IMG/VR virus record: IMGVR_UViG_3300046780_000888
Coordinates: 1-64,000 of that record
Origin: a virus
Length of the DNA stretch: 64,000 nucleotides
Reading direction: 5' to 3' (one strand)
Shown: in pieces, positions 1 to 64,000 of the stretch
Layout: every line of letters starts with the position of its first letter
Position numbering within the stretch: position 1 is the first letter of the stretch
Made by a program: the position numbers and the translations under genes
Notes under the pieces: generated by a model
What the model was told of the DNA's origin: nothing
The model's database searches: none
Seen by the model: the letters and a program-made list of their open reading frames with translations, nothing else

Positions 1-1080
1 AACGACGACATCGAGCTTCAACCGGATGCGCTCGAGAAATTCGCGGACGCATTCGAGTCCGGGCACGCGTTCATCGGCGCCTGCGGTAGCTGGGCGCTCT
101 TCGGCCAAGCGCCCTCCGTTGCGGAGAAGATCGGTCTCTACGACGAGAACTTCGGCATGGCGTACTATGAGGACTGCGACTACTTGCTCCGTCTCCGCGC
201 TGCCGGCATTCCCGTTCACGACCTCGGCTACATCGGGGCGCACGTCGGGAACGCTTCGACCCATGGCGGGACAGCGGAGGAGCAGGCTCTCGTCGCTCAT
301 AGCCGGGAGCGGAACTACGCCTACTTCGTCGCGAAGTGGGGCGCCGATAGCCCGCGCTGGGGCAATCCTCACGTGAAGAACTTCGCTGAGCCGTTTGATG
401 GCATGCCTCCGCGCGGCTGGGCCAACAGGACGAACATGCGCGACATCATTGCGCCGATGCGCTGGGATGTCCTGAACTACATCGCGAAGAAGATCGGCGC
501 GAAACGGTATCTCGAAATCGGAGTCGCGGACGGCTCTTGCATGCGTCGGATCGAGGTCGAAGAGAAATGGGGGGTCGATCCCAATCCGCAGCCGGGAGCC
601 GTGTCCGCCTCGACGATATTCGTGCCCCGAACGAGCGACTTTTTCTTCGAGCGGCTTGCCTCGACATCGGGGCAATTCGATCTCGTCTTCATCGACGGCG
701 ACCATCGTGCCGAGCAGGTCTATCGGGAGGTACATGCAGCGGTGACGGTCCTGAGCCCGAAGGGCGTCATCTGTCTCCACGACTGTAACCCGCACTCGGA
801 AGAGATGCAGCAGGTGCCGCTCGCCTCCGGATGGCAATGGACGGGTGATGTCTGGAAAGCCATCGCGCGTCTTCGGAGCGAGGAGGAGCACCGCGTACGA
901 GTCATCCCGTCGGACTACGGAATCGGGATTGTGCTCCCCGGACGCCCTTGTTCTGCACCAAAGCTCCCTGCCGAATGGGACCGGTTGCTCTGGCGAGATC
1001 TCGTTGCGGGGCGCCGGGAGATCCTCGGTCTCATCGCTCCAGGGGAATGGCGTGAATACCTGGACAGTCAGCTCCAGTAG
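1..1080 (+). CDS. Glycosyltransferase family 2 / class I methyltransferase fusion (5' truncated)
   Basis: The frame is open from base 1, so the N-terminus lies outside the window. The first ~100 residues match the end of a GT-A family 2 glycosyltransferase (GACGSWALFG, then AYYEDCDYLLRLRAAG, the usual E-D acceptor region). From about residue 140 a SAM-dependent Methyltransf_24-type domain follows: YLEIGVADGS is the SAM-binding glycine loop, FDLVFIDGDH the acidic motif and LSPKGVICLHDCNP the late strand. It probably glycosylates and methylates a sugar on a phage structural protein or host surface. It converges on the collagen-like fibre gene, whose many Thr residues would be plausible acceptors (inference). 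Confidence 0.8.
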   Translation, partial: NDDIELQPDALEKFADAFESGHAFIGACGSWALFGQAPSVAEKIGLYDENFGMAYYEDCDYLLRLRAAGIPVHDLGYIGAHVGNASTHGGTAEEQALVAHSRERNYAYFVAKWGADSPRWGNPHVKNFAEPFDGMPPRGWANRTNMRDIIAPMRWDVLNYIAKKIGAKRYLEIGVADGSCMRRIEVEEKWGVDPNPQPGAVSASTIFVPRTSDFFFERLASTSGQFDLVFIDGDHRAEQVYREVHAAVTVLSPKGVICLHDCNPHSEEMQQVPLASGWQWTGDVWKAIARLRSEEEHRVRVIPSDYGIGIVLPGRPCSAPKLPAEWDRLLWRDLVAGRREILGLIAPGEWREYLDSQLQ

Positions 1081-4286
<3,206 letters not shown>

Positions 4287-4290
4287 CCGA

Positions 4291-5115
4291 TCACTCCTTC
4301 ACGAGCACGGATACCCCGATCTTGCCCTCGGCGTGGTTCTCGACCAGCGCCAAAAACCGTCCATCCGACGTCTCCTCTTTTGTCCCGAGCTTGAACTTGT
4401 CCGAGGCGGCGCTCAGCCCAGCAATCAGCGACACGGCCTCGTCGCTGAATTCGCTCGGCAGCGCTCGCCGGTACCCCTTCACCGGGCTCCGATCCGGGCG
4501 GAGCGCAATCGCCGCGTTCCATTTGTCGGCGCGAGCCCAGTCGCGTTCGCTCGGACGGCAGTTGCCCCCGGTCGCATAGGCCGCAAATACCTTGGCGACC
4601 TTCGCTCGATCTGCGCGCTGCCCAGACCAAACCCCGCACTGCCGCGCCTGCGCGACCCAAATCCGCGCCGTCGCTGCTGCACACAATTCAATCGCCTCGT
4701 CGGCCGTTCCGACCATCTTGTTCCACTCTTCTTCTGGCACCAGTTGCGAGACGTGGATCTGACCGAAGCAGTGCGCCTTGCCGTTGTCCTGCGTCCATTT
4801 GGGATGCTTGACTCCGGCCTGCACGCGCTCATCGAACAGCGTCTCCGCGTGCCAGAGCTCCAGCATCGCGAGCGAGAACTCTGTCGCGGTCCAGGCTTGC
4901 CCATTTGCATACGGCTCTGTCGCGTGAGCGAGCGCCGTCGTCATTCCCTGAAGCCTCATCTTGTACTCGGCCCGGGTTTCTCCAGGCGCCGACGAATGCG
5001 GCATCTTTTCCGCGGTTGCATAGAGCCACACGGCAAGCTTGTTCGGAGACGTCGCCGTCGCCTCGAATGCGACCAGGGCGATTGCCAGAGCGAGCAGAAC
5101 TGTAATGCGCTTCAT
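4291..5115 (-). CDS. Secreted lysozyme/transglycosylase-like endolysin candidate
   Basis: 274 residues. A hydrophobic N-terminus after MKR (VLLALAIALVAFEATATS) reads as a signal peptide cleaved after ATA. A central segment, LELWHAETLFDERV followed ~20 residues later by CFGQIHVSQLVP, resembles the catalytic Glu and G-x-Q-I motifs of lytic transglycosylases. The inferred role is cutting host peptidoglycan at lysis or entry, exported by Sec. No holin/spanin pair is obvious next to it. The assignment rests on short motifs only; it could be another secreted enzyme. Confidence 0.5.
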   Translation of the reverse strand: MKRITVLLALAIALVAFEATATSPNKLAVWLYATAEKMPHSSAPGETRAEYKMRLQGMTTALAHATEPYANGQAWTATEFSLAMLELWHAETLFDERVQAGVKHPKWTQDNGKAHCFGQIHVSQLVPEEEWNKMVGTADEAIELCAAATARIWVAQARQCGVWSGQRADRAKVAKVFAAYATGGNCRPSERDWARADKWNAAIALRPDRSPVKGYRRALPSEFSDEAVSLIAGLSAASDKFKLGTKEETSDGRFLALVENHAEGKIGVSVLVKE

Positions 5116-5149
5116 GACGCGAAGCCTTGCACGTCTTCGCTGAGCCTGT

Positions 5150-5704
5150 CTACTTTCTGCTGCGCTTGGATTTTATCGGTTTGCCTAGCTGGTTACCAAA
5201 CTGAATCCATCCTCGTCGCCGCTTCCGCGCGAAGAGCTCCACGTGCGGACCTTTCGTCAGCTTCTTCACGATCTTGTAGAACTCGTCGGGCTTCTCCGAG
5301 TGCGCGCCGAGCGGGGCATCGAACATCGAACGGATACTGCGGTTCGTCACCTTCCCCTTCCCGCGGCGGCCGATCAGGCACACCTCGTGACACATGCGTG
5401 TGTAGCGCCCCATGCCGAAGGCGAGCTTCCCGCTCTTCGTGAGCTTCCTCCACACAATCTCGGACTTCGGAGTGAACCCCCAGGCCCGCATCACCGCGTA
5501 GGCCTCCTCTCCCATCGCGGATACGCGCCAAAGAAAGAGGATGGCGTCATCCGCGATCTTGATCTCAGGATGGTCCGTCAGGAACGTGAGGATACGACCA
5601 TGCTTCTGCGTCCTGTAGTTCTTGGCAGCCCCACGCGTCTTTCCTGGCAGCTTGTCGCCGAACTGCCACGCCGGATCTGCAACGACAACCTTCGCGCGCC
5701 TCAA
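5150..5704 (-). CDS. MT-A70 family adenine methyltransferase
   Basis: 184 residues. VVADPAWQF near the N-terminus is the DPPW-type catalytic motif (here DPAW). ADDAILFLWRVSAMG, WGFTPKSEIVWRKL and RMCHEVCLIGRRGKG follow the MT-A70 order, and EKPDEFYKIV and HVELFARKRRRGW complete the C-terminal fold. It is expected to make N6-methyladenine in DNA, protecting it from restriction or marking it. The start is TTG overlapping the stop of the upstream gene (TTGA), so translation is coupled. Confidence 0.85.
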   Translation of the reverse strand: MRRAKVVVADPAWQFGDKLPGKTRGAAKNYRTQKHGRILTFLTDHPEIKIADDAILFLWRVSAMGEEAYAVMRAWGFTPKSEIVWRKLTKSGKLAFGMGRYTRMCHEVCLIGRRGKGKVTNRSIRSMFDAPLGAHSEKPDEFYKIVKKLTKGPHVELFARKRRRGWIQFGNQLGKPIKSKRSRK

Positions 5705-5868
5705 TGCCCCGTCCCCTTGTAGGCGAAGAACACGAGGACGAAGAGAAGCTCACCGGGATGTAGTCCGCGGCGCCAAGTGCTGCACTTCTGGCAGATTTTC
5801 AGATCTCCTCGACGCACGAACTCGTGGGCGCACGCTTCCTGCTCTGGCGTCTCCTTGATCCACTTCAT
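5701..5868 (-). CDS. Small zinc-finger-like protein
   Basis: 55 residues starting at an ATGA overlap with the upstream gene. CAHEFVRRGDLKICQKCSTW gives a C-x2-H...C-x2-C arrangement that could bind zinc. The C-terminus is hydrophobic (ELLFVLVFFAYKG). Function unknown. Confidence 0.55.
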   Translation of the reverse strand: MKWIKETPEQEACAHEFVRRGDLKICQKCSTWRRGLHPGELLFVLVFFAYKGTGH

Positions 5869-6140
5869 GGCCACTCCGAGCACGCGATCACGCGCGGCGA
5901 GCGTCCTGTCAGGAACTCTCCCCACATCGAGCGAGATTCGCCGTTGCTTCCGTTGAAGCGCAGGCGCTCCGCTCGCTCTGTCTCGCATTCCACGATAATG
6001 GCCTCCTCGATATCCTCCGGATCGGAACCCTGCTCCTCCCCCGTCTCGTACAATAGTTCCAGCACGTGCCGCGGGTGCAGCGCCGAGACCCAATACGTGG
6101 CGCCCCCGACCTTCGCCTCGTAAAGCTTCGTTTCGACCAT
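5865..6140 (-). CDS. Hypothetical phage accessory protein
   Basis: 91 residues, ATG start overlapping the stop of the preceding gene. KLYEAKVGGATYWVSALHPR suggests a beta-hairpin N-terminus followed by an acidic helix (GEEQGSDPEDIEEAIIVE). No family recognised. It is one of a string of coupled small genes. Confidence 0.6.
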   Translation of the reverse strand: MVETKLYEAKVGGATYWVSALHPRHVLELLYETGEEQGSDPEDIEEAIIVECETERAERLRFNGSNGESRSMWGEFLTGRSPRVIACSEWP

Positions 6141-6445
6141 CAGCCGATCTCCCCCCAGCTCAGGTGTCCGCGTCCATGCTTCGCGATCCAGTCGCGGACC
6201 GGCCCGCTCTCGTCGTCCTCCTCCCCCTCATCGACGGTCAGGATCTCGTCCGGCCCGAGCGTCTGCCACGTCCAATCCGGTGGGTCGTATCCCTCCTGCC
6301 GTTCCGCTTCGGAAAAGCCTTCTTTTTCTCGATACTCGGCCAGCAGCTTCTCGGCTGCCTCCTGGCTCTCCGCGATCACCCAGTGCGCCTCGTAGATGTC
6401 GTGATCGTGCGCGACGAACATCTGAAGTTCGAGAGCGTCGGTCAT
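6140..6445 (-). CDS. Hypothetical acidic protein
   Basis: 101 residues, strongly acidic. MFVAHDHDIYEAHWVIAESQ looks like a beta-alpha N-terminal half related in style to the previous gene; DEGEEDDESGPVRDWIAKHG forms an acidic C-terminal part. Coupled to the next gene by a 4-base overlap. No function assigned. Confidence 0.6.
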   Translation of the reverse strand: MTDALELQMFVAHDHDIYEAHWVIAESQEAAEKLLAEYREKEGFSEAERQEGYDPPDWTWQTLGPDEILTVDEGEEDDESGPVRDWIAKHGRGHLSWGEIG

Positions 6446-6849
6446 CCGAGCGTCCTCGGTAGGGTCCCGGAGAGCGGAAGAGGGAGCGGCTTGATTCGTC
6501 CCTCAGCCAGATCATCTACGCCGACCGGCTTCGAGCCGATGAATTTGCGATCCCACTCGCATTCGAGTTCGTGAAATAAGTGCCACGCCACCCGCTCGAG
6601 ATTCACGGCCGACAGAGGCAGCAGGAGATTCCATCGCAGGCACTCTTCGCCTTCGGCGAGACCAAAATACACCACGCGCGCGCCGAGCCGGATGAGCTCC
6701 TCTCTATCCGCAGTGAGGACGTCGTAGTCCCCGGTGTCTCGCAATCGCTGGTAGCACGTACGACATCGAATCCGCAGGACATCGAAGTGCTCGTACGGGA
6801 TCTCGATCGACAGCCATCGGGCACCGAAAAAATCGCCAAGGTCCATCAC
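6442..6849 (-). CDS. Hypothetical protein in accessory operon
   Basis: About 135 residues. The start is GTG at 6849 or ATG at 6846; the junction GGAGAAACCGTGATGG puts a Shine-Dalgarno and the upstream stop in one block, the same block seen at other junctions of this strand. The sequence has an early CRTC segment and a hydrophobic middle (LRWNLLLPLSAVNLERVAW). No family recognised. Confidence 0.6.
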   Translation of the reverse strand: MMDLGDFFGARWLSIEIPYEHFDVLRIRCRTCYQRLRDTGDYDVLTADREELIRLGARVVYFGLAEGEECLRWNLLLPLSAVNLERVAWHLFHELECEWDRKFIGSKPVGVDDLAEGRIKPLPLPLSGTLPRTLG

Positions 6850-7127
6850 GGTTTCTCCTTCATGCTGCTCTCCCCCAGCGTTGATTCCCTCGGTCCGAAG
6901 ACGTGGCGCCGGTGATCCTCGAGCGCGGCGATCAAACTATCCAGCGTTCCCGGGCCTTTGAATCGAAAGACGACCTTCGCGCCTGCGAGCGGGAAATGGA
7001 GATGCACCTGCGTGGGCGGCACCGTCGGGGCTGGCGTGGGGCACCAGGAGAACACCTCGATGCTTTCGATCTTCCCCTCGTAGTAGTCGAACTTGTGTCG
7101 CGTCGAATCCCTAGGCAGTTTGTCCAT
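6846..7127 (-). CDS. Hypothetical protein
   Basis: 93 residues with beta-strand-rich character (VHLHFPLAGAKVVFRFKG). Ends in MKEKP, the C-terminal signature created by the conserved SD/start block at this junction. Function unknown. Confidence 0.55.
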   Translation of the reverse strand: MDKLPRDSTRHKFDYYEGKIESIEVFSWCPTPAPTVPPTQVHLHFPLAGAKVVFRFKGPGTLDSLIAALEDHRRHVFGPRESTLGESSMKEKP

Positions 7128-7443
7128 CGGTCTCCTCTTTCTTCTGTGGGGTCGTGTCCTCTTCGTCCAGCGACCGGCGCATCGCTCGCAGCTGCGAGAT
7201 GGCGTACTCCGTTCCGCACGGGTGCGTCATCAGGTGATGATACGACGCGAAGGCCTCGCAGAGCAGGTATGCCTGCGCTTGCGTGAGCCGATTCAGGGCG
7301 TACCGCGCGGTGTGTGCTGCCTCGTGCAGCGGTTCGTACTCCGGATCCGTCATGCTCCACCCGTACGGACCTTCGTTGAACCGGATCCACCCGTGCCGCC
7401 GCATCCGAACGACGTCTGGCTTTCTTTTATCGGACATTTTCAC
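7111..7443 (-). CDS. Hypothetical helical protein
   Basis: 110 residues from GTG 7443 (SD GGGGAG 5 bases upstream) or 108 from ATG 7437. The middle is helical (LHEAAHTARYALNRLTQAQA) and the C-terminus charged. Overlaps both neighbours. Function unknown. Confidence 0.55.
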   Translation of the reverse strand: MKMSDKRKPDVVRMRRHGWIRFNEGPYGWSMTDPEYEPLHEAAHTARYALNRLTQAQAYLLCEAFASYHHLMTHPCGTEYAISQLRAMRRSLDEEDTTPQKKEETDGQTA

Positions 7444-7624
7444 CGTTCTCCCCGTTCAGAAAACTGAGGACTTTCCTTCGCCAGCACTCAAGGCGCTCCC
7501 TGGTGTTCTGGATCTCCGTCGGCGTCGGAAAGAGCCCGTATCGCGGAACCGGATGAAGCACCGCCTGCACAATCGCGAGGCCCTCGATGAGTAGCGTTCG
7601 CTCTCTGTTAACGTCAGCCGACAT
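7427..7624 (-). CDS. Small hypothetical protein
   Basis: 65 residues, helical (TEIQNTRERLECWRRKVLSF), starting inside the end of the upstream gene. No family recognised. Confidence 0.5.
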   Translation of the reverse strand: MSADVNRERTLLIEGLAIVQAVLHPVPRYGLFPTPTEIQNTRERLECWRRKVLSFLNGENGENVR

Positions 7625-8189
7625 GTTCCCTCAGTGGAGCTGCGAAGCGCTCCCAAGCCTCTACGTCCTCCTCGAGCACCTGCACCTCTTCCTCCCCGAT
7701 CGTCCATCCGACCGGATACTTCCCGCCGGGAAATTTGAACTGCACGGTGACAGACCGGAGCGCCGCGAAGATCCGTAGCTCGTTGCTCCCTGGATACCTA
7801 TCCGTGACGACCTTGGCCGCATTCCAGATCCGCATCCGCTGCTCGCGGTCGCCCCTCAATCGTTTGAGACAGCACTTCGCCGAGCAGTACACGTCTCCAT
7901 CGCGGAGCACGTACGGGGCTGCCATGTGTGTCTCGTCGTAACCCTCGCCCTCCTCGGCACGGACTTGTCTGTCGCATCCCATGCACCCGAACCACCAGCC
8001 AGCGGCAAGCTGGGCGCGAATCAGATCGTCCCCGGCGAGCCCGTCGAATTCCGGGGCGCGAGTGGCCCGACGGGAGAGAAACTCGATATCCAGACTGGTA
8101 TTGTTCTTCGCCTCGGAGCGGGTAGCCGCATGCACGATCTCCGCGTGACCTTCGTCGTCCCAGGGATCCTCGATCTTCCAGGCTTTCAT
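7614..8189 (-). CDS. Hypothetical protein with cysteine zinc site
   Basis: 191 residues, ATGA start overlap. CMGCDR and, ~35 residues later, VYCSAKCCLKRLRG form a likely treble-clef zinc-binding site, as in proteins that check their own metal site at a DNA or RNA surface. The C-terminal half (LRIFAALRSVTVQFKFPG) is beta-rich. No specific function. Confidence 0.6.
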   Translation of the reverse strand: MKAWKIEDPWDDEGHAEIVHAATRSEAKNNTSLDIEFLSRRATRAPEFDGLAGDDLIRAQLAAGWWFGCMGCDRQVRAEEGEGYDETHMAAPYVLRDGDVYCSAKCCLKRLRGDREQRMRIWNAAKVVTDRYPGSNELRIFAALRSVTVQFKFPGGKYPVGWTIGEEEVQVLEEDVEAWERFAAPLREHVG

Positions 8190-8485
8190 GGCTCCGGGCC
8201 CCATTCTGAACAGCTATCCACAGCGACGCGCATCTCGTATCCCTGAGAGCGATGAAAGCTCGAGGTGAGCCAGACGTCGCCGAGGCGACTCGCGCCGGTT
8301 ACGCGGTAGCGCTTTCTCGCGTACGTACAGAACAGCCGCGACTTGATAAATTTGCGCGCCAAGATCTGGTGTATCGCAGGCAACCGGAAATGAAGGAACA
8401 TCCAGCGCGCGTAGTCGTCGTTGCGCGGATTGTCGACCCAGTCGTCGATGTGGGTTCCAGTAAAGCCCTCGAACTCTTCCGTCAT
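8186..8485 (-). CDS. Hypothetical basic protein
   Basis: 99 residues. Aromatic- and basic-rich core (ARWMFLHFRLPAIHQILARK; YARKRYRVTGASRLGDVWL) could bind nucleic acid. Coupled to both neighbours. No family recognised. Confidence 0.55.
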   Translation of the reverse strand: MTEEFEGFTGTHIDDWVDNPRNDDYARWMFLHFRLPAIHQILARKFIKSRLFCTYARKRYRVTGASRLGDVWLTSSFHRSQGYEMRVAVDSCSEWGPEP

Positions 8486-8910
8486 CGTTCCTCTCTCCTG
8501 AACCTGCGCTCGAGGATGGCCCGTTCCTTTGCCGTCAACAGGTCTTTGATAGACTCCGTGTACTTCCGTAGCGCTCCCTCCGCATTGTCGAGCTTCTTGC
8601 CGAGCGCGCGCACTTCTGGATCTATCCGCTCTAGCTCCGCGAGGGACGCTTCGAGCTGTGGAGCCAGATCAGCCACCTGCTCGAACGTCACGGGCCTCGG
8701 CTCATCATTCCAGAGCAGCACGGCTTCTTCCTTCGGATCAATCGGCCCGTCTTCCTCTTCGTCGGACCACGCCGCTGGCCCCTGACAAAAGCAGCTCTTG
8801 CAACATACGTAGACTCTGGTTTCCAGAGCATCGTCCATCACCTCGAGCTCCATGCCACTGCACCACGGGCACGGACGAGTAATGGCCGGGAGCTTGCGCT
8901 CCTCCGTCAT
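8482..8910 (-). CDS. Lar-like restriction-alleviation/zinc-ribbon protein
   Basis: 142 residues. The N-terminal half follows the Lar-type zinc ribbon: PCPWCSGMELEV, then VYVCCKSCFCQGPAAW and EEAVLLWN, matching the CPxC...C-x2-C...G...A...WN layout of phage and Rac-prophage Lar proteins, which counter type I restriction. A helical tail of ~75 residues (LEASLAELERIDPEVRALGK) is extra and probably a coiled coil. The anti-restriction role is inferred from the family. Confidence 0.6.
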   Translation of the reverse strand: MTEERKLPAITRPCPWCSGMELEVMDDALETRVYVCCKSCFCQGPAAWSDEEEDGPIDPKEEAVLLWNDEPRPVTFEQVADLAPQLEASLAELERIDPEVRALGKKLDNAEGALRKYTESIKDLLTAKERAILERRFRREER

Positions 8911-9179
8911 GGCGGCGGCACCGTGTCTTTCAGCGCGTCAAGAGCCTGCTGCAACTCCGCCCGCCGCGCCTCTGCGGCCTCTCGCGTCGCATGCAACTTG
9001 TCCGCCTTGACGCCATCCATATGGATGCCCGAGCCGCGGCGCGACCGGACGAGCCACCCGACCTCTGCCGGCGCAGCCTCGACCTCGACCACCTCGTAGT
9101 CGCCACCGGCACGGCTATGCACGATGCCATACATCTTTCGCCATCGCTCTTCTGACATGTTTTCCTTTGACACCTTCAT
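8907..9179 (-). CDS. Hypothetical protein
   Basis: 90 residues, ATGA overlap at the start. Predicted beta-strands (YEVVEVEAAPAEVGWLVRSR) then a charged helix (ATREAAEARRAELQQALDAL). Function unknown. Confidence 0.55.
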   Translation of the reverse strand: MKVSKENMSEERWRKMYGIVHSRAGGDYEVVEVEAAPAEVGWLVRSRRGSGIHMDGVKADKLHATREAAEARRAELQQALDALKDTVPPP

Positions 9180-10114
9180 AACGCCACCTGCATCAACGGC
9201 CCAAGCAGGGCATTTGCTTTGACGCACAGGTCTCGAAATTCGTCCTGATACGAACCGTCGTGCACACACAGCTGCATCCGACGAAGAAAGGTCACTCCGA
9301 AGTTGTCCTGCTCGTTCTCGATGTCCGCGCCCGCTGCGAGCACAAGCCGAGAGGCGTCCTCTTTATCCCCGAGCGACACCAGCACGAGAGCGAGCCCCCA
9401 GAGCATCTGTTGCTCGTGCGTATACTGCCACCAGTCGGTTGGCGCCTGCGCTGGCCACCGGAGAATGCTTTTCATCAAGGGAGGAAGGAGCGGCGGCATC
9501 ACCGTCGCGACGAACGTCTGTTGCGCCGCGTCCATGGCTTCATCACGGAGGAGCTCCGAGCAGCACGATACCCAGAGTTGCGCCCGCCTCTTCTGGGAAG
9601 AGGTCCACTCGATCCCATCGGAGCCGCCGAGCAGAGCTGATTCCATCGAGCCCTGTAACAGCAAAGGCAACCTAGTCGCCCAGTAAAATGCAATTCCGCT
9701 CGGGCTTACTGAGGCGGCTTTCGTGTACACGCCCGTCTCGTGCAACACCGGCGCCATCACATCCACGTATCGGGCGGGGTTACCTAGCAGACAGCAGTGA
9801 AGGAGAAGCTGCGCGTAACCCGATCGCGCCGTCACGCCAAGACCACCGAGCGCCAAGATCCCTGGCCCACAACAATGCACCTGATCGACGTTGCTGCCGG
9901 CGCATGCACACGCAACCGAGAACACGGCTTCCCAGAAGCCCGGGTGCCCGGTCAGCCGCGGCTTCCTCGCTCCGATGGCGTACCAGCCCGAGTACTGTCC
10001 GTGCTTCGCCCAGCGCACCCATGGTCGACCGTCCTTTGTGCGCGCAGGACCGTCCGTCGTGACTTCAAGAGCATCGAAGTCCGGACGACCGGAAGCCCGA
10101 AGAGGTGAGGTCAC
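9176..10114 (-). CDS. Conserved hypothetical protein, possible peptidoglycan hydrolase
   Basis: 312 residues from GTG 10114, chosen because it gives a GTGA overlap and a GAGGGAG Shine-Dalgarno; an upstream GTG (10156) would overlap the previous gene by 46 bases. GPGILALGGLGVTARSGYAQ is reminiscent of the core of muramidase-type lysins, and the protein has many Trp and Cys residues, but no catalytic motif can be defended. No signal peptide. Confidence 0.45.
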   Translation of the reverse strand: MTSPLRASGRPDFDALEVTTDGPARTKDGRPWVRWAKHGQYSGWYAIGARKPRLTGHPGFWEAVFSVACACAGSNVDQVHCCGPGILALGGLGVTARSGYAQLLLHCCLLGNPARYVDVMAPVLHETGVYTKAASVSPSGIAFYWATRLPLLLQGSMESALLGGSDGIEWTSSQKRRAQLWVSCCSELLRDEAMDAAQQTFVATVMPPLLPPLMKSILRWPAQAPTDWWQYTHEQQMLWGLALVLVSLGDKEDASRLVLAAGADIENEQDNFGVTFLRRMQLCVHDGSYQDEFRDLCVKANALLGPLMQVAL

Positions 10115-10308
10115 TCCCTCACCTCGCGCTCCCAGATAAAGAAGAGCAGAGCACACATCGGTTCGTTACGTAGATTGCCGCTGCGGCTTCCCGTCGCAGC
10201 CGCGACATGCGCCAACCGCCAGCCCTCCCCAGGTGGGGACACTGGGGCGGGGGCGGGGAAGCCATCCATGAACTGACGGCGCGTTGTTTTGCGCTCTATC
10301 ACGGCCAT
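10111..10308 (-). CDS. Small hypothetical protein
   Basis: 65 residues, ATG 10308 with GGAG 8 bases upstream. Pro-rich middle (GFPAPAPVSPPGEGW) and hydrophobic C-terminal end (MCALLFFIW). Function unknown. Confidence 0.45.
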   Translation of the reverse strand: MAVIERKTTRRQFMDGFPAPAPVSPPGEGWRLAHVAAATGSRSGNLRNEPMCALLFFIWEREVRE

Positions 10309-10502
10309 TCTCGTCTCCATATTTCTCCGTGCTGCGCGCCGATCATGGAGCCACACGACTCCTTGTCTCGCGGAACCATCGGCCCGAATCGTTTCACGCA
10401 CTCGTTGTATTCGCGCTGAATCGCAACGGCCTGCCCGACGCAGTAGCCGGCATTCAGCCCGAGCATCAGGAAGCCGACGACTGCAACGAGGAACCGTGTC
10501 AC
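10299..10502 (-). CDS. Small single-span membrane protein
   Basis: 67 residues, GTG start inside the conserved AAACCGTGA junction block. One N-terminal hydrophobic segment (FLVAVVGFLMLGLNAGYCVG) then a soluble Cys-containing tail. Could be a membrane-anchored exclusion or lysis-associated factor; no direct evidence. Confidence 0.5.
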   Translation of the reverse strand: MTRFLVAVVGFLMLGLNAGYCVGQAVAIQREYNECVKRFGPMVPRDKESCGSMIGAQHGEIWRREWP

Positions 10503-10813
10503 GGTTTCTCCCCGGGCCCAGAGTTTCCGTCCACGTCGCGCCCACGGAAGAACATCTCGGGCGTGGGCGATTCCTCGGCAGCAATGGCCTCGTAGTGAGC
10601 GATCTGCTCCGCGAGCCCTCGCAGCTTTGCGCGCACTTCAGCTAGAGTTGCGGCGGCGGCCTCGAACGCGGCTTTTGCGTCGATGTATTGCTCGTGCGCC
10701 TCTTCAAGCTCTGCGCTGTATTGCCTCCTCGCGTTCGTCAACGTTGTCGCACGGTCCTTCGCCAGAAACCGAATCGTCTCCGGGTTGTTCCAGTCGAACG
10801 GATCTGGTTTCAT
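10499..10813 (-). CDS. Coiled-coil hypothetical protein
   Basis: 104 residues. The central 60 residues are a long Ala/Glu-rich helix (YSAELEEAHEQYIDAKAAFE), a likely dimeric coiled coil. Ends in GEKP at a conserved start block and begins at an ATGA overlap with the ribbon-helix-helix gene. Confidence 0.55.
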   Translation of the reverse strand: MKPDPFDWNNPETIRFLAKDRATTLTNARRQYSAELEEAHEQYIDAKAAFEAAAATLAEVRAKLRGLAEQIAHYEAIAAEESPTPEMFFRGRDVDGNSGPGEKP

Positions 10814-10983
10814 GGCTGCTGCCGCCACGGTTTCTTGCCGCCTAGTTGGCGCGCCACTAGCTCTTCGAGGAGCTCGTACACGAAGGCGCCGCGTTCCGCA
10901 GAGCGCTGTTTCAGCCAGGAACCGAAGTCCCGCCGCACCTTGATGGATATGGTGGGTGGCCGACGCGATGGACGAGCGGTCAT
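10810..10983 (-). CDS. Ribbon-helix-helix DNA-binding protein next to HicAB
   Basis: 57 residues. PTISIKVRRDFGSWLKQRSA begins with the beta-strand of an RHH fold, followed by two helices (GAFVYELLEELVARQLG). It directly follows HicA with an overlap. HicB antitoxins usually carry their own C-terminal RHH or HTH domain; here HicB lacks one, so this separate protein may supply operator binding for the module (inference). Confidence 0.6.
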   Translation of the reverse strand: MTARPSRRPPTISIKVRRDFGSWLKQRSAERGAFVYELLEELVARQLGGKKPWRQQP

Positions 10984-11171
10984 CCGCCCTCGTCGAGGCC
11001 GGCATCCCGAAGGATCGACAGGTACGTACCGCGCGGTAGATCCGTTGCGTGCCTGGGTACGATGACACGTCGCCCGGCACTGTTCTCATAGATGTCGTGC
11101 CGTTTGCCGTGACGCGCTAAGTAAAAGCCAGCTCGCTTCAGGCGCCGAACCAACGCAGAAACCTTTTCCAT
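10980..11171 (-). CDS. hicA: HicA-family mRNA interferase toxin
   Basis: 63 residues. MEKVSALVRRLKRAGFYLAR followed by GKRHDIYENSAGRRVIVPRH and PRGTYLSILRDAGL matches HicA (dsRBD-like fold), with the catalytic His in the GKRH position. It starts 2 bases after HicB ends. Expected to cleave mRNA unless bound by HicB; in a phage it may give stability or exclude other phages. Confidence 0.85.
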   Translation of the reverse strand: MEKVSALVRRLKRAGFYLARHGKRHDIYENSAGRRVIVPRHATDLPRGTYLSILRDAGLDEGG

Positions 11172-11173
11172 GC

Positions 11174-11383
11174 TCAGAGCCGGAGTTCGCCCGTGCGAAT
11201 AGCTGCGGCGGGAGGGAGCTTCTCGCCAAGCTCGGACAGATAATCGTCGAGCTCGTAAAGAGCATCCTTCAAGTCCGCCACGGCCTGAGCCGACGTAGCG
11301 CCGAGACCGTAGGCCCCCGGGATCGCGGGACAGTGAGCGGTCCATACGCCTTCTTCTCTCCAGGAAACGTAGTCGTACACCAT
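11174..11383 (-). CDS. hicB: HicB-family antitoxin (short form)
   Basis: 69 residues. EEGVWTAHCPAIPGAYGLGA and TSAQAVADLKDALYELDDYL are the partial RNase H-like HicB domain. It ends without the usual DNA-binding domain. The ATG lies 8 bases after a TAGACT -10 box, so its mRNA is probably leaderless. Confidence 0.85.
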   Translation of the reverse strand: MVYDYVSWREEGVWTAHCPAIPGAYGLGATSAQAVADLKDALYELDDYLSELGEKLPPAAAIRTGELRL

Positions 11384-11391
11384 GGTGGATA

Positions 11392-11419
11392 AGTCTACCG
11401 GCTACGCGGGCGGCGTCAA
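11392..11419 (-). promoter_or_regulatory. Leaderless promoter for hicB
   Basis: Reading leftward: TTGACG (11419-11414), 16-base spacer, TAGACT (11397-11392), then 8 bases to the hicB ATG. The start of transcription should fall at or next to the start codon. Confidence 0.6.
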
Positions 11420-11476
11420 GCGACTCCCTGGACAGGAAACACGAGCGCACAGAACCTGCTGTTCAGACTGCCTCAC
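11402..11476 (-). CDS. MRQS micro-ORF
   Basis: 24 codons (MRQSEQQVLC...) starting with the repeated GTGAGGCAGTCTGA sequence and overlapping the upstream stop. It ends just before hicB and covers the hicB -35 box. It may be a remnant of a lost cassette or a leader peptide rather than a functional gene. Confidence 0.35.
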   Translation of the reverse strand: MRQSEQQVLCARVSCPGSRLTPPA

Positions 11477-11748
11477 GTTCCTGGATCCTTTCCAGATTCG
11501 TTTCCGTGCTCCTGTCGGCCGTCTCCAACATAGAGGAGCCGGTAGAGCGCCTGCTGTAGATCCACGATGTCTAGCCCGTGCGGCGTCTCGAACCCATGGC
11601 GTTGCAGCACATCGGCCACGTCAATCACTAGCCCAATCGTGAAGCGGGAATCGTGCTCCGGAGTGGGACGAATCGGGTAGCTGCGCTTCGACACCGTAGA
11701 TTCGATCGGAGCGACCTTCTCGGTACTCTCTTTTTCAGACTGCCTCAC
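11473..11748 (-). CDS. Small MRQ-family cassette protein
   Basis: 91 residues. The N-terminus MRQSEKESTEKVAPIES belongs to a tag shared by neighbouring genes; the body (FTIGLVIDVADVLQRHGFET; GLDIVDLQQALYRLLY) is an unrelated alpha/beta-looking domain. The start GTG overlaps the upstream stop. Function unknown. Confidence 0.6.
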   Translation of the reverse strand: MRQSEKESTEKVAPIESTVSKRSYPIRPTPEHDSRFTIGLVIDVADVLQRHGFETPHGLDIVDLQQALYRLLYVGDGRQEHGNESGKDPGT

Positions 11749-12059
11749 GGTTTGCTCCTGACGCTAGGGTCGTTTCTGCCTACCCGAGCCATCGCCTGCT
11801 CCGCCCTCATGAGCGCAGCTTCGATTCCGCGCTTTTGCTGAGTCGTCCAGCGCACCTCATCCTTGAGCGCGAGAAGCACGCCGGAGCACGTCGCGAGCGC
11901 GAGGTGTAGTTCCTGCACCTGACCCTCTCGAATCGGCAGCGGGTCCAGTGAACAGTCGTGCCCGCTCGGACACGCGCCATCGACCAGCGCTCGGTAGCAG
12001 GAACGGCAATACTCAGGTTTCGCCACCTTCGCGAGACTCTGCTTCTTGGACTGCCTCAC
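11745..12059 (-). CDS. MRQ-family cassette protein with Cys cluster
   Basis: 104 residues. Shared tag MRQSKKQSLAKVAKPE, then YCRSCYRALVDGACPSGHDC, a probable zinc site, then a helical region (LHLALATCSGVLLALKDEV). Ends SVRSKP, the C-terminal signature encoded by the junction repeat. Confidence 0.6.
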   Translation of the reverse strand: MRQSKKQSLAKVAKPEYCRSCYRALVDGACPSGHDCSLDPLPIREGQVQELHLALATCSGVLLALKDEVRWTTQQKRGIEAALMRAEQAMARVGRNDPSVRSKP

Positions 12060-12220
12060 GGTCGAGGGTCCTTTCTGTGCTGCAAACGAATGTCACCCAC
12101 GTAGAACTTCTTCCGACACCGGTAACAGTGAATGAGCGGTTCTCCGCCGGAATCGGGAGACCAGCCTCCGGGCACGTGACCCCGAAAGAAGCACAGAATC
12201 GAAGCGACAAACTGCCTCAC
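12056..12220 (-). CDS. Short MRQ-family cassette protein
   Basis: 54 residues (MRQFVASILCFFRGHVPGGW...). Its GTG start lies in the repeated GTGAGGCAGT block and its TGA overlaps the next GTG. One HCYRCRKKFY motif may be half a zinc ribbon. Function unknown. Confidence 0.55.
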   Translation of the reverse strand: MRQFVASILCFFRGHVPGGWSPDSGGEPLIHCYRCRKKFYVGDIRLQHRKDPRP

Positions 12221-12561
12221 GGTTTCACCCTGAGGCTACGGTCGATTCTATCCACCACTAGCCTAGCGCGCCGAATCTCCCCGTCCGTGATGTAGTGACC
12301 AGAAATGGCGCGGTCGTCATCTTCAGAGGCGCAGGGAAGTTCCGCGAACGAGGCGAGTACCCGTCTCGCATCACCGAGCAACTCCTCTATCTTCTCGTAC
12401 GTCGGTCCGGCCTCGAATGTCTCATAGCTGTCGTAGAAGCACTGACCGATGAACCCACCACCGTTATGCTCGGCCTCAACCTGCCCGCAGTTGCGACACG
12501 TCTGCTGGTCGGAACCGATCGGAACCACCTTCGGCGGGACGTGGTTTTCAGACTGCCTCAC
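12217..12561 (-). CDS. MRQ-family cassette protein with zinc-ribbon-like motif
   Basis: 114 residues. Tag MRQSENHVPPKVVPIG, then TCRNCGQVEAEHNGGGFIGQ as a CxxC-type element, then a helical C-terminal half ending DRSLRVKP. GTG start at 12561 is fixed by the repeat and the GTGA overlap. Confidence 0.6.
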   Translation of the reverse strand: MRQSENHVPPKVVPIGSDQQTCRNCGQVEAEHNGGGFIGQCFYDSYETFEAGPTYEKIEELLGDARRVLASFAELPCASEDDDRAISGHYITDGEIRRARLVVDRIDRSLRVKP

Positions 12562-12779
12562 GGTCGCGCCTCGCTTCCAGAATCGTTTCTGTCTACCGGA
12601 GGACTCGGCAAGTGCGTCCACCAGTCGATGTGCCACGGGTAGCTGCCGCCCACCCATCTGCTGGTTTCGTGGTGAAACAGGGCGACCCGGTACTCGCCGT
12701 CGATGTCCGAATACGCGAGGACCCGCGCATCCGTAGGTGGAGGACTATTCGCCGGAAACCACTCGACAGACTGCCTCAC
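12558..12779 (-). CDS. DUF551-like protein
   Basis: 73 residues. DARVLAYSDIDGEYRVALFH and IDWWTHLPSPP fit the short DUF551 family (hallmark WxPLPEPP end), common in phage early regions and of unknown function. GTG start within the junction repeat; the MRQS tag is present but short. Confidence 0.65.
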   Translation of the reverse strand: MRQSVEWFPANSPPPTDARVLAYSDIDGEYRVALFHHETSRWVGGSYPWHIDWWTHLPSPPVDRNDSGSEARP

Positions 12780-13441
12780 GGCCGCGCCTCGATTCTGTCC
12801 ACCATCGACATGTCCGGCTTCCCGTGCCAGCGCGCCCATTCTCCCCAGATGAGCCGCCACGCCTCGATATCGATCCCCAGCTCTCGGAGCCGTCGCATCG
12901 CGTGGTCCGTCGCGAACATCGGCATCGGCCCGGCTCGGTTGAATGCCGCTCCGTCACGCTGTGAAGGGGGCGCGAAGCCACGCGCAGGGCCCCAGGGGGC
13001 GAGGATGACCTCCTCGAAACCCCACGCTTGCCACTCGCGCTCGCCGTCGTGCCCGATCTCGCTCTCGGACAAGCCGTAGTTGCGAAGCGCACGCTCCTTC
13101 GGAGTCGCGGCAACAAAATGCCCGACCTCATGGAGCAGCCATTCCATCGCACCCTCCGGAACCGAAACGGACAGCGTCTTCTTGGCGGGGATTGCTGGTT
13201 CTTCGCCAAGCTCGTCTTGCTCCTCTGGAAAGATGTGAATCGCCGGGCGCTCGCGCCGCTGACGCCGCTCACGTTTGAGGGTCTCTTCCGAGCTCTCGCC
13301 GCCTCCGCCACCACAGGCCCATATAGTGCCGTCCGCCAGTGGTAGCTTGGGCAAGTAGGCCATGCCGGTAGTAGCCGAGGCGAGCGCCAGCGCTTGGCTC
13401 CAGAGCTCAGGTCTCTCTGCGGTTAGAGCATTGCCGATCAT
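12776..13441 (-). CDS. HEXXH metallopeptidase-like protein
   Basis: 221 residues. EWLLHEVGHFVAATPKERAL contains HEVGH, the zinc-binding HEXXH motif, and GEREWQAWGFEEVILAPWG ~30 residues later offers an acidic third ligand, broadly the layout of ImmA/IrrE-type peptidases. A Gly-rich stretch (WACGGGGGESSEE) precedes the domain. A role in cleaving a repressor near the integrase would fit but is inference. Confidence 0.5.
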   Translation of the reverse strand: MIGNALTAERPELWSQALALASATTGMAYLPKLPLADGTIWACGGGGGESSEETLKRERRQRRERPAIHIFPEEQDELGEEPAIPAKKTLSVSVPEGAMEWLLHEVGHFVAATPKERALRNYGLSESEIGHDGEREWQAWGFEEVILAPWGPARGFAPPSQRDGAAFNRAGPMPMFATDHAMRRLRELGIDIEAWRLIWGEWARWHGKPDMSMVDRIEARP

Positions 13442-13758
13442 CTGCCATCCACCTCATCCACCGCGGACTTGCCCTCCACGGCCATTCGGATCGCGATGGC
13501 GGCCGGCAGTAACCCGGCTTCCACGAATGGCAGGAACGAGCGGTGCCGCCGAATCGCAAACTCGGCCTGACCTTCGTCGTAGAACTCGCCGATGAAATCC
13601 TCGTCAACTTCGTCGGGATTGCTATCGTGTCGCTGCCGTTTTCGGGATTGTGCCGACAAGCGCGCTTCGGCCGCTGCGATGATGCGACGGTACTTGGCGC
13701 CCTCCGAGCTGGTTGCCTCCGTGCTGGTTGCCTTTGGTGTCGTCTTCTGTGATTTCAT
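13438..13758 (-). CDS. Hypothetical protein cotranslated with integrase
   Basis: 106 residues, ATGA overlap with the end of the integrase gene. Basic, low-complexity N-terminus (SQKTTPKATSTEATSSEG), then a helical acidic core. It could be a recombination directionality factor by position and size, but its sequence gives no proof. Confidence 0.5.
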   Translation of the reverse strand: MKSQKTTPKATSTEATSSEGAKYRRIIAAAEARLSAQSRKRQRHDSNPDEVDEDFIGEFYDEGQAEFAIRRHRSFLPFVEAGLLPAAIAIRMAVEGKSAVDEVDGR

Positions 13759-14705
13759 AGCCCCATATCCTCCGTTGCGTTGCGTTTCGAGAGGTCGGCG
13801 ATCCGAATGTACCGCCGCACCATGTTCGCGTTCGCGTGCCCGGTGTGCCGCATGATCTCGCTCTCGGTGTGACCCTTGAGCGCGGCCTCGGTGACGAACC
13901 CGGCCCGGAGCGAGTGCGCGCCGTAGCCATTCGAGTCGATGCCCGCGAGCGTCATCAGTCGCTTCACGACCTTCTCGATGTACTGCGGCCAGAGGGCGAC
14001 CTTCTCGCCGTACTGCACCACGCGGTTCCACCGGGAGACGGGACGGAAGATCGGACCCGAATCGATCTTCGCGGTCGCGAGCCACTGCTTCAGGAGCAGG
14101 ACAGGATCCGTCTCCGGGTTCTTCCCGAAGAGGACCATCTTCTCGAAGCCGTTGCCCTCCTGGTCCTCTTTCCCGCGCACCACGAGCACCGTCATGCCCT
14201 TCTCGTGGAACGTCACGTGCTCCACGAGGCAGTCGGCGATCTCGTGCCGGCGCATCGCGCAGGCCCAACCGAACGAGACGATCGCACGGTCCCGAATATT
14301 CATCAGGGTGGTCGGCGGGCACGCCGCTAGCATCGCAATCACGTGCTTCGCGAGGAGCGGCTTCATGCCCTCGGCGCGGACCTTCTTCGTGCGGCGGACC
14401 CCGCGCCAGACCTGCTGGACGGCGGCCTCGAAGCGGGGGCTCTTGTGTCCGACCGCCTCGTGCGCCTCGCCGATGGCCGAGAGGAACTGAGAGATGGTGC
14501 TCACAGAGAGACCGTCCTCGGCCATCTTCGCGATGTAGAGCCGGACGGTCTCCGGCTTCGCGGGGACGGCCTGCTCCCCGACAGTCGCGCACCAGTCCTT
14601 GAACTGACGCATCTTGGTTTCGTAGGCGTCGCGCGTGCCCGGCGCGCGTGAATGTTGGGCGTACTTGAGCGCTGCGACCGCGAGGTCGCTGTGTTTCTCC
14701 TGCAT
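13755..14705 (-). CDS. int: Tyrosine recombinase / integrase
   Basis: 316 residues. SAM-like N-terminal core-binding domain (residues ~10-100), then the catalytic domain with R152 (CAMRRHEI), K179, H264-x2-R267 (HSLRAGF), H290 (TGH) and Y299 (MVRRYI). All catalytic residues are present. It integrates and excises the element, marking it as temperate or plasmid-like. An in-frame stop just upstream fixes ATG 14705. The gene lies inside the leftward operon instead of at its end. No attP core could be identified by eye. Confidence 0.92.
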   Translation of the reverse strand: MQEKHSDLAVAALKYAQHSRAPGTRDAYETKMRQFKDWCATVGEQAVPAKPETVRLYIAKMAEDGLSVSTISQFLSAIGEAHEAVGHKSPRFEAAVQQVWRGVRRTKKVRAEGMKPLLAKHVIAMLAACPPTTLMNIRDRAIVSFGWACAMRRHEIADCLVEHVTFHEKGMTVLVVRGKEDQEGNGFEKMVLFGKNPETDPVLLLKQWLATAKIDSGPIFRPVSRWNRVVQYGEKVALWPQYIEKVVKRLMTLAGIDSNGYGAHSLRAGFVTEAALKGHTESEIMRHTGHANANMVRRYIRIADLSKRNATEDMGL

Positions 14706-14754
14706 GGTCCGTCAGACGGAGACAGCTCGCGGATATTCACGCCTCGCTCCTGCC

Positions 14755-15189
14755 TCATCCGGATCTCCTGACCGCGCGCTCGCTGGTTCTTGAGCGACGC
14801 CGCCGGTCTTTTCGTTCGAGATATGCAAGCGAGTCGCGCGCATCGACGCGGTCCAACAAGTCGAGCAGTTCGCTGGCCTTCACGGCGAGCTCTGCGGAAT
14901 CGAATTCCATCAACTCATGCACGGTCTCGCCCTTCTCAGCGATGAGCGTTTCGATTCCATTGCGGAGTTCCTCGGCCTCTCTCCCGTTGAGAGAGCTCGC
15001 GTGCCGCGGAGGCTTGCACGCCGAACACTTGCAGAGGCACGACGGCCGCTGCTCGTTGTAGTTGTCGCACCCTGGGCCTCGACAGTGCTTGCCCCAGAGG
15101 AGCGGCTTCGTCGCATACGGGTCGGACTCAGGTTTCGCGACCTTTGCCGGACGCGATCGTTTCGTAGCCTTGTGGCGTGTCTGCCTCAC
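14755..15189 (-). CDS. MRQ-family cassette protein with Cys-rich domain
   Basis: 144 residues from the repeat-encoded GTG. The tag (MRQTRHKATKRSRPAKVAKPE) is more basic than in other members but ends in the same KVAKPE. HCRGPGCDNYNEQRPSCLCK plus CSACKPP gives six Cys/His ligands, and a helical acidic region follows. Ends at an ATGA overlap 50 bases before the integrase. Confidence 0.6.
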   Translation of the reverse strand: MRQTRHKATKRSRPAKVAKPESDPYATKPLLWGKHCRGPGCDNYNEQRPSCLCKCSACKPPRHASSLNGREAEELRNGIETLIAEKGETVHELMEFDSAELAVKASELLDLLDRVDARDSLAYLERKDRRRRSRTSERAVRRSG

Positions 15190-15404
15190 TTCGGCACCGC
15201 GCTTCCGTGAGCCAATCGGAGGCGCCGAAGTACCTCGTCCTTCATTGCCACGAGGTTCTGACGGAACGTCTCGCTCATTGGGTCGAAGCAGATTCCGCTC
15301 GCGCCCGGAGCCCACCGCGCCGTCGCGTCGATAAGGCGCCTTACAACCTCGTCATCCGTCAGGTGGTCGTACTTACCTCGCGGCTTCTTATTTGAATCAG
15401 CCAT
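15186..15404 (-). CDS. Small hypothetical protein
   Basis: 72 residues, helical (LTDDEVVRRLIDATARWAPG; NLVAMKDEVLRRLRLAHG). Overlaps the next gene through a GTGA junction. Function unknown. Confidence 0.55.
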   Translation of the reverse strand: MADSNKKPRGKYDHLTDDEVVRRLIDATARWAPGASGICFDPMSETFRQNLVAMKDEVLRRLRLAHGSAVPK

Positions 15405-15597
15405 CGGATTTCTCCACCCGCTCGACGCGCCACTCGCTCCGTTCGGCGCTTACCAGCCACTCGGCGAACAGGTCGCCGATGCGCATGTCGAAATTCGACG
15501 CCGCGACCCTGCCGTCCACGACTAGCACGAGTTGCGGGTTGTGCTTGCTGCTGCTCGCAGTCGTGACGCGGTACCAGCCGTCTCGCTCGTGCCTCAT
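15397..15597 (-). CDS. Small beta-rich hypothetical protein
   Basis: 66 residues beginning MRHERDGWYRVTTAS (ATGAGGCACGAG start, a diverged member of the repeated start). The body is beta-rich (LVLVVDGRVAASNFDMRIGD). Function unknown. Confidence 0.55.
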   Translation of the reverse strand: MRHERDGWYRVTTASSSKHNPQLVLVVDGRVAASNFDMRIGDLFAEWLVSAERSEWRVERVEKSDG

Positions 15598-15809
15598 TTT
15601 GCATGGTCCTTTCTTGAAGCCCTGCGGTCGCGAAGAATCATTGTGAGGACCACAGGCAGCATGAACGGCCACCACGTGCCGAGAGCCATAGCGGGCCCCC
15701 ATGCGTCCGGAATTCCTCGCCGTCGCCACGACGTTTGGACAAGCACTCCGGTCACGAGCGACATCACAAAGTATAGTCCCAGAAATATATACAGCTCACG
15801 CTCCGTCAT
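15594..15809 (-). CDS. Two-span membrane protein
   Basis: 71 residues. Two hydrophobic helices (LYIFLGLYFVMSLVTGVLV; ALGTWWPFMLPVVLTMIL) separated by a basic loop and a basic end, N-out/C-in or hairpin topology. By size it could be a holin or a superinfection-exclusion protein; no further support. Confidence 0.55.
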   Translation of the reverse strand: MTERELYIFLGLYFVMSLVTGVLVQTSWRRRGIPDAWGPAMALGTWWPFMLPVVLTMILRDRRASRKDHAK

Positions 15810-16072
15810 AGCGCCCCCTGGAGCATCTCGATTGCCTTAGCGGCCAATCCAGCCACCGGCTCCGAGTGCTGGTGCGACAAACGCAGGGCCTTGATCGCCA
15901 GCGCCGCCCCTTCTCTCAACTTCGCTGCCTCCCGACACTCGGCGATCAGGACGCGCCCCGCATCAACCAACGCGTCGCAATACGCGAACCGCGTTTCCGG
16001 CCGGTGCCCGTCGCGTTCTGCCTGGGCGATCAAGCGATCGAGCTCGTCGAGGATAGGGATGATGTCGGGCAT
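15806..16072 (-). CDS. Helical hypothetical protein
   Basis: 88 residues, almost entirely helical (PILDELDRLIAQAERDGHRP; AKLREGAALAIKALRLSHQ). Overlaps the next start (ATGA). Function unknown. Confidence 0.55.
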   Translation of the reverse strand: MPDIIPILDELDRLIAQAERDGHRPETRFAYCDALVDAGRVLIAECREAAKLREGAALAIKALRLSHQHSEPVAGLAAKAIEMLQGAL

Positions 16073-16074
16073 CG

Positions 16075-16362
16075 CTACTCCCCGCACCTGTCGCAGACCA
16101 TGATGGCCCCGCCCGGCGCTTGCGTCCGCCTCAGTTTCCCGCCGCACTCGCAGTCGAGTCCAGGATTTGGATGTACCCGCCAATTCGCGGCGCGAACGTC
16201 GATCACGTCGGCTGCCCTGCCGATGAAGTCGCGGCCCCGTCGTCCCCTGATGCTGGCGATCGTGCGCTCGCTCGTGCGATTCAGCGCCACCGCGGCGCGG
16301 ATCAGGAGCGCATCCAGGTATCGGCTCGCCGTCACGGGAGCTCCTTTTCTTGGGTCGGTCAT
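16075..16362 (-). CDS. First gene of leftward operon, zinc-ribbon protein
   Basis: 95 residues. A basic helical N-terminus (AVALNRTSERTIASIRGRRG) and a C-terminal CECGGKLRR...MVCDRCGE zinc ribbon suggest nucleic-acid binding. As the promoter-proximal gene of the leftward operon it could be an early regulator (inference). Its mRNA would carry the 16374-16435 hairpin in the leader. Confidence 0.55.
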   Translation of the reverse strand: MTDPRKGAPVTASRYLDALLIRAAVALNRTSERTIASIRGRRGRDFIGRAADVIDVRAANWRVHPNPGLDCECGGKLRRTQAPGGAIMVCDRCGE

Positions 16363-16373
16363 CTGAAAGAAGT

Positions 16374-16435
16374 GAGCGTGCCGGCGGGGCTCCCCGATCG
16401 CCGGAGGGATCGGCATCAGGGTCGCCGGCACGCTC
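16374..16435 (-). promoter_or_regulatory. Large stem-loop in the leftward 5' leader
   Basis: A perfect 13-bp inverted repeat (16374-16386 with 16423-16435, GAGCGTGCCGGCG) encloses a second 6-bp stem (CCGATC 16394-16399 with GATCGG 16408-16413). It lies between the candidate leftward promoter and the first leftward gene, so it would form at the start of that transcript. Possible roles are mRNA stability, attenuation or protein binding. Confidence 0.6.
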
Positions 16436-16444
16436 TGAGTCCTG

Positions 16445-16473
16445 TGGCTATCATGGCTAGCCAATTGTGTCAA
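16445..16473 (-). promoter_or_regulatory. Operator palindrome and leftward promoter
   Basis: TTGACA lies at 16473-16468 reading leftward, with TAGCCA 17 bases on as a weak -10. The spacer and -10 are covered by 16445-16465, a 21-base sequence containing TGGCTA...TAGCCA that is repeated exactly at 23875-23895. Likely repressor-controlled divergent switch region. A possible rightward -10 (TACAAT, 16525-16530) lacks a clear -35. Confidence 0.5.
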
Positions 16474-16552
16474 CCGGGCTTGACCAGGGGCTGGTAGGCG
16501 CCCAGATTGGGCTTGTTGGCGCACTACAATCACCTGCGAGGGCGAGGCTAAG

Positions 16553-17275
16553 TTGCCGCGGCGCATGGCGGGCACGCTGTCGCCGGTGCAGATGTCGCAC
16601 GCGGCGCGCGTTGGGCACGACCGCTACGTCGCTCGCGGGCAGACGATGCGGCCGGAGATCCTCGACGTGCAGACCGCGCAAGCGGAGCAAGCCGTCGCGT
16701 TCGCGCTCAATCGGGAATGGGTCGGCGACTTCGTTCGGGTGAGCGAATGGAAGATCTGGCGAACGATGACGAAGGATGTGCGCGGCATGCAGGTGCGCAT
16801 GACGGCGCTGCCCCTCGGCGGACTCGCGCTCGACGAGAGCGATGCGGACGATCACGCCTTCGTGCTCGTCATCAATCGTGACAGTCCGCACTTCGTTGTC
16901 GCGGGTTGGATCCTTGGTCGAGACGCGAAGCAAGAAAAGTTTCGCGACACGGAAGAGACGCTCGGTCCGCCACGCTTCCTTGTTCCGCAAACAGAACTCC
17001 TTCCGTGTTGGGAGCTCAAGCGAGAGCCCGAGCACCGGAAGCGCGGTGAGCGGACGAAGGATCCGGCGAAGGACTTCGGCGGGACCGGTCGCTTCCCGCA
17101 GCGGCGCTACGCCGACACCGGCGAGCACCCAAGCAAGTACGGAAACATCATCCGCTCGAAGTTCGATCTGCCGTGTTGCCGTTGCCAGACGATCATCCCC
17201 GCTGGGATGCTTTGTGGAGGCAGCCTGGTGACGGGCAACATCCACGGAGATCCGGCGGACTGCAAAAAATCTTAG
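16553..17275 (+). CDS. First gene of rightward operon, unknown
   Basis: 240 residues from TTG 16553, preferred for its GAGG 5-6 bases upstream; ATG at 16565 or 16592 are alternatives. HAFVLVINRDSPHFVVAGWI and LGRDAKQEKF resemble a recurrent phage protein of unclear function that carries a possible nuclease-like beta core. The C-terminus has a Cys cluster (LPCCRCQTIIPAGMLCGG). Position suggests an early replication or recombination role. Confidence 0.55.
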   Translation: MPRRMAGTLSPVQMSHAARVGHDRYVARGQTMRPEILDVQTAQAEQAVAFALNREWVGDFVRVSEWKIWRTMTKDVRGMQVRMTALPLGGLALDESDADDHAFVLVINRDSPHFVVAGWILGRDAKQEKFRDTEETLGPPRFLVPQTELLPCWELKREPEHRKRGERTKDPAKDFGGTGRFPQRRYADTGEHPSKYGNIIRSKFDLPCCRCQTIIPAGMLCGGSLVTGNIHGDPADCKKS

Positions 17276-17316
17276 CGACCTTCCCAGGCTTCCCGCGGTT
17301 TGCCGGAAGAACCACG

Positions 17317-17346
17317 TTGACATCCCGGATTGGGTTTTGATAGACC
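17317..17346 (+). promoter_or_regulatory. Promoter for the RHH regulator
   Basis: TTGACA (17317-17322), 18-base spacer, TAGACC (17341-17346), then 10 bases to the ATG at 17357, giving a leaderless or very short-leader transcript. No Shine-Dalgarno precedes the ATG. Confidence 0.6.
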
Positions 17347-17356
17347 CATCGATCCG

Positions 17357-17536
17357 ATGTCCGAACCAATCAAAACCTCTCGACGCATGGACCTCATGCT
17401 CGATGCCGAAGACGGCAAGCTCTTGTCGCGCGTGTCGCGGCACGAAAAACTCTCGAAAGCCGACATTCTACGGCGCGCTCTTCGGGAGTACGCCAAGAAG
17501 TCGCTCCCTGTAGAAGCTCAATCAAAAGTCGCTTAG
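17357..17536 (+). CDS. Ribbon-helix-helix transcription regulator
   Basis: 59 residues. KTSRRMDLMLDAEDGKLLSR then SKADILRRALREYAKKS fits the RHH fold (beta-strand, two helices). Transcribed from its own promoter immediately upstream of the replication genes, it is a candidate repressor for the palindromic operators in this element (inference). Confidence 0.65.
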   Translation: MSEPIKTSRRMDLMLDAEDGKLLSRVSRHEKLSKADILRRALREYAKKSLPVEAQSKVA

Positions 17537-17560
17537 TCGTAACCGCACGGGGAGTTCCGT

Positions 17561-18673
17561 ATGCGTTACGACATCGACTCGTTGATGCACGAGGACGAGA
17601 AATTCGTCCTGCTCTCAGACGCGGCGCAAGCGTTGTGGACGCTTCTATTGACCGGACCACAGCGGCGGCGGCTCCCTGGTTTGCAGTACACCACGCTCGC
17701 CCAGCTTGCTGGGATCCGACGACGCTCACCAGAGCTCGTGAAAGAAGCGCTGCACGAACTCGTCGAGGCGGGGATGCTCAAACACGACGAGAAAGCGCGC
17801 GTCATCCTCCTTCCGAATCAGCCCTTCTACAACCAAACGCCCAACGGCAACATCATCCGCGGTTGGTTCACTGATTGGCGCGGGATCCCTGAGTCACCAC
17901 TGAAACAGGAGTTCGTTCAGCTACTCCTCCAGGCCATCGATTTTAAGTCCCCCAAGGGGTCCAGCGACCGCATCCAGGCATGGGCCGAGACCTTCGGTGC
18001 CATCGGAACCCGACCCAAGAAGGGGGTCACACCGAGCCAGAGCCCCGGGGGCGAACCCCCACAATCCGGCCCGGTTGCTGAGGAAGGGTTCCCCCCGTCA
18101 CGGGTAACTGTTCCCCCCCTAAAAACACCCCCAAAAACACCCCCTTTAACCCTTACCCAAAAAACAGGGAACGGTTCCAGCCGTCCGCCGCCTAATAATA
18201 GCAGCCAAGTGCCTGCAACTAGCGACGAAATCTCGTCACTGCTTCCTTCTCTTGGATTGGGGGCTGAGCAACAACGACTGAAAGGGTTGGGGAACCCTTT
18301 GGATCTGGATCTGGATCTGGATCGTAGTAGTATGGACTCTGGATCTGATCTGAAATCTGGATCTGATCCGAGAGGGGGTGCAGGGGGAGAGGGCGCGGGC
18401 CGGATTCCGTGCCCAGTGAAACTTTGGGACCTGATGCCGGAGCCGACGAAGGCCTCGCTCGACACGAGCCTGATCCCTCGCGCCGCGCAGGAGTTTTTAT
18501 GCAAGGGCTTCACGGCTCGGTTCGCCGGGCGCTTGGAACACGAACGCTCGTTCAACGAGTGGGTCTCGAGTGCCGTACGCGCGATTCAGTACGACTATCA
18601 CGATCCGAAGAAGCGACCACCCGTATTGCCAGAGAAACCGAAGCCGCTGAAGTTTAGAAAGTGGGACGATTGA
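17561..18673 (+). CDS. Replication initiator, lambda O / DnaD-like arrangement
   Basis: 370 residues. The N-terminal ~110 form a winged-helix domain (LQYTTLAQLAGIRRRSPELV; KEALHELVEAGMLKHDEKAR). A long low-complexity linker (~140-290) is rich in Pro, Ser and Asp (DLDLDLDRSS). A C-terminal domain (RAAQEFLCKGFTARFAGRLE) follows and is expected to contact the helicase loader. It precedes DnaC- and DnaB-like genes and overlaps the loader gene by 13 bases, the classic O-P-helicase order. The linker DNA carries iteron-like repeats. Confidence 0.65.
   Translation: MRYDIDSLMHEDEKFVLLSDAAQALWTLLLTGPQRRRLPGLQYTTLAQLAGIRRRSPELVKEALHELVEAGMLKHDEKARVILLPNQPFYNQTPNGNIIRGWFTDWRGIPESPLKQEFVQLLLQAIDFKSPKGSSDRIQAWAETFGAIGTRPKKGVTPSQSPGGEPPQSGPVAEEGFPPSRVTVPPLKTPPKTPPLTLTQKTGNGSSRPPPNNSSQVPATSDEISSLLPSLGLGAEQQRLKGLGNPLDLDLDLDRSSMDSGSDLKSGSDPRGGAGGEGAGRIPCPVKLWDLMPEPTKASLDTSLIPRAAQEFLCKGFTARFAGRLEHERSFNEWVSSAVRAIQYDYHDPKKRPPVLPEKPKPLKFRKWDD
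18115..18370 (+). other. Candidate replication origin inside the initiator gene
   Basis: 18115-18185 is a skewed A/C tract (AAAAACACCCCC-like units) that stands out from the GC-rich surroundings and could be the unwinding element. 18301-18370 holds seven GGATC(T/C/G) hexamers, the first four in perfect 6-bp tandem and the rest spaced to 18368. Iterons plus an easily melted tract within the initiator gene mirror lambda ori within gene O. Confidence 0.5.
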
Positions 18674-19611
18674 AAACTCTAGGCGACGTCGCACGGAACC
18701 TCGAAGAAGATCTTCGGCACTTCACCGAGAAGCGTGAAGCGGACGTCACAGAACGCGCTCGAGGTAGAACGATCAGAAAATTCCTGATCGAAGAACACGG
18801 TGAAGCGCTCACGAAGTTGCTTCCCAAAAACTTCACGTTCGACGACTACATCACGAAGACGAACGAAGGAACGATCGCCACAGCGAAGCAGCGACTCGCG
18901 CTCTGTGCGACATGTCCGCCGCACGGTGGGGGGTGTGCATCCGAGTACGAACAGCTTCGCGGTCGCGCGCCATGCTGGACGAAAGAACGCGGACTGCACA
19001 TGGACTGGTGCGAGCGGTGGCGCGGATATCTCGTGCGCGAGAAACTAAAAATTATCGGTGTCGGCGACGTCATGCTCGGCTCGCGCTTCGAGACGTACGT
19101 GCCGGTGACACCGAAGCAGCAGAACGCACTCGAACGATGCAAGAAGTACGCAGCGGAGTTTCGGCGGCAGACGACGCGGAGTAATTTGCTACTCACAGGC
19201 CCAAGCTACGGCGTCGGGAAAACACACCTGGCCATTTCGGTGGTCGCAGCCCTGCTCTCGGCGCATCGTCTCCGCACGGCGTACTTCGCGTACGTCCCCG
19301 AGTTCTTCGAGCGCGTCCGGCGTTCGTACGACGATCCGAGTGAGAGGAACTGGCTCGACCGAGCGTGCACGACGGATCTTCTGGTGCTCGATGATCTCGC
19401 GGCGCAGCGAACAACCGACTGGGTGCGCGAGCAGATGAACCTGATCTCGAACGCTCGCTGGAGCAACGGGCGCCCGACGATCGTCACGACGAACGCGGAC
19501 GAAACCGGCGAGGAGCTCACGCTCACGCTCGGGCAGCGTGCGACGAGTCGGTTCTTTGGAAACGCATACGCCGTCGATGTCGATGGCGAAGACAAGCGAC
19601 AGGTTACGTGA
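18661..19611 (+). CDS. DnaC-like helicase loader (AAA+ ATPase)
   Basis: 316 residues, GTG start. Walker A is GPSYGVGKT at 180-188 and Walker B LLVLDDLA near 240; IVTTNAD matches the sensor I region and RFFGNA the arginine-finger end, as in DnaC/IstB proteins. A Cys-rich segment at 82-117 (CATCPPHGGGC ... CWTK ... DWCERW) probably binds zinc and is unusual for DnaC. It loads the adjacent DnaB helicase. Confidence 0.85.
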   Translation: MGRLKTLGDVARNLEEDLRHFTEKREADVTERARGRTIRKFLIEEHGEALTKLLPKNFTFDDYITKTNEGTIATAKQRLALCATCPPHGGGCASEYEQLRGRAPCWTKERGLHMDWCERWRGYLVREKLKIIGVGDVMLGSRFETYVPVTPKQQNALERCKKYAAEFRRQTTRSNLLLTGPSYGVGKTHLAISVVAALLSAHRLRTAYFAYVPEFFERVRRSYDDPSERNWLDRACTTDLLVLDDLAAQRTTDWVREQMNLISNARWSNGRPTIVTTNADETGEELTLTLGQRATSRFFGNAYAVDVDGEDKRQVT

Positions 19612-21029
19612 TGGCCGAAGTCGTTCGGATCCACGAACAGCCGCCCCCGTGCGACCTCGACGCCGAGGGCGCGATGCTGTCGGCGATCCTGAACGACCAG
19701 ACGAAGTACGACGACGTAATCTCCGTCGCTCACCCGGAGATGTGTTACTCGGATGCGAACCGACGCGTCTTCGACGCCATCGCGGAACTCCGGGAAGCAG
19801 GGAAACCGCTCGACGTCGTGACCGTTGCGCACACGCTTAACGCAGCCGGGCGTCTCGCGCAGATCGGCGGCACGCAGTACCTCGCGCAGCTCATCGACGC
19901 AGTTCCGCACGTCGCGAACGTCGTGGAGTACGCGACGATTGTGCGGGAGCAGTGGCGGCTCCGGCAGGCGATGGCGCGAGCACAGGTCGTCATCGCGACG
20001 ATCCGAGCGGGCAAGATAGCGAGCGATGACGTGCAAGCGGTGCTCGAGGAAGCGGAGACCGCGTTCGGGCTCATTGCGCACCAGCAGCAATCGAAATTCC
20101 TGGTGCCGATCAAAGAGTCACTCGACGAGGCGTGCCAGGCCCTCCGGTTGATGATCGAGCGCGGTGAAACGATCACCGGCACTCCGATTCTCTTCAAGCC
20201 GCTCGACGAAGCGATGAGCGGACTTCACGAGGGCGATCTGTACATCGTCGCGGGACGCCCCGGGATGGGCAAGACGGCGTTCGCGATGGGCATTGGAGAG
20301 AACGTTGCGAAGCAAGACGAGGGCGTTGCGGTGTTCTCGCTCGAGATGCCGGACTCACAGCTGGTGACGCGCATGCTGGCGTCGCACACGAGGATCGACG
20401 TCACGACGTTTCGCAAACCTCGCGAGCTCGCTGATAAGTGGGCCGAGATCGTGGTCGCGCTCGGCGAGATGGAAAAACTTCCGATATGGATCGATGACAC
20501 GGGCGGGATCTCTATTTCGGAAATTCGTGCCCGCGTACGAAAGTTGAAATCCGACATCGCGCACAATCGAGTGGGCGACGTGAAGTGCAAGCGCCTCCGG
20601 CTCGTCATCGTCGACTACATGCAGCTCGTCTCGGGGACGCGGGGCAACAATCAGAATCGAGAGCAGGAGATCGCGTTCATCTCGCGTTCGTTGAAGTTGC
20701 TCGCGAAGCAAGAGAGCGTCGCCGTGATCGCGCTCTCGCAACTGAATCGAAACACCGAGAGTCGGAAGGGCACGGACAAGCGCCCGCAGCTGGCGGACTT
20801 GCGCGAGTCGGGCGCGATCGAGCAAGACGCGGACGCGGTTTTGTTCGTGTATCGCCCGTCGTTGTACTCGGACGAACCGGAGTTCGAGGGCATCGCCGAG
20901 ATCATCATCGGCAAGCAGCGGCAGGGTCCGACGGGGATCCATCGGCTCGCCTTCGAGGACAAATGCGTGCGATTTAGCCTGCTAGAACGCAACGAGTTTG
21001 ACGAGTACGACGGATTCGAGGATAAATAA
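19611..21029 (+). CDS. dnaB: Replicative DNA helicase DnaB
   Basis: 472 residues. The N-terminal domain carries DLDAEGAMLSAIL. The RecA-like domain has Walker A GRPGMGKT at 215-222, FSLEMP at 242-247, Walker B LVIVDYMQLV, IALSQLNR and the conserved region QLADLRESGAIEQDADAV. Full length for the family. An in-frame GTG 3 bases upstream (19608) is an alternative. It unwinds the fork and recruits primase, which must come from the host, since none is seen here. Confidence 0.95.
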   Translation: MAEVVRIHEQPPPCDLDAEGAMLSAILNDQTKYDDVISVAHPEMCYSDANRRVFDAIAELREAGKPLDVVTVAHTLNAAGRLAQIGGTQYLAQLIDAVPHVANVVEYATIVREQWRLRQAMARAQVVIATIRAGKIASDDVQAVLEEAETAFGLIAHQQQSKFLVPIKESLDEACQALRLMIERGETITGTPILFKPLDEAMSGLHEGDLYIVAGRPGMGKTAFAMGIGENVAKQDEGVAVFSLEMPDSQLVTRMLASHTRIDVTTFRKPRELADKWAEIVVALGEMEKLPIWIDDTGGISISEIRARVRKLKSDIAHNRVGDVKCKRLRLVIVDYMQLVSGTRGNNQNREQEIAFISRSLKLLAKQESVAVIALSQLNRNTESRKGTDKRPQLADLRESGAIEQDADAVLFVYRPSLYSDEPEFEGIAEIIIGKQRQGPTGIHRLAFEDKCVRFSLLERNEFDEYDGFEDK

Positions 21030-21046
21030 CTCCTCCGGTACCGCCG

Positions 21047-22774
21047 ATGCCCAAGCGCGCTCCCGACCTCGACGACATCACGCTGTACGACCTGGCGCCG
21101 CAGTTCCAGGAGCGAATGCTCAAGTGGCTCTCGAAGAACGCGACGGCGATCGAGATCAGCGTCGAGCCTGACGGATCGTTTCATGTCGCGGGTGGCGCAT
21201 CGGAGGCGCGCAGTGCGCTGCTCGAGGAAGCTCTCAACGGCGTCATGCATTCACGCGCCGACCTCGGGTTGCTGGATCCAGAGTTCCAGACTCGCGTACT
21301 CGAATTTCTCACGGAGTACTCCGCTGCGATTCTCGTGTCGGCTGCGGACACTCCGGACGGTCCTGGTTTTCAGGTGGCGGTGCTGAGCGACGACGCGGAG
21401 GGGAAAGACGCAGACGTCGACTTCGAGATCGCACTCGTGCTTGCCGAAGAAAAATTCCTGACCGCGTTGCCGTCGAGTCGATTGCCGGCCGAAGAGCGCG
21501 CATCGCTCGAACATGCGCTTGTGCCGCCGGCGCAGCGCGAGGAAGAAGCCGAGGAACGACACGAGCGACTACGGCGAGCGCTGATGGAACCGCGAGCGGA
21601 GCTCGAGGCGAATCGCCAGCACGTCACCTATGCGCGTTGGCGCACGGAGATCGACGAGGGGCTGCGCGTCCGAGGTATGAGCGTCGCGGACGCGCCCGAG
21701 GAGTACTGGCGCACGTTGTATCTTGCCGGCTTCAGTCCGTCGGCTGCGGGGAACGAATTCACGTCGCAGTCTACCCCCGGTGCTTGGCTCACGGAGAACC
21801 GAGCGTCGCTCGACGCTAATCACCAGCCCGTCGGATATGCGCGTTGGCACATAACGATCGACGAAACGCTTCGATCGCGCGGTATGAGCGTCTCGGAGGC
21901 GTCGCCGGAGTATTGGCGGACGTTGTATCTCGCCGGTTTCAGTCCGTCGGATGCGGTGAAAGAGTTCACGTCGCAGACCTCGAGCGCGACCGGTGATTTT
22001 CGCGCCGCGTGGCTCACGAGGAACCGAGCGAGCGACGAAAAACGCATTCGTGTAGCCTACGAAGTTGTCACGCCGGAGAGTGCCGGGGCGGGCGATGCGG
22101 AGGACCGCGGATGGGTGGACGAAGAAGGCATCGAGGTCGATGATCTCGTGGAAGCCGCGCGATTGATTCAGCACGACGTGGGAACCCCGGAGCCGTCGAG
22201 TTCGCAGTTTCACAAGGGCGTCTGGTACACCGGGCTTTACAACGAAGACTACCGCTCCGGCGCGGACACGTTTCGTTCGTACCACCCGTACGGATTCACC
22301 GAGGCGGAAGAGCGAGAGCTCTACGGGATTCTGACCAACTACCGAGGCATTCACCGGCGACGCAATGGCGAGCGTCCGCCGCCGCCTCCGCGGCCTCGGC
22401 ATACCGACACGCTCCGGCACGTTCGTCGGATGGTGCGCGAGCACGACAAGCCGTTCGACCCTGAGGCGCCGCGAGAGCACTATGCGCGGTCACATCACTT
22501 CGCTGTCAATCACCATGACCTCGTTGGATTCAACGAGTGGCGCGGAGTCCTCGAGTACGCCGAAACCGGCGGGCCCTTGTACTACCAGGCCCCCCTCGAT
22601 CGCGGGCCAGAGTTGCTACGACCCGGAAAGAACGAGCCGTACTCCTACGAAGTGCGAGCGCGCACGATTCGGATCTGGCCTCCCGGATCGGTCGGGCGTG
22701 GACGCAACCGAACGAGCGACGCATTCACCGCCGATGCGGGGCACCTCGAGCGGTTCTCTCGACCGGGGCACTAG
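21047..22774 (+). CDS. Unknown protein with internal tandem repeat
   Basis: 575 residues. Two ~75-residue repeats lie at about 195-345: each reads (T/G)YARW...ID...LR(V/S)RGMSV, then EYWRTLYLAGFSPS, then a Trp-Leu-Thr segment. Two diverged beta-alpha units precede them (LAPQFQERMLKWLSKNATAI; LDPEFQTRVLEFLTEYSAAI), so the whole N-terminal half looks built by duplication. The C-terminal half is His- and Arg-rich. No family recognised. It follows dnaB by 17 bases. Confidence 0.65.
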   Translation: MPKRAPDLDDITLYDLAPQFQERMLKWLSKNATAIEISVEPDGSFHVAGGASEARSALLEEALNGVMHSRADLGLLDPEFQTRVLEFLTEYSAAILVSAADTPDGPGFQVAVLSDDAEGKDADVDFEIALVLAEEKFLTALPSSRLPAEERASLEHALVPPAQREEEAEERHERLRRALMEPRAELEANRQHVTYARWRTEIDEGLRVRGMSVADAPEEYWRTLYLAGFSPSAAGNEFTSQSTPGAWLTENRASLDANHQPVGYARWHITIDETLRSRGMSVSEASPEYWRTLYLAGFSPSDAVKEFTSQTSSATGDFRAAWLTRNRASDEKRIRVAYEVVTPESAGAGDAEDRGWVDEEGIEVDDLVEAARLIQHDVGTPEPSSSQFHKGVWYTGLYNEDYRSGADTFRSYHPYGFTEAEERELYGILTNYRGIHRRRNGERPPPPPRPRHTDTLRHVRRMVREHDKPFDPEAPREHYARSHHFAVNHHDLVGFNEWRGVLEYAETGGPLYYQAPLDRGPELLRPGKNEPYSYEVRARTIRIWPPGSVGRGRNRTSDAFTADAGHLERFSRPGH

Positions 22775-22776
22775 CC

Positions 22777-22995
22777 GTGAGTCTTGAGTTCTGGCAGGTC
22801 GTGTGCCCTGACGGTCTCGTTCGTCACTTCCCGTACGTGAACGACACGGTAGCTCGGTACGACGCGCGGGAGCGAACCAAGCACGGTTGTCGTCTCAGTC
22901 CGAGGATGAACAAGCTCGAGGCTGCGCATCCGCCATGCCCGGGAGGCGAGCACACGATCCGTCCCGTGCCACAGCCGCCCCCCGAGGCCGCGTGA
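22777..22995 (+). CDS. Small Cys-containing hypothetical protein
   Basis: 72 residues, GTG start. EFWQVVCPDGLVRHFPYVND and HPPCPGGEHTIRPVP; the short chain with two Cys could be a minimal zinc site. Overlaps the next gene by a GTGA junction. Confidence 0.5.
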   Translation: MSLEFWQVVCPDGLVRHFPYVNDTVARYDARERTKHGCRLSPRMNKLEAAHPPCPGGEHTIRPVPQPPPEAA

Positions 22996-23822
22996 GAAGA
23001 AGAGCGTGGATCGATGAGCTTCTCACGAAGCGGACGCGCATCGAAACCGCGCTCGGTGCGCCGCTCGGAAAGATGCTCGGGTGCGGACACTTCGGTTGCG
23101 TATTCGAGAGCACGCCGCCGTGGGTCGTGAAGTTTTCGATCGATCCAACGGAGGGGCCCATCTGGTCGAAGATCGTGGGGCTAATCAACGAGGAGGCCTA
23201 TGGCGCACTCGGCTTCCCGGAGATCAAGAGCATCACGCGGTTGACGCCCGACGTGCCGTACGGTGGACGAAAGAAGAAGGTCTGGGCGATCGTGCGCGAG
23301 GGTGTGGAGCCGGTGTACCGGACGAGCGCGGAACTCTACACGGACTTCTCTCGCGCGAAGTTCGGGCTGCCGGTGGGCAGCGGGCGCTTCGACCGGATAG
23401 GCGGTGACTCGCAACTGCCCGAGGACTTTCTGTCTGCGATCTACGGCTTGAGTCTGTACCAAACGTACGCCCGCGCGTGGCACGCGTTCACGTATTCGCC
23501 GCGCCGGTCGAGTGAGTATTCGCGTACGCTTCGCGCGGAGTATCACTCGCGTGATGCGGTCGAGATGAAGATCGAAGGAATCCTGAATCGCGAGTTTCAT
23601 GGGCCTCTCGCTGGCGGCCTTGGCGAGTCGCTCTCGATGCTCGCGTCCAATGGCGTGTACCTGCGGGACGTACATCGCGGCAACATCGGCTGGCACGTCG
23701 CGGCCCCTGGGGACGGCAATGACTGGGACCGCCTCGTGATCTTCGACCCCGGTCACACCCCGACGGGCCCCGCGACGGACATCCCGGAAGCGCTCATCGA
23801 GAACGGTCGCGACCCTCTCTAA
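22992..23822 (+). CDS. Protein-kinase-like protein
   Basis: 276 residues, GTG start. GKMLGCGHFGCVFES (26-40) resembles a kinase glycine-rich loop, followed by WVVKFSI with the VAIK-type Lys. Near the end VYLRDVHRGNIGW matches the HRD catalytic loop (D-x4-N) and RLVIFDPGH the DFG metal site. A large middle lobe is helical. It could phosphorylate host proteins or a small molecule. It closes the first rightward operon just before a new promoter. Confidence 0.6.
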   Translation: MRRRAWIDELLTKRTRIETALGAPLGKMLGCGHFGCVFESTPPWVVKFSIDPTEGPIWSKIVGLINEEAYGALGFPEIKSITRLTPDVPYGGRKKKVWAIVREGVEPVYRTSAELYTDFSRAKFGLPVGSGRFDRIGGDSQLPEDFLSAIYGLSLYQTYARAWHAFTYSPRRSSEYSRTLRAEYHSRDAVEMKIEGILNREFHGPLAGGLGESLSMLASNGVYLRDVHRGNIGWHVAAPGDGNDWDRLVIFDPGHTPTGPATDIPEALIENGRDPL

Positions 23823-23841
23823 AACGCCAGGAAACAGCCCC

Positions 23842-23893
23842 CCGAGAAGTTCTCGGTTGACGAGGTAGCCCGGCTGGCTATCATGGCTAGCCA
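23842..23893 (+). promoter_or_regulatory. Leaderless promoter with two palindromic operators
   Basis: A 15-base palindrome CCGAGAAGTTCTCGG (23842-23856) directly abuts TTGACG (23857-23862). A 16-base spacer follows, then TATCAT (23879-23884) and 9 bases to ATG 23894. A second palindrome TGGCTA...TAGCCA (23875-23893) covers the -10 and the predicted start, within the 21-base sequence shared with 16445-16465. This should be a tightly repressed promoter. Confidence 0.7.
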
Positions 23894-24118
23894 ATGTCGA
23901 AGCCGGCGACGCCAGTGCCCATGCGGGGATGGGGAGAGGTGATCTCTGAATCCGAGAGGGATATTTTGGAGCGACTGGTATTCGCCAAGCCGATCTTCCC
24001 GTCGGCGTGGGACGATCCTGATTGTGCCGCGGATATTCTGCGCTGCGTGAACGCAGGCGTCATGCCGCCGCAGGAATCGATCGACTGGTTCGTTCGTCGG
24101 TTTCGGAGTGAGCCATGA
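23894..24118 (+). CDS. Small protein heading the second early operon
   Basis: 74 residues from the leaderless ATG. Mostly helical and acidic (EVISESERDILERLVFAKPI). Overlaps the MazG-like gene by ATGA. Function unknown; as the first product of a repressed leaderless promoter it may be regulatory. Confidence 0.55.
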   Translation: MSKPATPVPMRGWGEVISESERDILERLVFAKPIFPSAWDDPDCAADILRCVNAGVMPPQESIDWFVRRFRSEP

Positions 24119-24705
24119 TGGGACCACGAGACGAGCGGCAGAGCGCGGTGTATCGATGGGTGGGTGAGACCTTTGGCGTCGCCAACCTCGAGACCCAAGA
24201 GCGGTGCAAGCGCTTCGTTGAGGAAGCAGTCGAGTTGGCGCAGGCGGAGGGGCTCACCGCGGAGGAGGTCTCCGCGATCGTCGCGTACGTCTACTCCAAG
24301 TCCCCGGGGGAGGTGTTCCAGGAAGCGGGAGGAGTTGGGACGACGCTTCTTGCGTACTGCGAAGCGAGGGGTATCTCCGCAGACGACGCAGAGGACACGG
24401 AGTTCCGACGAGTCGTGGAGCTCAACCCGGAGCACTTCAGACGGCGTCACAACATCAAGGCCGCGGCGGGCATCGCGAACACCGCTCCCAGCACTCAATC
24501 GACCAATGGAGTGGTGGTGGAGTTGCGGGACGAAGCTCGCGTCCTGGATCTCACTAAGCAGCTGCTGCCTGATGATGCTGAGGAATTGTATCCGCGCCTG
24601 GCTCTTGTTGTCCATGACGGTGAACTGGGAACGGAGCTCGCGAGGCTTCTCGTGAACGCATATGAAATCGGACGCCGGTCGATGAAGGCGCGGCGCAAGC
24701 GATGA
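24115..24705 (+). CDS. MazG-like nucleotide pyrophosphohydrolase candidate
   Basis: 196 residues. RFVEEAVELAQAEGLTAEEV, then SPGEVFQEAGGVGTTLLAYC and EDTEFRRV, follow the all-alpha NTP-PPase pattern (EEXXE-type Glu cluster and E-x-G-G-V). The last ~75 residues form a separate helical domain. Likely trims non-canonical dNTPs during replication. Confidence 0.6.
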   Translation: MMGPRDERQSAVYRWVGETFGVANLETQERCKRFVEEAVELAQAEGLTAEEVSAIVAYVYSKSPGEVFQEAGGVGTTLLAYCEARGISADDAEDTEFRRVVELNPEHFRRRHNIKAAAGIANTAPSTQSTNGVVVELRDEARVLDLTKQLLPDDAEELYPRLALVVHDGELGTELARLLVNAYEIGRRSMKARRKR

Positions 24706-25226
24706 TCCGAATTGCCATCGGGATCGATCCTGGGATCCGAGCGTTCGGGTTCGGGATCATCAAGCGGGACGCGGAGCAGCGCTGGGTCGCGCATCACGTC
24801 GAGACGGTTCGGTCGCTGCCATCCTTGTCGCTACATGATCGTCTCGCACGAATTTTCAAAGCCGTCGATCTGAAGGTGGTGGAGGCGCTCCAGGAGTGTC
24901 CTTTGGGCGAGGCTATCATCGCTTGTGAGAATCAGGTCGGGGTACAGGAAGGCAAACGCGCCCGCGGCGAGACGAACAAGGACGCCGTCCTGGTGCAGCA
25001 GGTCGTCGGTATGATGCGGGTCATCGCCTTCGACTGCGAGCAGCGGTTCGTCGAGCCGAGCCCTGCGCAGGCGAAGGCTGTGCTGCTTGGGATCAGGCGA
25101 ACCGCGAGCAAGGCGCAGGTGCAGCGCGCGGTGCGCGCAATGGTGAAGGATTGCCCGAAGGTCATGAGCGAGCACGCGAGCGACGCGCTGGCGAACGCGC
25201 TCGCGGGCGCCAGGATGGTGAATTAG
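24702..25226 (+). CDS. RuvC-like Holliday junction resolvase
   Basis: 174 residues, typical RuvC length. IAIGIDPG gives D9, IIACENQVG gives E76 and EHASDALANA gives H158/D161, so all catalytic acidic residues are present. Resolves branched DNA during late replication. ATGA overlap with the MazG-like gene. Confidence 0.85.
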   Translation: MIRIAIGIDPGIRAFGFGIIKRDAEQRWVAHHVETVRSLPSLSLHDRLARIFKAVDLKVVEALQECPLGEAIIACENQVGVQEGKRARGETNKDAVLVQQVVGMMRVIAFDCEQRFVEPSPAQAKAVLLGIRRTASKAQVQRAVRAMVKDCPKVMSEHASDALANALAGARMVN

Positions 25227-25898
25227 ATGATTCCGGTCGACATGCACTATGTCGATGCCTTCAACAGGATCTACTACGGGGACTGGAACGCGCCGGGCGT
25301 GGCGCCGCCGTTCGCGACGCTGACGTGGCGCGGGGTGCGCATTCTGAAGTGCCCGGAAGATCTCTTCATGTATCAGGAGATCGTCCATCACACGAAGCCG
25401 GACTTCATCATCGAGACGGGCGTCGCATTCGGGGGAAGCACGTTGTACCTAGCGGACCTGTGCGCGACGGTTGGTCGCGGCGTCGTGATCGGGATCGATG
25501 TTACGCTGGATCATGTCTCACCGGTGACGTGGGGCAACCAGCGCAAGGTTTTGCTCAGGGGCGACTCGGCGTCGGTTGACACCAAGGGGCGGGTGCTTGC
25601 TCTTCTCACTCCGCAAGACCCGCACGTGCGCGTGATGGTCATTCTGGATTCGGACCATGCGAAGGCGCACGTGCTGAAGGAACTCGAGCTGTATGCGCCC
25701 CTCGTCACCCCTGGCTGCTATCTCATCGTGGAGGACACCAACATTAACGGCCATCCCGTGGCGCCGGGATGGGGGGACGGACCGTACGAGGCCGTAGAGG
25801 AGTTCCTGTCGACGCATCCGGAGTTCGAGCGGGATGCCAACTGCGAACGCTTGCTCGTGACGTTCAACCCGGGCGGGTACCTGCGGAGGAAGCCATGA
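25227..25898 (+). CDS. CmcI/cephalosporin hydroxylase-family SAM enzyme
   Basis: 223 residues. FIIETGVAFGGSTLYLADLC is the SAM loop, VVIGIDV the second strand, VMVILDSDHAKAHVLKELEL and CYLIVEDTNINGHP carry the metal-binding Asp/Glu set of the CmcI family (PF04989). Members are mostly sugar O-methyltransferases in surface glycan clusters. It is odd in a replication operon and may belong with the glycosylation genes at the window ends. Confidence 0.75.
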   Translation: MIPVDMHYVDAFNRIYYGDWNAPGVAPPFATLTWRGVRILKCPEDLFMYQEIVHHTKPDFIIETGVAFGGSTLYLADLCATVGRGVVIGIDVTLDHVSPVTWGNQRKVLLRGDSASVDTKGRVLALLTPQDPHVRVMVILDSDHAKAHVLKELELYAPLVTPGCYLIVEDTNINGHPVAPGWGDGPYEAVEEFLSTHPEFERDANCERLLVTFNPGGYLRRKP

Positions 25899-26266
25899 GG
25901 CGCCGGACAGAGAAGCCTGTCCCGCCTCTCCCTTCGCCCCTTCAGAAGCGCCCGGGCGCCTGGAAGCGCACGCCCGTGACTCCTCCCCTGAAGACCAACG
26001 TGCCCGGGAAGCCGTCGGGCAATCTGGAGCGCTACCTCGTGAGTCACCGTGAGACTCGTGGTGTTCTTGGGGTTGTCTGGGACTACTCGTGGTTCCTGGC
26101 GAGAGAGCGAGCGGCGCAGACCCATACGATCTCTCGCGAACTTCTCTACATCGAGCTGATGCCACTGTTTCCTGATGAGACAGACGGCAGGCTGTCCGGC
26201 AAGCAGATCGCGGAGCGACTCGGTCGGACATTGCACGCAAGCCCGCTCAATGGAAAACCCAAATGA
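25895..26266 (+). CDS. Basic hypothetical protein
   Basis: 123 residues, ATGA start. Pro/Lys-rich N-terminal half (KPVPPLPSPLQKRPGAWKRT), then a helical half ending LSGKQIAERLGRTLHAS that resembles a helix-turn-helix recognition segment. Possibly DNA-binding. Confidence 0.5.
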   Translation: MRRRTEKPVPPLPSPLQKRPGAWKRTPVTPPLKTNVPGKPSGNLERYLVSHRETRGVLGVVWDYSWFLARERAAQTHTISRELLYIELMPLFPDETDGRLSGKQIAERLGRTLHASPLNGKPK

Positions 26267-26577
26267 GCGAGGTTGATGGCAGCCCAACCGCGTTTGAGGC
26301 GGCGATCGAGACGTGCTTCGTGTCGCGAATGCGAGCGGACAACAGCTTCTGCCGAGAGCTCTGGAGCGCGCTCACCCGGATCGAATGGATCCATGAGGAC
26401 GGCCGGAGCGCCCTCTACAGCGTTCGCGCTGCGGCAGAGCTGATCGCACGCATCCTCGGCGAAGGGGACTACACGGATTGGTATTGCTGCGGACCGACCG
26501 GCGTGCTCTCGGACGAGATTCGCGGCGCTTTGAAAGCAAAAGGATGGGTCCCCGTGATCCAGGCATTCATCGTATGA
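26263..26577 (+). CDS. Hypothetical protein
   Basis: 104 residues, helical first half (FEAAIETCFVSRMRADNSFC), then DYTDWYCCGPTGVLSDEI. ATGA overlaps on both sides. Function unknown. Confidence 0.55.
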   Translation: MSEVDGSPTAFEAAIETCFVSRMRADNSFCRELWSALTRIEWIHEDGRSALYSVRAAAELIARILGEGDYTDWYCCGPTGVLSDEIRGALKAKGWVPVIQAFIV

Positions 26578-26879
26578 ACTGGCTCTCCGGTAGCATTCTG
26601 GTGGCTGTGGTTGTGGCTGCGTCGGCGCCCGCTTGGTACTTGATCGGGCGGTCCCTAGGAGTCGACACGGGGCGACTGCGGGCGGAGCGGGCGAAGACGG
26701 CGCGTCTGCGATGGGCGCTAGGTGAGGCCGAAGCGCTGGTGGGCGCCGAGCGGCATCGATACCTGGCCGCTCTCGAGAAAGATCCTGCTGCGCCATACGA
26801 CAATGGCGCGATCGCGGAGGCGTACGGCATGTTATCCGAAGCAGTGAAGCAATCCCTGAAGGAAGAGACCCAGCCATGA
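26574..26879 (+). CDS. Membrane-anchored coiled-coil protein
   Basis: 101 residues. N-terminal hydrophobic helix (ILVAVVVAASAPAWYLIG) followed by a charged coiled coil (RAERAKTARLRWALGEAEAL). The layout is like an Rz-type spanin or a membrane-tethered factor, but it sits among nucleotide genes. Overlaps thyX by 4 bases. Confidence 0.5.
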   Translation: MNWLSGSILVAVVVAASAPAWYLIGRSLGVDTGRLRAERAKTARLRWALGEAEALVGAERHRYLAALEKDPAAPYDNGAIAEAYGMLSEAVKQSLKEETQP

Positions 26880-27718
26880 TCAAGATCCTCAAAGAAGAAC
26901 CAGTCGTTGCCGTGCTCGCCGCGATGGCGCTCCAAGGTCCCGGGCTCCGCGAGATGGCGGAGTGGGTGCGAGCCCGCCGCCCCGAGTGCATGCCGGACGA
27001 GTACGACCGGAGCAAGCTGGACTGCTGGACGACGCTTGTTCCGCATCCGCTGGTTGAGGAGGATAGGATTCTGTCGAGCAACGAAGTGCTCGTCGAGCTG
27101 GCCGGGCGCAAGTGCTACGACTCCTTCGGGCTGAAGGCGGGCCGCAAAACCAACCGCGAGTACATCGCGAACACGCAGGCGGGCGACGTCCCGCACGGCT
27201 CCATCATGTATCACGCGAAGATGACGTTCTTCATCGGAGGCGTCTCGCGCCGCGTCTCGCACGAACTGATCCGGCACTACGTCGGCGCCGATCGCACGGA
27301 GGAAGGCTCACCGTCCCAGGAGTCAACGCGGTACGTCGAACACTCGGGGTACTACATCGCGCATCCAGCGATCCTGGACAACGCGGACGAATTGTCGGTC
27401 TTCGCAAGCGCGATGGATGTCAACTATGCCGAGTATCGCGGCTACATCACGCGACGAAGCGAGGAGTTCGCGAGGGCTCATGGGAAGCCTCCTTCGGGAA
27501 TGGATCGCAAGCGCATCTTCGAGAGCGCTAGCCCGTACCTGTCGCATGCCTGCGAGACGTCATTCATTTGGACCTCGAACCCGATCGCGCTCGCCAAGAT
27601 GTTCAAGGAGCGGGACAACGAGGCGGCGGATCTGGAATACCTGCGGCTCGCGAGAAAGTGGAAGCGGGTCTGTAAGGAGCACTGGCCCAACCTCTTCCCC
27701 CAACCGTGGATGCAATGA
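26876..27718 (+). CDS. thyX: Flavin-dependent thymidylate synthase ThyX (divergent)
   Basis: 280 residues. RRVSHELIRHYVG and SPSQESTRYV (145-154) are the two halves of the ThyX signature RHRx7S...ESxRY. The halves are separated by ~10 residues more than in the canonical motif, and the usual Glu of NE is Gln here. FESASPYLSHACETSFIWTS and NEAADLEYLRLARKW fit the C-terminal substrate site. It makes dTMP from dUMP with FAD and NADPH for phage DNA synthesis. Confidence 0.8.
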   Translation: MIKILKEEPVVAVLAAMALQGPGLREMAEWVRARRPECMPDEYDRSKLDCWTTLVPHPLVEEDRILSSNEVLVELAGRKCYDSFGLKAGRKTNREYIANTQAGDVPHGSIMYHAKMTFFIGGVSRRVSHELIRHYVGADRTEEGSPSQESTRYVEHSGYYIAHPAILDNADELSVFASAMDVNYAEYRGYITRRSEEFARAHGKPPSGMDRKRIFESASPYLSHACETSFIWTSNPIALAKMFKERDNEAADLEYLRLARKWKRVCKEHWPNLFPQPWMQ

Positions 27719-28041
27719 TGGACTCGAGATACACCGAGGTGGACGCTCTCGGGCCCCCGCTCATCGCCCAGCGTCCTGATCGATCGGAGATGTTGCGGGA
27801 GGAATGCCGGAAGATCGGAGACATGCTGGCGGAAAAAAATCGAGCGTACGGGGACTCAGCGCTGAATCCGATCCGGTGCTTCTCGAAGGTCGACAAGCTG
27901 GAGCAGATCAAGGTGCGCATCGACGACAAGCTCTCGCGCCTCATGCGAGGCAACGAGGCGGGCGAAGACGTCATCTTCGACTTGATCGGCTATCTCGTGC
28001 TCCTGCGCGTGGCGATGAGGGAACAGGGAGAGACGGCGTGA
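27715..28041 (+). CDS. DUF1599-like nucleotide-metabolism protein
   Basis: 108 residues from ATG 27715 (ATGA overlap). AEKNRAYGDSALNPIRCFSK, QIKVRIDDKLSRLMRG and DVIFDLIGYLVLLRV are the hallmark segments of DUF1599/MazG-like phage proteins (KNxxYG, R-x2-DKL-x-R, D-x2-D-x2-GY). It lies next to thyX, consistent with dNTP pool control. Confidence 0.75.
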   Translation: MMDSRYTEVDALGPPLIAQRPDRSEMLREECRKIGDMLAEKNRAYGDSALNPIRCFSKVDKLEQIKVRIDDKLSRLMRGNEAGEDVIFDLIGYLVLLRVAMREQGETA

Positions 28042-28391
28042 CCACCGTCAAGATCCAGCGGTGGAGCGTGGTCGGGCGCGAGGCGGATGCGGCGGGGCGC
28101 TTGACCAGGGACGCGAAGAGCTACAAGCGCACGCGGGCTCCGCAGTTTGAGCGCGAGGAACAAGTCATCCGCTTCGTTAACCGCGGGCGGGTGACACTGA
28201 GCTTCGGCGGCGTGCCAATCGTAGCGAGTGCCGACTTCATGTTGAAGTCAGGGCGGTGCGTCGGGAACCCGGACTGGGTGCTCACGGACAGTGAGCTGCC
28301 GGCGCTTCGGAAGCTTGCGCGGGCACAGTTTCCGAGAAAGAAAAAAGCAAAGGACGCCGCGCCGCCGGAATCTCCCGTCCCTGACGTTTGA
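28038..28391 (+). CDS. Hypothetical basic protein
   Basis: 117 residues, GTG start with a GTGA overlap. Beta-rich core (RFVNRGRVTLSFGGVPIVAS) and Lys-rich C-terminus (RAQFPRKKKAKDAAPPESP). Function unknown. Confidence 0.5.
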   Translation: MTTVKIQRWSVVGREADAAGRLTRDAKSYKRTRAPQFEREEQVIRFVNRGRVTLSFGGVPIVASADFMLKSGRCVGNPDWVLTDSELPALRKLARAQFPRKKKAKDAAPPESPVPDV

Positions 28392-28447
28392 TGCCTTGCA
28401 CGTTGCCTCATGAGGCGCGATTCTTGGAGCTGAAGGAGCCCACGAGC

Positions 28448-29005
28448 ATGTCCGACGACTTCGAGGCTGCGTTGCAGGCTATCGCCAAGGTGAGGGGGAT
28501 ATCTGTCGCCGAGCTGAAAAAGGAGATGCTCGAGAAGGCGATAGGGCTCGGAGGTGCCGAGCCGCCGCGAGCGCCTCGCCGCGAGATCACGCGCGTTAGT
28601 TCGGGGGACGCCAGTGGAGCGTCGCGCTCGCGCTCCGAGGCGATCCAAGCGCACCACGCGCAAGAATTTCCCGGGTCCCCCGTCGTTCGCTACCGGGACG
28701 ACGACGAGACCCCGGAGGAGGCAGAGGAGCGATGGTACGCGGAGGAAGCGGAACTCCCGGACGGGGTCCATGGTCTCGGCGGTTCGACGGCCGGCGGAAT
28801 ATTCGGAGACGGGGCGATTGCTACGAATATCTACGACCCGGGCGCGATGGCCCGTGGCGACTCTCGCGTTGGCCAGCAGGCAAACATCAAGCTCCTCGGT
28901 CTTGTGGAGCGACTGGCGGAGCGGCTGGAGGAGCGCGAGCGCCGCGGGTCGACGCACGTGCTGCCAGGCGGTCCTCGGCGTCGTCTCGGGCCGGGTCAGA
29001 AGTGA
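28448..29005 (+). CDS. Hypothetical protein with GLGG motif
   Basis: 185 residues from ATG 28448 (GGAG 11 bases upstream). Helical N-terminus (FEAALQAIAKVRGISVAELK), disordered charged middle, then DGVHGLGGSTAGGIFGDGAI and a C-terminal coiled coil. The HGLGG segment resembles the GLG motifs in the later virion-like genes. A 12-base palindrome GCCTCATGAGGC (28405-28416) precedes it. Confidence 0.5.
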   Translation: MSDDFEAALQAIAKVRGISVAELKKEMLEKAIGLGGAEPPRAPRREITRVSSGDASGASRSRSEAIQAHHAQEFPGSPVVRYRDDDETPEEAEERWYAEEAELPDGVHGLGGSTAGGIFGDGAIATNIYDPGAMARGDSRVGQQANIKLLGLVERLAERLEERERRGSTHVLPGGPRRRLGPGQK

Positions 29006-29050
29006 CCGGACCAATGATTGCCGCTACATAGCCACGTTGCACGTGACACA

Positions 29051-29491
29051 ATGACCATCCGCCGCGCCGCCGGAACACTTCTCGTTGCCGAAACCAGCGG
29101 GCGGATCCTGCTGCTCTATCGCGCGGACGGGGAGGGATGGGCGACGCCTGGCGGCATGGCGGAGCCTGGCGAGACGCCCGCCGAGACGGCGCAGCGTGAG
29201 CTCGACGAGGAGACGGGGCTCGCGTCGATCTTCACGGACTGCGTTGTCGATTATCAGTTCGCGCTCCTCGCGGATGGCACCGTGGTTGAGGCGTCAGCGG
29301 AGCGCCTCCCCGCCGACACGAGGTTGCTCTACGACATGTTCGTGTGCACGGTGCGAGAGGAGTTCGTCCCCACGCTCAACGCGGAGCACAGGGCGTGGCG
29401 CTGGGTACGGCCGAGCGAAGTTGGGGGGCCAGTACATCTACATCCAGGTGCGGCCTGTGCGATTCAACGACTCATGAAGGATTACGGATGA
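29051..29491 (+). CDS. Nudix hydrolase
   Basis: 146 residues. The complete Nudix box starts at G35: GMAEPGET then [11 protein letters not shown] (R49-E-L-x-E-E-x-G56). Hydrolyses nucleoside diphosphate derivatives, probably for dNTP cleaning or NAD/sugar-nucleotide control. ATG 29051 is 45 bases after the previous gene; ATGA overlap with the next. Confidence 0.85.
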
Positions 29492-30018
29492 CGATAACTC
29501 AAGTACTTATCGCGCTCGCGACGGTCGGCGCCGCCGCCTGGCTTGGTATTCGTAGATCGATTCTCCGGTACCGGGAAATATTGCGATTCAAGCAGGCGGC
29601 GGCTGACGCATGGAAAGCTGCGGAGGCGGCGAAGGAGGCCGCCGACAAGCTCGGCGCTCTTGCGACGCTTCACGAGCGCCGCGCGTCCGAATTTCTCAGT
29701 ATTATCTCTGGCATAGAGAAGGAGCGCGACGGGTGGCAGAAGTTTTACCAGGATTCGAGCCATGCGGCGGGGGTCGCGCAAGCCTGGCTCGCCCGGGACC
29801 TGCAGCGGGTGCTCGATGCCTCGAATCGGATGGCAGCAAAGTTGCGAGTACTGGGGCAGTCCGTGGCGGATGTTCGGGCCGATCCAGGTCTCGAGGCGGT
29901 CCTGGCTCATTTTACCGAGGTTCACGGGCCAGGGCAGGCGACTCTCCCGCGAGCGCCAGGGATGGAAGCGGCTGAAAAAGTCGAAAAATCGCTCCCTCCA
30001 ACCACAGTAACCACCTAA
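29488..30018 (+). CDS. Membrane-anchored coiled-coil protein
   Basis: 176 residues. N-terminal helix [19 protein letters not shown] is membrane-spanning; a basic stop ([13 protein letters not shown]) and a long Ala-rich coiled coil follow. Last gene of the early operon. Role unknown. Confidence 0.55.
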
Positions 30019-30031
30019 CGGTGTCGGCCCC

Positions 30032-30060
30032 TTGCTCCGCGGGGGTCATGTGCTTACCGT
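30032..30060 (+). promoter_or_regulatory. Leaderless promoter of the 30-34 kb operon
   Basis: TTGCTC (30032-30037), 17-base spacer, TACCGT (30055-30060), 9 bases to ATG 30070. No Shine-Dalgarno. A GGCCCC...CGGGGGTC pairing overlaps the -35 and may end the previous transcript. Confidence 0.5.
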
Positions 30061-30069
30061 AGGGCGTAC

Positions 30070-30804
30070 ATGTCCGACGATAGCGAGTCCCGCGACGCCG
30101 CGGAGCCGAAGGATGCCGTTATCGAAGGTCCCGAGGCGAGCGAGGATGCGGAGACGGAGTTCAATCCGTTTTCCGAGGTAGCCGACGAGTTTCAGCCGGG
30201 CCCTGCGGTTCGGGTTATGGGACCGGACGGGCTGCCGCAAACGGTCGACACGACAACACCGAGCGACATCCCGGCGCTCTCGAAAGAGACACTCGTGTGC
30301 ATGGGCGACTTCTCGAAGTTCGTCTGTCGGGACAAATGGGGGTGCACGACGGCGGAATTCGAGCCGAGCGAGGTGACCCGGATGCCGAATGGCGAATGGG
30401 TCGCACCGATGCGGCTAGTCGTGGAGCGTCTGAAGCCGAGACCCCACTGGTCGTTTTTGGATCAAACCAGCGACTATCACCCCGTTTCCCCGATCCGTCC
30501 GCCGTGCCGTCACTACGTGCGGCAGCTCGGCAGCTTCGAGCACAATGCCCAGAACAAGGCGACGTATCGTCTCTGCGCCGCTCGCCGCACAACGGAAGGC
30601 ACGTTCATGAGTCTCCGCGACACGGGGCTCTGGGGGTGCGACATGCGAGAGCCCTACGACGCTGCGAGCGTGAAGGCGATCGATGACTTCGACGCGCAGA
30701 AGATCGCCGAGGGCGCTCGCCGCCAGCACCTTCCGATGTTTCAAGGATACGGCGGTGGGATCTTCGACACGACCACGCCACAGAGTGAGCCGAAGGAGAA
30801 TTGA
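30070..30804 (+). CDS. Hypothetical protein with acidic N-terminus and Cys pairs
   Basis: 244 residues. The first 40 are acidic and disordered. The core has CRDKWGCTT, PIRPPCRHYVRQL and RLCAARR with WGCDMREPYD, a set of Cys/His that may bind a metal cluster or zinc. First gene of a three-gene operon with 30808 and 31341. Confidence 0.6.
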   Translation: MSDDSESRDAAEPKDAVIEGPEASEDAETEFNPFSEVADEFQPGPAVRVMGPDGLPQTVDTTTPSDIPALSKETLVCMGDFSKFVCRDKWGCTTAEFEPSEVTRMPNGEWVAPMRLVVERLKPRPHWSFLDQTSDYHPVSPIRPPCRHYVRQLGSFEHNAQNKATYRLCAARRTTEGTFMSLRDTGLWGCDMREPYDAASVKAIDDFDAQKIAEGARRQHLPMFQGYGGGIFDTTTPQSEPKEN

Positions 30805-30807
30805 ACG

Positions 30808-31344
30808 ATGCCCGAGCCGACCCAAATGCAGACGACCGAACCAGAGGGTGATGACGTGGACACGGAGGCAGAGTTTCGGTCGCTCTGGACTGACGCCGAC
30901 GAGGGCCGCGCTCGATTCGAGTCGCTAGCGAAGGCAGCCGACACGGCGGGACAGGCGGACATCGCGAAGGTCTATCGCGAGGTTGCCGGCACGGTCATGA
31001 CGCTGATGGCAGATCTCGCCGCAGCGACCGGAGGGGCGATCTCTCACGTCGAAGCAGAGCTCGACGAGATGCCTGCGGGCGGAGCCGCCGACGGCTCGCA
31101 GCTCTTGCCGGAAGATGCGGAGAAGTACCTGCAGCTATTCGAGCAGTACATCCGATTGCTGGATGGTCTCGAGCAGGTAGTCCCGTCGGGAACGGAGGGG
31201 GACACGCAGCGCGAGATCTTCGCGACCTTGCGGCGTCTGACGGAAGGCATGAGCGAATTCACTCGTTCGATCACCCTGCTGGACGACGATGACGATGATG
31301 ACGACGAGCCGGAGGACGATCCGGAAGAAACCCCGGACGCATGA
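30808..31344 (+). CDS. Acidic helical protein
   Basis: 178 residues, helical, ending in an extremely acidic tail (LLDDDDDDDDEPEDDPEE). Such tails occur in DNA mimics, histone-chaperone-like factors and scaffolds. In an element with an 847-residue polybasic protein, a chaperone for that protein is a reasonable guess, not a demonstration. Confidence 0.55.
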   Translation: MPEPTQMQTTEPEGDDVDTEAEFRSLWTDADEGRARFESLAKAADTAGQADIAKVYREVAGTVMTLMADLAAATGGAISHVEAELDEMPAGGAADGSQLLPEDAEKYLQLFEQYIRLLDGLEQVVPSGTEGDTQREIFATLRRLTEGMSEFTRSITLLDDDDDDDDEPEDDPEETPDA

Positions 31345-33884
31345 GCGAGGTCGCCCAAGAGCCCGCGGCTACGGCGCAGATCGATCGGCAGCTTCTCGCT
31401 GAGTCGAGATTGTACGACGTGCCCTACAAGGCCTACGCGGAGATGACCCCGCGGATGCGTGGAGCGGTGAAGGGCCGATGGGTGGCGGCGCTCCGGCTCG
31501 AGGCGAAGCGCCGCGGCATCGATCCGGATGAGTTCGTTGCAATGGACGAAGAGGGGCGGGCGCGGGCCCGAGAGGAGAACCCGGAACGCCCGAAGCCCGC
31601 CTCGCGGCGAGAGAGTTCGGGCACGATCCGATCGTTCGAGGAGGTGATGAGTCGCCATCCTGACCCTTCGGAGAAACGCGCGCCACGCGCCGTTGAGGTC
31701 GCCCCCGTGTACGACCAGGGACTGACGGATGGAGATCCGGACGATGGCGAGCCGCACTCACCCATGAACGAGGTGCCGCCAACGGAGGGCGACCCGAGGA
31801 TGCGCGATCGCGCGACGCTTGGTGAAGTGCGGCCTACTGACAACGAAGATCTCGCTGGCTGGAAGCAACCGCGGAATCTGCTCGACGTGTACGCTCGCTA
31901 CTCCGTCGGAGACGGGCAGCACTTCGTGCGAGTCGAGCGCGTCGAGCCGAAGGTGTGGCAAGGGATCCCGTGCTCTGGTTACCTGGGCGAGATCCGTCTT
32001 CCGATCACCGAGGTCGAGTTTCAGGCCTGGTATGGCGGACGCGTCTATCAGCTCACCGTCTACGGCCCCGATCCTCGGGGACGCCGCGATCCGACAACGG
32101 GCTTGCCTGTGATCAAGGCCAAGACCGAACCGTTTCGATACATAGTCCCTGTGCAGCCGAACCTGGCGCTGCGACCGGGCATCAATCCGAGCAAACAACC
32201 GCATGGAGAGCGCCCGATGATGCAGAGCCCATTTGGATTCCCAACGAGCGCTCCGGCAACGCCGGCCGACGCTTCGATGCACAAGACGACCATCGACTTT
32301 CTGGCGAGCACGCTGAACAACGCGCAAGCGGAGATGCGGCGTCTGCGCGACGAGCAGAGTAATGCCAACCGGCCAGACAAGGATGTCCTTTCGATCGTTA
32401 CCGGGGCGAACGACAAAGCTCTCGAGCAGGCCACGCAGGCAGCTGCGAAGAGGGAGGAGGCTCTCCAAGAGCAGCTCCGCGAATCGCGCGAGAACATGAA
32501 GCGGCTCGAGGCGCGACTCGAGAAAGAGGCGGAAGAACGCCGGCAGCAGCCCGCTCGCAGCGCGGCTCAGGAAACGAAGGAGCTGCTCCAGGTCGTTCAG
32601 CCAGGAAAGAACGCCGAGGAAGAGCTTGCGCGCCTCAGGAGCTCGTTCAGGGAGGATATGGACCGCGCACTCAGTGCGCACAAGGAGGAATGCAACAGGA
32701 TTCGCGAGTCGCACAAGGAGTCGATGGCTGCTCTGAAGGAGCGGCAAGAAGACGAGATGAAGCGGACGAAGGAGCGACTCGAAGACAGCGAGCGCCGCGC
32801 CCGCGAGCGCGAGACCGATCTCGATCGCAGTAAGCGCGAGCAGGAGGCAGAGCTCCGGCGACAGATGGACCAGGTTCGGTCGGACGAGCGCGCCGCGGCA
32901 ACGGCGCGCGTTCAGGAAACGGTGGCGCGCTTCGAGGAGCGGATCAAGGACATGAAGGATTCGCATGCGCGCGAGCTCCGGATGCAGGGGGAGCAGCACG
33001 CGACGCGCATCGACACGACGAAGAGTAATCTCGACATGCAGCTCGCCGCCGCCAAAGAGCGAGTGACGAAGCTCGAGGAAGAGCTCGAACAAGCTCGAGA
33101 GGAAGCGGAGACGGCCAAGGATCCGGTGGCCGTCATCAAGAAAGCGGAGGCCACCGCCGAAGCGATGGGCTTCAAGAAGGAAGATAACGGCCCCATCACT
33201 GCCTGGGAGCGCTTCGCTGCGATGAGCGGCACTGGGCTCGCCAAGGCGCTCGAGACGATCGATCAGTGGTTGCCGAGAGCGATGGAGGCGCGAGCGCAGC
33301 GCCCGGCGTTGCCGGCGGGGCCGCCCCCGCGGCAGCTCGCTCAGGGGGCACCGGCTCAGGACCCGCGGGTCATCCGGCAACCGAGCAGGCGTTCGGTGTC
33401 CTTCGCAACGCAGGGCTCCGTTCCGGTCGCGGGGCATCATCCGACGATCCCGCCGTCGTCGCAGGCTCCGTTCGCTCCTGCGCCTCCGCCCGTTCAGGCG
33501 GCGCCGCCTCAAGCCGCGCCGCAACCCCAGCCTCCCGAGCCGACGCCGCAGCAGCAGCCTGTTCCGACGAACGGGCAGTCCCTCGGCGGAGCGGTTCCCG
33601 ACGAAGCAATCGCGGCGTTCAGAGCGGAGGTGGAGCGATCGATCAACGGCAGCTTCCCAGCGGAGATCTTCGCGCAGCAGTTCGTCGAGGCGTACCCGGA
33701 GCCGAGTCGTGCCCTGGTGACGATGTACAAGCCGGAGAACTTCATCGAGCTCGTGCGAGCGATGCCGGGCGGAGCGGAATCAGTGATCTTGCGGCGTGAT
33801 GGGAAGAAGTGGGTCGAGAAACTGTGGCAGCAGATCGTGGCGCAGCATCAGGCGATTGCTGCACCGCAGCCGTCGCCGTCATGA
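31341..33884 (+). CDS. Long coiled-coil protein
   Basis: 847 residues. The N-terminal ~300 are mixed, with a beta-rich segment (HFVRVERVEPKVWQGIPC). About 310-605 is one continuous charged coiled coil (KRLEARLEKEAEERRQQ onward). About 640-760 is Pro/Gln/Ala-rich linker. The C-terminal ~90 residues form a helical cap (AIAAFRAEVERSINGSFPAE). No Walker motifs. It could be a scaffold, filament or spacer. It ends the operon before strong hairpins. Confidence 0.65.
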   Translation: MSEVAQEPAATAQIDRQLLAESRLYDVPYKAYAEMTPRMRGAVKGRWVAALRLEAKRRGIDPDEFVAMDEEGRARAREENPERPKPASRRESSGTIRSFEEVMSRHPDPSEKRAPRAVEVAPVYDQGLTDGDPDDGEPHSPMNEVPPTEGDPRMRDRATLGEVRPTDNEDLAGWKQPRNLLDVYARYSVGDGQHFVRVERVEPKVWQGIPCSGYLGEIRLPITEVEFQAWYGGRVYQLTVYGPDPRGRRDPTTGLPVIKAKTEPFRYIVPVQPNLALRPGINPSKQPHGERPMMQSPFGFPTSAPATPADASMHKTTIDFLASTLNNAQAEMRRLRDEQSNANRPDKDVLSIVTGANDKALEQATQAAAKREEALQEQLRESRENMKRLEARLEKEAEERRQQPARSAAQETKELLQVVQPGKNAEEELARLRSSFREDMDRALSAHKEECNRIRESHKESMAALKERQEDEMKRTKERLEDSERRARERETDLDRSKREQEAELRRQMDQVRSDERAAATARVQETVARFEERIKDMKDSHARELRMQGEQHATRIDTTKSNLDMQLAAAKERVTKLEEELEQAREEAETAKDPVAVIKKAEATAEAMGFKKEDNGPITAWERFAAMSGTGLAKALETIDQWLPRAMEARAQRPALPAGPPPRQLAQGAPAQDPRVIRQPSRRSVSFATQGSVPVAGHHPTIPPSSQAPFAPAPPPVQAAPPQAAPQPQPPEPTPQQQPVPTNGQSLGGAVPDEAIAAFRAEVERSINGSFPAEIFAQQFVEAYPEPSRALVTMYKPENFIELVRAMPGGAESVILRRDGKKWVEKLWQQIVAQHQAIAAPQPSPS

Positions 33885-33921
33885 AAGGAAAACCCCGACT
33901 TTAGTCCCGGTGAAGCGCTTT

Positions 33922-33979
33922 CCCTGCCCGGGTGCAGGGTCGAAAGGCGTCCCTGAGGAATAACCAAAAACTCAGGGAC
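33922..33979 (+). terminator. Double hairpin after the coiled-coil gene
   Basis: CCCTGC/GCAGGG (33922-33939) is followed by a perfect 9-bp stem GTCCCTGAG/CTCAGGGAC (33949-33979) with a 13-base A-rich loop. There is no T-tract, so termination would be factor-assisted or the hairpin protects the 3' end. Confidence 0.5.
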
Positions 33980-34035
33980 TCCCGCGCGACGAGCGGCTTC
34001 TGCATCGTGACCGCGAGGCCTGGTACTCACGATAC

Positions 34036-34065
34036 TTGATTGCTCCCCGTGCTGCCAGGTAGACT
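34036..34065 (+). promoter_or_regulatory. Leaderless promoter for the Gly/His-rich gene
   Basis: TTGATT (34036-34041), 18-base spacer, TAGACT (34060-34065), 7 bases to ATG 34073. The same architecture is seen upstream of hicB, 23894 and 59332. Confidence 0.55.
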
Positions 34066-34072
34066 GGCTCTC

Positions 34073-34552
34073 ATGTTCCACGGCACCGGACTCGGACGAG
34101 GCGGCGGAGGTGGAGGCCACGGCGGTGGCGGCGGGCATCACGGTGGAGGCGGAGGGGGCCACCACGGTGGCGGGGGTGGCGGACACCGTGGCGGAGGAGG
34201 CCGCCGCGGGGGCGGCACGGTCGTAGTTCAGGGAGGAGGCTGGGGTCCCGGGTGGTACGGAGGCGACGCCTCGTACCCGTACCCGTACCCGTACCCGGTC
34301 GTGGTCGAACCAGACTGCCCGGTGATCGATACCTACGGCAACTGCGTCTGTCAGCTCGTCGACAACAGCGGTCGCTGCGTTGCTGGGCTCGGTGACGACG
34401 CGGCGGCGCCGCCGCCGGCGCCGCTCGAGGCCGCGGCGACCGGCGCGTCGTCCACGACGTGGATCACCGGCGGTCTCATCATCCTTATCGCGTTCGGGGT
34501 GATGGCGCTTGACAAGAAGGGCCCAGCTCCGATTCGGAGCCGAGCGGCCTAG
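34073..34552 (+). CDS. Gly/His-rich tail-anchored protein
   Basis: 159 residues. MFHGTGLGRGG leads into ~45 residues of Gly/His repeats (GGGHHGGGGGG), then an Arg/Gly stretch, a YPYPYPYP segment, a Cys pair (YGNCVCQLVDNSGRCV) and a C-terminal membrane helix (TWITGGLIILIAFGVMAL) with a DKK tail. The His-rich arm might bind metal or DNA. First of the series of C-terminally anchored proteins. Confidence 0.65.
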   Translation: MFHGTGLGRGGGGGGHGGGGGHHGGGGGGHHGGGGGGHRGGGGRRGGGTVVVQGGGWGPGWYGGDASYPYPYPYPVVVEPDCPVIDTYGNCVCQLVDNSGRCVAGLGDDAAAPPPAPLEAAATGASSTTWITGGLIILIAFGVMALDKKGPAPIRSRAA

Positions 34553-34554
34553 GG

Positions 34555-34680
34555 TTACCGCGGAAAAATCTTCAGCGCTGCGCAGAGGATTGCCACGACG
34601 GCGAGCCCAGTCGAGATCCAGTTGCCCTTGGATTGGACGATGATGGCGGTGCCGAGAAAAACCGTAATGACGAGGAGCAT
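34555..34680 (-). CDS. Small two-helix membrane protein (leftward)
   Basis: 41 residues: MLLVITVFLGTAIIV and WISTGLAVVAILCAALKIF are two hydrophobic helices. The ATG lies 6 bases from a leftward TACAGT -10 box, so it would be leaderless. It could extend upstream in frame to 34842, but that part is not hydrophobic and overlaps the rightward promoter. Confidence 0.4.
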   Translation of the reverse strand: MLLVITVFLGTAIIVQSKGNWISTGLAVVAILCAALKIFPR

Positions 34681-34686
34681 CCCGGT

Positions 34687-34750
34687 ACTGTAGCGCCTTT
34701 TCGGCCAAGAAAACCGAGCGCTTGAGTTACTGGGCCACCGCAAGTACAGT
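34687..34750. promoter_or_regulatory. Divergent promoter pair
   Basis: Rightward: TTGAGT (34722-34727), 17 bases, TACAGT (34745-34750), leading to the transglutaminase-like gene. Leftward: TACAGT (34692-34687), 6 bases before ATG 34680, with only a weak GTTTTC-like -35. Confidence 0.45.
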
Positions 34751-34794
34751 TCCCAGTGCAGGGCGCTTCCCGACCCCCGGCTCGGGATTCGTCT

Positions 34795-35349
34795 ATGCTC
34801 GCCGCCAACCCCCCGCACGTCACTTCCGGGTTTCAAGGTCACCCGGACACGCTGCGTACCATGGTGCGACAGGCGCAGGGGCCGCGAGGAGAGCAGAGCT
34901 TGCTCGTTCGCCGCATGACCGAAGAGGTCATCCGCCGAGTGCAGCCGAAGGACTACCTCGGAGAGATCCTCGCTCTACGGTATTGGGTCACCGAGAAGGT
35001 GCGGTACACGAACGATCCTCTCCACGTCGAACTCGTGCGTGATCCGGAAGCGCTCGTCGAAGAGATCGATCAGCACGGAGTCGTCACGGCGGACTGCGAC
35101 GAAAGCGCAGAGCTCATCGCCACGATGGCACTTCAGCTCGGTCGCGTCGCCGAGTACGTGGTCGTCGGGTTCGGTGAGCCTGGACAGTACAGCCACGTCT
35201 TCGCTCGAGTGCAGGAGCCGCGCACTGGAAAATGGATCGTGACGGATAACGTCGCGGGTTCGGACGAGCGGGGCATGCTCGATCGGGTGACGACGTTCTA
35301 CACGGTGAGCCTCGATGAGCCTCCGGGAGCGATGAGAAACATCACATGA
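34795..35349 (+). CDS. Transglutaminase-like cysteine protease/amidase
   Basis: 184 residues from ATG 34795; a GTG at 34756, 5 bases after the -10, is an alternative. VVTADCDESAELIATMALQL gives Cys101, QYSHVFARVQ gives His134 and WIVTDNVAG gives Asp151, the Cys-His-Asp triad in transglutaminase-core order. Expected to cleave or form amide bonds, for example maturing or cross-linking particle proteins or cutting peptidoglycan peptides. It overlaps the next gene (ATGA), starting the late block. Confidence 0.7.
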   Translation: MLAANPPHVTSGFQGHPDTLRTMVRQAQGPRGEQSLLVRRMTEEVIRRVQPKDYLGEILALRYWVTEKVRYTNDPLHVELVRDPEALVEEIDQHGVVTADCDESAELIATMALQLGRVAEYVVVGFGEPGQYSHVFARVQEPRTGKWIVTDNVAGSDERGMLDRVTTFYTVSLDEPPGAMRNIT

Positions 35350-36050
35350 GCGCACGCTACCGAAATCGCCGTCCACCGTACCCAGTGTACGCATCGCAAC
35401 CGATGTTCGGCGGCGATCTTCCGACCATCGACGAGATCGGGCCGCCAGATATGCGGGCGAGCGGGTTGAACCCGTACTACGACCTCAATAGCGGCGCGCA
35501 CGGCCGCAACTTCGCGGGCCTTGGAGGCAACATGCAGAGCGCTGACGTCGGCATCCAGAACTACCCCAACGAGCTCGACCTTCTCGCCGCGGCGGACGAC
35601 GTGCAGGGCAATGGCGTCTTCGACCCGGCAGGGACGCAAGGCAACATCCATCCGGACTACGGGGTGTTCGCGGATCACGAGAACCTCCCCGGGTACCTCG
35701 TCCGCGATCAGATGTATCAACCGAGCCAGGTCATCGACGGCACGACGGGCGAGCCGGTGCTCTACGTTCCGGGCGGCGCCGTCGCGATCGACCAGAGTCA
35801 GTTCGATACCATCCGCGCCCGCCAGCTCCTGTGGGAGCTCCCGCCCGGAGTAAGCCCCGAGCCGACGCAGGAGCCGAACGACGGAGAGACCTGGATCCCG
35901 AACGAGGATTCGTGGGCGGTCAACGGGCTCGGCGACGAGGCCATTGCGGCGCCGTCTGGCGGCACGTCCTCGAGAACGGGGCTCATCGCGGGCTTTGCCA
36001 TCGTCGGGCTCTCGATCGGCATCTTGGCCGCGACGCTGATGAAGAAGTAG
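35346..36050 (+). CDS. Tail-anchored virion-like protein
   Basis: 234 residues. A soluble, Gly/Pro/Asn-rich domain includes FAGLGGNMQ and VNGLGDEA motifs; a short linker leads to the C-terminal helix TGLIAGFAIVGLSIGILAAT ending MKK. There is no N-terminal signal peptide. WIPNEDSW resembles WIPNGPLW near the end of the polybasic protein at 44841. Confidence 0.65.
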   Translation: MSARYRNRRPPYPVYASQPMFGGDLPTIDEIGPPDMRASGLNPYYDLNSGAHGRNFAGLGGNMQSADVGIQNYPNELDLLAAADDVQGNGVFDPAGTQGNIHPDYGVFADHENLPGYLVRDQMYQPSQVIDGTTGEPVLYVPGGAVAIDQSQFDTIRARQLLWELPPGVSPEPTQEPNDGETWIPNEDSWAVNGLGDEAIAAPSGGTSSRTGLIAGFAIVGLSIGILAATLMKK

Positions 36051-36064
36051 GAGAGGCTCCCATC

Positions 36065-36466
36065 ATGGATCGCATGCAGGACTTTCGGACCATTCTTCCC
36101 ACGTTCAATACCATCGGCCCTTCGTCTGACGACGCGCCGATGTTCCCGAACAGAGAGGGGATCGGGAAGCTTCGGTTGTTCGCTCTGTCGCCCGTTGTCT
36201 CCGCAATGCGTGGGCTCGGCGACGATCCGGTGATCCCGGGCGCTCCCGCCACCCCGCTTATCGGTCGAGCGAGCGGCACCGACGTCGTCTGGGCGATGGT
36301 GATCCTTGGGCTCGTGGGAGCGGCGTCCTACCAGGCCGGCAAGGCCATCGCGCCGTCACACGACGCGCGGTCGACGTGGGGCTGGATCGGAGTTCCGGTC
36401 GGCCTCTTCACCGGCGTTCTCGGGCTTGGCATCATGGGCTACGTCGCCAACGGAAAGAAGGCCTGA
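36065..36466 (+). CDS. Two-span membrane protein with GLG motif
   Basis: 133 residues. Soluble N-terminus with AMRGLGDDP, then two membrane helices (VVWAMVILGLVGAASYQAGK; IGVPVGLFTGVLGLGIMGYV) and an NGKKA tail. Differs from its neighbours in having a helical hairpin. Confidence 0.6.
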   Translation: MDRMQDFRTILPTFNTIGPSSDDAPMFPNREGIGKLRLFALSPVVSAMRGLGDDPVIPGAPATPLIGRASGTDVVWAMVILGLVGAASYQAGKAIAPSHDARSTWGWIGVPVGLFTGVLGLGIMGYVANGKKA

Positions 36467-36469
36467 TCG

Positions 36470-36826
36470 ATGGGCTGCGGATGCAACAACGGAGGAGGAA
36501 CCGGCATGCGAGGCCTTGGTCTGTCCATGAACACGTACAACGGCCCCGTTCCTCCCGGCGTGCCGAATCCGTTCACCGTGATGCTGCACAGCTACCCGAC
36601 GCGGTACCACGGGCCGATCTACACGCGTCCGATGTACGATCTGCCATGGGCGGAGCGCCCGAACGACTTCGGTCTCGAGCCGCAGATGAACGGCCTCGGG
36701 ATCGAACCGGCGGACGTCACGATCAAGCCGATGGAGCCCTGGAAGGTTGCCGTGGGCATCGCGGCGGCCATCGGCATCGTCTACGTCGCCATGCAAATGG
36801 GAGGGCCGCACCGTGTACGTGCGTGA
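36470..36826 (+). CDS. Tail-anchored protein with Cys N-terminus
   Basis: 118 residues. MGCGCNNGGGTGMRGLGLSM carries a Cys pair and the RGLG motif; a Pro/Tyr-rich middle follows; the anchor is KVAVGIAAAIGIVYVAMQM with a basic end. Overlaps the next gene by 14 bases. Confidence 0.6.
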   Translation: MGCGCNNGGGTGMRGLGLSMNTYNGPVPPGVPNPFTVMLHSYPTRYHGPIYTRPMYDLPWAERPNDFGLEPQMNGLGIEPADVTIKPMEPWKVAVGIAAAIGIVYVAMQMGGPHRVRA

Positions 36827-37157
36827 CGGACAGAGAATGCCGGAGCCCGAGGAGGGCGCCGCGTTTTTCGAGCCGATTCGGTTCGATGTCGGCATGGTTC
36901 CGCCCCGCACGATGGGGCTCGAGACCGGGATGCTGACGCGCGGATACAATCTCCGCGGGCTCGGTCAGTTCATGGCGGACTCGGCCGCCTCGGAGCCATC
37001 GCCGGCCCCGGCCCCTTCCGCGCCCTCTTCGGTTCCGGTCGTGGCCTCAGCCGTGCCGCCGAGCACGAGTCCGTCTGCCGATCACGTTCCGTGGCTCTTC
37101 GGCATCGGAGCTGCGATCGGCGGCTTCATCTTGTTCAGCAGGAAGCGGAAAAGGTAA
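36813..37157 (+). CDS. Tail-anchored protein with Pro/Ser stalk
   Basis: 114 residues, GTG start chosen for GGAGGG 8 bases upstream. N-terminal part contains YNLRGLGQFM; then a stalk SEPSPAPAPSAPSSVPVVAS; then anchor PWLFGIGAAIGGFILFS and tail RKRKR. Confidence 0.6.
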   Translation: MYVRDGQRMPEPEEGAAFFEPIRFDVGMVPPRTMGLETGMLTRGYNLRGLGQFMADSAASEPSPAPAPSAPSSVPVVASAVPPSTSPSADHVPWLFGIGAAIGGFILFSRKRKR

Positions 37158-37669
37158 TGGACGTTCAAACTCGCGAAGGCATCTTTGGCGGAGGCGCGTA
37201 CGGCGGCGGCGTGTTCGACGGATCGAACATGGGCTTCGGCGCGCTCGGGGGCCTCGGTGTGTTCCCGCCTCCGAGCAAATACCCCGCAGGGTACCCCTCG
37301 CCGACCTACACGGCGAAGGCCGGCGAGACGGGGACCACGATCGCTCGCGACATCACCGGGAACGGGAACCGGTGGACCGAACTCGTTACGGCGAACCCGG
37401 AGACGAAGGACGCGACCATCGGGATGCGGTTCAATCCAGGAAAATCGCTGAAGCTACCCACGTCATGGGTGGCCGCCGCGGGCGTGACGGCGACTCCGGA
37501 CAGCCCGACGAGCATCGCGCCCGCTCCGGGTACAGCAGCAAGCGCGACAGCTGTTACGTCTACGTCGGCCTCGTCGCCGGCAGAATCCGGTATGTCGACC
37601 GGCATGGTCGTCGCAGGTCTCGTTGGTGTGGCGGTGATCGCCGGCATCTTCATCATGAGGAACAAGTAA
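37157..37669 (+). CDS. Tail-anchored LysM-like protein
   Basis: 170 residues, start overlapping the previous TAA. YTAKAGETGTTIARDITGNG, then RWTELVTANPETK and FNPGKSLKLPTSW, follow the LysM pattern (residues ~49-103), so it may bind peptidoglycan or chitin-like glycan. An Ala/Thr/Ser stalk and anchor STGMVVAGLVGVAVIAGIFI-MRNK complete it. N-terminal GALGGLGVF carries the GLG motif. Confidence 0.65.
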   Translation: MDVQTREGIFGGGAYGGGVFDGSNMGFGALGGLGVFPPPSKYPAGYPSPTYTAKAGETGTTIARDITGNGNRWTELVTANPETKDATIGMRFNPGKSLKLPTSWVAAAGVTATPDSPTSIAPAPGTAASATAVTSTSASSPAESGMSTGMVVAGLVGVAVIAGIFIMRNK

Positions 37670-37670
37670 G

Positions 37671-38417
37671 ATGTACTCAGGAGTAGGATTCAGTGGGCAG
37701 AGCGGTCTCGGCGGCGACGCGTGGCAATGGATGTCATCGACGCCAGATCCGCTTTTGGTTCGTTTCCAGAAGGCGCTGAACACGGAGCTCACGAAGCGAG
37801 GGTTCAAGCCGATTGCGACCGACGGGAAGATGGGTCCTGGGACCTGTGGTGCGTGGGCGTGGCTTGGAACGCTTCACGATGTCGATTTCTCCGCCAATCC
37901 GGATCTGAATCTCGAGAGTTACTTCGTAAGCGGGGACGGAGATAACGCCTCGCAGACGAACCCATGCAAGGGGTTCACGTATCCGACGAAGGTCGGCGGC
38001 GGCGTGTACACCCCGCCCTCGACGTTCTCTGATCAGCTCCCCTGGTGCTCGCACGACAGCCGGGTGGCTGCGGTGCAGCTCAATGTGAATGAGCAGCTCG
38101 ACGCCCACGGGTACGAAACGGGGCCGACAGATGGAATGATGTGCGAGGAGACGTGCGGCGGGATGAAGCTCGCGTCCGATCTCTGGGGCGTCAACTTCAT
38201 GTCTGCGTACGGGCAGAACTGCAAGAGCTTCGCGACGCCAGCGAAAAAAGCGGTAGCTGCGCCTCCCCCTGTGTCCACCCTCGCGCCTTCGACGACTCCG
38301 GTCACCTCGTCGTTCCCAACGAAGAAGACCGGTTCGAGCCAGGCGTGGATGGTGGGTGGCCTCATCGGCGCTGCGGCGCTTGCCGGGCTTTACGCCGCGA
38401 CGAAGAAAAAGAAGTAA
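37671..38417 (+). CDS. Tail-anchored protein with two peptidoglycan-binding-like domains
   Basis: 248 residues. MYSGVGFSGQSGLGG opens the protein. VRFQKALNTELTKRGFKPIA-TDGKMGPGTCGA and VQLNVNEQLDAHGYETGP-TDGMMCEETCGG are two PG_binding_1-like units, each with a Cys after the DGxMG turn. A stalk and anchor (AWMVGGLIGAAALAGLYAAT) end in KKKK. Confidence 0.65.
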   Translation: MYSGVGFSGQSGLGGDAWQWMSSTPDPLLVRFQKALNTELTKRGFKPIATDGKMGPGTCGAWAWLGTLHDVDFSANPDLNLESYFVSGDGDNASQTNPCKGFTYPTKVGGGVYTPPSTFSDQLPWCSHDSRVAAVQLNVNEQLDAHGYETGPTDGMMCEETCGGMKLASDLWGVNFMSAYGQNCKSFATPAKKAVAAPPPVSTLAPSTTPVTSSFPTKKTGSSQAWMVGGLIGAAALAGLYAATKKKK

Positions 38418-38423
38418 CGGTTC

Positions 38424-39050
38424 ATGCAGAACTACGGCAACATCGCGTACGACGATTTCTCCCACTTGAACGCCCAGTGGCAACAGGAGCGCCCTCCCAT
38501 GGCAGGACTAGGAGCAGCATACGGTCAGCATCAGTACAGGGATGTGTCGTACCTGAACGCACGCCTTCGTCCGATTCTGCCTGCGCAGGTAGGTCTGAGC
38601 CCGGACGGCATGGGCCTCTCGGGCGGCAGCTTGATGGGCAACAGCCTCGGCATCAGCACTGGCGATTTTACCAAAGCGCAGGTGATGGAGACGCAGGACA
38701 TCCTGAACGGCGCCCTCATCCAGGCCGGGTACGTACCGATCAAGGTGGATGGAGATCTCGGCCCCGCTACCTGCGGCGCGATCAACTGGTACCGAGAGAA
38801 CATTCATGCCGAGGGCGGCGAGTCCTTCATGTCGGCGTGCTCGACGGTTGCGGCGAAGCCCCCAACGAAGGCATCGGGCGGCACGGCGCCCTCATCCGTC
38901 GCAACGCGGTCCCCCTCGACGGGCGTGCGGCCCGTGACGTCCAGCGTGTTCGGCTCGGGCGGAGGGACCAACTGGATGCTCTGGGGAGGAGCGATCGCGG
39001 CCGTCGCGGTCGGTGGAGCGCTGATCTTCCGCGCATCGAAGAAGAGGTAA
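38424..39050 (+). CDS. Tail-anchored protein with one peptidoglycan-binding-like domain
   Basis: 208 residues. MAGLGAAYGQ motif near the start; VMETQDILNGALIQAGYVPI then DGDLGPATCGAINWY is the PG-binding-like unit, closely related to those in 37671-38417; Ser/Thr/Pro stalk; anchor NWMLWGGAIAAVAVGGALIF; tail RASKKR. Confidence 0.65.
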   Translation: MQNYGNIAYDDFSHLNAQWQQERPPMAGLGAAYGQHQYRDVSYLNARLRPILPAQVGLSPDGMGLSGGSLMGNSLGISTGDFTKAQVMETQDILNGALIQAGYVPIKVDGDLGPATCGAINWYRENIHAEGGESFMSACSTVAAKPPTKASGGTAPSSVATRSPSTGVRPVTSSVFGSGGGTNWMLWGGAIAAVAVGGALIFRASKKR

Positions 39051-39057
39051 TTCCGGA

Positions 39058-39423
39058 ATGCCTACGGCCATCCAGCAGGTCCAGCAGCGTCTTGGCGTCC
39101 AGCAAAGTGGGCACTGGGACTCGGCGACGGACGGAGCGCTCATCGCCTACCAGCAGGCGGCGAAGGGCGCGTACGCCATGGACCCGAATGGCCATCCGGA
39201 TCCCGCGACGCTGGTGAACCTCGGGTACTACACGCCGGGGGATCTCTTCACGCAAGAGTGGTCGGACTACCTCACCGGGGGTGCGAAGCCCGGTCACTTT
39301 GGTCGGGACCTTCGATCTGCAATCGATCAAGTGCCCCGCTGGGCCTGGGGGACGCTCGCTGCCGGATTCGGGATCTTCGCCTACATGGCGTGGCGCACGG
39401 ACAAGAAGCGCGCGAAAGGCTGA
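39058..39423 (+). CDS. Short tail-anchored peptidoglycan-binding-like protein
   Basis: 121 residues. IQQVQQRLGVQQSGHWDSAT and DGALIAYQQAA match the PG_binding_1 core without the Cys of its neighbours. Anchor RWAWGTLAAGFGIFAYMAW, tail RTDKKRAKG. Third member of the local duplication. Confidence 0.65.
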   Translation: MPTAIQQVQQRLGVQQSGHWDSATDGALIAYQQAAKGAYAMDPNGHPDPATLVNLGYYTPGDLFTQEWSDYLTGGAKPGHFGRDLRSAIDQVPRWAWGTLAAGFGIFAYMAWRTDKKRAKG

Positions 39424-39429
39424 GCCGCG

Positions 39430-40320
39430 ATGATCGACTACCTTGCCGGTATGTACGCGGATCTCGTCGAGACGCCCGGGATCCCATGGGATGGCCTGAC
39501 GGCGCAAGGGCACGCGATCACCGACAACGGCTACGACGCGGCCTACATGGACATCATGCTCCAGGAGGGCGCAAAGTTCTTCGGTGTTCTCGGTACGATG
39601 AGCCAAGAGTTTCGCGACAAATACACCAACCTGCGAGCGAACGAAGCGAAGGCTGCGATGACGCAGCTCATGGCGCTCATCGATCAAACAGGTGCCGACG
39701 TGTGGACCGCAGTGAAACACGGAGACTGGTCCTCCGCCACCCACTTTCCTCGAGCGGTCTCAGTCGATGCGCTCGCCTCCATGGCGGCGTCGGCCGTTAA
39801 CGGGGCGTACCTACACTACGATGGGGTCGTCGAGGCGGCGATACTCGCCGGGAAGCTCACGCCCGAGGAAGCCCAGGCGCACGCGCAGTCGCTCGTGCAG
39901 ACGTTTCAGACGTTCGTGACCCTTGACAAGAACGGCCACCTCGATCAGTTCAAGACGAGTCCGCCAGTCGCCGGAATGGGAGGGCCTGAGCTGCTCGCAG
40001 GCTGGGCGCTCGTCGCGCTCGGGGTAACCCTCGTGCTCGGGATCTGTTACCTCGTCTACGTCTTCAAGATTGCGGCTCCTATCCAGCAGAAGATCATCGA
40101 GTACTGTGACAAGATGAGCAAGAGCGGGAACCCCGACGACACGCGGGCCTGCGTGCAGTCGCTCGAGAGCATGCAGAAGAACGGAAACGCGGATCTCGCG
40201 TCGTTCATGGGGACCATTCTCAAACCAGTGATCATCGTCGCTGCTGTAGGCGCCGCGGCGTATCTCGGGTTTCTGTTCCTTCCTGGGCTTCTCAAGGGGA
40301 GTCGGAAGGCGGTCGCGTGA
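39430..40320 (+). CDS. Two-span membrane protein
   Basis: 296 residues. Helical soluble domain of ~175 residues, then LLAGWALVALGVTLVLGICY, a ~45-residue Cys-containing loop (YCDKMSKSGNPDDTRACVQS) and a second helix (VIIVAAVGAAAYLGFLFLPG) with a basic end. The loop Cys pair may form a disulphide if it faces outside. ATGA overlap with the next gene. Confidence 0.6.
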   Translation: MIDYLAGMYADLVETPGIPWDGLTAQGHAITDNGYDAAYMDIMLQEGAKFFGVLGTMSQEFRDKYTNLRANEAKAAMTQLMALIDQTGADVWTAVKHGDWSSATHFPRAVSVDALASMAASAVNGAYLHYDGVVEAAILAGKLTPEEAQAHAQSLVQTFQTFVTLDKNGHLDQFKTSPPVAGMGGPELLAGWALVALGVTLVLGICYLVYVFKIAAPIQQKIIEYCDKMSKSGNPDDTRACVQSLESMQKNGNADLASFMGTILKPVIIVAAVGAAAYLGFLFLPGLLKGSRKAVA

Positions 40321-40658
40321 TCTATTCCGAGTGGAAGCCTGACACTGGCGGCTTCATCTATTACGAGGCCAACGAGGCGCAGAACATCAACGACGATCTG
40401 CCGGCGCCGGAGTTGCGTGCGGCCTCGAAGATCGGAGTTCCGTCGATCGAGGCGGGCCGTCCCCTTCCGTCCGGCGCGAGGGTCGTCGGCGAAGGAGACG
40501 TGGCCGTCGGGATGATCGCTCCGGTGAATCCATCACGGATCGTCCGCCGCACCCGGTCTCTTGCTGGGGTGGCCGAGGCGATGCAGATGCAATCGGTCTG
40601 GGTCGGTATTGGAGCTGCGACGATCCTCGTCTGGTGGGTGTGGAAGAGCAACCGCTGA
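40317..40658 (+). CDS. Tail-anchored small protein
   Basis: 113 residues, GTG start (GTGA overlap). Soluble N-terminus, then SVWVGIGAATILVWWVWKSN as a C-terminal anchor with basic end. The Trp-rich anchor suggests an interfacial position. Confidence 0.55.
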   Translation: MIYSEWKPDTGGFIYYEANEAQNINDDLPAPELRAASKIGVPSIEAGRPLPSGARVVGEGDVAVGMIAPVNPSRIVRRTRSLAGVAEAMQMQSVWVGIGAATILVWWVWKSNR

Positions 40659-41224
40659 TGGCCCTCCGAGTAGTCGAGACCAAGAAGCAGGCCGTGAAGA
40701 CGTACGAGACGTTCTACGCGCGGGCGCCTGCGCGCGAGATCGAGATGCCATTCGGCTGGCCGACGAAAATGCAAGAAGTCGGCGTCGGCGGAGCCGAGAT
40801 GTACCGCTCGAACAAGTGGCAGAAGAATCTATCGGAGCATGAGGACTACAAGCACGTCGCGGAGGGGTCGCGCACGGTGTTTGCGGAGCCCGGCTTTCTG
40901 CGCGAGTGGGGCTCGCCGCAGCGTCCGATCAAAGTCGTGGGCCCCGTGGTCCGGTTCGAGGAGCCGATGCCGAAGCACTTCACGCGGCTCGGACCGCTGC
41001 TCGGTGTCCAGGTGCAGCTCTATCAGGCGGGCAAGAATGGCAGCGTGGTCGTTCCGAAGGGCGACGAGGGGCGGTACGAGGTGACGGTCGCCCGCGCGAT
41101 GCTCGGAGCGGCGAAACACCCGAAGACCGGCGAAGTCTTCCTGTTCGTCTACACCCCAGAGGGCGTGCACATGATTCTCACTGGCGGCTCGCTCAAGATC
41201 GAAAAGGACGGGATCGCCGGCTGA
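40658..41224 (+). CDS. Soluble protein within the tail-anchored block
   Basis: 188 residues, no membrane helix. Beta-rich C-terminal half (LLGVQVQLYQAGKNGSVVVP; GEVFLFVYTPEGVHMILTGG). TGATG junctions with both neighbours. It may be a soluble partner or assembly factor of the anchored proteins; function unknown. Confidence 0.55.
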   Translation: MALRVVETKKQAVKTYETFYARAPAREIEMPFGWPTKMQEVGVGGAEMYRSNKWQKNLSEHEDYKHVAEGSRTVFAEPGFLREWGSPQRPIKVVGPVVRFEEPMPKHFTRLGPLLGVQVQLYQAGKNGSVVVPKGDEGRYEVTVARAMLGAAKHPKTGEVFLFVYTPEGVHMILTGGSLKIEKDGIAG

Positions 41225-43152
41225 TGTCATATTCGGGCGGCGGAGGACCGCATATCTGGGTCCCTCGCCGCCTCGGGCTCGGTGCCGCCCCGCCCGACGG
41301 GAAGTATCTCATTGATCGAGCGATGGGAACGACAGGCGCCGGGGTCTACGCGAAAAATGTAGCAGCGGGCGCGCAGGGGTACCTGTCGCAGCAGGCGGCC
41401 GACATGGCCCGATCGACGTTTCGACAAAACACCGGCATCGATCTGCCCTGGATCCCGACGAAGACGAGCCAGGTGGGTCCCTGGGCACAGCAGCAGTTCA
41501 AAGCGTGGAAGTCGACGGCGATCACAGAGGGCATCAAGCGCGGGCGCCAGATCTACAACGACAAGATGGGCGTCGATGCTCCCATTCAGTCGCTGATGAC
41601 CGAGAGTGAAATTGGAGATTGGGCGACGCGATACCTCGCGGGGCATCCAGATCTGTTGACGAATCCGACTCCTGCCGGCGCGATGGCGATGGCGCAGGCG
41701 TTCGTCATGACGAACTCGGACGCGCTCGGGCTTCCGCCGGAATTCATCGCTGCTGCTGGGCTCGTCGAGAACTTTCCGAGCACGGTCGAGAAGGCAGAGC
41801 AGTGGGGGATCTCGCTTGCGAGCGCGTACCTGTCGCAATTCGGCTTTCCGATCGTGACGAGCACGAACCCGTCGGCGTTCCTGAGTTCCTGCGGTCGCTG
41901 CGCGATTGCTCAGGTGGCCCCCGGGATCCCGTTCTCGCTCTGCGAAGCGACATACGGAGCTCTCAGCAATGGCTCCATCAACTTCGACGAGGCAGAAGGC
42001 CTGGTCATCGGCGCGTGCGCCTGGATCGGGGGAGCTGTCGGGCAAGCATTCGGGATCCCGGCACCGATCGGGGCTCTCCTCTCTCAAATCATTGCGAGCG
42101 CAATCGTTCCCATCATTGCGGACGCGCTCGGATTCGGTCCGAGCGACAGCGAGAAGCTGAACGCGGCCCAGCTCGCAGCAGCAAAGGCCGCAGCGGCGGC
42201 GACCGTCGTCTGCACGGATCTCGCCCGCGCCCTCTGGCTCCAGTATCAGCACTACTGGGAGTCGATGGAGGGGAACCTTCAGGGCCTCTACGTCGCGAAT
42301 GCCGAGTGGCTCACGCCGATGGGATGCGTCCCGGCAACCGGCGGCATCCGGGTGTTTCCGGAGACGATCCCGGGCGCCAATACCCTCGACATTGTTCTCG
42401 ATGCACATGGCGCCGCGATCGGGACGTCGCCGAATTACCTTCACTACCCGAAACCGATTTCGCGCGGCTGCGACGTCCTCCTTGGGTGCCCGTACCTGTC
42501 CTACGGGCTCCCGCAGCTCGCCCGCCGTTCGTCGTACGCACTCTCTCTCGCCGCCCTAAATACCACTCCGGACATCCGGCAGACTGTCCCAGGATGCGAC
42601 GCTCTGTCTGCGCTCTCCTTCTGGAATGCTCGCCGATACGTGACGCCGTATCAGATGTTGAATGAGATGTCCGGGGCGAAGCCGTGGGAGTGGCTTCGCC
42701 CGAACAGTACCGTGCAGGGCCAATTCGACAATAGGAACGCTCCATCATGGGAGAGCGTGCTGCACTCGGACGAGGAGTATCTCCAGGCGATCGGGGCCGT
42801 GCAGGTGGCGGGCGACGCTGGAGAGCGCGTCGGGGAATGCGGGACTCTTAGGTGGAGCGACTATCTTTCGGATTCGCTCCGTCAGGCCGCTGCGGCATCG
42901 GCGCTCGTGCAGCGAGATCTAACGCGCACCGTGTCGTCCGCGACGACGCAGTACCAGCTTCAGAAAGAGTTGGCAGGCACCGACCAGGCTACCGCTGTGC
43001 GAATGGCGACCGTTCGGGCCGCCACCTTCCGGTCAGCAATCGAGGAAGCGAAGCGTCGCGGGACGCGACGAAGCGACATGCTGAATTACAGCCTCCTGGC
43101 GGCCGGCGGTGCGGCGCTGGCTGGCTGGGCGCTAGGGACGAGGAGGCGCTGA
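41224..43152 (+). CDS. Large tail-anchored protein
   Basis: 642 residues, start fixed by overlap with the upstream stop. N-terminus MSYSGGGGPHIWVPRRLGLG; a helical region with a hydrophobic hairpin (~residues 245-305, VIGACAWIGGAVGQAFGIPA and LLSQIIASAIVPIIADALGF); a Cys-containing soluble domain; and C-terminal anchor LLAAGGAALAGWALGTRRR. The internal hydrophobic stretch is reminiscent of a membrane-active or pore element. Confidence 0.6.
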   Translation: MSYSGGGGPHIWVPRRLGLGAAPPDGKYLIDRAMGTTGAGVYAKNVAAGAQGYLSQQAADMARSTFRQNTGIDLPWIPTKTSQVGPWAQQQFKAWKSTAITEGIKRGRQIYNDKMGVDAPIQSLMTESEIGDWATRYLAGHPDLLTNPTPAGAMAMAQAFVMTNSDALGLPPEFIAAAGLVENFPSTVEKAEQWGISLASAYLSQFGFPIVTSTNPSAFLSSCGRCAIAQVAPGIPFSLCEATYGALSNGSINFDEAEGLVIGACAWIGGAVGQAFGIPAPIGALLSQIIASAIVPIIADALGFGPSDSEKLNAAQLAAAKAAAAATVVCTDLARALWLQYQHYWESMEGNLQGLYVANAEWLTPMGCVPATGGIRVFPETIPGANTLDIVLDAHGAAIGTSPNYLHYPKPISRGCDVLLGCPYLSYGLPQLARRSSYALSLAALNTTPDIRQTVPGCDALSALSFWNARRYVTPYQMLNEMSGAKPWEWLRPNSTVQGQFDNRNAPSWESVLHSDEEYLQAIGAVQVAGDAGERVGECGTLRWSDYLSDSLRQAAAASALVQRDLTRTVSSATTQYQLQKELAGTDQATAVRMATVRAATFRSAIEEAKRRGTRRSDMLNYSLLAAGGAALAGWALGTRRR

Positions 43153-43358
43153 TGAACAGTCTCGGCGTCGCTCAAGCCTTGGAGCCTCCGAAGAAGAAGC
43201 CGAAACCCGTCGCGCTGACGGCCGAGCAGACCCAGCTCTTGCAGGTGGCGAAGATCTTGTCGGATCAGGAGCGGGCTCAACTCCGCATCGGGATCGCGGG
43301 CGCCGTGGGCGTGGTGTTACTCTGTACGACGGGGTATTTGATCTGGGGGCGCAGATGA
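43152..43358 (+). CDS. Minimal tail-anchored protein
   Basis: 68 residues: MNSLGVAQALEPPKKKPKPV, a short helix, then LRIGIAGAVGVVLLCTTGYLIWGRR. The basic Lys/Pro stretch is at the N-terminal side here. Confidence 0.6.
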   Translation: MNSLGVAQALEPPKKKPKPVALTAEQTQLLQVAKILSDQERAQLRIGIAGAVGVVLLCTTGYLIWGRR

Positions 43359-44395
43359 GCTTCTCGAGCCTATCGAGCGACGGTCTGGTGTCGTCGGTGC
43401 CAATACCGACTGACTTCGACTACATGAACAACGGCGTCGGCATGGCGGAGCTGGAGCGCATTGGCGCCCAGACGGCGTCCGCGCTCATCGCCGGGGGCGC
43501 GTATGTCGCGATGATTCGGACTCCGTCGGGGCAGGCCGCTGCGGCGCTGTGGGTGTCACCGAACGAGACGATTGCTGCAGTCTGGGGAGGGGAGCCTGTG
43601 CTCGCCGCCGTTCTGGCGAGCGTTGTCGTGCACACGATCATAGCGGAAGAGCGAGCGAAGCCGGCTAACACGCGAGTTACTGCGTACTATCTTGCGAATT
43701 CCGTCGTTCAGCGGGTGACCGAGAAACTCCTGAACGGAGGAGATCCGGCGATCTGTCAGATCAACTTCCGGGCATCACTCGACTCCTGGAAGGCCGTTTA
43801 TCCGGTCATTCGAGTGCCGGCCGGCTACACGTCGACAGGATGGTGCGAGCGCGATCTGGTCTTCGGTCCGGTCTTCGGGTCGACCGAGCCCTGTCAGCTC
43901 ATTTCGATCTGCAAATGGCTTACCGGGCCGAGTGGGGTCGCAAAGGCCGTGGCGGCAGATCCGCCACCGGCAGGAGCTCCGCTCGGGCCGAGCGCCGCGT
44001 CCTCCTCTACGGCGCAGCCGCCGCCGACGCATGCAGAGCTCGACGCGGCAGCGGCGAGCGACGAGAACGCACGCGAGCTGACGGAATTCGCGACCTACAT
44101 GGCGGCGATGACGCAAGGTCGTGACTGGCTGACGCTCGCGCTCGGGATCCCGAAGACTGCAAAGGACGACGAGCTCTGGCGGGCGCTCGGTGCGCGAGGG
44201 ATCGCGCCGGGGGAAGCTCTCGATTGGTTCAATGGATGCAATGCGGATCTCGACTGCTTCCGGCAGCGAATGAATCTGGCGCTCGGTGAGGCTGATCAGC
44301 GAGCAGAAGATCGCCGCACGAAGCTCATCGTTGGTGTTGCTGTGCTGGGAGCCGCTCTATTTGCGTGGCGCGTGTACAGAGGAGGAGGCAAGTGA
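43355..44395 (+). CDS. Tail-anchored protein
   Basis: 346 residues. An early hydrophobic region (AALWVSPNETIAAVWGGEPV; LAAVLASVVVHTIIAEERAK) and a Cys-containing middle, then a Pro/Ala linker, a helical domain (DWLTLALGIPKTAKDDELWR) and anchor KLIVGVAVLGAALFAWRVYR-GGGK. ATGA and GTGA overlaps. Confidence 0.6.
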   Translation: MSFSSLSSDGLVSSVPIPTDFDYMNNGVGMAELERIGAQTASALIAGGAYVAMIRTPSGQAAAALWVSPNETIAAVWGGEPVLAAVLASVVVHTIIAEERAKPANTRVTAYYLANSVVQRVTEKLLNGGDPAICQINFRASLDSWKAVYPVIRVPAGYTSTGWCERDLVFGPVFGSTEPCQLISICKWLTGPSGVAKAVAADPPPAGAPLGPSAASSSTAQPPPTHAELDAAAASDENARELTEFATYMAAMTQGRDWLTLALGIPKTAKDDELWRALGARGIAPGEALDWFNGCNADLDCFRQRMNLALGEADQRAEDRRTKLIVGVAVLGAALFAWRVYRGGGK

Positions 44396-44736
44396 CCGAT
44401 GTTCGTGATCCTCCTGCCGTGCGCGACGCGCGCCGGTGGCAGTACCTGTTGATCCTTCTCCAGGAAGCGAAGGTCGATCCGAAAAAGGTTCCGCAAGATC
44501 AGTTGATGTTTGATCTCCTCTCGCCGTACGAACGGCTCGGCTATACGCAGCACGACATCGACGGTTGGATCGCCGTCTGCGATCCGGAGATCAAGCCCGC
44601 ATGGGACGAGGTGGAGTGCTTCCGAGCGAAGGCGCGGGCCGCGCTGAAACCTCGCCCGGGCCTCGGATTGCCGGTGGCGCTCGCGGCGGGGGTCGCATTT
44701 TTGGCGTCTTTTGCCCTTACCAGGCGGCATCACTAG
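44392..44736 (+). CDS. Tail-anchored protein ending the first late operon
   Basis: 114 residues, GTG start. Helical soluble domain (RRWQYLLILLQEAKVDPKKV), then anchor GLPVALAAGVAFLASFALT with RRHH tail. Followed directly by a promoter for the polybasic protein gene. Confidence 0.6.
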   Translation: MTDVRDPPAVRDARRWQYLLILLQEAKVDPKKVPQDQLMFDLLSPYERLGYTQHDIDGWIAVCDPEIKPAWDEVECFRAKARAALKPRPGLGLPVALAAGVAFLASFALTRRHH

Positions 44737-44743
44737 CTTTTTC

Positions 44744-44772
44744 TTGACCGGGGGATGGCCCACCGATAGGCT
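44744..44772 (+). promoter_or_regulatory. Promoter of the polybasic/coat operon
   Basis: TTGACC (44744-44749), 17-base spacer, TAGGCT (44767-44772). Unlike the leaderless promoters it leaves a ~60-base leader before GTG 44841, with GAGAAGAG next to the start codon. Confidence 0.55.
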
Positions 44773-44840
44773 CCTCTAGTTAGCAAAGCGCCTTCTCGAC
44801 GCCTTGCAGGGCCACAGGTCCGCAAACTGAGTCGAGAAGA

Positions 44841-47384
44841 GTGGCAAGTCGCAAAGCAATCGGTCGAGCGTTCCCTATCCGCAAAGCGGATGTGGGGTCG
44901 TACCGTTCTGCGCGTCCGAACGCAGGCGGTTACCGGTCAAACCCGATGGGTGTCACGGCACTGACTTCGGTCAACGGCCGTGGCGCATACGCGCGCGCTC
45001 ACGGAAGTGCTCGCGCAGCGACCGAGAATCTCACACGCGCGGAGCGGGTCGCGAGGGCTCGCCGCTTGATGGCTGGAAGGAGTGGAAGCATGACGTCCAA
45101 TGGAGTCCATCGCGCCGCATTCGTGCGCCGCATGAAGAAGAACAGCGGCACCCGGATGGGGAGCTCCGCCGCCCGAAAGCGCGCCGGCAAGCGCCTCGCT
45201 GCATTCAACGCGGCACGGAAGCGCGGGCTGACCGTTGCGGGAGCCAAGCGCGCTTCCGGCATGGGAACCAAGAAGACGACGAGTCGTCGCCGCGCGGCGA
45301 AGCGACGCATGCGCCCGAATCTTTCTCGTTCGATGTCGCGCCCGCAGTCGAAGGCGTACTCCTCCGGGTACGCGGCGACGTTCGGGAAAAAGAAGAAGCG
45401 CCGCAAGGTAAAGTCGAAGCGGTCGCGGGTGACGAAGCACCGAGCGGCTCCACGCCGCAAGACGCGGCGTGGGACCCCCGAGCAGATGGCTGCTCGGAAG
45501 GCAAAGCGCCAGGCGATGAGCGCCAAGAAGAAGGCCCGCCGAGCGGCAATATCCGCACGGAAGAAGGAAGCGAGCGCGAAGAAGAAGGCGCGGCTCGCGG
45601 CACGGCGCGCACGAATGAACACGCCCGAGGCACGGCGGCGCCGCGCGAAGGCGAAGCGCCGGTCGGCGTGGCCGAAACAGGTCCGGTCGACGCGAACGAA
45701 GAAGCGCGCCCGCGTGGCGTACGGTCCGTACAAGCGAGCGCGCGTGTTCAACGCCCGCACCGGTCGGTACTCGTACAGCTACATGACGAGGGCCAAAGGA
45801 AAACTTCGGCGGATCCCACAATGGGCCGTCGCCGGAGCGATGAGCGCCAAGGACTACAAATCCTCGGCGGAGTACACCGCCGCTCGCGAGCGTATCGCGA
45901 AGCGTCGGAGGGCTGCAGCCGCGCGCATCGAGCGCGGCGGTGATGCGTTCACCCCAAACGCGGGAGCAAAAAAAGTGGCAAGAGCGAAGAAGAGACGAGC
46001 CAAGAAGCGCGGCTCCCGTAAGGGGCGTCGCCGAACGAAGGGCACGAAGCGGCGAGCGAGCCGGGGACGTCGCGCGAGCGCAGCCCCGAAGCGTCGGCGT
46101 CGTAAGAGCGCGAAGGCCACGACGACTCGTCGTCGCCGGAAGCGCAAGACAAAGGCGGCGGCTCCGAAGCGTCGTCGCCGGAAGTCCGCGAAGGCTACGA
46201 CTCATCGTCGTCGCCGGAAGTCCTCGAAGCGTCGATCGAGCAAGCGCAGGGCGCCCCGCAGGATCGGTAAGCGGAAAGTCCGTCGGTTGCGGAAAGGCCT
46301 GTACATGGTTGCGAACCGCCGTCATCGGCGAAAGCACCACAGGGCGAATCGCCGTCACGGGCGGCGCCACATGCGTCGTAACGGGCGGCGGTACATCCGG
46401 AACGGCTTCAAGTCGGACATCGGCTCGTTGCTGAAGACGGGTGCACTCGTCCTCGTCGGCTTCTTCTCGCACAAGGCCCTCACGGGTGTGGCGATCAAAA
46501 TGCTGACGTCGGCGGACGGAACCACGGTTGCGGGCATGGCCATCGTCAACGCGGACGGAACGCCCTCGATGGTCGCTCAGTGGCAGAAGCCCATCGCGGG
46601 TTTCGTCGTCGGCGGCCTCGAGATCGGTCTCCTGTCCTGGTCGGCGGTGCCGCTCAAGACCGAGACGAAGATGGCCATCGGCGCCGGTGTGATGGTCTCC
46701 TTCTTGGAGTCCCTCGTCAAAACGGCGCTCACCGTCGCGAACCAGCCGCAGGTGCTCTCCTACCTCGAAGGCTATTCAAACAGTGCGGCGTACTCGCTGC
46801 GCGGTGCGCGTGGTCGTCGGCGGCACGGGGTGCGCGGTCTCGGTATGGCCCGGAACGCGACCTCTCTCATGCCCAAGTACGCACCCATCGGAGCATTCCG
46901 ACAGGCAGCGGCTGGCATGGGCGAGTACTTCAAGCCCGCAAGCGGGATGGGCGAATACTTCGCCGGTCCTGGAGTCCAGGGAGTCGGGCACTACGAGAAG
47001 GCGGGAACGCTCGCCCTCGCACCGTCCCGGTCGCACATGGGGAATCTCCCCGTGGACGACGGCATCCGTCCGGATGCGAACCTCGACCACATCATGGACC
47101 TCGCGGAATCGGCCGCTGGTCTCGGGCAGGGGTTCCAGCAGGCGGCTGCGGGAACTGGCCAGTACCAGCAGGCAGCTGCTGGAATGCGAGGAATGGGCGA
47201 GTTCTTCACGGCGACGCCCTCTAATGGCGACTTCGTGGACAGCACGGTTCCGACGCAGGACCAGTGGATCCCGAACGGGCCTCTCTGGGCCGGTTCGACG
47301 TCTGCTGAAGCCGCGTACACGGAGTCCGAGCTTCCGGCCGGCGTCCTTCAGGGACCTGGCGGGAACGGGGTGCTGAGCGGCTGA
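44841..47384 (+). CDS. Polybasic DNA-condensing membrane protein (candidate)
   Basis: 847 residues, GTG start. Residues 1-520 are extremely Lys/Arg-rich with histone-H1- and protamine-like blocks (KKKRRKVKSKRSRVTKHRAA; KRRRRKSAKATT repeated). Residues ~526-650 hold up to three hydrophobic helices (LLKTGALVLVGFFSHKALTG; PIAGFVVGGLEIGLLSWSAV; MAIGAGVMVSFLESLVKTAL). Residues 651-847 are Gly-rich with repeated GMGEYF/GMGEFF and QQAAAG motifs; GEYF also occurs in 54478-54666. Likely condenses DNA and ties it to a membrane. Confidence 0.75.
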   Translation: MASRKAIGRAFPIRKADVGSYRSARPNAGGYRSNPMGVTALTSVNGRGAYARAHGSARAATENLTRAERVARARRLMAGRSGSMTSNGVHRAAFVRRMKKNSGTRMGSSAARKRAGKRLAAFNAARKRGLTVAGAKRASGMGTKKTTSRRRAAKRRMRPNLSRSMSRPQSKAYSSGYAATFGKKKKRRKVKSKRSRVTKHRAAPRRKTRRGTPEQMAARKAKRQAMSAKKKARRAAISARKKEASAKKKARLAARRARMNTPEARRRRAKAKRRSAWPKQVRSTRTKKRARVAYGPYKRARVFNARTGRYSYSYMTRAKGKLRRIPQWAVAGAMSAKDYKSSAEYTAARERIAKRRRAAAARIERGGDAFTPNAGAKKVARAKKRRAKKRGSRKGRRRTKGTKRRASRGRRASAAPKRRRRKSAKATTTRRRRKRKTKAAAPKRRRRKSAKATTHRRRRKSSKRRSSKRRAPRRIGKRKVRRLRKGLYMVANRRHRRKHHRANRRHGRRHMRRNGRRYIRNGFKSDIGSLLKTGALVLVGFFSHKALTGVAIKMLTSADGTTVAGMAIVNADGTPSMVAQWQKPIAGFVVGGLEIGLLSWSAVPLKTETKMAIGAGVMVSFLESLVKTALTVANQPQVLSYLEGYSNSAAYSLRGARGRRRHGVRGLGMARNATSLMPKYAPIGAFRQAAAGMGEYFKPASGMGEYFAGPGVQGVGHYEKAGTLALAPSRSHMGNLPVDDGIRPDANLDHIMDLAESAAGLGQGFQQAAAGTGQYQQAAAGMRGMGEFFTATPSNGDFVDSTVPTQDQWIPNGPLWAGSTSAEAAYTESELPAGVLQGPGGNGVLSG

Positions 47385-47403
47385 CGCTTAGTCCCTCTCC
47401 TCA

Positions 47404-47443
47404 CGCCCCGGTAGGCGTCGCGACAGCGACAGACCCCGGGGCG
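47404..47443 (+). terminator. Strong two-part hairpin before the coat candidate
   Basis: Outer stem CGCCCCGG/CCGGGGCG (47404-47411 with 47436-47443) and inner stem GTCGC/GCGAC (47417-47430). No T-tract. It may stop most upstream transcription or stabilise the mRNA of the next gene. Confidence 0.55.
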
Positions 47444-47538
47444 CGGGGCGTTGAACCGCTTCAGGAATTCTAAAGGGACGACACCCTTACCAAAAACAGA
47501 TCCTGGGGCACCAACCGATCTCCAAAGGAGAATTTCAC

Positions 47539-48354
47539 ATGGCAAAACTGACGAACGTCAGAGAACGCGTCCACCAGCCGTTCTACGACACCCTCATCCG
47601 CACCTCGGGCCTCGGCGGGAACATCCAGCCGATCAATCAGCAGCAGAAGCTGTTCACCAACCAAGCGCGCCAGGACGACATCAACGCCCTGACGAACTTG
47701 CAGAACGGTGCAACGCTGCCCTCCGATCAGAGCCACGTGACGCTCGCCCTCCGCGTGTTCACCTGGTTCCGCAATCCGCAGATCCGGGCAGCCGGGTTCG
47801 CGAACGGCTCGATCAAGGAAAACGGCGACTTCTCCCAGGCGGGCGCTGCGGCGTTTTTCGCTCAGGGTACGGTCGGCGGTGTGGTCGATCCGAACGGCGC
47901 GACCGCGGGTCCCGGTGCGTTCAATTACCCGGGCTCGATCGAGGACGTGTACCGCTTGTACTGGCAAGCGGAGGAGCAGCTTCACTGGAGCTACGGCACC
48001 GGCGAGAAGTTCTCCATCACGAACATGGCCACGAAGTACTTCCCGGACGGCGGCGGCCTCTGGGGTGACCTCGGCGGCTCCTCGGACCTCATCCACTTCA
48101 ACAACGGCACGCCGGACCACACGGCGATCCTGCGGCTCGCCCGCGCCATCCTTCTGCCTCCCCGGCAGAACGTGGCGTGCACGGCGCAGATCAGCCCGTT
48201 GCCCGATGGAGGGAACGGCACCCTCTGGGGCGTGATCGTGAGCGGCAACGGCCGCAACATGCTCTCGCTGAAGGACAACCTGAACGCCACGGACGGCATC
48301 AACAAGGTGATTCAGTTCACCTTCGACGGCCTGTTCGCTCGCGACGTTCAGTGA
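47539..48354 (+). CDS. Candidate major coat protein
   Basis: 271 residues, with the best Shine-Dalgarno in the late block (AAAGGAG, 8 bases from ATG) and strong hairpins on both sides, as expected for an abundant product. The sequence is beta-rich with many Gly, Asn and Asp turns and few charges (HVTLALRVFTWFRNPQIRAA; LWGVIVSGNGRNMLSLKDNL), compatible with a jelly-roll. There is no membrane helix and no recognisable HK97 features. Confidence 0.5.
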   Translation: MAKLTNVRERVHQPFYDTLIRTSGLGGNIQPINQQQKLFTNQARQDDINALTNLQNGATLPSDQSHVTLALRVFTWFRNPQIRAAGFANGSIKENGDFSQAGAAAFFAQGTVGGVVDPNGATAGPGAFNYPGSIEDVYRLYWQAEEQLHWSYGTGEKFSITNMATKYFPDGGGLWGDLGGSSDLIHFNNGTPDHTAILRLARAILLPPRQNVACTAQISPLPDGGNGTLWGVIVSGNGRNMLSLKDNLNATDGINKVIQFTFDGLFARDVQ

Positions 48355-48390
48355 ACGCCGACGCTGCGCGGTAGCGCGCGGCAACGAGAT

Positions 48391-48424
48391 TCCCTCGGCA
48401 GTCACAAATCGTGCTGCCGAGGGA
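48391..48424 (+). terminator. Perfect 11-bp hairpin after the coat candidate
   Basis: TCCCTCGGCAG/CTGCCGAGGGA (48391-48401 with 48414-48424), 12-base loop, no T-tract. Likely processing, stability or attenuation element between two structural genes. Confidence 0.6.
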
Positions 48425-48517
48425 CTCGAGACACGGACGGCGGACGGAGAAGAGTTCGAGGATTCACGGCACGGGCAGCATCCGCTGCTCGGTACTCCAA
48501 ACGGAGGCACGAGATAA

Positions 48518-49489
48518 GTGGCAGACATTCAGACGATCATCGACCAGCTTCAGCGAAGCGCTGGCTGGGCAGCGGGGCAAGCGCGGGACGCAGTAACGCG
48601 CGTGGGCGGAGTCGAGGGCGCGGTCGCCCAGGTCCGTCAAGAGCAAGCGCGCTTCGCACGCGATCTCGAGACGCTCTCGAGCTCCTTGCAGAGCGTCGGA
48701 GCGAAGAGCTTCGGGGGCGGCAACGTCAACGACCACGTTCGCTTCATCGAGTCGATCCCGGGCCGCCGAGTGCCCTTCGACTTCATGGTGTCGATCCCCA
48801 TCGGGGCGACTACGATTTCCGAACAGCAGGGCACGCGCACCGTCTCTCAGGACGGCCCGTTCATTGCCGTGTCTCGAGCTGCGGCATTCCAGTCCGCGTT
48901 CCAGTTTGCGTCGATCGATCCGGTGACGCAGGCCGCTGCGGCGTTCCAGGGGCGCTCCTTCGGGCGGTTCCGCCCGATTCATTCGGCGTGGGACTTGAAT
49001 GACGGCCAGGCTGGCTACCAGCCCATCGTGGGAGTCGCGGCCCCAGGTACGGGAGTGCCGATCTACGCGAGCCCCTCGAACCACTCGTCCTTCCGGACGA
49101 TGGAGTTCGATGCGGTCATCACGATGCTGAACCAGGGGGCGGCGTATCCCCGGTCGAACGATCCGATCCCGTCGGCGTGGTACTCTGAATCGATCAATTC
49201 GCCATGGCAGCTCGGGGCCCTCGACTTTTTCGAGCGCGGAGAAACCATCCAGTGGAAGGTGACCCCGACGCACGTGAACAATCCCCCGGCAGGGAACGTC
49301 TCCGGCTTCGCCGCTGGCGGCACCTTCCCGTTCCTCGCAAGCCAGTACGACGTGCACGAGGGGGTCAAGGATCCGCTCGTCAGCGACGTGACTGTCGACC
49401 CGATCACTCGTCTTCCGGACGGGATCCTCTACCTGATGCTCCACGGATTCCGGATCATTCAACCCCCGGGTCCGGTTCGTCTGACCTGA
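48518..49489 (+). CDS. Candidate coat protein with N-terminal coiled coil
   Basis: 323 residues, GTG start with GGAGG 10 bases upstream. A ~65-residue helix (IDQLQRSAGWAAGQARDAVT; VRQEQARFARDLETLSSSLQ) precedes a beta-rich domain (RRVPFDFMVSIPIGATTISE; LDFFERGETIQWKVTPTHVN; PDGILYLMLHGFRIIQPPGP). The end resembles a coat domain whose final strand packs against a neighbour. Follows 47539 as a distinct structural unit. Confidence 0.5.
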   Translation: MADIQTIIDQLQRSAGWAAGQARDAVTRVGGVEGAVAQVRQEQARFARDLETLSSSLQSVGAKSFGGGNVNDHVRFIESIPGRRVPFDFMVSIPIGATTISEQQGTRTVSQDGPFIAVSRAAAFQSAFQFASIDPVTQAAAAFQGRSFGRFRPIHSAWDLNDGQAGYQPIVGVAAPGTGVPIYASPSNHSSFRTMEFDAVITMLNQGAAYPRSNDPIPSAWYSESINSPWQLGALDFFERGETIQWKVTPTHVNNPPAGNVSGFAAGGTFPFLASQYDVHEGVKDPLVSDVTVDPITRLPDGILYLMLHGFRIIQPPGPVRLT

Positions 49490-49499
49490 AGGAGGCCGC

Positions 49500-50402
49500 A
49501 TGAACTGGCCTCTGCATCTGACGCCAAGGCAGATCAAGGGGCTGGGCATCCCTCCGGTCCAGCCTCCTCTCGAGCCCGCGCCGTATCTTCTGCCCGGTGA
49601 GGACGAAGGTCCGCCCCCGTCCGGGTACGGAGGGCAGGGGTCGACCCTCGGTTGCAACGCGCATCGCGTGCAACTCGCCGGCGGCGCGCTCGGCTCACTG
49701 ATGGTGAACCCGAACGTGGTGCCGTTCGAGCAGCTCTACCGGCGCCTCCCGGAGGAAGGCATGTTCCTCGACAGCGTCAGTCCCGAGACGCCGTTCGCGT
49801 TCGAGCTCGGCGCGTTCCGGGTGCCGCTGAACTTCGTTCTGATGCTTTTCGATCTGCGGCCAGACGTCTATCGGTTCAGCGGTGTCGACGCTGGGGACAC
49901 CGTGCCAGTCGAGGCGCGGCGGTTCTCGTCCATCATGGGGTTTCAGATCTCGGTGGACCAGCAGCAGCCGGGGAATCTCCTCTACCAGCTCGACCCAGTT
50001 CCCATTCAGCGGGCGACGCAGGCGTTCACGACGCCAGGGGCGGGCGTCGCGGAGCTGCCTCCGGCGCTCGCAGCGGCCATCGGGCTCGGGCAGTCGCGCT
50101 TCAACATCGCGGCGGCCTCGAGCTTCGCGAGCCCGGCCGGGGGAGGGATGTCGCTTCTCCCGCAGCGGCCCACGCGCTACGGGCCTCTCAGCGTCCCCTT
50201 CACGCTGTACGTCCGCAGCAATCAGACGGTGCAGATCCGGTGCGTGATCTTCCAGCCAATTCCGTCGCCCATTGCGTTCATAGAGTACGATATCGCCGGG
50301 ATGCTGATGCCGGAAGAATACGTCGACTCCCTCACGGAGTGTATGAAGCCCCTCACGAACGCGAGCCTCGGTCCTGGCTCACTCGGTCCGGGGGGAAGAT
50401 GA
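49500..50402 (+). CDS. Candidate coat or vertex protein
   Basis: 300 residues, SD GAAGGAGG 5 bases upstream. Beta-rich with FAFELGAFRVPLNFVLMLFD, PVEARRFSSIMGFQISVDQQ and YGPLSVPFTLYVRSNQTVQI. Two consecutive beta-sandwich-like halves are possible. Third of the adjacent soluble structural candidates; not obviously paralogous to the other two at sequence level. Confidence 0.5.
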   Translation: MNWPLHLTPRQIKGLGIPPVQPPLEPAPYLLPGEDEGPPPSGYGGQGSTLGCNAHRVQLAGGALGSLMVNPNVVPFEQLYRRLPEEGMFLDSVSPETPFAFELGAFRVPLNFVLMLFDLRPDVYRFSGVDAGDTVPVEARRFSSIMGFQISVDQQQPGNLLYQLDPVPIQRATQAFTTPGAGVAELPPALAAAIGLGQSRFNIAAASSFASPAGGGMSLLPQRPTRYGPLSVPFTLYVRSNQTVQIRCVIFQPIPSPIAFIEYDIAGMLMPEEYVDSLTECMKPLTNASLGPGSLGPGGR

Positions 50403-50406
50403 GGTC

Positions 50407-50533
50407 TTCACTCACAGAAGCCAGCCGGTCGTTGTCGCTTTTTCGGCGGGTATCGATGAACGCCCTCGCGTCGGACATGCGGGACGCCAAGTCGTACTCG
50501 GGAAACGGCGACCGGCTGGCTTCTGTGAGTGAA
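50407..50533. repeat. Perfect 25-bp inverted repeat in an intergenic gap
   Basis: Arm 50407-50431 (TTCACTCACAGAAGCC...) is the exact reverse complement of 50509-50533, separated by 77 bases with further weak pairing (GCGTC/GACGC). It occupies nearly all of the 151-base gap between 50402 and 50554. No second copy was seen in the window. Could be a structured RNA, a recombination element or a MITE-like insertion. Confidence 0.8.
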
Positions 50534-50553
50534 CAGACGGCGACGGAGGCATC

Positions 50554-51369
50554 ATGGTGATGCAGCAATACATGGAGCACGGCGGCTCGGGGCTTCCCTG
50601 GGACGAGATGCCCATGATCCCGGCTCCTCCCGGTACGTCGCTCGGGCAGATGCAGGCGCAGGGGATGTTCGCGGAGTTGGCGAACGCGCTCGGGCTTCAG
50701 GCGCTCGGCATCTACACGCCGTGGGCGACCCGCACCGGCGACACGTCGTGGGAGGAGATCCGCAACACGGACTCCAACATCGTGCTCTGGAGTCTCACGG
50801 ACGCGCAGGTACGGGCCGTGCCCGAGATGACCTACGGCTCCCCGCTGCCCTTCGTCGCGATCATCACGAAGCGCCCGATGACGGAGTCCGAGGTCGCTCA
50901 GATGTGGAGCGGGACGGCCTACAAGTCGTACGAGACGCAGGCGGTCTATCGTCAGGACGACGCGAAGCCCGTTCCGACGATCGCGTTCCTTCATTGGGGA
51001 GAGAACATCGACGTCTCGGAGCTCCCGAAGCAGACGCTGGCTCTTGAGCAGAAGGCGGCGGCCGTCGGCGGGACCTTGGTCTTCGCAGCCCAGATCCCGT
51101 CCCAGGGATCGACGACGCGGGATCTTCCGGCGGCGCCGTCCTTTCAAGCGGCGCTCGAGTCGCAGCTCACGGCGGCGACGCCGGTGACCGCTCCCGCAAC
51201 GGTCGTGATGCCGCCATCGCAAGGGCCAGGTCCGATCACGACCGCGGCGCCGAGTCCTGGGCTTGCCCCAGCGCCTGCGGCGAGTGGCAAGACGAACCTG
51301 AGCTTACCTATCGCCGTCGGTCTCGGTGCGGCGGCGCTCGGGTTCGTTCTCTGGAGGAAGTCGCGATGA
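50554..51369 (+). CDS. Tail-anchored protein
   Basis: 271 residues. Soluble alpha/beta domain (NIVLWSLTDAQVRAVPEMTY; FVAIITKRPMTESEVAQMWS), Pro/Ala/Thr-rich stalk and anchor LPIAVGLGAAALGFVLW with RKSR tail. Starts the second group of anchored proteins, right after the inverted repeat. Confidence 0.6.
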   Translation: MVMQQYMEHGGSGLPWDEMPMIPAPPGTSLGQMQAQGMFAELANALGLQALGIYTPWATRTGDTSWEEIRNTDSNIVLWSLTDAQVRAVPEMTYGSPLPFVAIITKRPMTESEVAQMWSGTAYKSYETQAVYRQDDAKPVPTIAFLHWGENIDVSELPKQTLALEQKAAAVGGTLVFAAQIPSQGSTTRDLPAAPSFQAALESQLTAATPVTAPATVVMPPSQGPGPITTAAPSPGLAPAPAASGKTNLSLPIAVGLGAAALGFVLWRKSR

Positions 51370-52142
51370 CCTATCGAACCATGCACGGGCTCGGGGCTAC
51401 GCCTCCGCCTCCGACACTCAGCGACGCGTCTCTCGCGCTCTTTCTGAAGGGCTACCTGGCAACCGGTGGCTGTGCGACGCCGGCAGTGAAAGCGAACTTC
51501 GACGCGCTCAGCTGCTTGAACAACCAACTCGTCCAGATCGGGGGAGCCTGTTACCTCGGCCGTACACCGACGGGGCTCACCGATTTAGAGTTTGCTAGTG
51601 CGTGCATGGATCTCGCCAAGTGCGGAGTCTTCACGAAGCCGGGCTGCCCCGCGGACTCCGCGCCGTATCTCAGCTCGGTGCCGAAGTGCCTGAACGCGGA
51701 CGTCGGACCGCTGGTGGACTACTGCCGGCAGTATCCGCAGTTCAACGGCGACAACAAACAGGCCAACGCAGCATGCTGGGCGATGTCCCGCTATCAGGAC
51801 GTTTACCAGAAGGTGATGGCGCTCGGTCCGTGCCCATCCCCGTCCGTCACGGTCGCGCCCCCGGTGTATCAACCGGCTCCTCCTCCCCCGTCGGCCGCGC
51901 CACCGGCGTATCAGCCGCCGCCTCCATCCGACATGCCGCCTCCCCAGCAATCGTCGGCTCCTCCCGGCTCGCCCGAGGCGACGCCAGGACCGATCGATGT
52001 CGCTCCTCCGGACTCCGGTTCAAGCGTGACGACGGATGCCGGGGCGCCGCCCCCTGCGCCCCAAAAATCCAACATGATGATGTGGGGCCTCGCGGGCGCT
52101 GCGGCGCTCGGTGTGGGGTACCTCATTTTCAGAAAGAAGTAG
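51366..52142 (+). CDS. Cys-rich tail-anchored protein with Pro-rich stalk
   Basis: 258 residues. MTYRTMHGLGATPP start motif; ~130-residue domain with 11 Cys (YCRQYPQFNGDNKQANAACW) paralogous to 52146-52865; Pro-rich stalk (PPVYQPAPPPPSAAPPAYQP); anchor MMMWGLAGAAALGVGYLIF and tail RKK. Disulphide formation would require exposure outside the cytoplasm. Confidence 0.65.
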   Translation: MTYRTMHGLGATPPPPTLSDASLALFLKGYLATGGCATPAVKANFDALSCLNNQLVQIGGACYLGRTPTGLTDLEFASACMDLAKCGVFTKPGCPADSAPYLSSVPKCLNADVGPLVDYCRQYPQFNGDNKQANAACWAMSRYQDVYQKVMALGPCPSPSVTVAPPVYQPAPPPPSAAPPAYQPPPPSDMPPPQQSSAPPGSPEATPGPIDVAPPDSGSSVTTDAGAPPPAPQKSNMMMWGLAGAAALGVGYLIFRKK

Positions 52143-52145
52143 ACG

Positions 52146-52865
52146 ATGTACAGCGGAGTAGGACTGCTTGAATCAACGGCGACGGGCGTTCGATCTGTCC
52201 CGCGTCCAACGTGCATCACTCCGGATGAGCGAGCGGAGGCTAACGCGAAGTGCCCTCACGTGGTGCTCCGCGGCGTCGGACTGGGGCAGGCAACGGCCCC
52301 GATGTCCGGTCGCCTGGCCGCGTTCTCGGCGTGCGACGTAAAGGATCTTCCGGATTGCGCCACGCCGACGTGTCTCGATCAGTACACCGCAGGGCTTATC
52401 GCGGGATGCATTGCAGGTACGCCTGGGGATCCTGACTTCGATTGCACGTCGCTCTACACGTACGCGCTCTCGCGCCTTCCGTTCTGCACCGGCGGCGGCG
52501 TCCTTCCTCCGCTTCCGACCTGCCTCACGCCGGATGTCGTGGCGATCATCCAGTACTGCCGGCAGTACCCCGCGGCGAACGGTCCGAACAAAGCGGCGAA
52601 CGCGGCGTGTTGGGCCATCACGCATGATTCCAGGTACTGGACCGCCCTCCAGGCGCTACCCGCGTGCGGAACGGGACAGGCTCTCGAACCCCCGAGGCAC
52701 GTGACGCCGCCGCCTGCGATGCCGCCGCCGTCGCCCCCGGTCGCTCAGGGCCCCGGTGCTGCAGCGCCCAAAACCGAAGCGTCGATGTCCGGCATGTTCG
52801 GGATCCTGGCGCTCGTTGCTGTCGCTGGCGGCGGGTTCTACATGTACCGGAAGTACAAGAAATAG
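52146..52865 (+). CDS. Cys-rich tail-anchored protein, paralogue of 51366
   Basis: 239 residues. MYSGVGLLES start; RGVGLGQA motif; two Cys-rich units, the second with YCRQYPAANGPNKAANAACW nearly identical to its neighbour; shorter Pro-rich stalk; anchor MFGILALVAVAGGGFYMY and RKYKK tail. The start 4 bases after the paralogue indicates tandem duplication. Confidence 0.65.
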   Translation: MYSGVGLLESTATGVRSVPRPTCITPDERAEANAKCPHVVLRGVGLGQATAPMSGRLAAFSACDVKDLPDCATPTCLDQYTAGLIAGCIAGTPGDPDFDCTSLYTYALSRLPFCTGGGVLPPLPTCLTPDVVAIIQYCRQYPAANGPNKAANAACWAITHDSRYWTALQALPACGTGQALEPPRHVTPPPAMPPPSPPVAQGPGAAAPKTEASMSGMFGILALVAVAGGGFYMYRKYKK

Positions 52866-52870
52866 CGTCC

Positions 52871-53092
52871 ATGAACATGAACCTCGTCGCCATCGCCGGC
52901 GTGCCGCCGGTTTCGGACATGTCCGGAAAGCTCGTCGGCGTCGGCGGTTGCGGGTGTACGGGCTTCGGCGACACGCCACCGACGGAGGAGCAGCGGAATG
53001 CTCTCAACTGGACGGCCCTTGTCTTCTTCGGGGTCGCGCTCGGGATTGGATATTTCCTGCTCCGTGAGCCCTCGGGCAGGAGAACGCGGTAG
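52871..53092 (+). CDS. Short tail-anchored protein
   Basis: 73 residues. VGVGGCGCTGFGD Cys motif (compare MGCGCNNGGG in 36470-36826), then anchor NWTALVFFGVALGIGYFLL and tail REPSGRRTR. Confidence 0.6.
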   Translation: MNMNLVAIAGVPPVSDMSGKLVGVGGCGCTGFGDTPPTEEQRNALNWTALVFFGVALGIGYFLLREPSGRRTR

Positions 53093-53313
53093 TGGATAAC
53101 ATGAAGGCTGCCGTGAACGCGGCCGAGGCCCTCGGGCCCACGCTCGATACCGTCGGCGGGCCCCTCGGGCTCGTCGGGCGCGCCATCGGGCTCGGAGCTG
53201 ACGAACTCGACGCCGGGGTACCGAAGTGGGCCTGGCTCGGGATTGGGGTCGTAGCGGGCGGGATTGCCATGTACTTTTTGCGGCCTCGCGTCGAGGCTTT
53301 CGTCGGCGACTGA
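53092..53313 (+). CDS. Short tail-anchored protein
   Basis: 73 residues, GTG overlapping the upstream TAG. Gly/Leu-rich helix (GPLGLVGRAIGLGADELDAG) then anchor WAWLGIGVVAGGIAMYFL and a mixed tail. A small TACCC-TTTT-GGGTA hairpin (53321-53334) follows. Confidence 0.55.
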   Translation: MDNMKAAVNAAEALGPTLDTVGGPLGLVGRAIGLGADELDAGVPKWAWLGIGVVAGGIAMYFLRPRVEAFVGD

Positions 53314-53349
53314 GCCGGAGTACCCTTTTGGGTAGAAACAGAGGATCAC

Positions 53350-54474
53350 ATGCTCGGAGCGTATTTCGGCAGCACGACAATCACCCAGGGCGCAGGCGGC
53401 TTGGGTCAGGACGGCCCACTCATGGCGTACGCGGACGGTGTGGTCGGCGGGAACGCGGAGAGCGCGGACACGCCGGGTCCTCTCTTCGCTTACCAGGATG
53501 GCTCACTCGGTGCGACGGCGCTCGCGGTTCCAGCGTCCATTCAGGCAGCAGTGCGAGCGAGGAAAGCGAAGACTCTGATCGAGCAGTACATGCAGCGCTG
53601 CATCGCGGCGCATGCACCATCAGCGACGCGTGCCCAGAAATGCGGGACGATGGCCTATATGTGGGCCCGACAAAACGGACTATTGGCCCAATCGCGTCTT
53701 CCGCGAAGCTTCTTCGGTTTGACCGGCCTCGGGCAAGACGGTCCGCTCATGGCGTACGCGGACGGAGTCGTCGGCGGCCAAGCCGCAGATGCGGACATGC
53801 CCGGGCCAATCGTTGCGTACCACGACGGCTCGCTCGGCGATGCTGGGGACGACGATGCGACGCCCGTCGATGCCTTCCACGATGGCGTTCTCGGCCCGCA
53901 CTATGATGGGATGGACACGTTCGGGCCGCTCATGGCGTACCACGACGGATCGCTCGGCGCGACGCAGGTCTCGCTTGATCTCGGCGACCAGTCGGCGCTG
54001 ACCGAGGTGAAGTCGATGATGGCGCTCCTCGCTCCGGAGCAGACGCTGACGGCGGACGGGCAGAAGGTGTACACGCCTGATTGGTACACGAGCGGGATCT
54101 GGGATCCGCAGGCTTCTCTCCTCTGGCAGTACATCGTCTCGAAGACGGCGGCATTCAGCGGCAAGGACGTGAGCGTCACGGCCGGTGACCAGACCTATCC
54201 GAACGCAACAGCCATCGGGTTCATGGTCTCGACGATCGGCGCCCCGACCGCGTCGAGCTACGGTCCGGACTACCTGAAGAAGAACTTCCCGATCCTTTCG
54301 GCGTGGTTCTCCGCAGGCGGCGGTCCCGTGCTCGCGCCCTACCTCTCGCTCGCGGACAAGACGCGGGAAGAGCGTGCGGGCGCAGGCGGCGGCACCAAGA
54401 TGAGCACGATGGCGATGTACGGCCTCGGCGCCGTGGCTCTCCTCGGGCTTGCGCTCGTGTTCCGGAGGAAATGA
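53350..54474 (+). CDS. Tail-anchored protein with GPLMAY(H/A)DG repeats
   Basis: 374 residues. Seven copies of a ~12-residue unit ending DG(S/V)(L/V)G, e.g. GLGQDGPLMAYADGVVGG and GPLMAYHDGSLG, lie in two clusters (residues ~17-58 and ~125-217) around a helical insert with two Cys. A soluble domain (~220-345) and anchor MYGLGAVALLGLALVF with RRK tail follow. The repeat is acidic and Gly-rich, possibly Ca-binding or a self-association motif; no family recognised. Confidence 0.65.
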   Translation: MLGAYFGSTTITQGAGGLGQDGPLMAYADGVVGGNAESADTPGPLFAYQDGSLGATALAVPASIQAAVRARKAKTLIEQYMQRCIAAHAPSATRAQKCGTMAYMWARQNGLLAQSRLPRSFFGLTGLGQDGPLMAYADGVVGGQAADADMPGPIVAYHDGSLGDAGDDDATPVDAFHDGVLGPHYDGMDTFGPLMAYHDGSLGATQVSLDLGDQSALTEVKSMMALLAPEQTLTADGQKVYTPDWYTSGIWDPQASLLWQYIVSKTAAFSGKDVSVTAGDQTYPNATAIGFMVSTIGAPTASSYGPDYLKKNFPILSAWFSAGGGPVLAPYLSLADKTREERAGAGGGTKMSTMAMYGLGAVALLGLALVFRRK

Positions 54475-54477
54475 GTC

Positions 54478-54666
54478 ATGGGCTACCGCACCGATCAGAA
54501 CCAGTGGGCCATGGGCGAGTACTTCGCGGCGAGCGGCGGCCTCGGCGAGACCCTCGCCGCTGAAGGGACCACGACTGACGACGAGTCCTGGAAGAAGCCG
54601 TGGTTCTTCGGACTCTTCGTTGGGGCGCTGGTCGGGTACTCGTTCGCTCATCTGACGAAGAAGTAG
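54478..54666 (+). CDS. Small tail-anchored GEYF protein
   Basis: 62 residues. MGYRTDQNQWAMGEYFAASG, then GGLGETLAAEG, then anchor WFFGLFVGALVGYSFAHL and TKK. The MGEYF element is shared with the C-terminus of the polybasic protein, hinting at a common binding partner. Confidence 0.6.
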   Translation: MGYRTDQNQWAMGEYFAASGGLGETLAAEGTTTDDESWKKPWFFGLFVGALVGYSFAHLTKK

Positions 54667-54673
54667 AGGCTCC

Positions 54674-55294
54674 ATGGTGGACCTCTTCGAGCGCATCCGC
54701 CGAGTGACCGGTGACATTCAGTGGGGGTCGTTCGTTGCCGTGATGGCGAGGAACGTGGGGGAGTCGTCCGACGCGGCGCACGAGGTCGTCGAGCAGCTGA
54801 AAGAGTGGGGCTCGCATCTCACGCGAAACGCGCTCTTGAAATGGACGATGGCGATCGCGGCGCCGACACCGTGCGCCTGTCCGGGCGTTGCTAGCGGCGG
54901 CAAGACGAAGCCTTGCGAGTGGATCGCGATCGTCAAGTGCGACGCGTGCGGGCGACCCTGCTGCCTCGCGCATGCGCGAGTGGACTACGCGGCAGAAGCG
55001 ATCTGTGCCGTCTGCATCGTGGGAGCAAAGGCGCGGGCTCAGAGCTACGCGAATGTAGACGCGCAAGCGCCCGGGCGTCCGGGTGTCATGACGCGGTCGC
55101 AAGCTCTCAAGACACTCCGCCTTTCGGCGACGGCGGAGTGGGCGCAGATCAAGAAGCAGTACTACCGGCTCGCGATGAAGTACAACCCGGACCGACCCGG
55201 CAAGCAGCAAGCGGCGAACACCGAGCGGATGAAGAAGATCAACGCGGCGTTCGAGGTGCTCCGGGAAGAGCACGAGCGGAAGGCGGCAGCGTGA
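54674..55294 (+). CDS. Zinc-finger J-domain protein with altered HPD
   Basis: 206 residues. The middle has a zinc module (CACP ... CDACGRPCCLAHARVDY ... ICAVC). Residues ~140-203 form a J domain (ALKTLRLSATAEWAQIKKQY; RLAMKYNPDRPGK; MKKINAAFEVLREEH) in which the invariant His of HPD is Asn (NPD). HPD mutants normally fail to stimulate Hsp70 ATPase, so this may be a non-canonical or dominant-negative J protein, perhaps for virion assembly. Confidence 0.7.
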   Translation: MVDLFERIRRVTGDIQWGSFVAVMARNVGESSDAAHEVVEQLKEWGSHLTRNALLKWTMAIAAPTPCACPGVASGGKTKPCEWIAIVKCDACGRPCCLAHARVDYAAEAICAVCIVGAKARAQSYANVDAQAPGRPGVMTRSQALKTLRLSATAEWAQIKKQYYRLAMKYNPDRPGKQQAANTERMKKINAAFEVLREEHERKAAA

Positions 55295-55674
55295 CGTACC
55301 GAGCAGTGGGAGCCGGCCCAGGTCCGGTCGAGAAGTACAAGATCGACGCGCCGTTCCCGTGGGGCGACAACACGGAGATCGCAGTCCCCATGCAGCAGAT
55401 GGTGGACGACGCGTGGCAGGCGATCTCCCCGAAGATCGATGCGCTCGAGGCGAAGCTCATACAGGACATGGAGGGCGAGATGGAGATCTACGCTCCGGTT
55501 CTGGTGAAGCAGGTCATGGATGAGGTCGTGCGTCCCGAGATCGCGAAGCAGATGGAAGTCGCCTTCGCCGAGGTCGGCCTCGTGAAGGACGATGCGATCA
55601 AGGGGATGCTTGCGCTCACTGGCATGGTCGTTCTCTCGGTCGGCATCGCCGCCTGGTGGGTGAAGAAGGGCTGA
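55291..55674 (+). CDS. Tail-anchored protein, YRAxGAGPGP family A
   Basis: 127 residues, GTG start (GTGA overlap). TYRAVGAGPGPVEKYKIDAP opening is shared with the next gene; an extra ~50-residue helix (EAKLIQDMEGEMEIYAPVLV) is inserted before anchor MLALTGMVVLSVGIAAWWV with KKG tail. Confidence 0.6.
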   Translation: MTYRAVGAGPGPVEKYKIDAPFPWGDNTEIAVPMQQMVDDAWQAISPKIDALEAKLIQDMEGEMEIYAPVLVKQVMDEVVRPEIAKQMEVAFAEVGLVKDDAIKGMLALTGMVVLSVGIAAWWVKKG

Positions 55675-55675
55675 C

Positions 55676-55912
55676 ATGAGCTACCGCGCAATGGGCGCAG
55701 GCCCCGGCCCCACGACCACTTACATGGTGGATCTGCCGCTCCCGTGGGGGCGCGACACGGAGGTGACGCTTCCGATGGACGCGCTCGTTCAGGATGCGTG
55801 GACGGCGATGTCGCCACGGATGGACGTGGCGATCGCCAAGGGGTCGATCGCCGTCGCGGCGTCTGTGGCGGTCGTCATCGGTCTTGCCGCCTACTGGATG
55901 AAGTCGAAATGA
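55676..55912 (+). CDS. Tail-anchored protein, YRAxGAGPGP family B
   Basis: 78 residues. SYRAMGAGPGPTTTYMVDLP and PWGRDTEVTLPMDALVQDAW align with the previous protein minus its helical insert; anchor IAVAASVAVVIGLAAYWM with KSK. A tandem duplication differing by an insertion. Confidence 0.65.
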   Translation: MSYRAMGAGPGPTTTYMVDLPLPWGRDTEVTLPMDALVQDAWTAMSPRMDVAIAKGSIAVAASVAVVIGLAAYWMKSK

Positions 55913-56148
55913 GGCATACGTGGCGCCTCGTCGTGGATATCTTCGAGGCGGGTATCGGGTTCGAGTACCCGGTGGTTCGCCACGTCTTCGCCGGGCGAAC
56001 GAAGGAGGAGGCCTTCGGCTACTTCGAGGCCCACCTCGGAACCGACGAGTTTTTGAGGGACTGCGAGCGGCAAGGCCAATGGGACGGCGTAACTTGCAGT
56101 CTTCGGACGAGGTGGGTTGCCCCCGGGCAGCAGATCGGCGAGGATTAG
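55909..56148 (+). CDS. Small soluble hypothetical protein
   Basis: 79 residues, ATGA start. TWRLVVDIFEAGIGFEYPVV then RTKEEAFGYFEAHLGTDEFL suggests a ferredoxin-like alpha/beta fold. No membrane helix. Function unknown. Confidence 0.55.
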   Translation: MRHTWRLVVDIFEAGIGFEYPVVRHVFAGRTKEEAFGYFEAHLGTDEFLRDCERQGQWDGVTCSLRTRWVAPGQQIGED

Positions 56149-56153
56149 ACCGC

Positions 56154-56327
56154 ATGCAACCGCCCCGCGTCGCGTACTGGGACGAGAGCCTCGGGCGTCT
56201 CGTCGAGTCCGAAGAGCCGGACTTCGACGCCGAGCGCTTTAGTGCGATGATGGCGGCGGGCTGCGATGTGACGGAGCGGGACACCATGCCGGCACCACCG
56301 CCCGTGCCTGAGGAGTACGACCGATGA
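56154..56327 (+). CDS. Small acidic hypothetical protein
   Basis: 57 residues (VAYWDESLGRLVESEEPDFD...) ending in a Pro-rich acidic stretch (PAPPPVPEEYDR). Possible linker or partner for the next protein, with which it overlaps by 4 bases. Confidence 0.5.
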   Translation: MQPPRVAYWDESLGRLVESEEPDFDAERFSAMMAAGCDVTERDTMPAPPPVPEEYDR

Positions 56328-56749
56328 TGCGTCCAGTCGGCAGCTATTGGAACGTTCCTGATTCGGACTATCAGGAGCTGCCCGTCGGCACTCCCGGCTG
56401 GCAGGACGCGCCGGTCCCTGGCTGGGGAATCAACCCGTTACGGGCGGGGCCCATGCGAGTGGGCATCGGGCTCGGTGGCGGGATCTGGGACGAAGACGGT
56501 CCCCTCCCTCGATACACGCCCATCGGGAGCCTCGGAGATCACTTCTCGGAGGATGCCGAGACGCTGCACTACGGTGGCAGCATCCCGTGGCAGGACGCGG
56601 TGCTGCCGAATTACTTCCCGCTCGGCGCCGATCCGGAAGCGGCGTATCACGAGACGAGCTACGGCGTCGTCGCCGGGGGCATGGCGATTGGCATCGGACT
56701 CGGGATCCTGTTCGGGTACGCATGGTGGGGACAGAAGCACACCAGCTGA
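56324..56749 (+). CDS. Tail-anchored protein
   Basis: 141 residues. Tyr/Pro/Gly-rich soluble part with two similar segments (PGWQDAPVPGWGINP; SIPWQDAVLPNYFP), then anchor SYGVVAGGMAIGIGLGILFG with basic end QKHTS. Followed by an 8-base T run with no clear stem. Confidence 0.6.
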   Translation: MMRPVGSYWNVPDSDYQELPVGTPGWQDAPVPGWGINPLRAGPMRVGIGLGGGIWDEDGPLPRYTPIGSLGDHFSEDAETLHYGGSIPWQDAVLPNYFPLGADPEAAYHETSYGVVAGGMAIGIGLGILFGYAWWGQKHTS

Positions 56750-56777
56750 TTTTTTTTCAAAAACAACGGAGAACGAC

Positions 56778-57200
56778 ATGACTCAATATGCAACCGCAGA
56801 ACTCTCGGACGTGACGAACAGCTTCATTCAAGCAGCGGAAGCCAGCGAGCTTGCGGCGCGCCTGAATGCGGTGCTGCAGGACACTGGCGGAGGAAGCGCC
56901 GTCCTCTCACTCCATCTCGCGGGAGGCGGAGATGGACATACGTTCGTTGTCGCCATCGAGCGCTCGGAGAGCGTGACAGGGGGCACAGCGCTGACCGACG
57001 AGAATCTCATCGGGTGCTACCTCGCGGCCTCCGAGAGTGAGCTCGCGGTGGCGAAAGACGCGTGTGTCGCCGCAATGCTGGCACTACCTCCCCCGTCCGG
57101 GGGAGAGACGCTCGCCGTGGTGGATGATCAGATCGCCGGCGCCTCAAAGGGCACGCGCTTCATGGGGATGATCGTCGCTATCTATCACGGTGGCGGCTGA
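56778..57200 (+). CDS. Stand-alone attachment-domain protein
   Basis: 140 residues, good GGAG Shine-Dalgarno. Same fold family as the N-termini of the collagen fibre and the beta-helix spike: LSLHLAGGGDGHTFVVAIE, then QIAGASKGTRFMGMIVAIYH matching the spike almost exactly. It contains only this domain, so it could be a baseplate or spike-base subunit, or a truncated spike. Confidence 0.6.
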   Translation: MTQYATAELSDVTNSFIQAAEASELAARLNAVLQDTGGGSAVLSLHLAGGGDGHTFVVAIERSESVTGGTALTDENLIGCYLAASESELAVAKDACVAAMLALPPPSGGETLAVVDDQIAGASKGTRFMGMIVAIYHGGG

Positions 57201-57217
57201 GATCTCGGATCTAGGTG

Positions 57218-57538
57218 ATGCGCAAAAACACCCATCTCCCGAGCAGAGACTACCTCGAGCCTGAAGACCTCGGGGAGACGCTGCTTGAGGAGATGGACGA
57301 GCTCGCGGCCGATGCCCTCGACGTCGAGGCCGAGCATGTGGAGGTCTCGCTGTTCTGCCGGAAGGGCGCCGAGGGCGGCGACGACTGCTACGGGTACGAG
57401 ATCTTGATCCGTGGCGAGCACCGCCGCGTGGACGACGAGTTCGCGTCGATCCTCGCCGCGATCGAATCCTTCGAGGAGTGGTGCGAGCAGCGACTTGGTG
57501 ACTCTCAGGACGCCGCCGCAGACGCCGATGAGGATTGA
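57218..57538 (+). CDS. Acidic hypothetical protein
   Basis: 106 residues from ATG 57218 (GTG 57215 also possible). Acidic, with VSLFCRKGAEGGDDCYGYEI and an acidic end (DAAADADED). Sits between two attachment-domain genes, possibly a chaperone for one of them (inference). Confidence 0.5.
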   Translation: MRKNTHLPSRDYLEPEDLGETLLEEMDELAADALDVEAEHVEVSLFCRKGAEGGDDCYGYEILIRGEHRRVDDEFASILAAIESFEEWCEQRLGDSQDAAADADED

Positions 57539-57541
57539 TCG

Positions 57542-57814
57542 ATGCTCGGCTACGTCGGCTACCTCAGGGCAACGGGCGCCGTAGAGACGCGTCAGGCGGT
57601 CGTGTCGTGCCCGACGTGCACGTATCTGGAGGACGGGACCTGCGTCGTCTGTGTGTCGCCGGATGACCACCCGGCGTGTGACGGGTGCCGCAACGGCCAG
57701 GTCATCTGGTATCGCAGGCCTCTGTTCGTGTCGGTCGTCATGGCGGTGACCGTCTCCTTGATCGCTGGCCTCGCGGTGAGTCAGATCAAGAAACGGACCG
57801 ACTTTTTCGACTGA
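57542..57814 (+). CDS. Zinc-site membrane protein
   Basis: 90 residues. SCPTCTYLEDGTCVVCVS and HPACDGCRNGQ give three CxxC-type pairs, a compact zinc module, then one membrane helix (LFVSVVMAVTVSLIAGLAV) and tail IKKRTDFFD. The zinc module is unlike those of other anchored proteins. Confidence 0.6.
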   Translation: MLGYVGYLRATGAVETRQAVVSCPTCTYLEDGTCVVCVSPDDHPACDGCRNGQVIWYRRPLFVSVVMAVTVSLIAGLAVSQIKKRTDFFD

Positions 57815-57829
57815 AGGAGAGAGAGCATC

Positions 57830-58990
57830 ATGTCTAGGTATGGCAGCATTGCAGTGACGGTCCCGGCGTCGGTCATTACTAGGATCGTAGAGAGCTCCGA
57901 TCCGGCAGATCTGCAAGCTCGGGTCAATGCCGCGATTGCAGCGCTTCCGGGCGGAAGCGTAGTTACGGCGCTCACCCTGGCGGGCGCCGGGGATGGTGCG
58001 CTCTTTACGGTCACGATCGAGGCCGGAGCCGCGGCGGACGTGACAGGAGGCTTCGCGAGCCCACCGTCGGTGGTCTGCTTCCTGGGTTCCAATGCAGAGA
58101 GCATGCTCATTGCTCACGGCATCGTCGGCAACGGTGCGTTCGCGGACGTGCAGGTGGCGGGAGCCTCGAAGGGCACCCGGTTCATGGGGATGCTGGTGAC
58201 GGGTACGGTGGTAGAGGGTGGCGGCGGGACCATCAGTCCGTTTTCTGCTCTCGCGTATGTGGACCCTGGGACAACCACGCCGGGACCGGATCAGACCGGG
58301 TCTGTGGCGGCGCCGTTTAGCACTGTCCAGGCAGCGCTCGATGCTGGTTTCAGTCACGTGTACCTGACTGCGACCTCATTAGAGGACGTCGTGGCCCCCG
58401 GGTTCGTGTTTCTGACGGGCACCGATCGGGTTGTCGGGATCCGGTCGCTGACGCTGCCGGATGACAGCGGTGCGATTCTCGATAATGTCAGCGTGGCCCC
58501 TGGGAGCCTCGTGGCGGGTGACCGATGCCAAGTCATCACCAATGCGTCGGTGAGAACAGCGGTCTTTGGAGACAATGGGTTTCTGGTCCTGAACGGGCCC
58601 GGAGCGTTGAGCTTCGTGTTCCTTACGTCTCAGTTGACGCTAGGGGCCCTGACGATGGGAGCGAGTGGGACCGTCCTTGCGACGAATACGCTCTGCACCT
58701 CAGGGACAACTATCTCGGCCAACGCCGTCGAGATGTTTGGGTGCACATGCCGCTCGAGTGTGACAGCGAATTCGTTCGAGGCGCAGAGTTCGCACCTCAC
58801 CATAGGTACCTACACGACGACGGGGCCAGTGAATTTGCAGAACGTCAAGTGTAGCGCCGGCGTCGCGTTCGATAACGCGCTCGGGCAAGCCTTCAACCTG
58901 GATGGGTTCTCGAACTACTGGATCAAGACGAACGGCGTCACGCTCACCAATGCCGGAGAGAAGGTCATCACCGATGACCTGACCCCGTGA
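57830..58990 (+). CDS. Beta-helix spike with shared attachment domain
   Basis: 386 residues, GGAG Shine-Dalgarno. Residues 1-125 match the collagen fibre N-terminus (MSRYGSIAVT; LTLAGAGDGALFTVTIEAGA; GASKGTRFMGM). ALAYVDPGTTTPGPDQTGSV then APFSTVQAALDAGF is the entry to a right-handed parallel beta-helix as in phage tailspikes, with Thr/Val/Asn-rich rungs to residue ~350. Probable depolymerase or receptor-binding spike, alternative to the collagen-like fibre. Confidence 0.7.
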   Translation: MSRYGSIAVTVPASVITRIVESSDPADLQARVNAAIAALPGGSVVTALTLAGAGDGALFTVTIEAGAAADVTGGFASPPSVVCFLGSNAESMLIAHGIVGNGAFADVQVAGASKGTRFMGMLVTGTVVEGGGGTISPFSALAYVDPGTTTPGPDQTGSVAAPFSTVQAALDAGFSHVYLTATSLEDVVAPGFVFLTGTDRVVGIRSLTLPDDSGAILDNVSVAPGSLVAGDRCQVITNASVRTAVFGDNGFLVLNGPGALSFVFLTSQLTLGALTMGASGTVLATNTLCTSGTTISANAVEMFGCTCRSSVTANSFEAQSSHLTIGTYTTTGPVNLQNVKCSAGVAFDNALGQAFNLDGFSNYWIKTNGVTLTNAGEKVITDDLTP

Positions 58991-59298
58991 TGGGTGACGT
59001 TACGCTCCTTCCGGAGACTCCAGCTCAGAGTCAGATGGCGGTACTCGCCTTCGCGAGCATTCTCGGCGGCGGGCTCGTGGCCTACGAGGTGGGGAACGCA
59101 ATCAAGGATGGAGATCTCTTCAAAACGGATGCCGTCCCGGAGAATCCCAAGGCCGGCTTCGTGGCCATGACGGGAGGCCTCGTAATGCTGGGGTTTATGA
59201 TGAACGAAGCTGTCAAGGAAGTCGGCTGGAAACCACTCGCGCTCGGCTCGCTCGGGATCTTCGCCATCGCTGCCGTGGCGACCGCTGCCCGTCGTTGA
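58990..59298 (+). CDS. Three-helix membrane protein, holin candidate
   Basis: 102 residues from ATG 58990 (GTG 58987 alternative), ATGA-type overlap. Helices: MAVLAFASILGGGLVAYEV, FVAMTGGLVMLGFMMNEAV and LALGSLGIFAIAAVATAA, with an RR end. Size and topology fit a class I holin, but a virion membrane role is equally possible in this block. Confidence 0.5.
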   Translation: MGDVTLLPETPAQSQMAVLAFASILGGGLVAYEVGNAIKDGDLFKTDAVPENPKAGFVAMTGGLVMLGFMMNEAVKEVGWKPLALGSLGIFAIAAVATAARR

Positions 59299-59331
59299 CT
59301 CGGGCGGCTAGCTGGGCTATCAGGGATAGCC
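59295..59331 (+). promoter_or_regulatory. Leaderless promoter with palindromic operator
   Basis: TTGACT (59295-59300), 17-base spacer, TATCAG (59318-59323), 8 bases to ATG 59332. GGCTATC-AGG-GATAGCC (59315-59331) is a 7-bp perfect inverted repeat over the -10 and predicted start, related in sequence to the operators at 16445 and 23875. Confidence 0.65.
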
Positions 59332-59946
59332 ATGTCCGACGACCTTCCGAAGGAAGGTGCCTCCACCATAGGCGCTAGCCCCCTCACGATCATCGTGAAG
59401 GGCGGCACGACCTCGAGCGCCCTCGATAAGACGCGAGCCCAGCAGACGGCGCGGGCCGAGGCTGGGCGCGAGCATCAGGAGAAGCAGGAGCGGGCGGCAA
59501 AGTTCGGGGCAGGGATGACGCCCGGGGGGTTCGTCCATTCGAGTCTCACGTCGATGCGCATGATGGACAACGGCTCCCCGCGAGTCGTCTTCTTCTACCT
59601 GAACAAGGACAAGACGGTTCGTCAGGAATGCGTCGGTGAAATCGTGATGCTGCCGGACGGCGACGAGGTCGTGACCCTCGTGTGCCCCCGGTGTCTCGAG
59701 AGTGGGGAGGTCCACGGTTCGGCGCAAGTGATGATCAAAAAGTCGCACCGGAAGTTCTATCTCGACACGCGGACGCCGGCGCAGGGCGGCAAGGCGGGGA
59801 CGCTGGTGCAGCTGGTCGATCCGGACCGGAAGCCGTTTCACGTGCGGGTCTGCGGCACGGTCTTCGTGGACGACATCATCCGGTGCTCGAACGTCGGGTG
59901 CCAATGGGCGGTGCGGATCTCGGACAGCAAGGTGGAGGAGGCCTGA
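59332..59946 (+). CDS. Zinc-ribbon protein from a repressed promoter
   Basis: 204 residues, leaderless ATG. Disordered charged N-terminus with a helix (TRAQQTARAEAGREHQEKQE), then TLVCPRCLESGEVHGSAQ and DDIIRCSNVGCQWAVRI, a C-x2-C...C-x4-C zinc ribbon in a beta-rich domain. Its operator suggests coordinated control with the early promoters, despite its late position. Confidence 0.6.
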   Translation: MSDDLPKEGASTIGASPLTIIVKGGTTSSALDKTRAQQTARAEAGREHQEKQERAAKFGAGMTPGGFVHSSLTSMRMMDNGSPRVVFFYLNKDKTVRQECVGEIVMLPDGDEVVTLVCPRCLESGEVHGSAQVMIKKSHRKFYLDTRTPAQGGKAGTLVQLVDPDRKPFHVRVCGTVFVDDIIRCSNVGCQWAVRISDSKVEEA

Positions 59947-59958
59947 GGGCACAACGCG

Positions 59959-60162
59959 ATGGCTATGAAGCAACAGGGGACGTGGTGGTCCGCCGAACGG
60001 TTGAAGGATCGCGCTGCGGTCGATGCGCTGCGGGCGGTCCTTGGGCTGGATCCTCTCTACAATCAGAAGAGACCGCGGCAGTACACGTGGCTGAACGATG
60101 TCCGGGACGCCTATTACGATTCCGGAGTGGTGAAGAGACTGGGTCTGCCAAGAGCAGGGTAA
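59959..60162 (+). CDS. Small hypothetical protein
   Basis: 67 residues, helical and basic (ERLKDRAAVDALRAVLGLDP). Located between the zinc-ribbon gene and groES. Function unknown. Confidence 0.5.
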   Translation: MAMKQQGTWWSAERLKDRAAVDALRAVLGLDPLYNQKRPRQYTWLNDVRDAYYDSGVVKRLGLPRAG

Positions 60163-60180
60163 GCGAAAGGTGAAGCGCGA

Positions 60181-60474
60181 ATGAAAATCCGTCCACTAGG
60201 TAACCGCGTAGTTGTCCAACGGGACCCGCCCTCCGAGAAACTCGGAAGCATCATCATTCCCGAGGTCGCCCGGGAGAAGCTCACGCGGGGGACAGTGCTG
60301 TCTGCCGGGCGCGGGAAGATGATGGACACGGGCCGCTTCATCGAGACGACGGTGAAGGAAGGAGACCGGGTCGTCTTCGGGAAGTACTCCGGCTTCGAGA
60401 TCGAGCATCACGGAGCGCCGGAATGCATCTGCATGACGGAAGACGACATCGTCGGGATACTCGAGGACGAGTGA
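60181..60474 (+). CDS. groES: GroES-type co-chaperonin
   Basis: 97 residues, the normal GroES length. MKIRPLGNRVVVQRDP, then LGSIIIPEVAREKLTRGTVL (mobile loop region), VKEGDRVVFGKYSGFEI and DDIVGILEDE cover the whole fold. Phage co-chaperonins (T4 gp31 precedent) adapt host GroEL to fold a coat protein. No GroEL is present in the window. Confidence 0.92.
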   Translation: MKIRPLGNRVVVQRDPPSEKLGSIIIPEVAREKLTRGTVLSAGRGKMMDTGRFIETTVKEGDRVVFGKYSGFEIEHHGAPECICMTEDDIVGILEDE

Positions 60475-60482
60475 GCTGAGAC

Positions 60483-60788
60483 GTGCAGCAATCGTCGACC
60501 GTGGCTACGAGGCTCAGGAGTGTTCTTGGATGCTGCTTCCTGAGCGCGTGCAACTCCGGCCCAACCGTTGAGAACGGTGGCTGCCACGATGCACTGTTCA
60601 ACCTAGGGCGTTGGGAGTCCGTTATGTGTCCCAATGCTCAGCAGAAAATGACGGTCGGAGCTTGGGTAGTGGTCAATGACGGTTGGGGGCGTGCAGATCG
60701 TCGCGACATAACCTGCCGGTGCGAACGAGAGACGCTGGTCGCAGCCCCTGACGCTGGCGCGGCTCCAGGAAGTGGGGCCTCGAAGTGA
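60483..60788 (+). CDS. Putative lipoprotein
   Basis: 101 residues, GTG start. RSVLGCCFLSACNSGPTV contains a lipobox (LSAC), so lipidation at that Cys is expected. The mature part has paired Cys (GGCHDALFNL; VMCPNAQQ; CRCERET). Possibly a host-envelope exclusion lipoprotein or a Rz1-like factor. GTGA overlap with the glycosyltransferase. Confidence 0.55.
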   Translation: MQQSSTVATRLRSVLGCCFLSACNSGPTVENGGCHDALFNLGRWESVMCPNAQQKMTVGAWVVVNDGWGRADRRDITCRCERETLVAAPDAGAAPGSGASK

Positions 60789-62137
60789 CCGATCTGGCTG
60801 AGCGCCTCGCGCCATTCTCTGCCACAACCTCTGCTCTCGAGGGCGACGGAGGGGATCTGCCGCCCTCTGACCAAGAGATCATGGAGCGCCCCATCGTTGC
60901 CCCAGGCAGCGACGCGCTCTTGCCGTACGCGATCGAGTATCAGGCGCCATGGGACCAGCTCGAGGACGGCCTTGCCCGGCACTCGCGCTCGCAGGTACGG
61001 GCACTGTCGCGAGCAGGGCTTCCGGTCGTTCTCCGGCGCCTCAGTCGCCCGAAGTTCATGCTGGAAGACGAGGTCGACACGCGAGTACGGGCGAGCGTCG
61101 GGTATCTACGGGACACGTCTGCCGCCTCGATCCCGATCGCGATTCGGCAGCTTGTCATCCACAATGCGACCTTCCTCGAGAACACCGTGGCCCCCGCGGG
61201 GGCCCGCATGGCTGGGTTCGAGAACGAGCTCAACGTCTACCGCTCGACGATCGTGTACACACCCTGGGAGCGCACGACCGTGGCCCCCGCCATCGTCGAA
61301 GTCTTGAACCGATGCGCCGAGACATGGGTGCACGGCGAGTGGGTGGTCGACATCTTCAGGACCGCTGGGGTCGAGCGCGTTTACGCGATCCCGGTGGCCT
61401 ACGATCCGGACACGAGCCCGGCGTCCCACATCTCCGCTCCGCGGGGCTCTGAGTCGGTTCCCGATGGGCAGCGCTTCTATGCCATCGGCAAGTGGGAGCC
61501 ACGAAAGAATTACACCGCTCTGCTCGGGGCCTTTCTGCTCGAGTTCTCCTTGAAGGACAAGGCCTCGCTCTTTCTGAAGACCCACGAATGGGGGACATGG
61601 GCGGGCTACCCCTCGATCTCCGAAGCGCTCGATAAGTGGCTTTCGGACCCGGCCGTGCAAGCCAACGGCTGGACGCGTGCCAACTACAGGAAGCGCCTCC
61701 GGATCGTTGCGAAGAAGCTTCCAGAAGAAGAGATCACGAAGATTCATCGAGAGAACAACATCTACGTGTCCTGTTCGCACGCCGAAGGCTGGGACCTTCC
61801 TGCGTTCGAGGCGCGATGCGCCGGGAACCGGCTCGTCTATACGGGCTGGGGAGGCCCAACGGCGTTTTGTAGTCCGAACGATGTTCCGCTCTGGGCATTC
61901 CTTGAGCCAGTGCATCCTGGGTACGGGTGGGAAGCGGGCGCCGAATGGGCGTCCTGCCCCGTCGTGCTTCTTCGCGATGCGCTCCGCGCCGCACGACCAC
62001 CGGCGCGCCGCGTCCACCCGCCGGACTTCTATCAACGGTTTGGGCTCGCACCGGTCGGCGCAATGATGGCGGCGCGACTCAAGGAGCGATTTCCTGAGGC
62101 CATTCGCAAGCTCGTTTTGGCGGGGAACTTCGGATGA
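60785..62137 (+). CDS. Glycosyltransferase family 4-like
   Basis: 450 residues. YAIGKWEPRKNYTALLGAF is the start of the GT-B C-terminal domain; NIYVSCSHAEGWDLPAFEAR carries the E-x7-E nucleotide-sugar motif; ENELNVYRSTIVYTPWERTT belongs to the acceptor domain. Probably transfers a sugar to a particle protein or host glycan. First of at least three sugar genes reaching the window end. Confidence 0.8.
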   Translation: MTDLAERLAPFSATTSALEGDGGDLPPSDQEIMERPIVAPGSDALLPYAIEYQAPWDQLEDGLARHSRSQVRALSRAGLPVVLRRLSRPKFMLEDEVDTRVRASVGYLRDTSAASIPIAIRQLVIHNATFLENTVAPAGARMAGFENELNVYRSTIVYTPWERTTVAPAIVEVLNRCAETWVHGEWVVDIFRTAGVERVYAIPVAYDPDTSPASHISAPRGSESVPDGQRFYAIGKWEPRKNYTALLGAFLLEFSLKDKASLFLKTHEWGTWAGYPSISEALDKWLSDPAVQANGWTRANYRKRLRIVAKKLPEEEITKIHRENNIYVSCSHAEGWDLPAFEARCAGNRLVYTGWGGPTAFCSPNDVPLWAFLEPVHPGYGWEAGAEWASCPVVLLRDALRAARPPARRVHPPDFYQRFGLAPVGAMMAARLKERFPEAIRKLVLAGNFG

Positions 62138-62328
62138 AATTCGAGCTGCTCGTTCTTGGCATCGCAGGCTGTTGTATGCTTTTGATAATCGGAATGGCGG
62201 AAGCTTGCCAATCCGGTATCCACCGGGGGCGCTGTCTCGAGATCTGTGCGCCTGAGCCCCTCGAGACGACAACGACCAGCGGGTGCGTCTGCAGGAATGC
62301 GGTGAGGCCATTGAAGGGGGTACCGTGA
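62134..62328 (+). CDS. Small exported Cys-rich protein
   Basis: 64 residues, ATGA start. Hydrophobic N-terminus (FELLVLGIAGCCMLLIIGMA) then CQSGIHRGRCLEICAPEPL and CVC, five Cys in the tail. Secreted or membrane-anchored; function unknown. Confidence 0.5.
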   Translation: MKFELLVLGIAGCCMLLIIGMAEACQSGIHRGRCLEICAPEPLETTTTSGCVCRNAVRPLKGVP

Positions 62329-62828
62329 GATATTTTTTCGACACGGAGTTTATCGAGGACGGGAAAACCATCGACCTCATTTCGATTGGCATCGTGTGCG
62401 AGGACGATCGGGAGCTGTACTGCTGTAACGCAGAGGCGAAGCTTCATCTGGCGTCGGACTGGGTGATCCAGAATGTCCTGCCGAGTCTCCCTCCAAAGGA
62501 GTCCCCCACGTGGATGCCACGGGGCGAAATTGCTGACCTGGTGAAGGGATTCGTTCGGCAGTCCCTCATCAGCCCGACCCCTAAGATCGAATTCTGGGCG
62601 TACTACGCAGACTACGACTGGGTGGCGCTCTGTCAGCTCTTCGGAAGGATGATAGATCTACCGAAGCAATTTCCGAAGTACTGCATGGATTTGAAGCAGC
62701 TCTCGGTCATGCGGGGCAGTCCTACGCATCCGAAGCAGACCAGCGGGGAGCACAACGCGCTCGCGGATGCTCGATGGAACCGAGCCTTGTTCGAGTTCCT
62801 CGGCAGAGCGGACTGGGAACGGCGATGA
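62325..62828 (+). CDS. DEDDh 3'-5' exonuclease-like
   Basis: 167 residues, GTG start. YFFDTEFIEDGKTIDLISIG gives D6 and E8 of motif I, EFWAYYADYDWVALCQLFG motif II and EHNALADARWNRAL the H-x4-D motif III. Length and layout match the short DEDDh nuclease group, which includes ExoX-like and mycobacterial Rv2179c-type RNases. Could degrade host RNA/DNA or process ends. Confidence 0.75.
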   Translation: MRYFFDTEFIEDGKTIDLISIGIVCEDDRELYCCNAEAKLHLASDWVIQNVLPSLPPKESPTWMPRGEIADLVKGFVRQSLISPTPKIEFWAYYADYDWVALCQLFGRMIDLPKQFPKYCMDLKQLSVMRGSPTHPKQTSGEHNALADARWNRALFEFLGRADWERR

Positions 62829-63082
62829 CGCACTGGAAGCTCTACTACCTGCTTGGCGCCGCCCTGTGGCTCGTTCTGAATCTGCGGAAGGTAGCGTCAT
62901 TCGTTACCGATGGCGCGCTGACATTTACGCCGCCGCCGACCGGGCTCCGCCTCGTCGCGATCGCAATCGCGATGTTCTGGAGCTACGTCTGTGGCGCAGC
63001 CCTATGGCCAGGAAGCCTGGTGGTCTGGGCACTGGTAACGCTTCTGCAGCGAACAGCAGGCCCGGACGACGAGGAGTTCTGA
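62825..63082 (+). CDS. Two-span membrane protein
   Basis: 85 residues. Helices KLYYLLGAALWLVLNLRK and LRLVAIAIAMFWSYVCGAAL with a further hydrophobic segment near the end. Acidic tail (GPDDEEF). ATGA and TGATG overlaps. Function unknown; holin-like by size. Confidence 0.5.
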   Translation: MTHWKLYYLLGAALWLVLNLRKVASFVTDGALTFTPPPTGLRLVAIAIAMFWSYVCGAALWPGSLVVWALVTLLQRTAGPDDEEF

Positions 63083-63300
63083 TGAATAAGAACCTTCTGA
63101 TCACGGGTGCGTTCGCGGCGGCGATGGCGGCGGGCGGTTACCCGCCGCTCACAATTCGCCGAGCGGCGACGTGGTATCCGCCGGAGCCCTCACCAGCACA
63201 GAACGCTGCGAGGCGACAGGCCGCCGAAGAGAAGCGCAAACGGAAGGCCGCGAAGCTCGAGGCAGCGGCGATGCGTGGCGGGATCCGGAGGGCCCCGTGA
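63082..63300 (+). CDS. Small protein with signal-like N-terminus
   Basis: 72 residues. NKNLLITGAFAAAMAAGG then a Pro-rich part and a strongly basic helix (RRQAAEEKRKRKAAKLEAAA). Possibly membrane-anchored with a nucleic-acid- or lipid-binding tail. Confidence 0.45.
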   Translation: MNKNLLITGAFAAAMAAGGYPPLTIRRAATWYPPEPSPAQNAARRQAAEEKRKRKAAKLEAAAMRGGIRRAP

Positions 63301-63524
63301 CGGCGACGCTCGAAGAAAAAGAGAACGAGACCGCCGAAGAGACGATCTCGAGGTGGCTCGATACTGAGTACGTCTTTGCAGAAGACAGGATGGAGATCCT
63401 TTTGGCATGCGTGGTTATGGAGCTCATCGGATTGTCCGATGCCGAGCGGGGGCAGATGTGGGTCGCGCTATCGGCGGTGGTCGAAAAGTACCAGACAGTC
63501 GAGAGCCGTGAGGACGCCAACTGA
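63297..63524 (+). CDS. Small acidic helical protein
   Basis: 75 residues, GTG start. ETAEETISRWLDTEYVFAED and MEILLACVVMELIGLSDAER are helical. Function unknown; couples to the next glycosyltransferase gene by overlap. Confidence 0.5.
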   Translation: MTATLEEKENETAEETISRWLDTEYVFAEDRMEILLACVVMELIGLSDAERGQMWVALSAVVEKYQTVESREDAN

Positions 63525-64000
63525 TGGCGCCGCGCGTCCGGCTCTACGGGACCGGGAACGGAGAGGGTTCGTTCGTGCAGGTGACACGCGGCATGCGACG
63601 GGCACTCGAGGCGGCCGGCGAACTCGCGGGGTTTTGTGCGCTGGACGACGACGAGCAGACGGCGGGGGCGAGCGCAGCCGTCTCGCTCAACATCGGCAAC
63701 CCCAACCAGCTCCTCCGAGCGCATCGGGACGGAGAGCACAGGTCCCATTGGTTACTCCTTGCCCCAAACGGAGAAACGCTGCCGTTCGGGTTCATGGACG
63801 GTCTTCTGAAGCCGTCGAAGGTACTGCCGAGAGGGATGCTCACCGGGGGCCTCTTAGCGCCGAGTGCATGGGCCGCGTCCGTGCTCCGCCGCTACGTCCC
63901 AGCGACGCTGCCGGTCGTGGTGGCCCCGCACGGGGTGACGCCCGAGGTACACGTCCTCGACGTTGCGCTCCGTACGCAGGCGACGCTCGAGTATCGAGGC
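63524..64000 (+). CDS. Glycosyltransferase, N-terminal part (runs off window)
   Basis: 159 codons are present and the frame stays open to the last base. LYGTGNGEGSFVQVTRGMRR is the N-terminal Rossmann start of GT-B enzymes (G-x2-GEGSF acceptor loop) and GGLLAPSAWAASVLRRYVP then VAPHGV is the hinge seen before the donor domain. Likely GT4. Confidence 0.7.
   Translation, partial: MAPRVRLYGTGNGEGSFVQVTRGMRRALEAAGELAGFCALDDDEQTAGASAAVSLNIGNPNQLLRAHRDGEHRSHWLLLAPNGETLPFGFMDGLLKPSKVLPRGMLTGGLLAPSAWAASVLRRYVPATLPVVVAPHGVTPEVHVLDVALRTQATLEYRG

What the first reader, a model, noticed from the sequence alone, without database searches (positions are those of the whole stretch)
34073..57814. Array of about two dozen C-terminally membrane-anchored proteins
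From 34 to 58 kb about 24 adjacent genes encode proteins with the same plan: no signal peptide, an N-terminal soluble domain of 40-600 residues, often a Pro/Ser/Thr stalk, one Gly/Ala-rich hydrophobic helix and a 2-9 residue Lys/Arg tail (e.g. RKRKR, KKKK, FRRK). Tailed phage virions have nothing comparable. By the positive-inside rule the tails would face the interior, which in a particle would be the DNA. I infer a membrane-containing particle with an unusually rich anchored proteome, or an undescribed envelope complex. A DNA length above 64 kb would be far beyond known internal-membrane phages such as PRD1 or PM2.
Basis: partly seen in the sequence, partly recalled or inferred. Interest (0 to 1): 0.92.

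Follow-up and report, generated by a model that had tools for sequence, protein, structure and literature searches.

The report
Membrane proteome of giant tailless phage
The 24-kb stretch encodes about two dozen proteins that each carry a C-terminal membrane anchor, grouped around likely capsid genes, in a circular 120-kb virus whose closest known counterpart is a tailless phage with a membrane inside its shell, which would make this a lineage of membrane-containing bacterial viruses several times larger than any known.

Summary
Observation confirmed. By a strict test, 23 of 38 genes in 34.0-57.9 kb end in a charge-free helix plus a short K/R tail, against 4 of 150 elsewhere in the genome (p=1e-15). 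The window is half of a virus record that closes to a 120.5-kb circle. At least 24 further contigs, most of them 110-182 kb, carry the same module; the anchors cluster there too. Three soluble conserved proteins lie mid-array (47.5-50.4 kb); their low-confidence models match jelly-roll capsid proteins best, but not significantly. No terminase, portal, HK97 capsid or general FtsK/HerA ATPase was found in 14-23 records. [quoted passage not shown] SSIP-1 shows the same plan: K-tailed C-terminal anchors, a recurrent G[LM]G motif, capsid genes mid-array. Best reading: the membrane-protein set of a very large, tailless, lipid-containing bacterial virus. No particle, lipid or host is shown; capsid homology to SSIP-1 was not detected.

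The parts
31341..33884 (+). g051, 847-aa coiled-coil protein just upstream of the array; possible scaffold; same relative place as SSIP-1 gp33
   Evidence: Conserved in all 5 relatives compared genome-wide; no family (tape-measure PHROG only E 0.033)
34301..34552 (+). g053, C-anchored, tail DKKGPAPIRSRAA, GLG motif
   Evidence: start codon uncertain
34795..35349 (+). g055, transglutaminase-like cysteine-protease-type protein (C101/H134/D151 invariant), no anchor; homologue of SSIP-1 structural protein gp34
   Evidence: Pfam Transglut_core E 8.5e-4; tblastn to SSIP-1 E 3e-6; alignment A8; HMM to gp34 5e-14 in a 57-protein set
35346..36050 (+). g056, C-anchored, two GLG motifs, tail KK
36065..36466 (+). 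g057, C-anchored with a second upstream helix, GLG
36470..36826 (+). g058, C-anchored, GLG twice
36837..37157 (+). g059, C-anchored, tail RKRKR
   Evidence: LPXTG-anchor model only sub-threshold
37157..37669 (+). g060, LysM-like domain plus C-anchor, tail RNK
   Evidence: PHROG 380 endolysin E 9e-8
37671..38417 (+). g061, peptidoglycan-binding-like repeats plus C-anchor, tail TKKKK
   Evidence: Pfam PG_binding_1 E 0.13, sub-threshold
38424..39050 (+). g062, peptidoglycan-binding-like plus C-anchor, tail RASKKR
   Evidence: PG_binding_3 E 0.0097, sub-threshold
39058..39423 (+). g063, weak C-anchor, tail DKKRAKG
   Evidence: borderline
39430..40320 (+). g064, two helices, C-anchored
40317..40658 (+). 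g065, C-anchored core protein
   Evidence: C-anchor retained in most orthologues; found in 14 of 15 relatives (all but L022)
40658..41224 (+). g066, soluble conserved protein ending KDGI(A/V)G
   Evidence: 14 relatives, 28-77% identity
41224..43152 (+). g067, 642 aa, C-anchored, tail GTRRR
43152..44736 (+). g068-g070, three C-anchored proteins (tails WGRR, RGGGK, TRRHH)
   Evidence: g069 borderline
44841..47384 (+). g071, 847 aa, internal helices then G[LM]G/GMGEYF repeats; directly upstream of g072 as SSIP-1 gp44 is of gp45
   Evidence: hhalign ranks gp44 first but insignificantly
47539..48354 (+). g072, most conserved protein (50-88% in 14 relatives, 35-38% in L027), best major-capsid candidate
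   Evidence: AF2 beta-rich pLDDT 49; Foldseek best hits jelly-roll capsids, not significant
48518..49489 (+). g073, second capsid candidate, N-terminal helix plus beta domain
   Evidence: AF2 pLDDT 55; Foldseek best hits vaccinia D13, E 0.02
49500..50402 (+). g074, third conserved soluble protein, capsid candidate
50554..51369 (+). g075, C-anchored core protein, tail RKSR
51366..52865 (+). g076 and g077, related Pro-rich C-anchored proteins
52871..53313 (+). g078 and g079, small C-anchored proteins (g079 borderline tail)
53350..54474 (+). g080, C-anchored, repeats GLGQDGPLMAYADG..DGSLG, tail RRK
54478..54666 (+). g081, C-anchored, MGEYF and GLG
54674..55294 (+). g082, J-domain co-chaperone
   Evidence: Pfam DnaJ E 1.8e-13
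55291..55912 (+). g083 and g084, related C-anchored proteins
56324..56749 (+). g087, C-anchored, GLG
57542..57814 (+). g090, Cys-rich plus C-anchor
59035..59298 (+). g092, two helices, C-terminal RR; just past the stated end
60181..60474 (+). g095, GroES-type co-chaperonin
   Evidence: Pfam Cpn10 E 3e-23

Best explanation
The array is the virion membrane-protein set, plus the capsid genes, of a large circular-dsDNA tailless bacterial virus whose particle holds a lipid bilayer, built on the plan of SSIP-1. Proposed working: (1) the proteins are made without signal peptides and inserted post-translationally by their single C-terminal Gly/Ala-rich helix, like tail-anchored proteins, so that the N-domains stay on the cytoplasmic (future capsid) side and the K/R tails cross to the future lumen; (2) they crowd into a patch of host inner membrane, and the shell of g072-g074 forms over it, possibly docked through the recurrent G[LM]G motif; (3) the basic tails contact the genome, and the membrane closes around the circular DNA together with the shell, as proposed for PM2, because no dedicated packaging ATPase is visible; (4) on entry, anchored peptidoglycan-binding (LysM and PG_binding-like) and peptidoglycan-cutting proteins (SLT and VanY-type enzymes elsewhere in the genome) open the wall and the membrane serves DNA delivery. 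Shown: anchors, clustering, conservation, absence of tailed hallmarks, gp34 homology, motif enrichment. Inferred: virion location, topology, capsid fold, assembly and entry steps.
For: C-anchors 23/38 vs 4/150, repeated in 5 relatives. Same module in 22 IMG/VR contigs and 2 MAG contigs. Circular genome: 9,887-b end overlap with 1 mismatch, and short end repeats in two relatives. No TerL (two weak hits are SF2 helicases), portal or HK97 capsid, FtsK. g055 matches only SSIP-1 gp34, annotated structural, in INPHARED, with catalytic-type C/H/D invariant. SSIP-1 region gp34-gp57 plus gp1: relaxed C-anchors 10/25 vs 2/32, G[LM]G 7/25 vs 1/32; both features occur in gp34 and gp53, annotated structural. 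G[LM]G 34 vs 10.2+-3.1 expected in the window array, and 2-3x expectation in C-anchored proteins of relatives but not in other proteins. C-anchored virion proteins also in P23-77 (VP6, VP19) and PM2 P8. Peptidoglycan enzymes with C-terminal helices elsewhere in the genome: g167 SLT, g172 VanY. PM2-type assembly precedent: PMC6356626.
Against: Capsid candidates have no significant match to SSIP-1, to solved structures or to any family. AF2 models are low confidence and no Foldseek hit reached E 0.001. Only one gene is shared with SSIP-1 by sequence. SSIP-1 encodes a predicted packaging ATPase (gp40), with no match here (an uncontrolled negative). The positive-inside rule argues against tails in the lumen. 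No particle, lipid or host data.
Confidence: 0.72

Rival explanations
1. The anchored proteins are not virion parts but remodel the host envelope during infection (receptor blocking, lysis control, membrane compartments for replication).
For: Several carry peptidoglycan-binding-like domains; many phages encode small membrane proteins.
Against: They flank the most conserved soluble capsid-like genes in one block kept in the relatives; SSIP-1 homologue gp34 and C-anchored gp53 are annotated as structural; the shared G[LM]G motif also occurs in the capsid candidates.
Confidence: 0.12
2. Enveloped or pleomorphic particle with the anchored proteins as external spikes and no icosahedral shell.
For: Very many anchored proteins; no significant capsid-fold match; no packaging ATPase.
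Against: Three highly conserved soluble beta-rich proteins in the block; spikes of enveloped prokaryotic viruses normally carry signal peptides (own knowledge); SSIP-1 parallel.
Confidence: 0.08
3. A tailed phage whose head, portal, terminase and tail proteins are too diverged to be recognised.
For: Tail-fibre PHROG hits; coiled-coil g051 with a weak tape-measure match.
Against: Fibre hits are collagen-like repeats; TerL, portal and HK97 models find nothing in 22-23 records while controls ring; DnaB is the only widely conserved P-loop ATPase.
Confidence: 0.05
4. Not a virus: a large plasmid or other element encoding an envelope complex.
For: Circular; two members binned in MAGs; no confirmed capsid.
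Against: Integrases, SLT, amidase, VanY and M23 enzymes, GroES, DnaJ and fibres; no match for g072 in 72,556 plasmids; homology to a virion protein of SSIP-1.
Confidence: 0.03

Closest known systems
[quoted passage not shown] tailless, internal membrane, T=49, circular dsDNA 43.8 kb, unclassified)
   Same: Circular dsDNA; homologous transglutaminase-like protein heading the block (g055/gp34); run of C-anchored proteins with basic tails; G[LM]G motif in virion proteins; capsid genes inside the run; multi-helix protein directly upstream of the capsid genes (g071/gp44)
   Different: 2.8 times smaller; gp34 is fused to an anchor while g055 is soluble; has a structural ATPase (gp40, AAA_25-like); capsid proteins without detectable similarity; far fewer anchored proteins
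Thermus phage P23-77 (Matshushitaviridae, Helvetiavirae)
   Same: Circular dsDNA, internal membrane, two adjacent capsid genes flanked by small membrane proteins, some C-anchored (VP6, VP19)
   Different: 17 kb; FtsK/HerA-type packaging ATPase; no sequence similarity seen in the INPHARED searches
PM2 (Corticoviridae)
   Same: Circular dsDNA, internal membrane, small anchored virion proteins (P8 ends IKRK), assembly proposed around the DNA without an empty procapsid (PMC6356626)
   Different: 10 kb, double jelly-roll capsid protein, FtsK-like ATPase P9
Odin group and FLiP (ATPase-less double jelly-roll viruses)
   Same: No recognisable packaging ATPase (PMC5894146)
   Different: Genomes about 9-18 kb, capsid proteins recognisable, FLiP is ssDNA

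Membership tests
SSIP-1-like internal-membrane phages | Homologue of structural protein gp34 | tested here: met
   tblastn E 3e-6 over 124 residues; HMM 5e-14; C/H/D invariant
SSIP-1-like internal-membrane phages | Run of C-anchored proteins and G[LM]G motif in the structural block | tested here: met
SSIP-1-like internal-membrane phages | Homologous major capsid proteins | tested here: not met
   HMM and hhalign of g072, g073, g074, g186 against all 57 SSIP-1 proteins: nothing significant
SSIP-1-like internal-membrane phages | Structural ATPase gp40 | tested here: not met
   No match in 22 records; the query had no positive control, so weak
SSIP-1-like internal-membrane phages | Tailless icosahedral particle with internal membrane | not testable with these tools
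   Needs particles
[quoted passage not shown]
   Low-confidence models; best but insignificant hits are jelly-roll capsids
Varidnaviria (jelly-roll capsid lineage) | FtsK/HerA packaging ATPase | tested here: not met
   PF01580 in 14 records: only Walker A of DnaB; PF01935 in 22 records: one hit above cut-off, in the 182-kb record only; Walker A scans
Caudoviricetes | Large terminase | tested here: not met
   phrog_2 in 23 records; two weak hits are SF2 helicases
Caudoviricetes | Portal and HK97-fold capsid | tested here: not met
   PF04860 and PF05065 in 22 records: none
Sortase-type surface proteins (LPXTG/PEP-CTERM-like) | Signal peptide plus sorting signal above the model cut-off | tested here: not met
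   LPXTG_anchor and GVDTG models only below cut-off; no typical signal peptides

The most novel reading that the evidence does not exclude
A previously undescribed, widespread lineage of 110-180-kb tailless, membrane-containing bacterial viruses, the first giant icosahedral internal-membrane viruses of prokaryotes, which enclose circular DNA without a dedicated packaging ATPase, using a crowd of basic-tailed anchors joined to the shell through a shared G[LM]G motif.
Probability: 0.4. Interest if true: 0.95.

Novelty: new variant of a known kind. Interest (0 to 1): 0.85.

Why it matters
[quoted passage not shown] A lineage about three times larger would show that giant membrane-containing icosahedral viruses are not a eukaryotic speciality, would sharpen the question of how circular DNA gets inside without a packaging motor, and gives SSIP-1 its first relatives. 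It also supplies over 20 membrane proteomes in which anchoring, topology and docking motifs can be tested.

Tried and rejected
Adenovirus-protease-type cleavage motif ([MIL]xGxG or [MIL]xGG) as the meaning of GLG: not above shuffles. Sortase sorting signals: below cut-off. TerL hits in two relatives: translated and found to be SF2 helicases. FtsK hits in two relatives: Walker A of DnaB. Sequence search of the capsid candidates in the PDB: nothing useful. Profile comparison between g072, g073 and g074: no common origin seen. Capsid candidates in INPHARED and g072 in PLSDB: none. SSIP-1 capsid homology: none. CRISPR spacers against relatives: no match beyond chance. First-try planctomycete contig G015:C343 was the wrong contig; C115 is the right one. 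Literature searches for a described lineage of this kind in the held library found none; preprints and most subscription papers are not held. The 2012 SSIP-1 paper is not held, so SSIP-1 particle facts come from reviews.
Full report
WHAT WAS CHECKED. The window is bases 1-64,000 of a 130,395-base IMG/VR virus record. The last 9,887 bases repeat the first with one mismatch, so the record closes to a circle (or is terminally redundant) of 120,508 b. GC is about 63%, with no tRNA in the window. I called 191 distinct genes with a simple codon-usage caller of my own; gene starts are approximate.

With a strict rule (charge-free 19-residue helix near the C-terminus followed by a short net-positive tail), 23 of 38 genes between 34.0 and 57.9 kb pass and 4 of 150 elsewhere do (p=1e-15). 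Helices are 37% Gly+Ala on average, tails carry a mean net charge of +2.6, and the 20 residues before the helix about 0. Within the block three well conserved soluble proteins (g072, g073, g074) form an island at 47.5-50.4 kb, preceded by g071, which has internal helices.

IT IS A CONSERVED MODULE. Searches with g072, g073 and g074 found 22 IMG/VR contigs (38-182 kb, 15 of them above 100 kb) and two MAG contigs, 122.7 and 106.3 kb. Two of these (125.0 and 122.7 kb) also have direct end repeats of 127-141 b, as circular assemblies do. g072 is 50-88% identical in most and 35-38% in the most distant. Gene order is kept across the block. In five relatives read nearly whole, C-anchored products are again concentrated around g072 (p 1.6e-4 to 2.5e-11). 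Genome-wide core genes beside the block include DnaB, two glycosyltransferases, an SLT transglycosylase with a C-anchor (g167), an SGNH hydrolase (g168), an M23-type peptidase (g179), g183, g185 and g186. MAG labels (Pseudomonadota, Planctomycetota) cannot be taken as hosts, because these are separate contigs that may have been binned by chance.

NOT A TAILED PHAGE BY ANY TEST RUN. The large-terminase model phrog_2 gave nothing in 14 records and two weak hits in 9 more, which proved to be SF2 helicases. Portal PF04860 and HK97 capsid PF05065 gave nothing in 22 records. Controls rang in all these searches. Of 36 array proteins only three PHROG and four Pfam families were touched; the named ones are endolysin (LysM part), DnaJ, transglutaminase and peptidoglycan binding. 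Tail-fibre hits elsewhere are collagen-like GXT repeats.

NO PACKAGING MOTOR SEEN. A six-frame Walker A scan of the whole genome leaves only DnaB, and a DnaC-like loader found by family search, as credible P-loop ATPases. In relatives DnaB is the only one kept throughout. FtsK (PF01580) hits are DnaB's Walker A, and HerA/DUF87 passes its cut-off only in the 182-kb record. A motor without a canonical Walker A cannot be excluded. Absence of the motor has precedents only in small viruses: the Odin group and FLiP (PMC5894146).

CAPSID FOLD: A LEAD ONLY. AlphaFold2 with 16-sequence alignments gave beta-rich models of low confidence (g072 pLDDT 49, g073 55). Foldseek found no hit below E 0.001. The best hits were circovirus and picornavirus capsids for g072 and vaccinia D13, PBCV-1 and poliovirus proteins for g073. 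Jelly rolls dominate the top of both lists (with lectins also present for g073), but the tool warns that low-confidence models give meaningless matches. I rate jelly-roll capsid proteins at about 0.6.

THE LINK TO SSIP-1. The transglutaminase-like protein g055 at the head of the block is kept in all five genomes compared. In 50,697 phage records it matches one virus only: gp34 of Salisaeta icosahedral phage 1, annotated as structural (E 3e-6). Cys, His and Asp of the catalytic-triad type are invariant. In IMG/VR the family turned up only in this lineage (plus four short contigs not examined further) and in SSIP-1 (patterns taken mostly from the lineage). SSIP-1 is tailless, has an internal membrane, T=49, circular 44-kb dsDNA and two capsid protein types of presumed single-beta-barrel kind (PMC6260650, PMC4958249, PMC6356626). 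Its structural half shows the same plan: gp34 itself ends in a helix and QSSK and has RGMGEP; gp36, gp39, gp52, gp53 and gp54 have C-terminal helices, mostly with K-containing tails; C-anchors (relaxed) 10/25 vs 2/32, G[LM]G 7/25 vs 1/32. Gene order runs parallel: unknown or coiled-coil protein (gp33/g051), transglutaminase-like, anchored proteins, multi-helix protein (gp44/g071), capsid genes, anchored proteins. Which SSIP-1 genes are the capsid genes (gp45/gp46, which resemble each other) is my reading of the record, not a cited fact. The capsid candidates themselves do not match. So it works like SSIP-1 with good support; being a member of one family with it is unproven.

THE G[LM]G MOTIF. 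Array proteins contain 34 copies against 10.2 +- 3.1 in shuffles (maximum 20 in 200), in 21 of 39 proteins against 14 of 145 elsewhere. Outside the anchor the motif is 2-3 times over expectation in C-anchored proteins of the relatives and about at expectation in other proteins. It also occurs in g072, g074, g185 and g187. Adenain-like patterns are not enriched. I read it as a docking peptide for the shell or a maturation site, perhaps for g055; neither is tested.

MECHANISM. PRD1 takes a patch of the inner membrane inward, and PM2 is thought to close its membrane around the circular genome while the shell forms, templated by membrane proteins (PMC6356626). The present array fits the second scheme. 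For the topology, the positive-inside rule and the lack of signal peptides point in opposite directions: large N-domains without signal peptides should stay in the cytoplasm, which places the K/R tails in the lumen with the DNA; this is inference. At SSIP-1 packing density, 120.5 kb would need a particle about 1.4 times wider, T near 96 (scaling only). Peptidoglycan-binding-like array members and anchored SLT and VanY-type enzymes suit entry through the wall.

VERDICT. Most likely this is the membrane proteome of a new, very large variant of the SSIP-1 kind of virus.

Noticed in passing
record 96,223-99,950 (L005:16223-19950), outside the window: Virus-encoded compact type V CRISPR system: 517-aa protein matching Cas12u3 (E 1e-12) and Cas12f (E 4e-10), followed by about 20 repeats of about 36 nt in two sequence variants with 35-40-nt spacers; no Cas1/Cas2 seen; not found in five relatives; spacers do not match relatives.
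   Followed up: partly
record 1081-3936, 108285-109535, 116895-118067; window 57830-58990: Several collagen-like GPTGATG fibre proteins (and g091, which lacks the repeats) share one N-terminal domain (MSRYGSI..ITSPASxIxRxV), as if a common base plugs different fibres into the particle.
   Followed up: no
window 22992-23822 and record 100196-101221: Two related proteins with a protein-kinase-like glycine loop (LGCGHFGCVFES..VVKF / LGCGRFGCVFAS..VIKI), both with matches in relatives.
   Followed up: no
record 75389-75907 and 88148-88642: Two lipoprotein-like proteins with TGG-rich repeats that resemble, from memory, lipoproteins of Polyangiales; possible host hint, not tested.
   Followed up: no
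record 68135-72172: 1345-aa protein with a tyrosine recombinase domain in its N-terminal half and a long unassigned C-terminal part, conserved in G001 and G005.
   Followed up: no
G007:C1:11747-13117; L020; L024: DnaB homologue with one in-frame TAG; loci L020 and L024 give unusually few called genes. Possible recoding or assembly errors.
   Followed up: no
G022:C1:79441-79569: The 182-kb member alone has a HerA/DUF87-type match above cut-off, in a 768-aa frame.
   Followed up: no
record 115422-116288 (g186): Conserved 288-aa soluble protein far from the array (37-67% in five relatives), no family; another capsid or vertex candidate beside GLG-bearing g185 and g187.
   Followed up: partly
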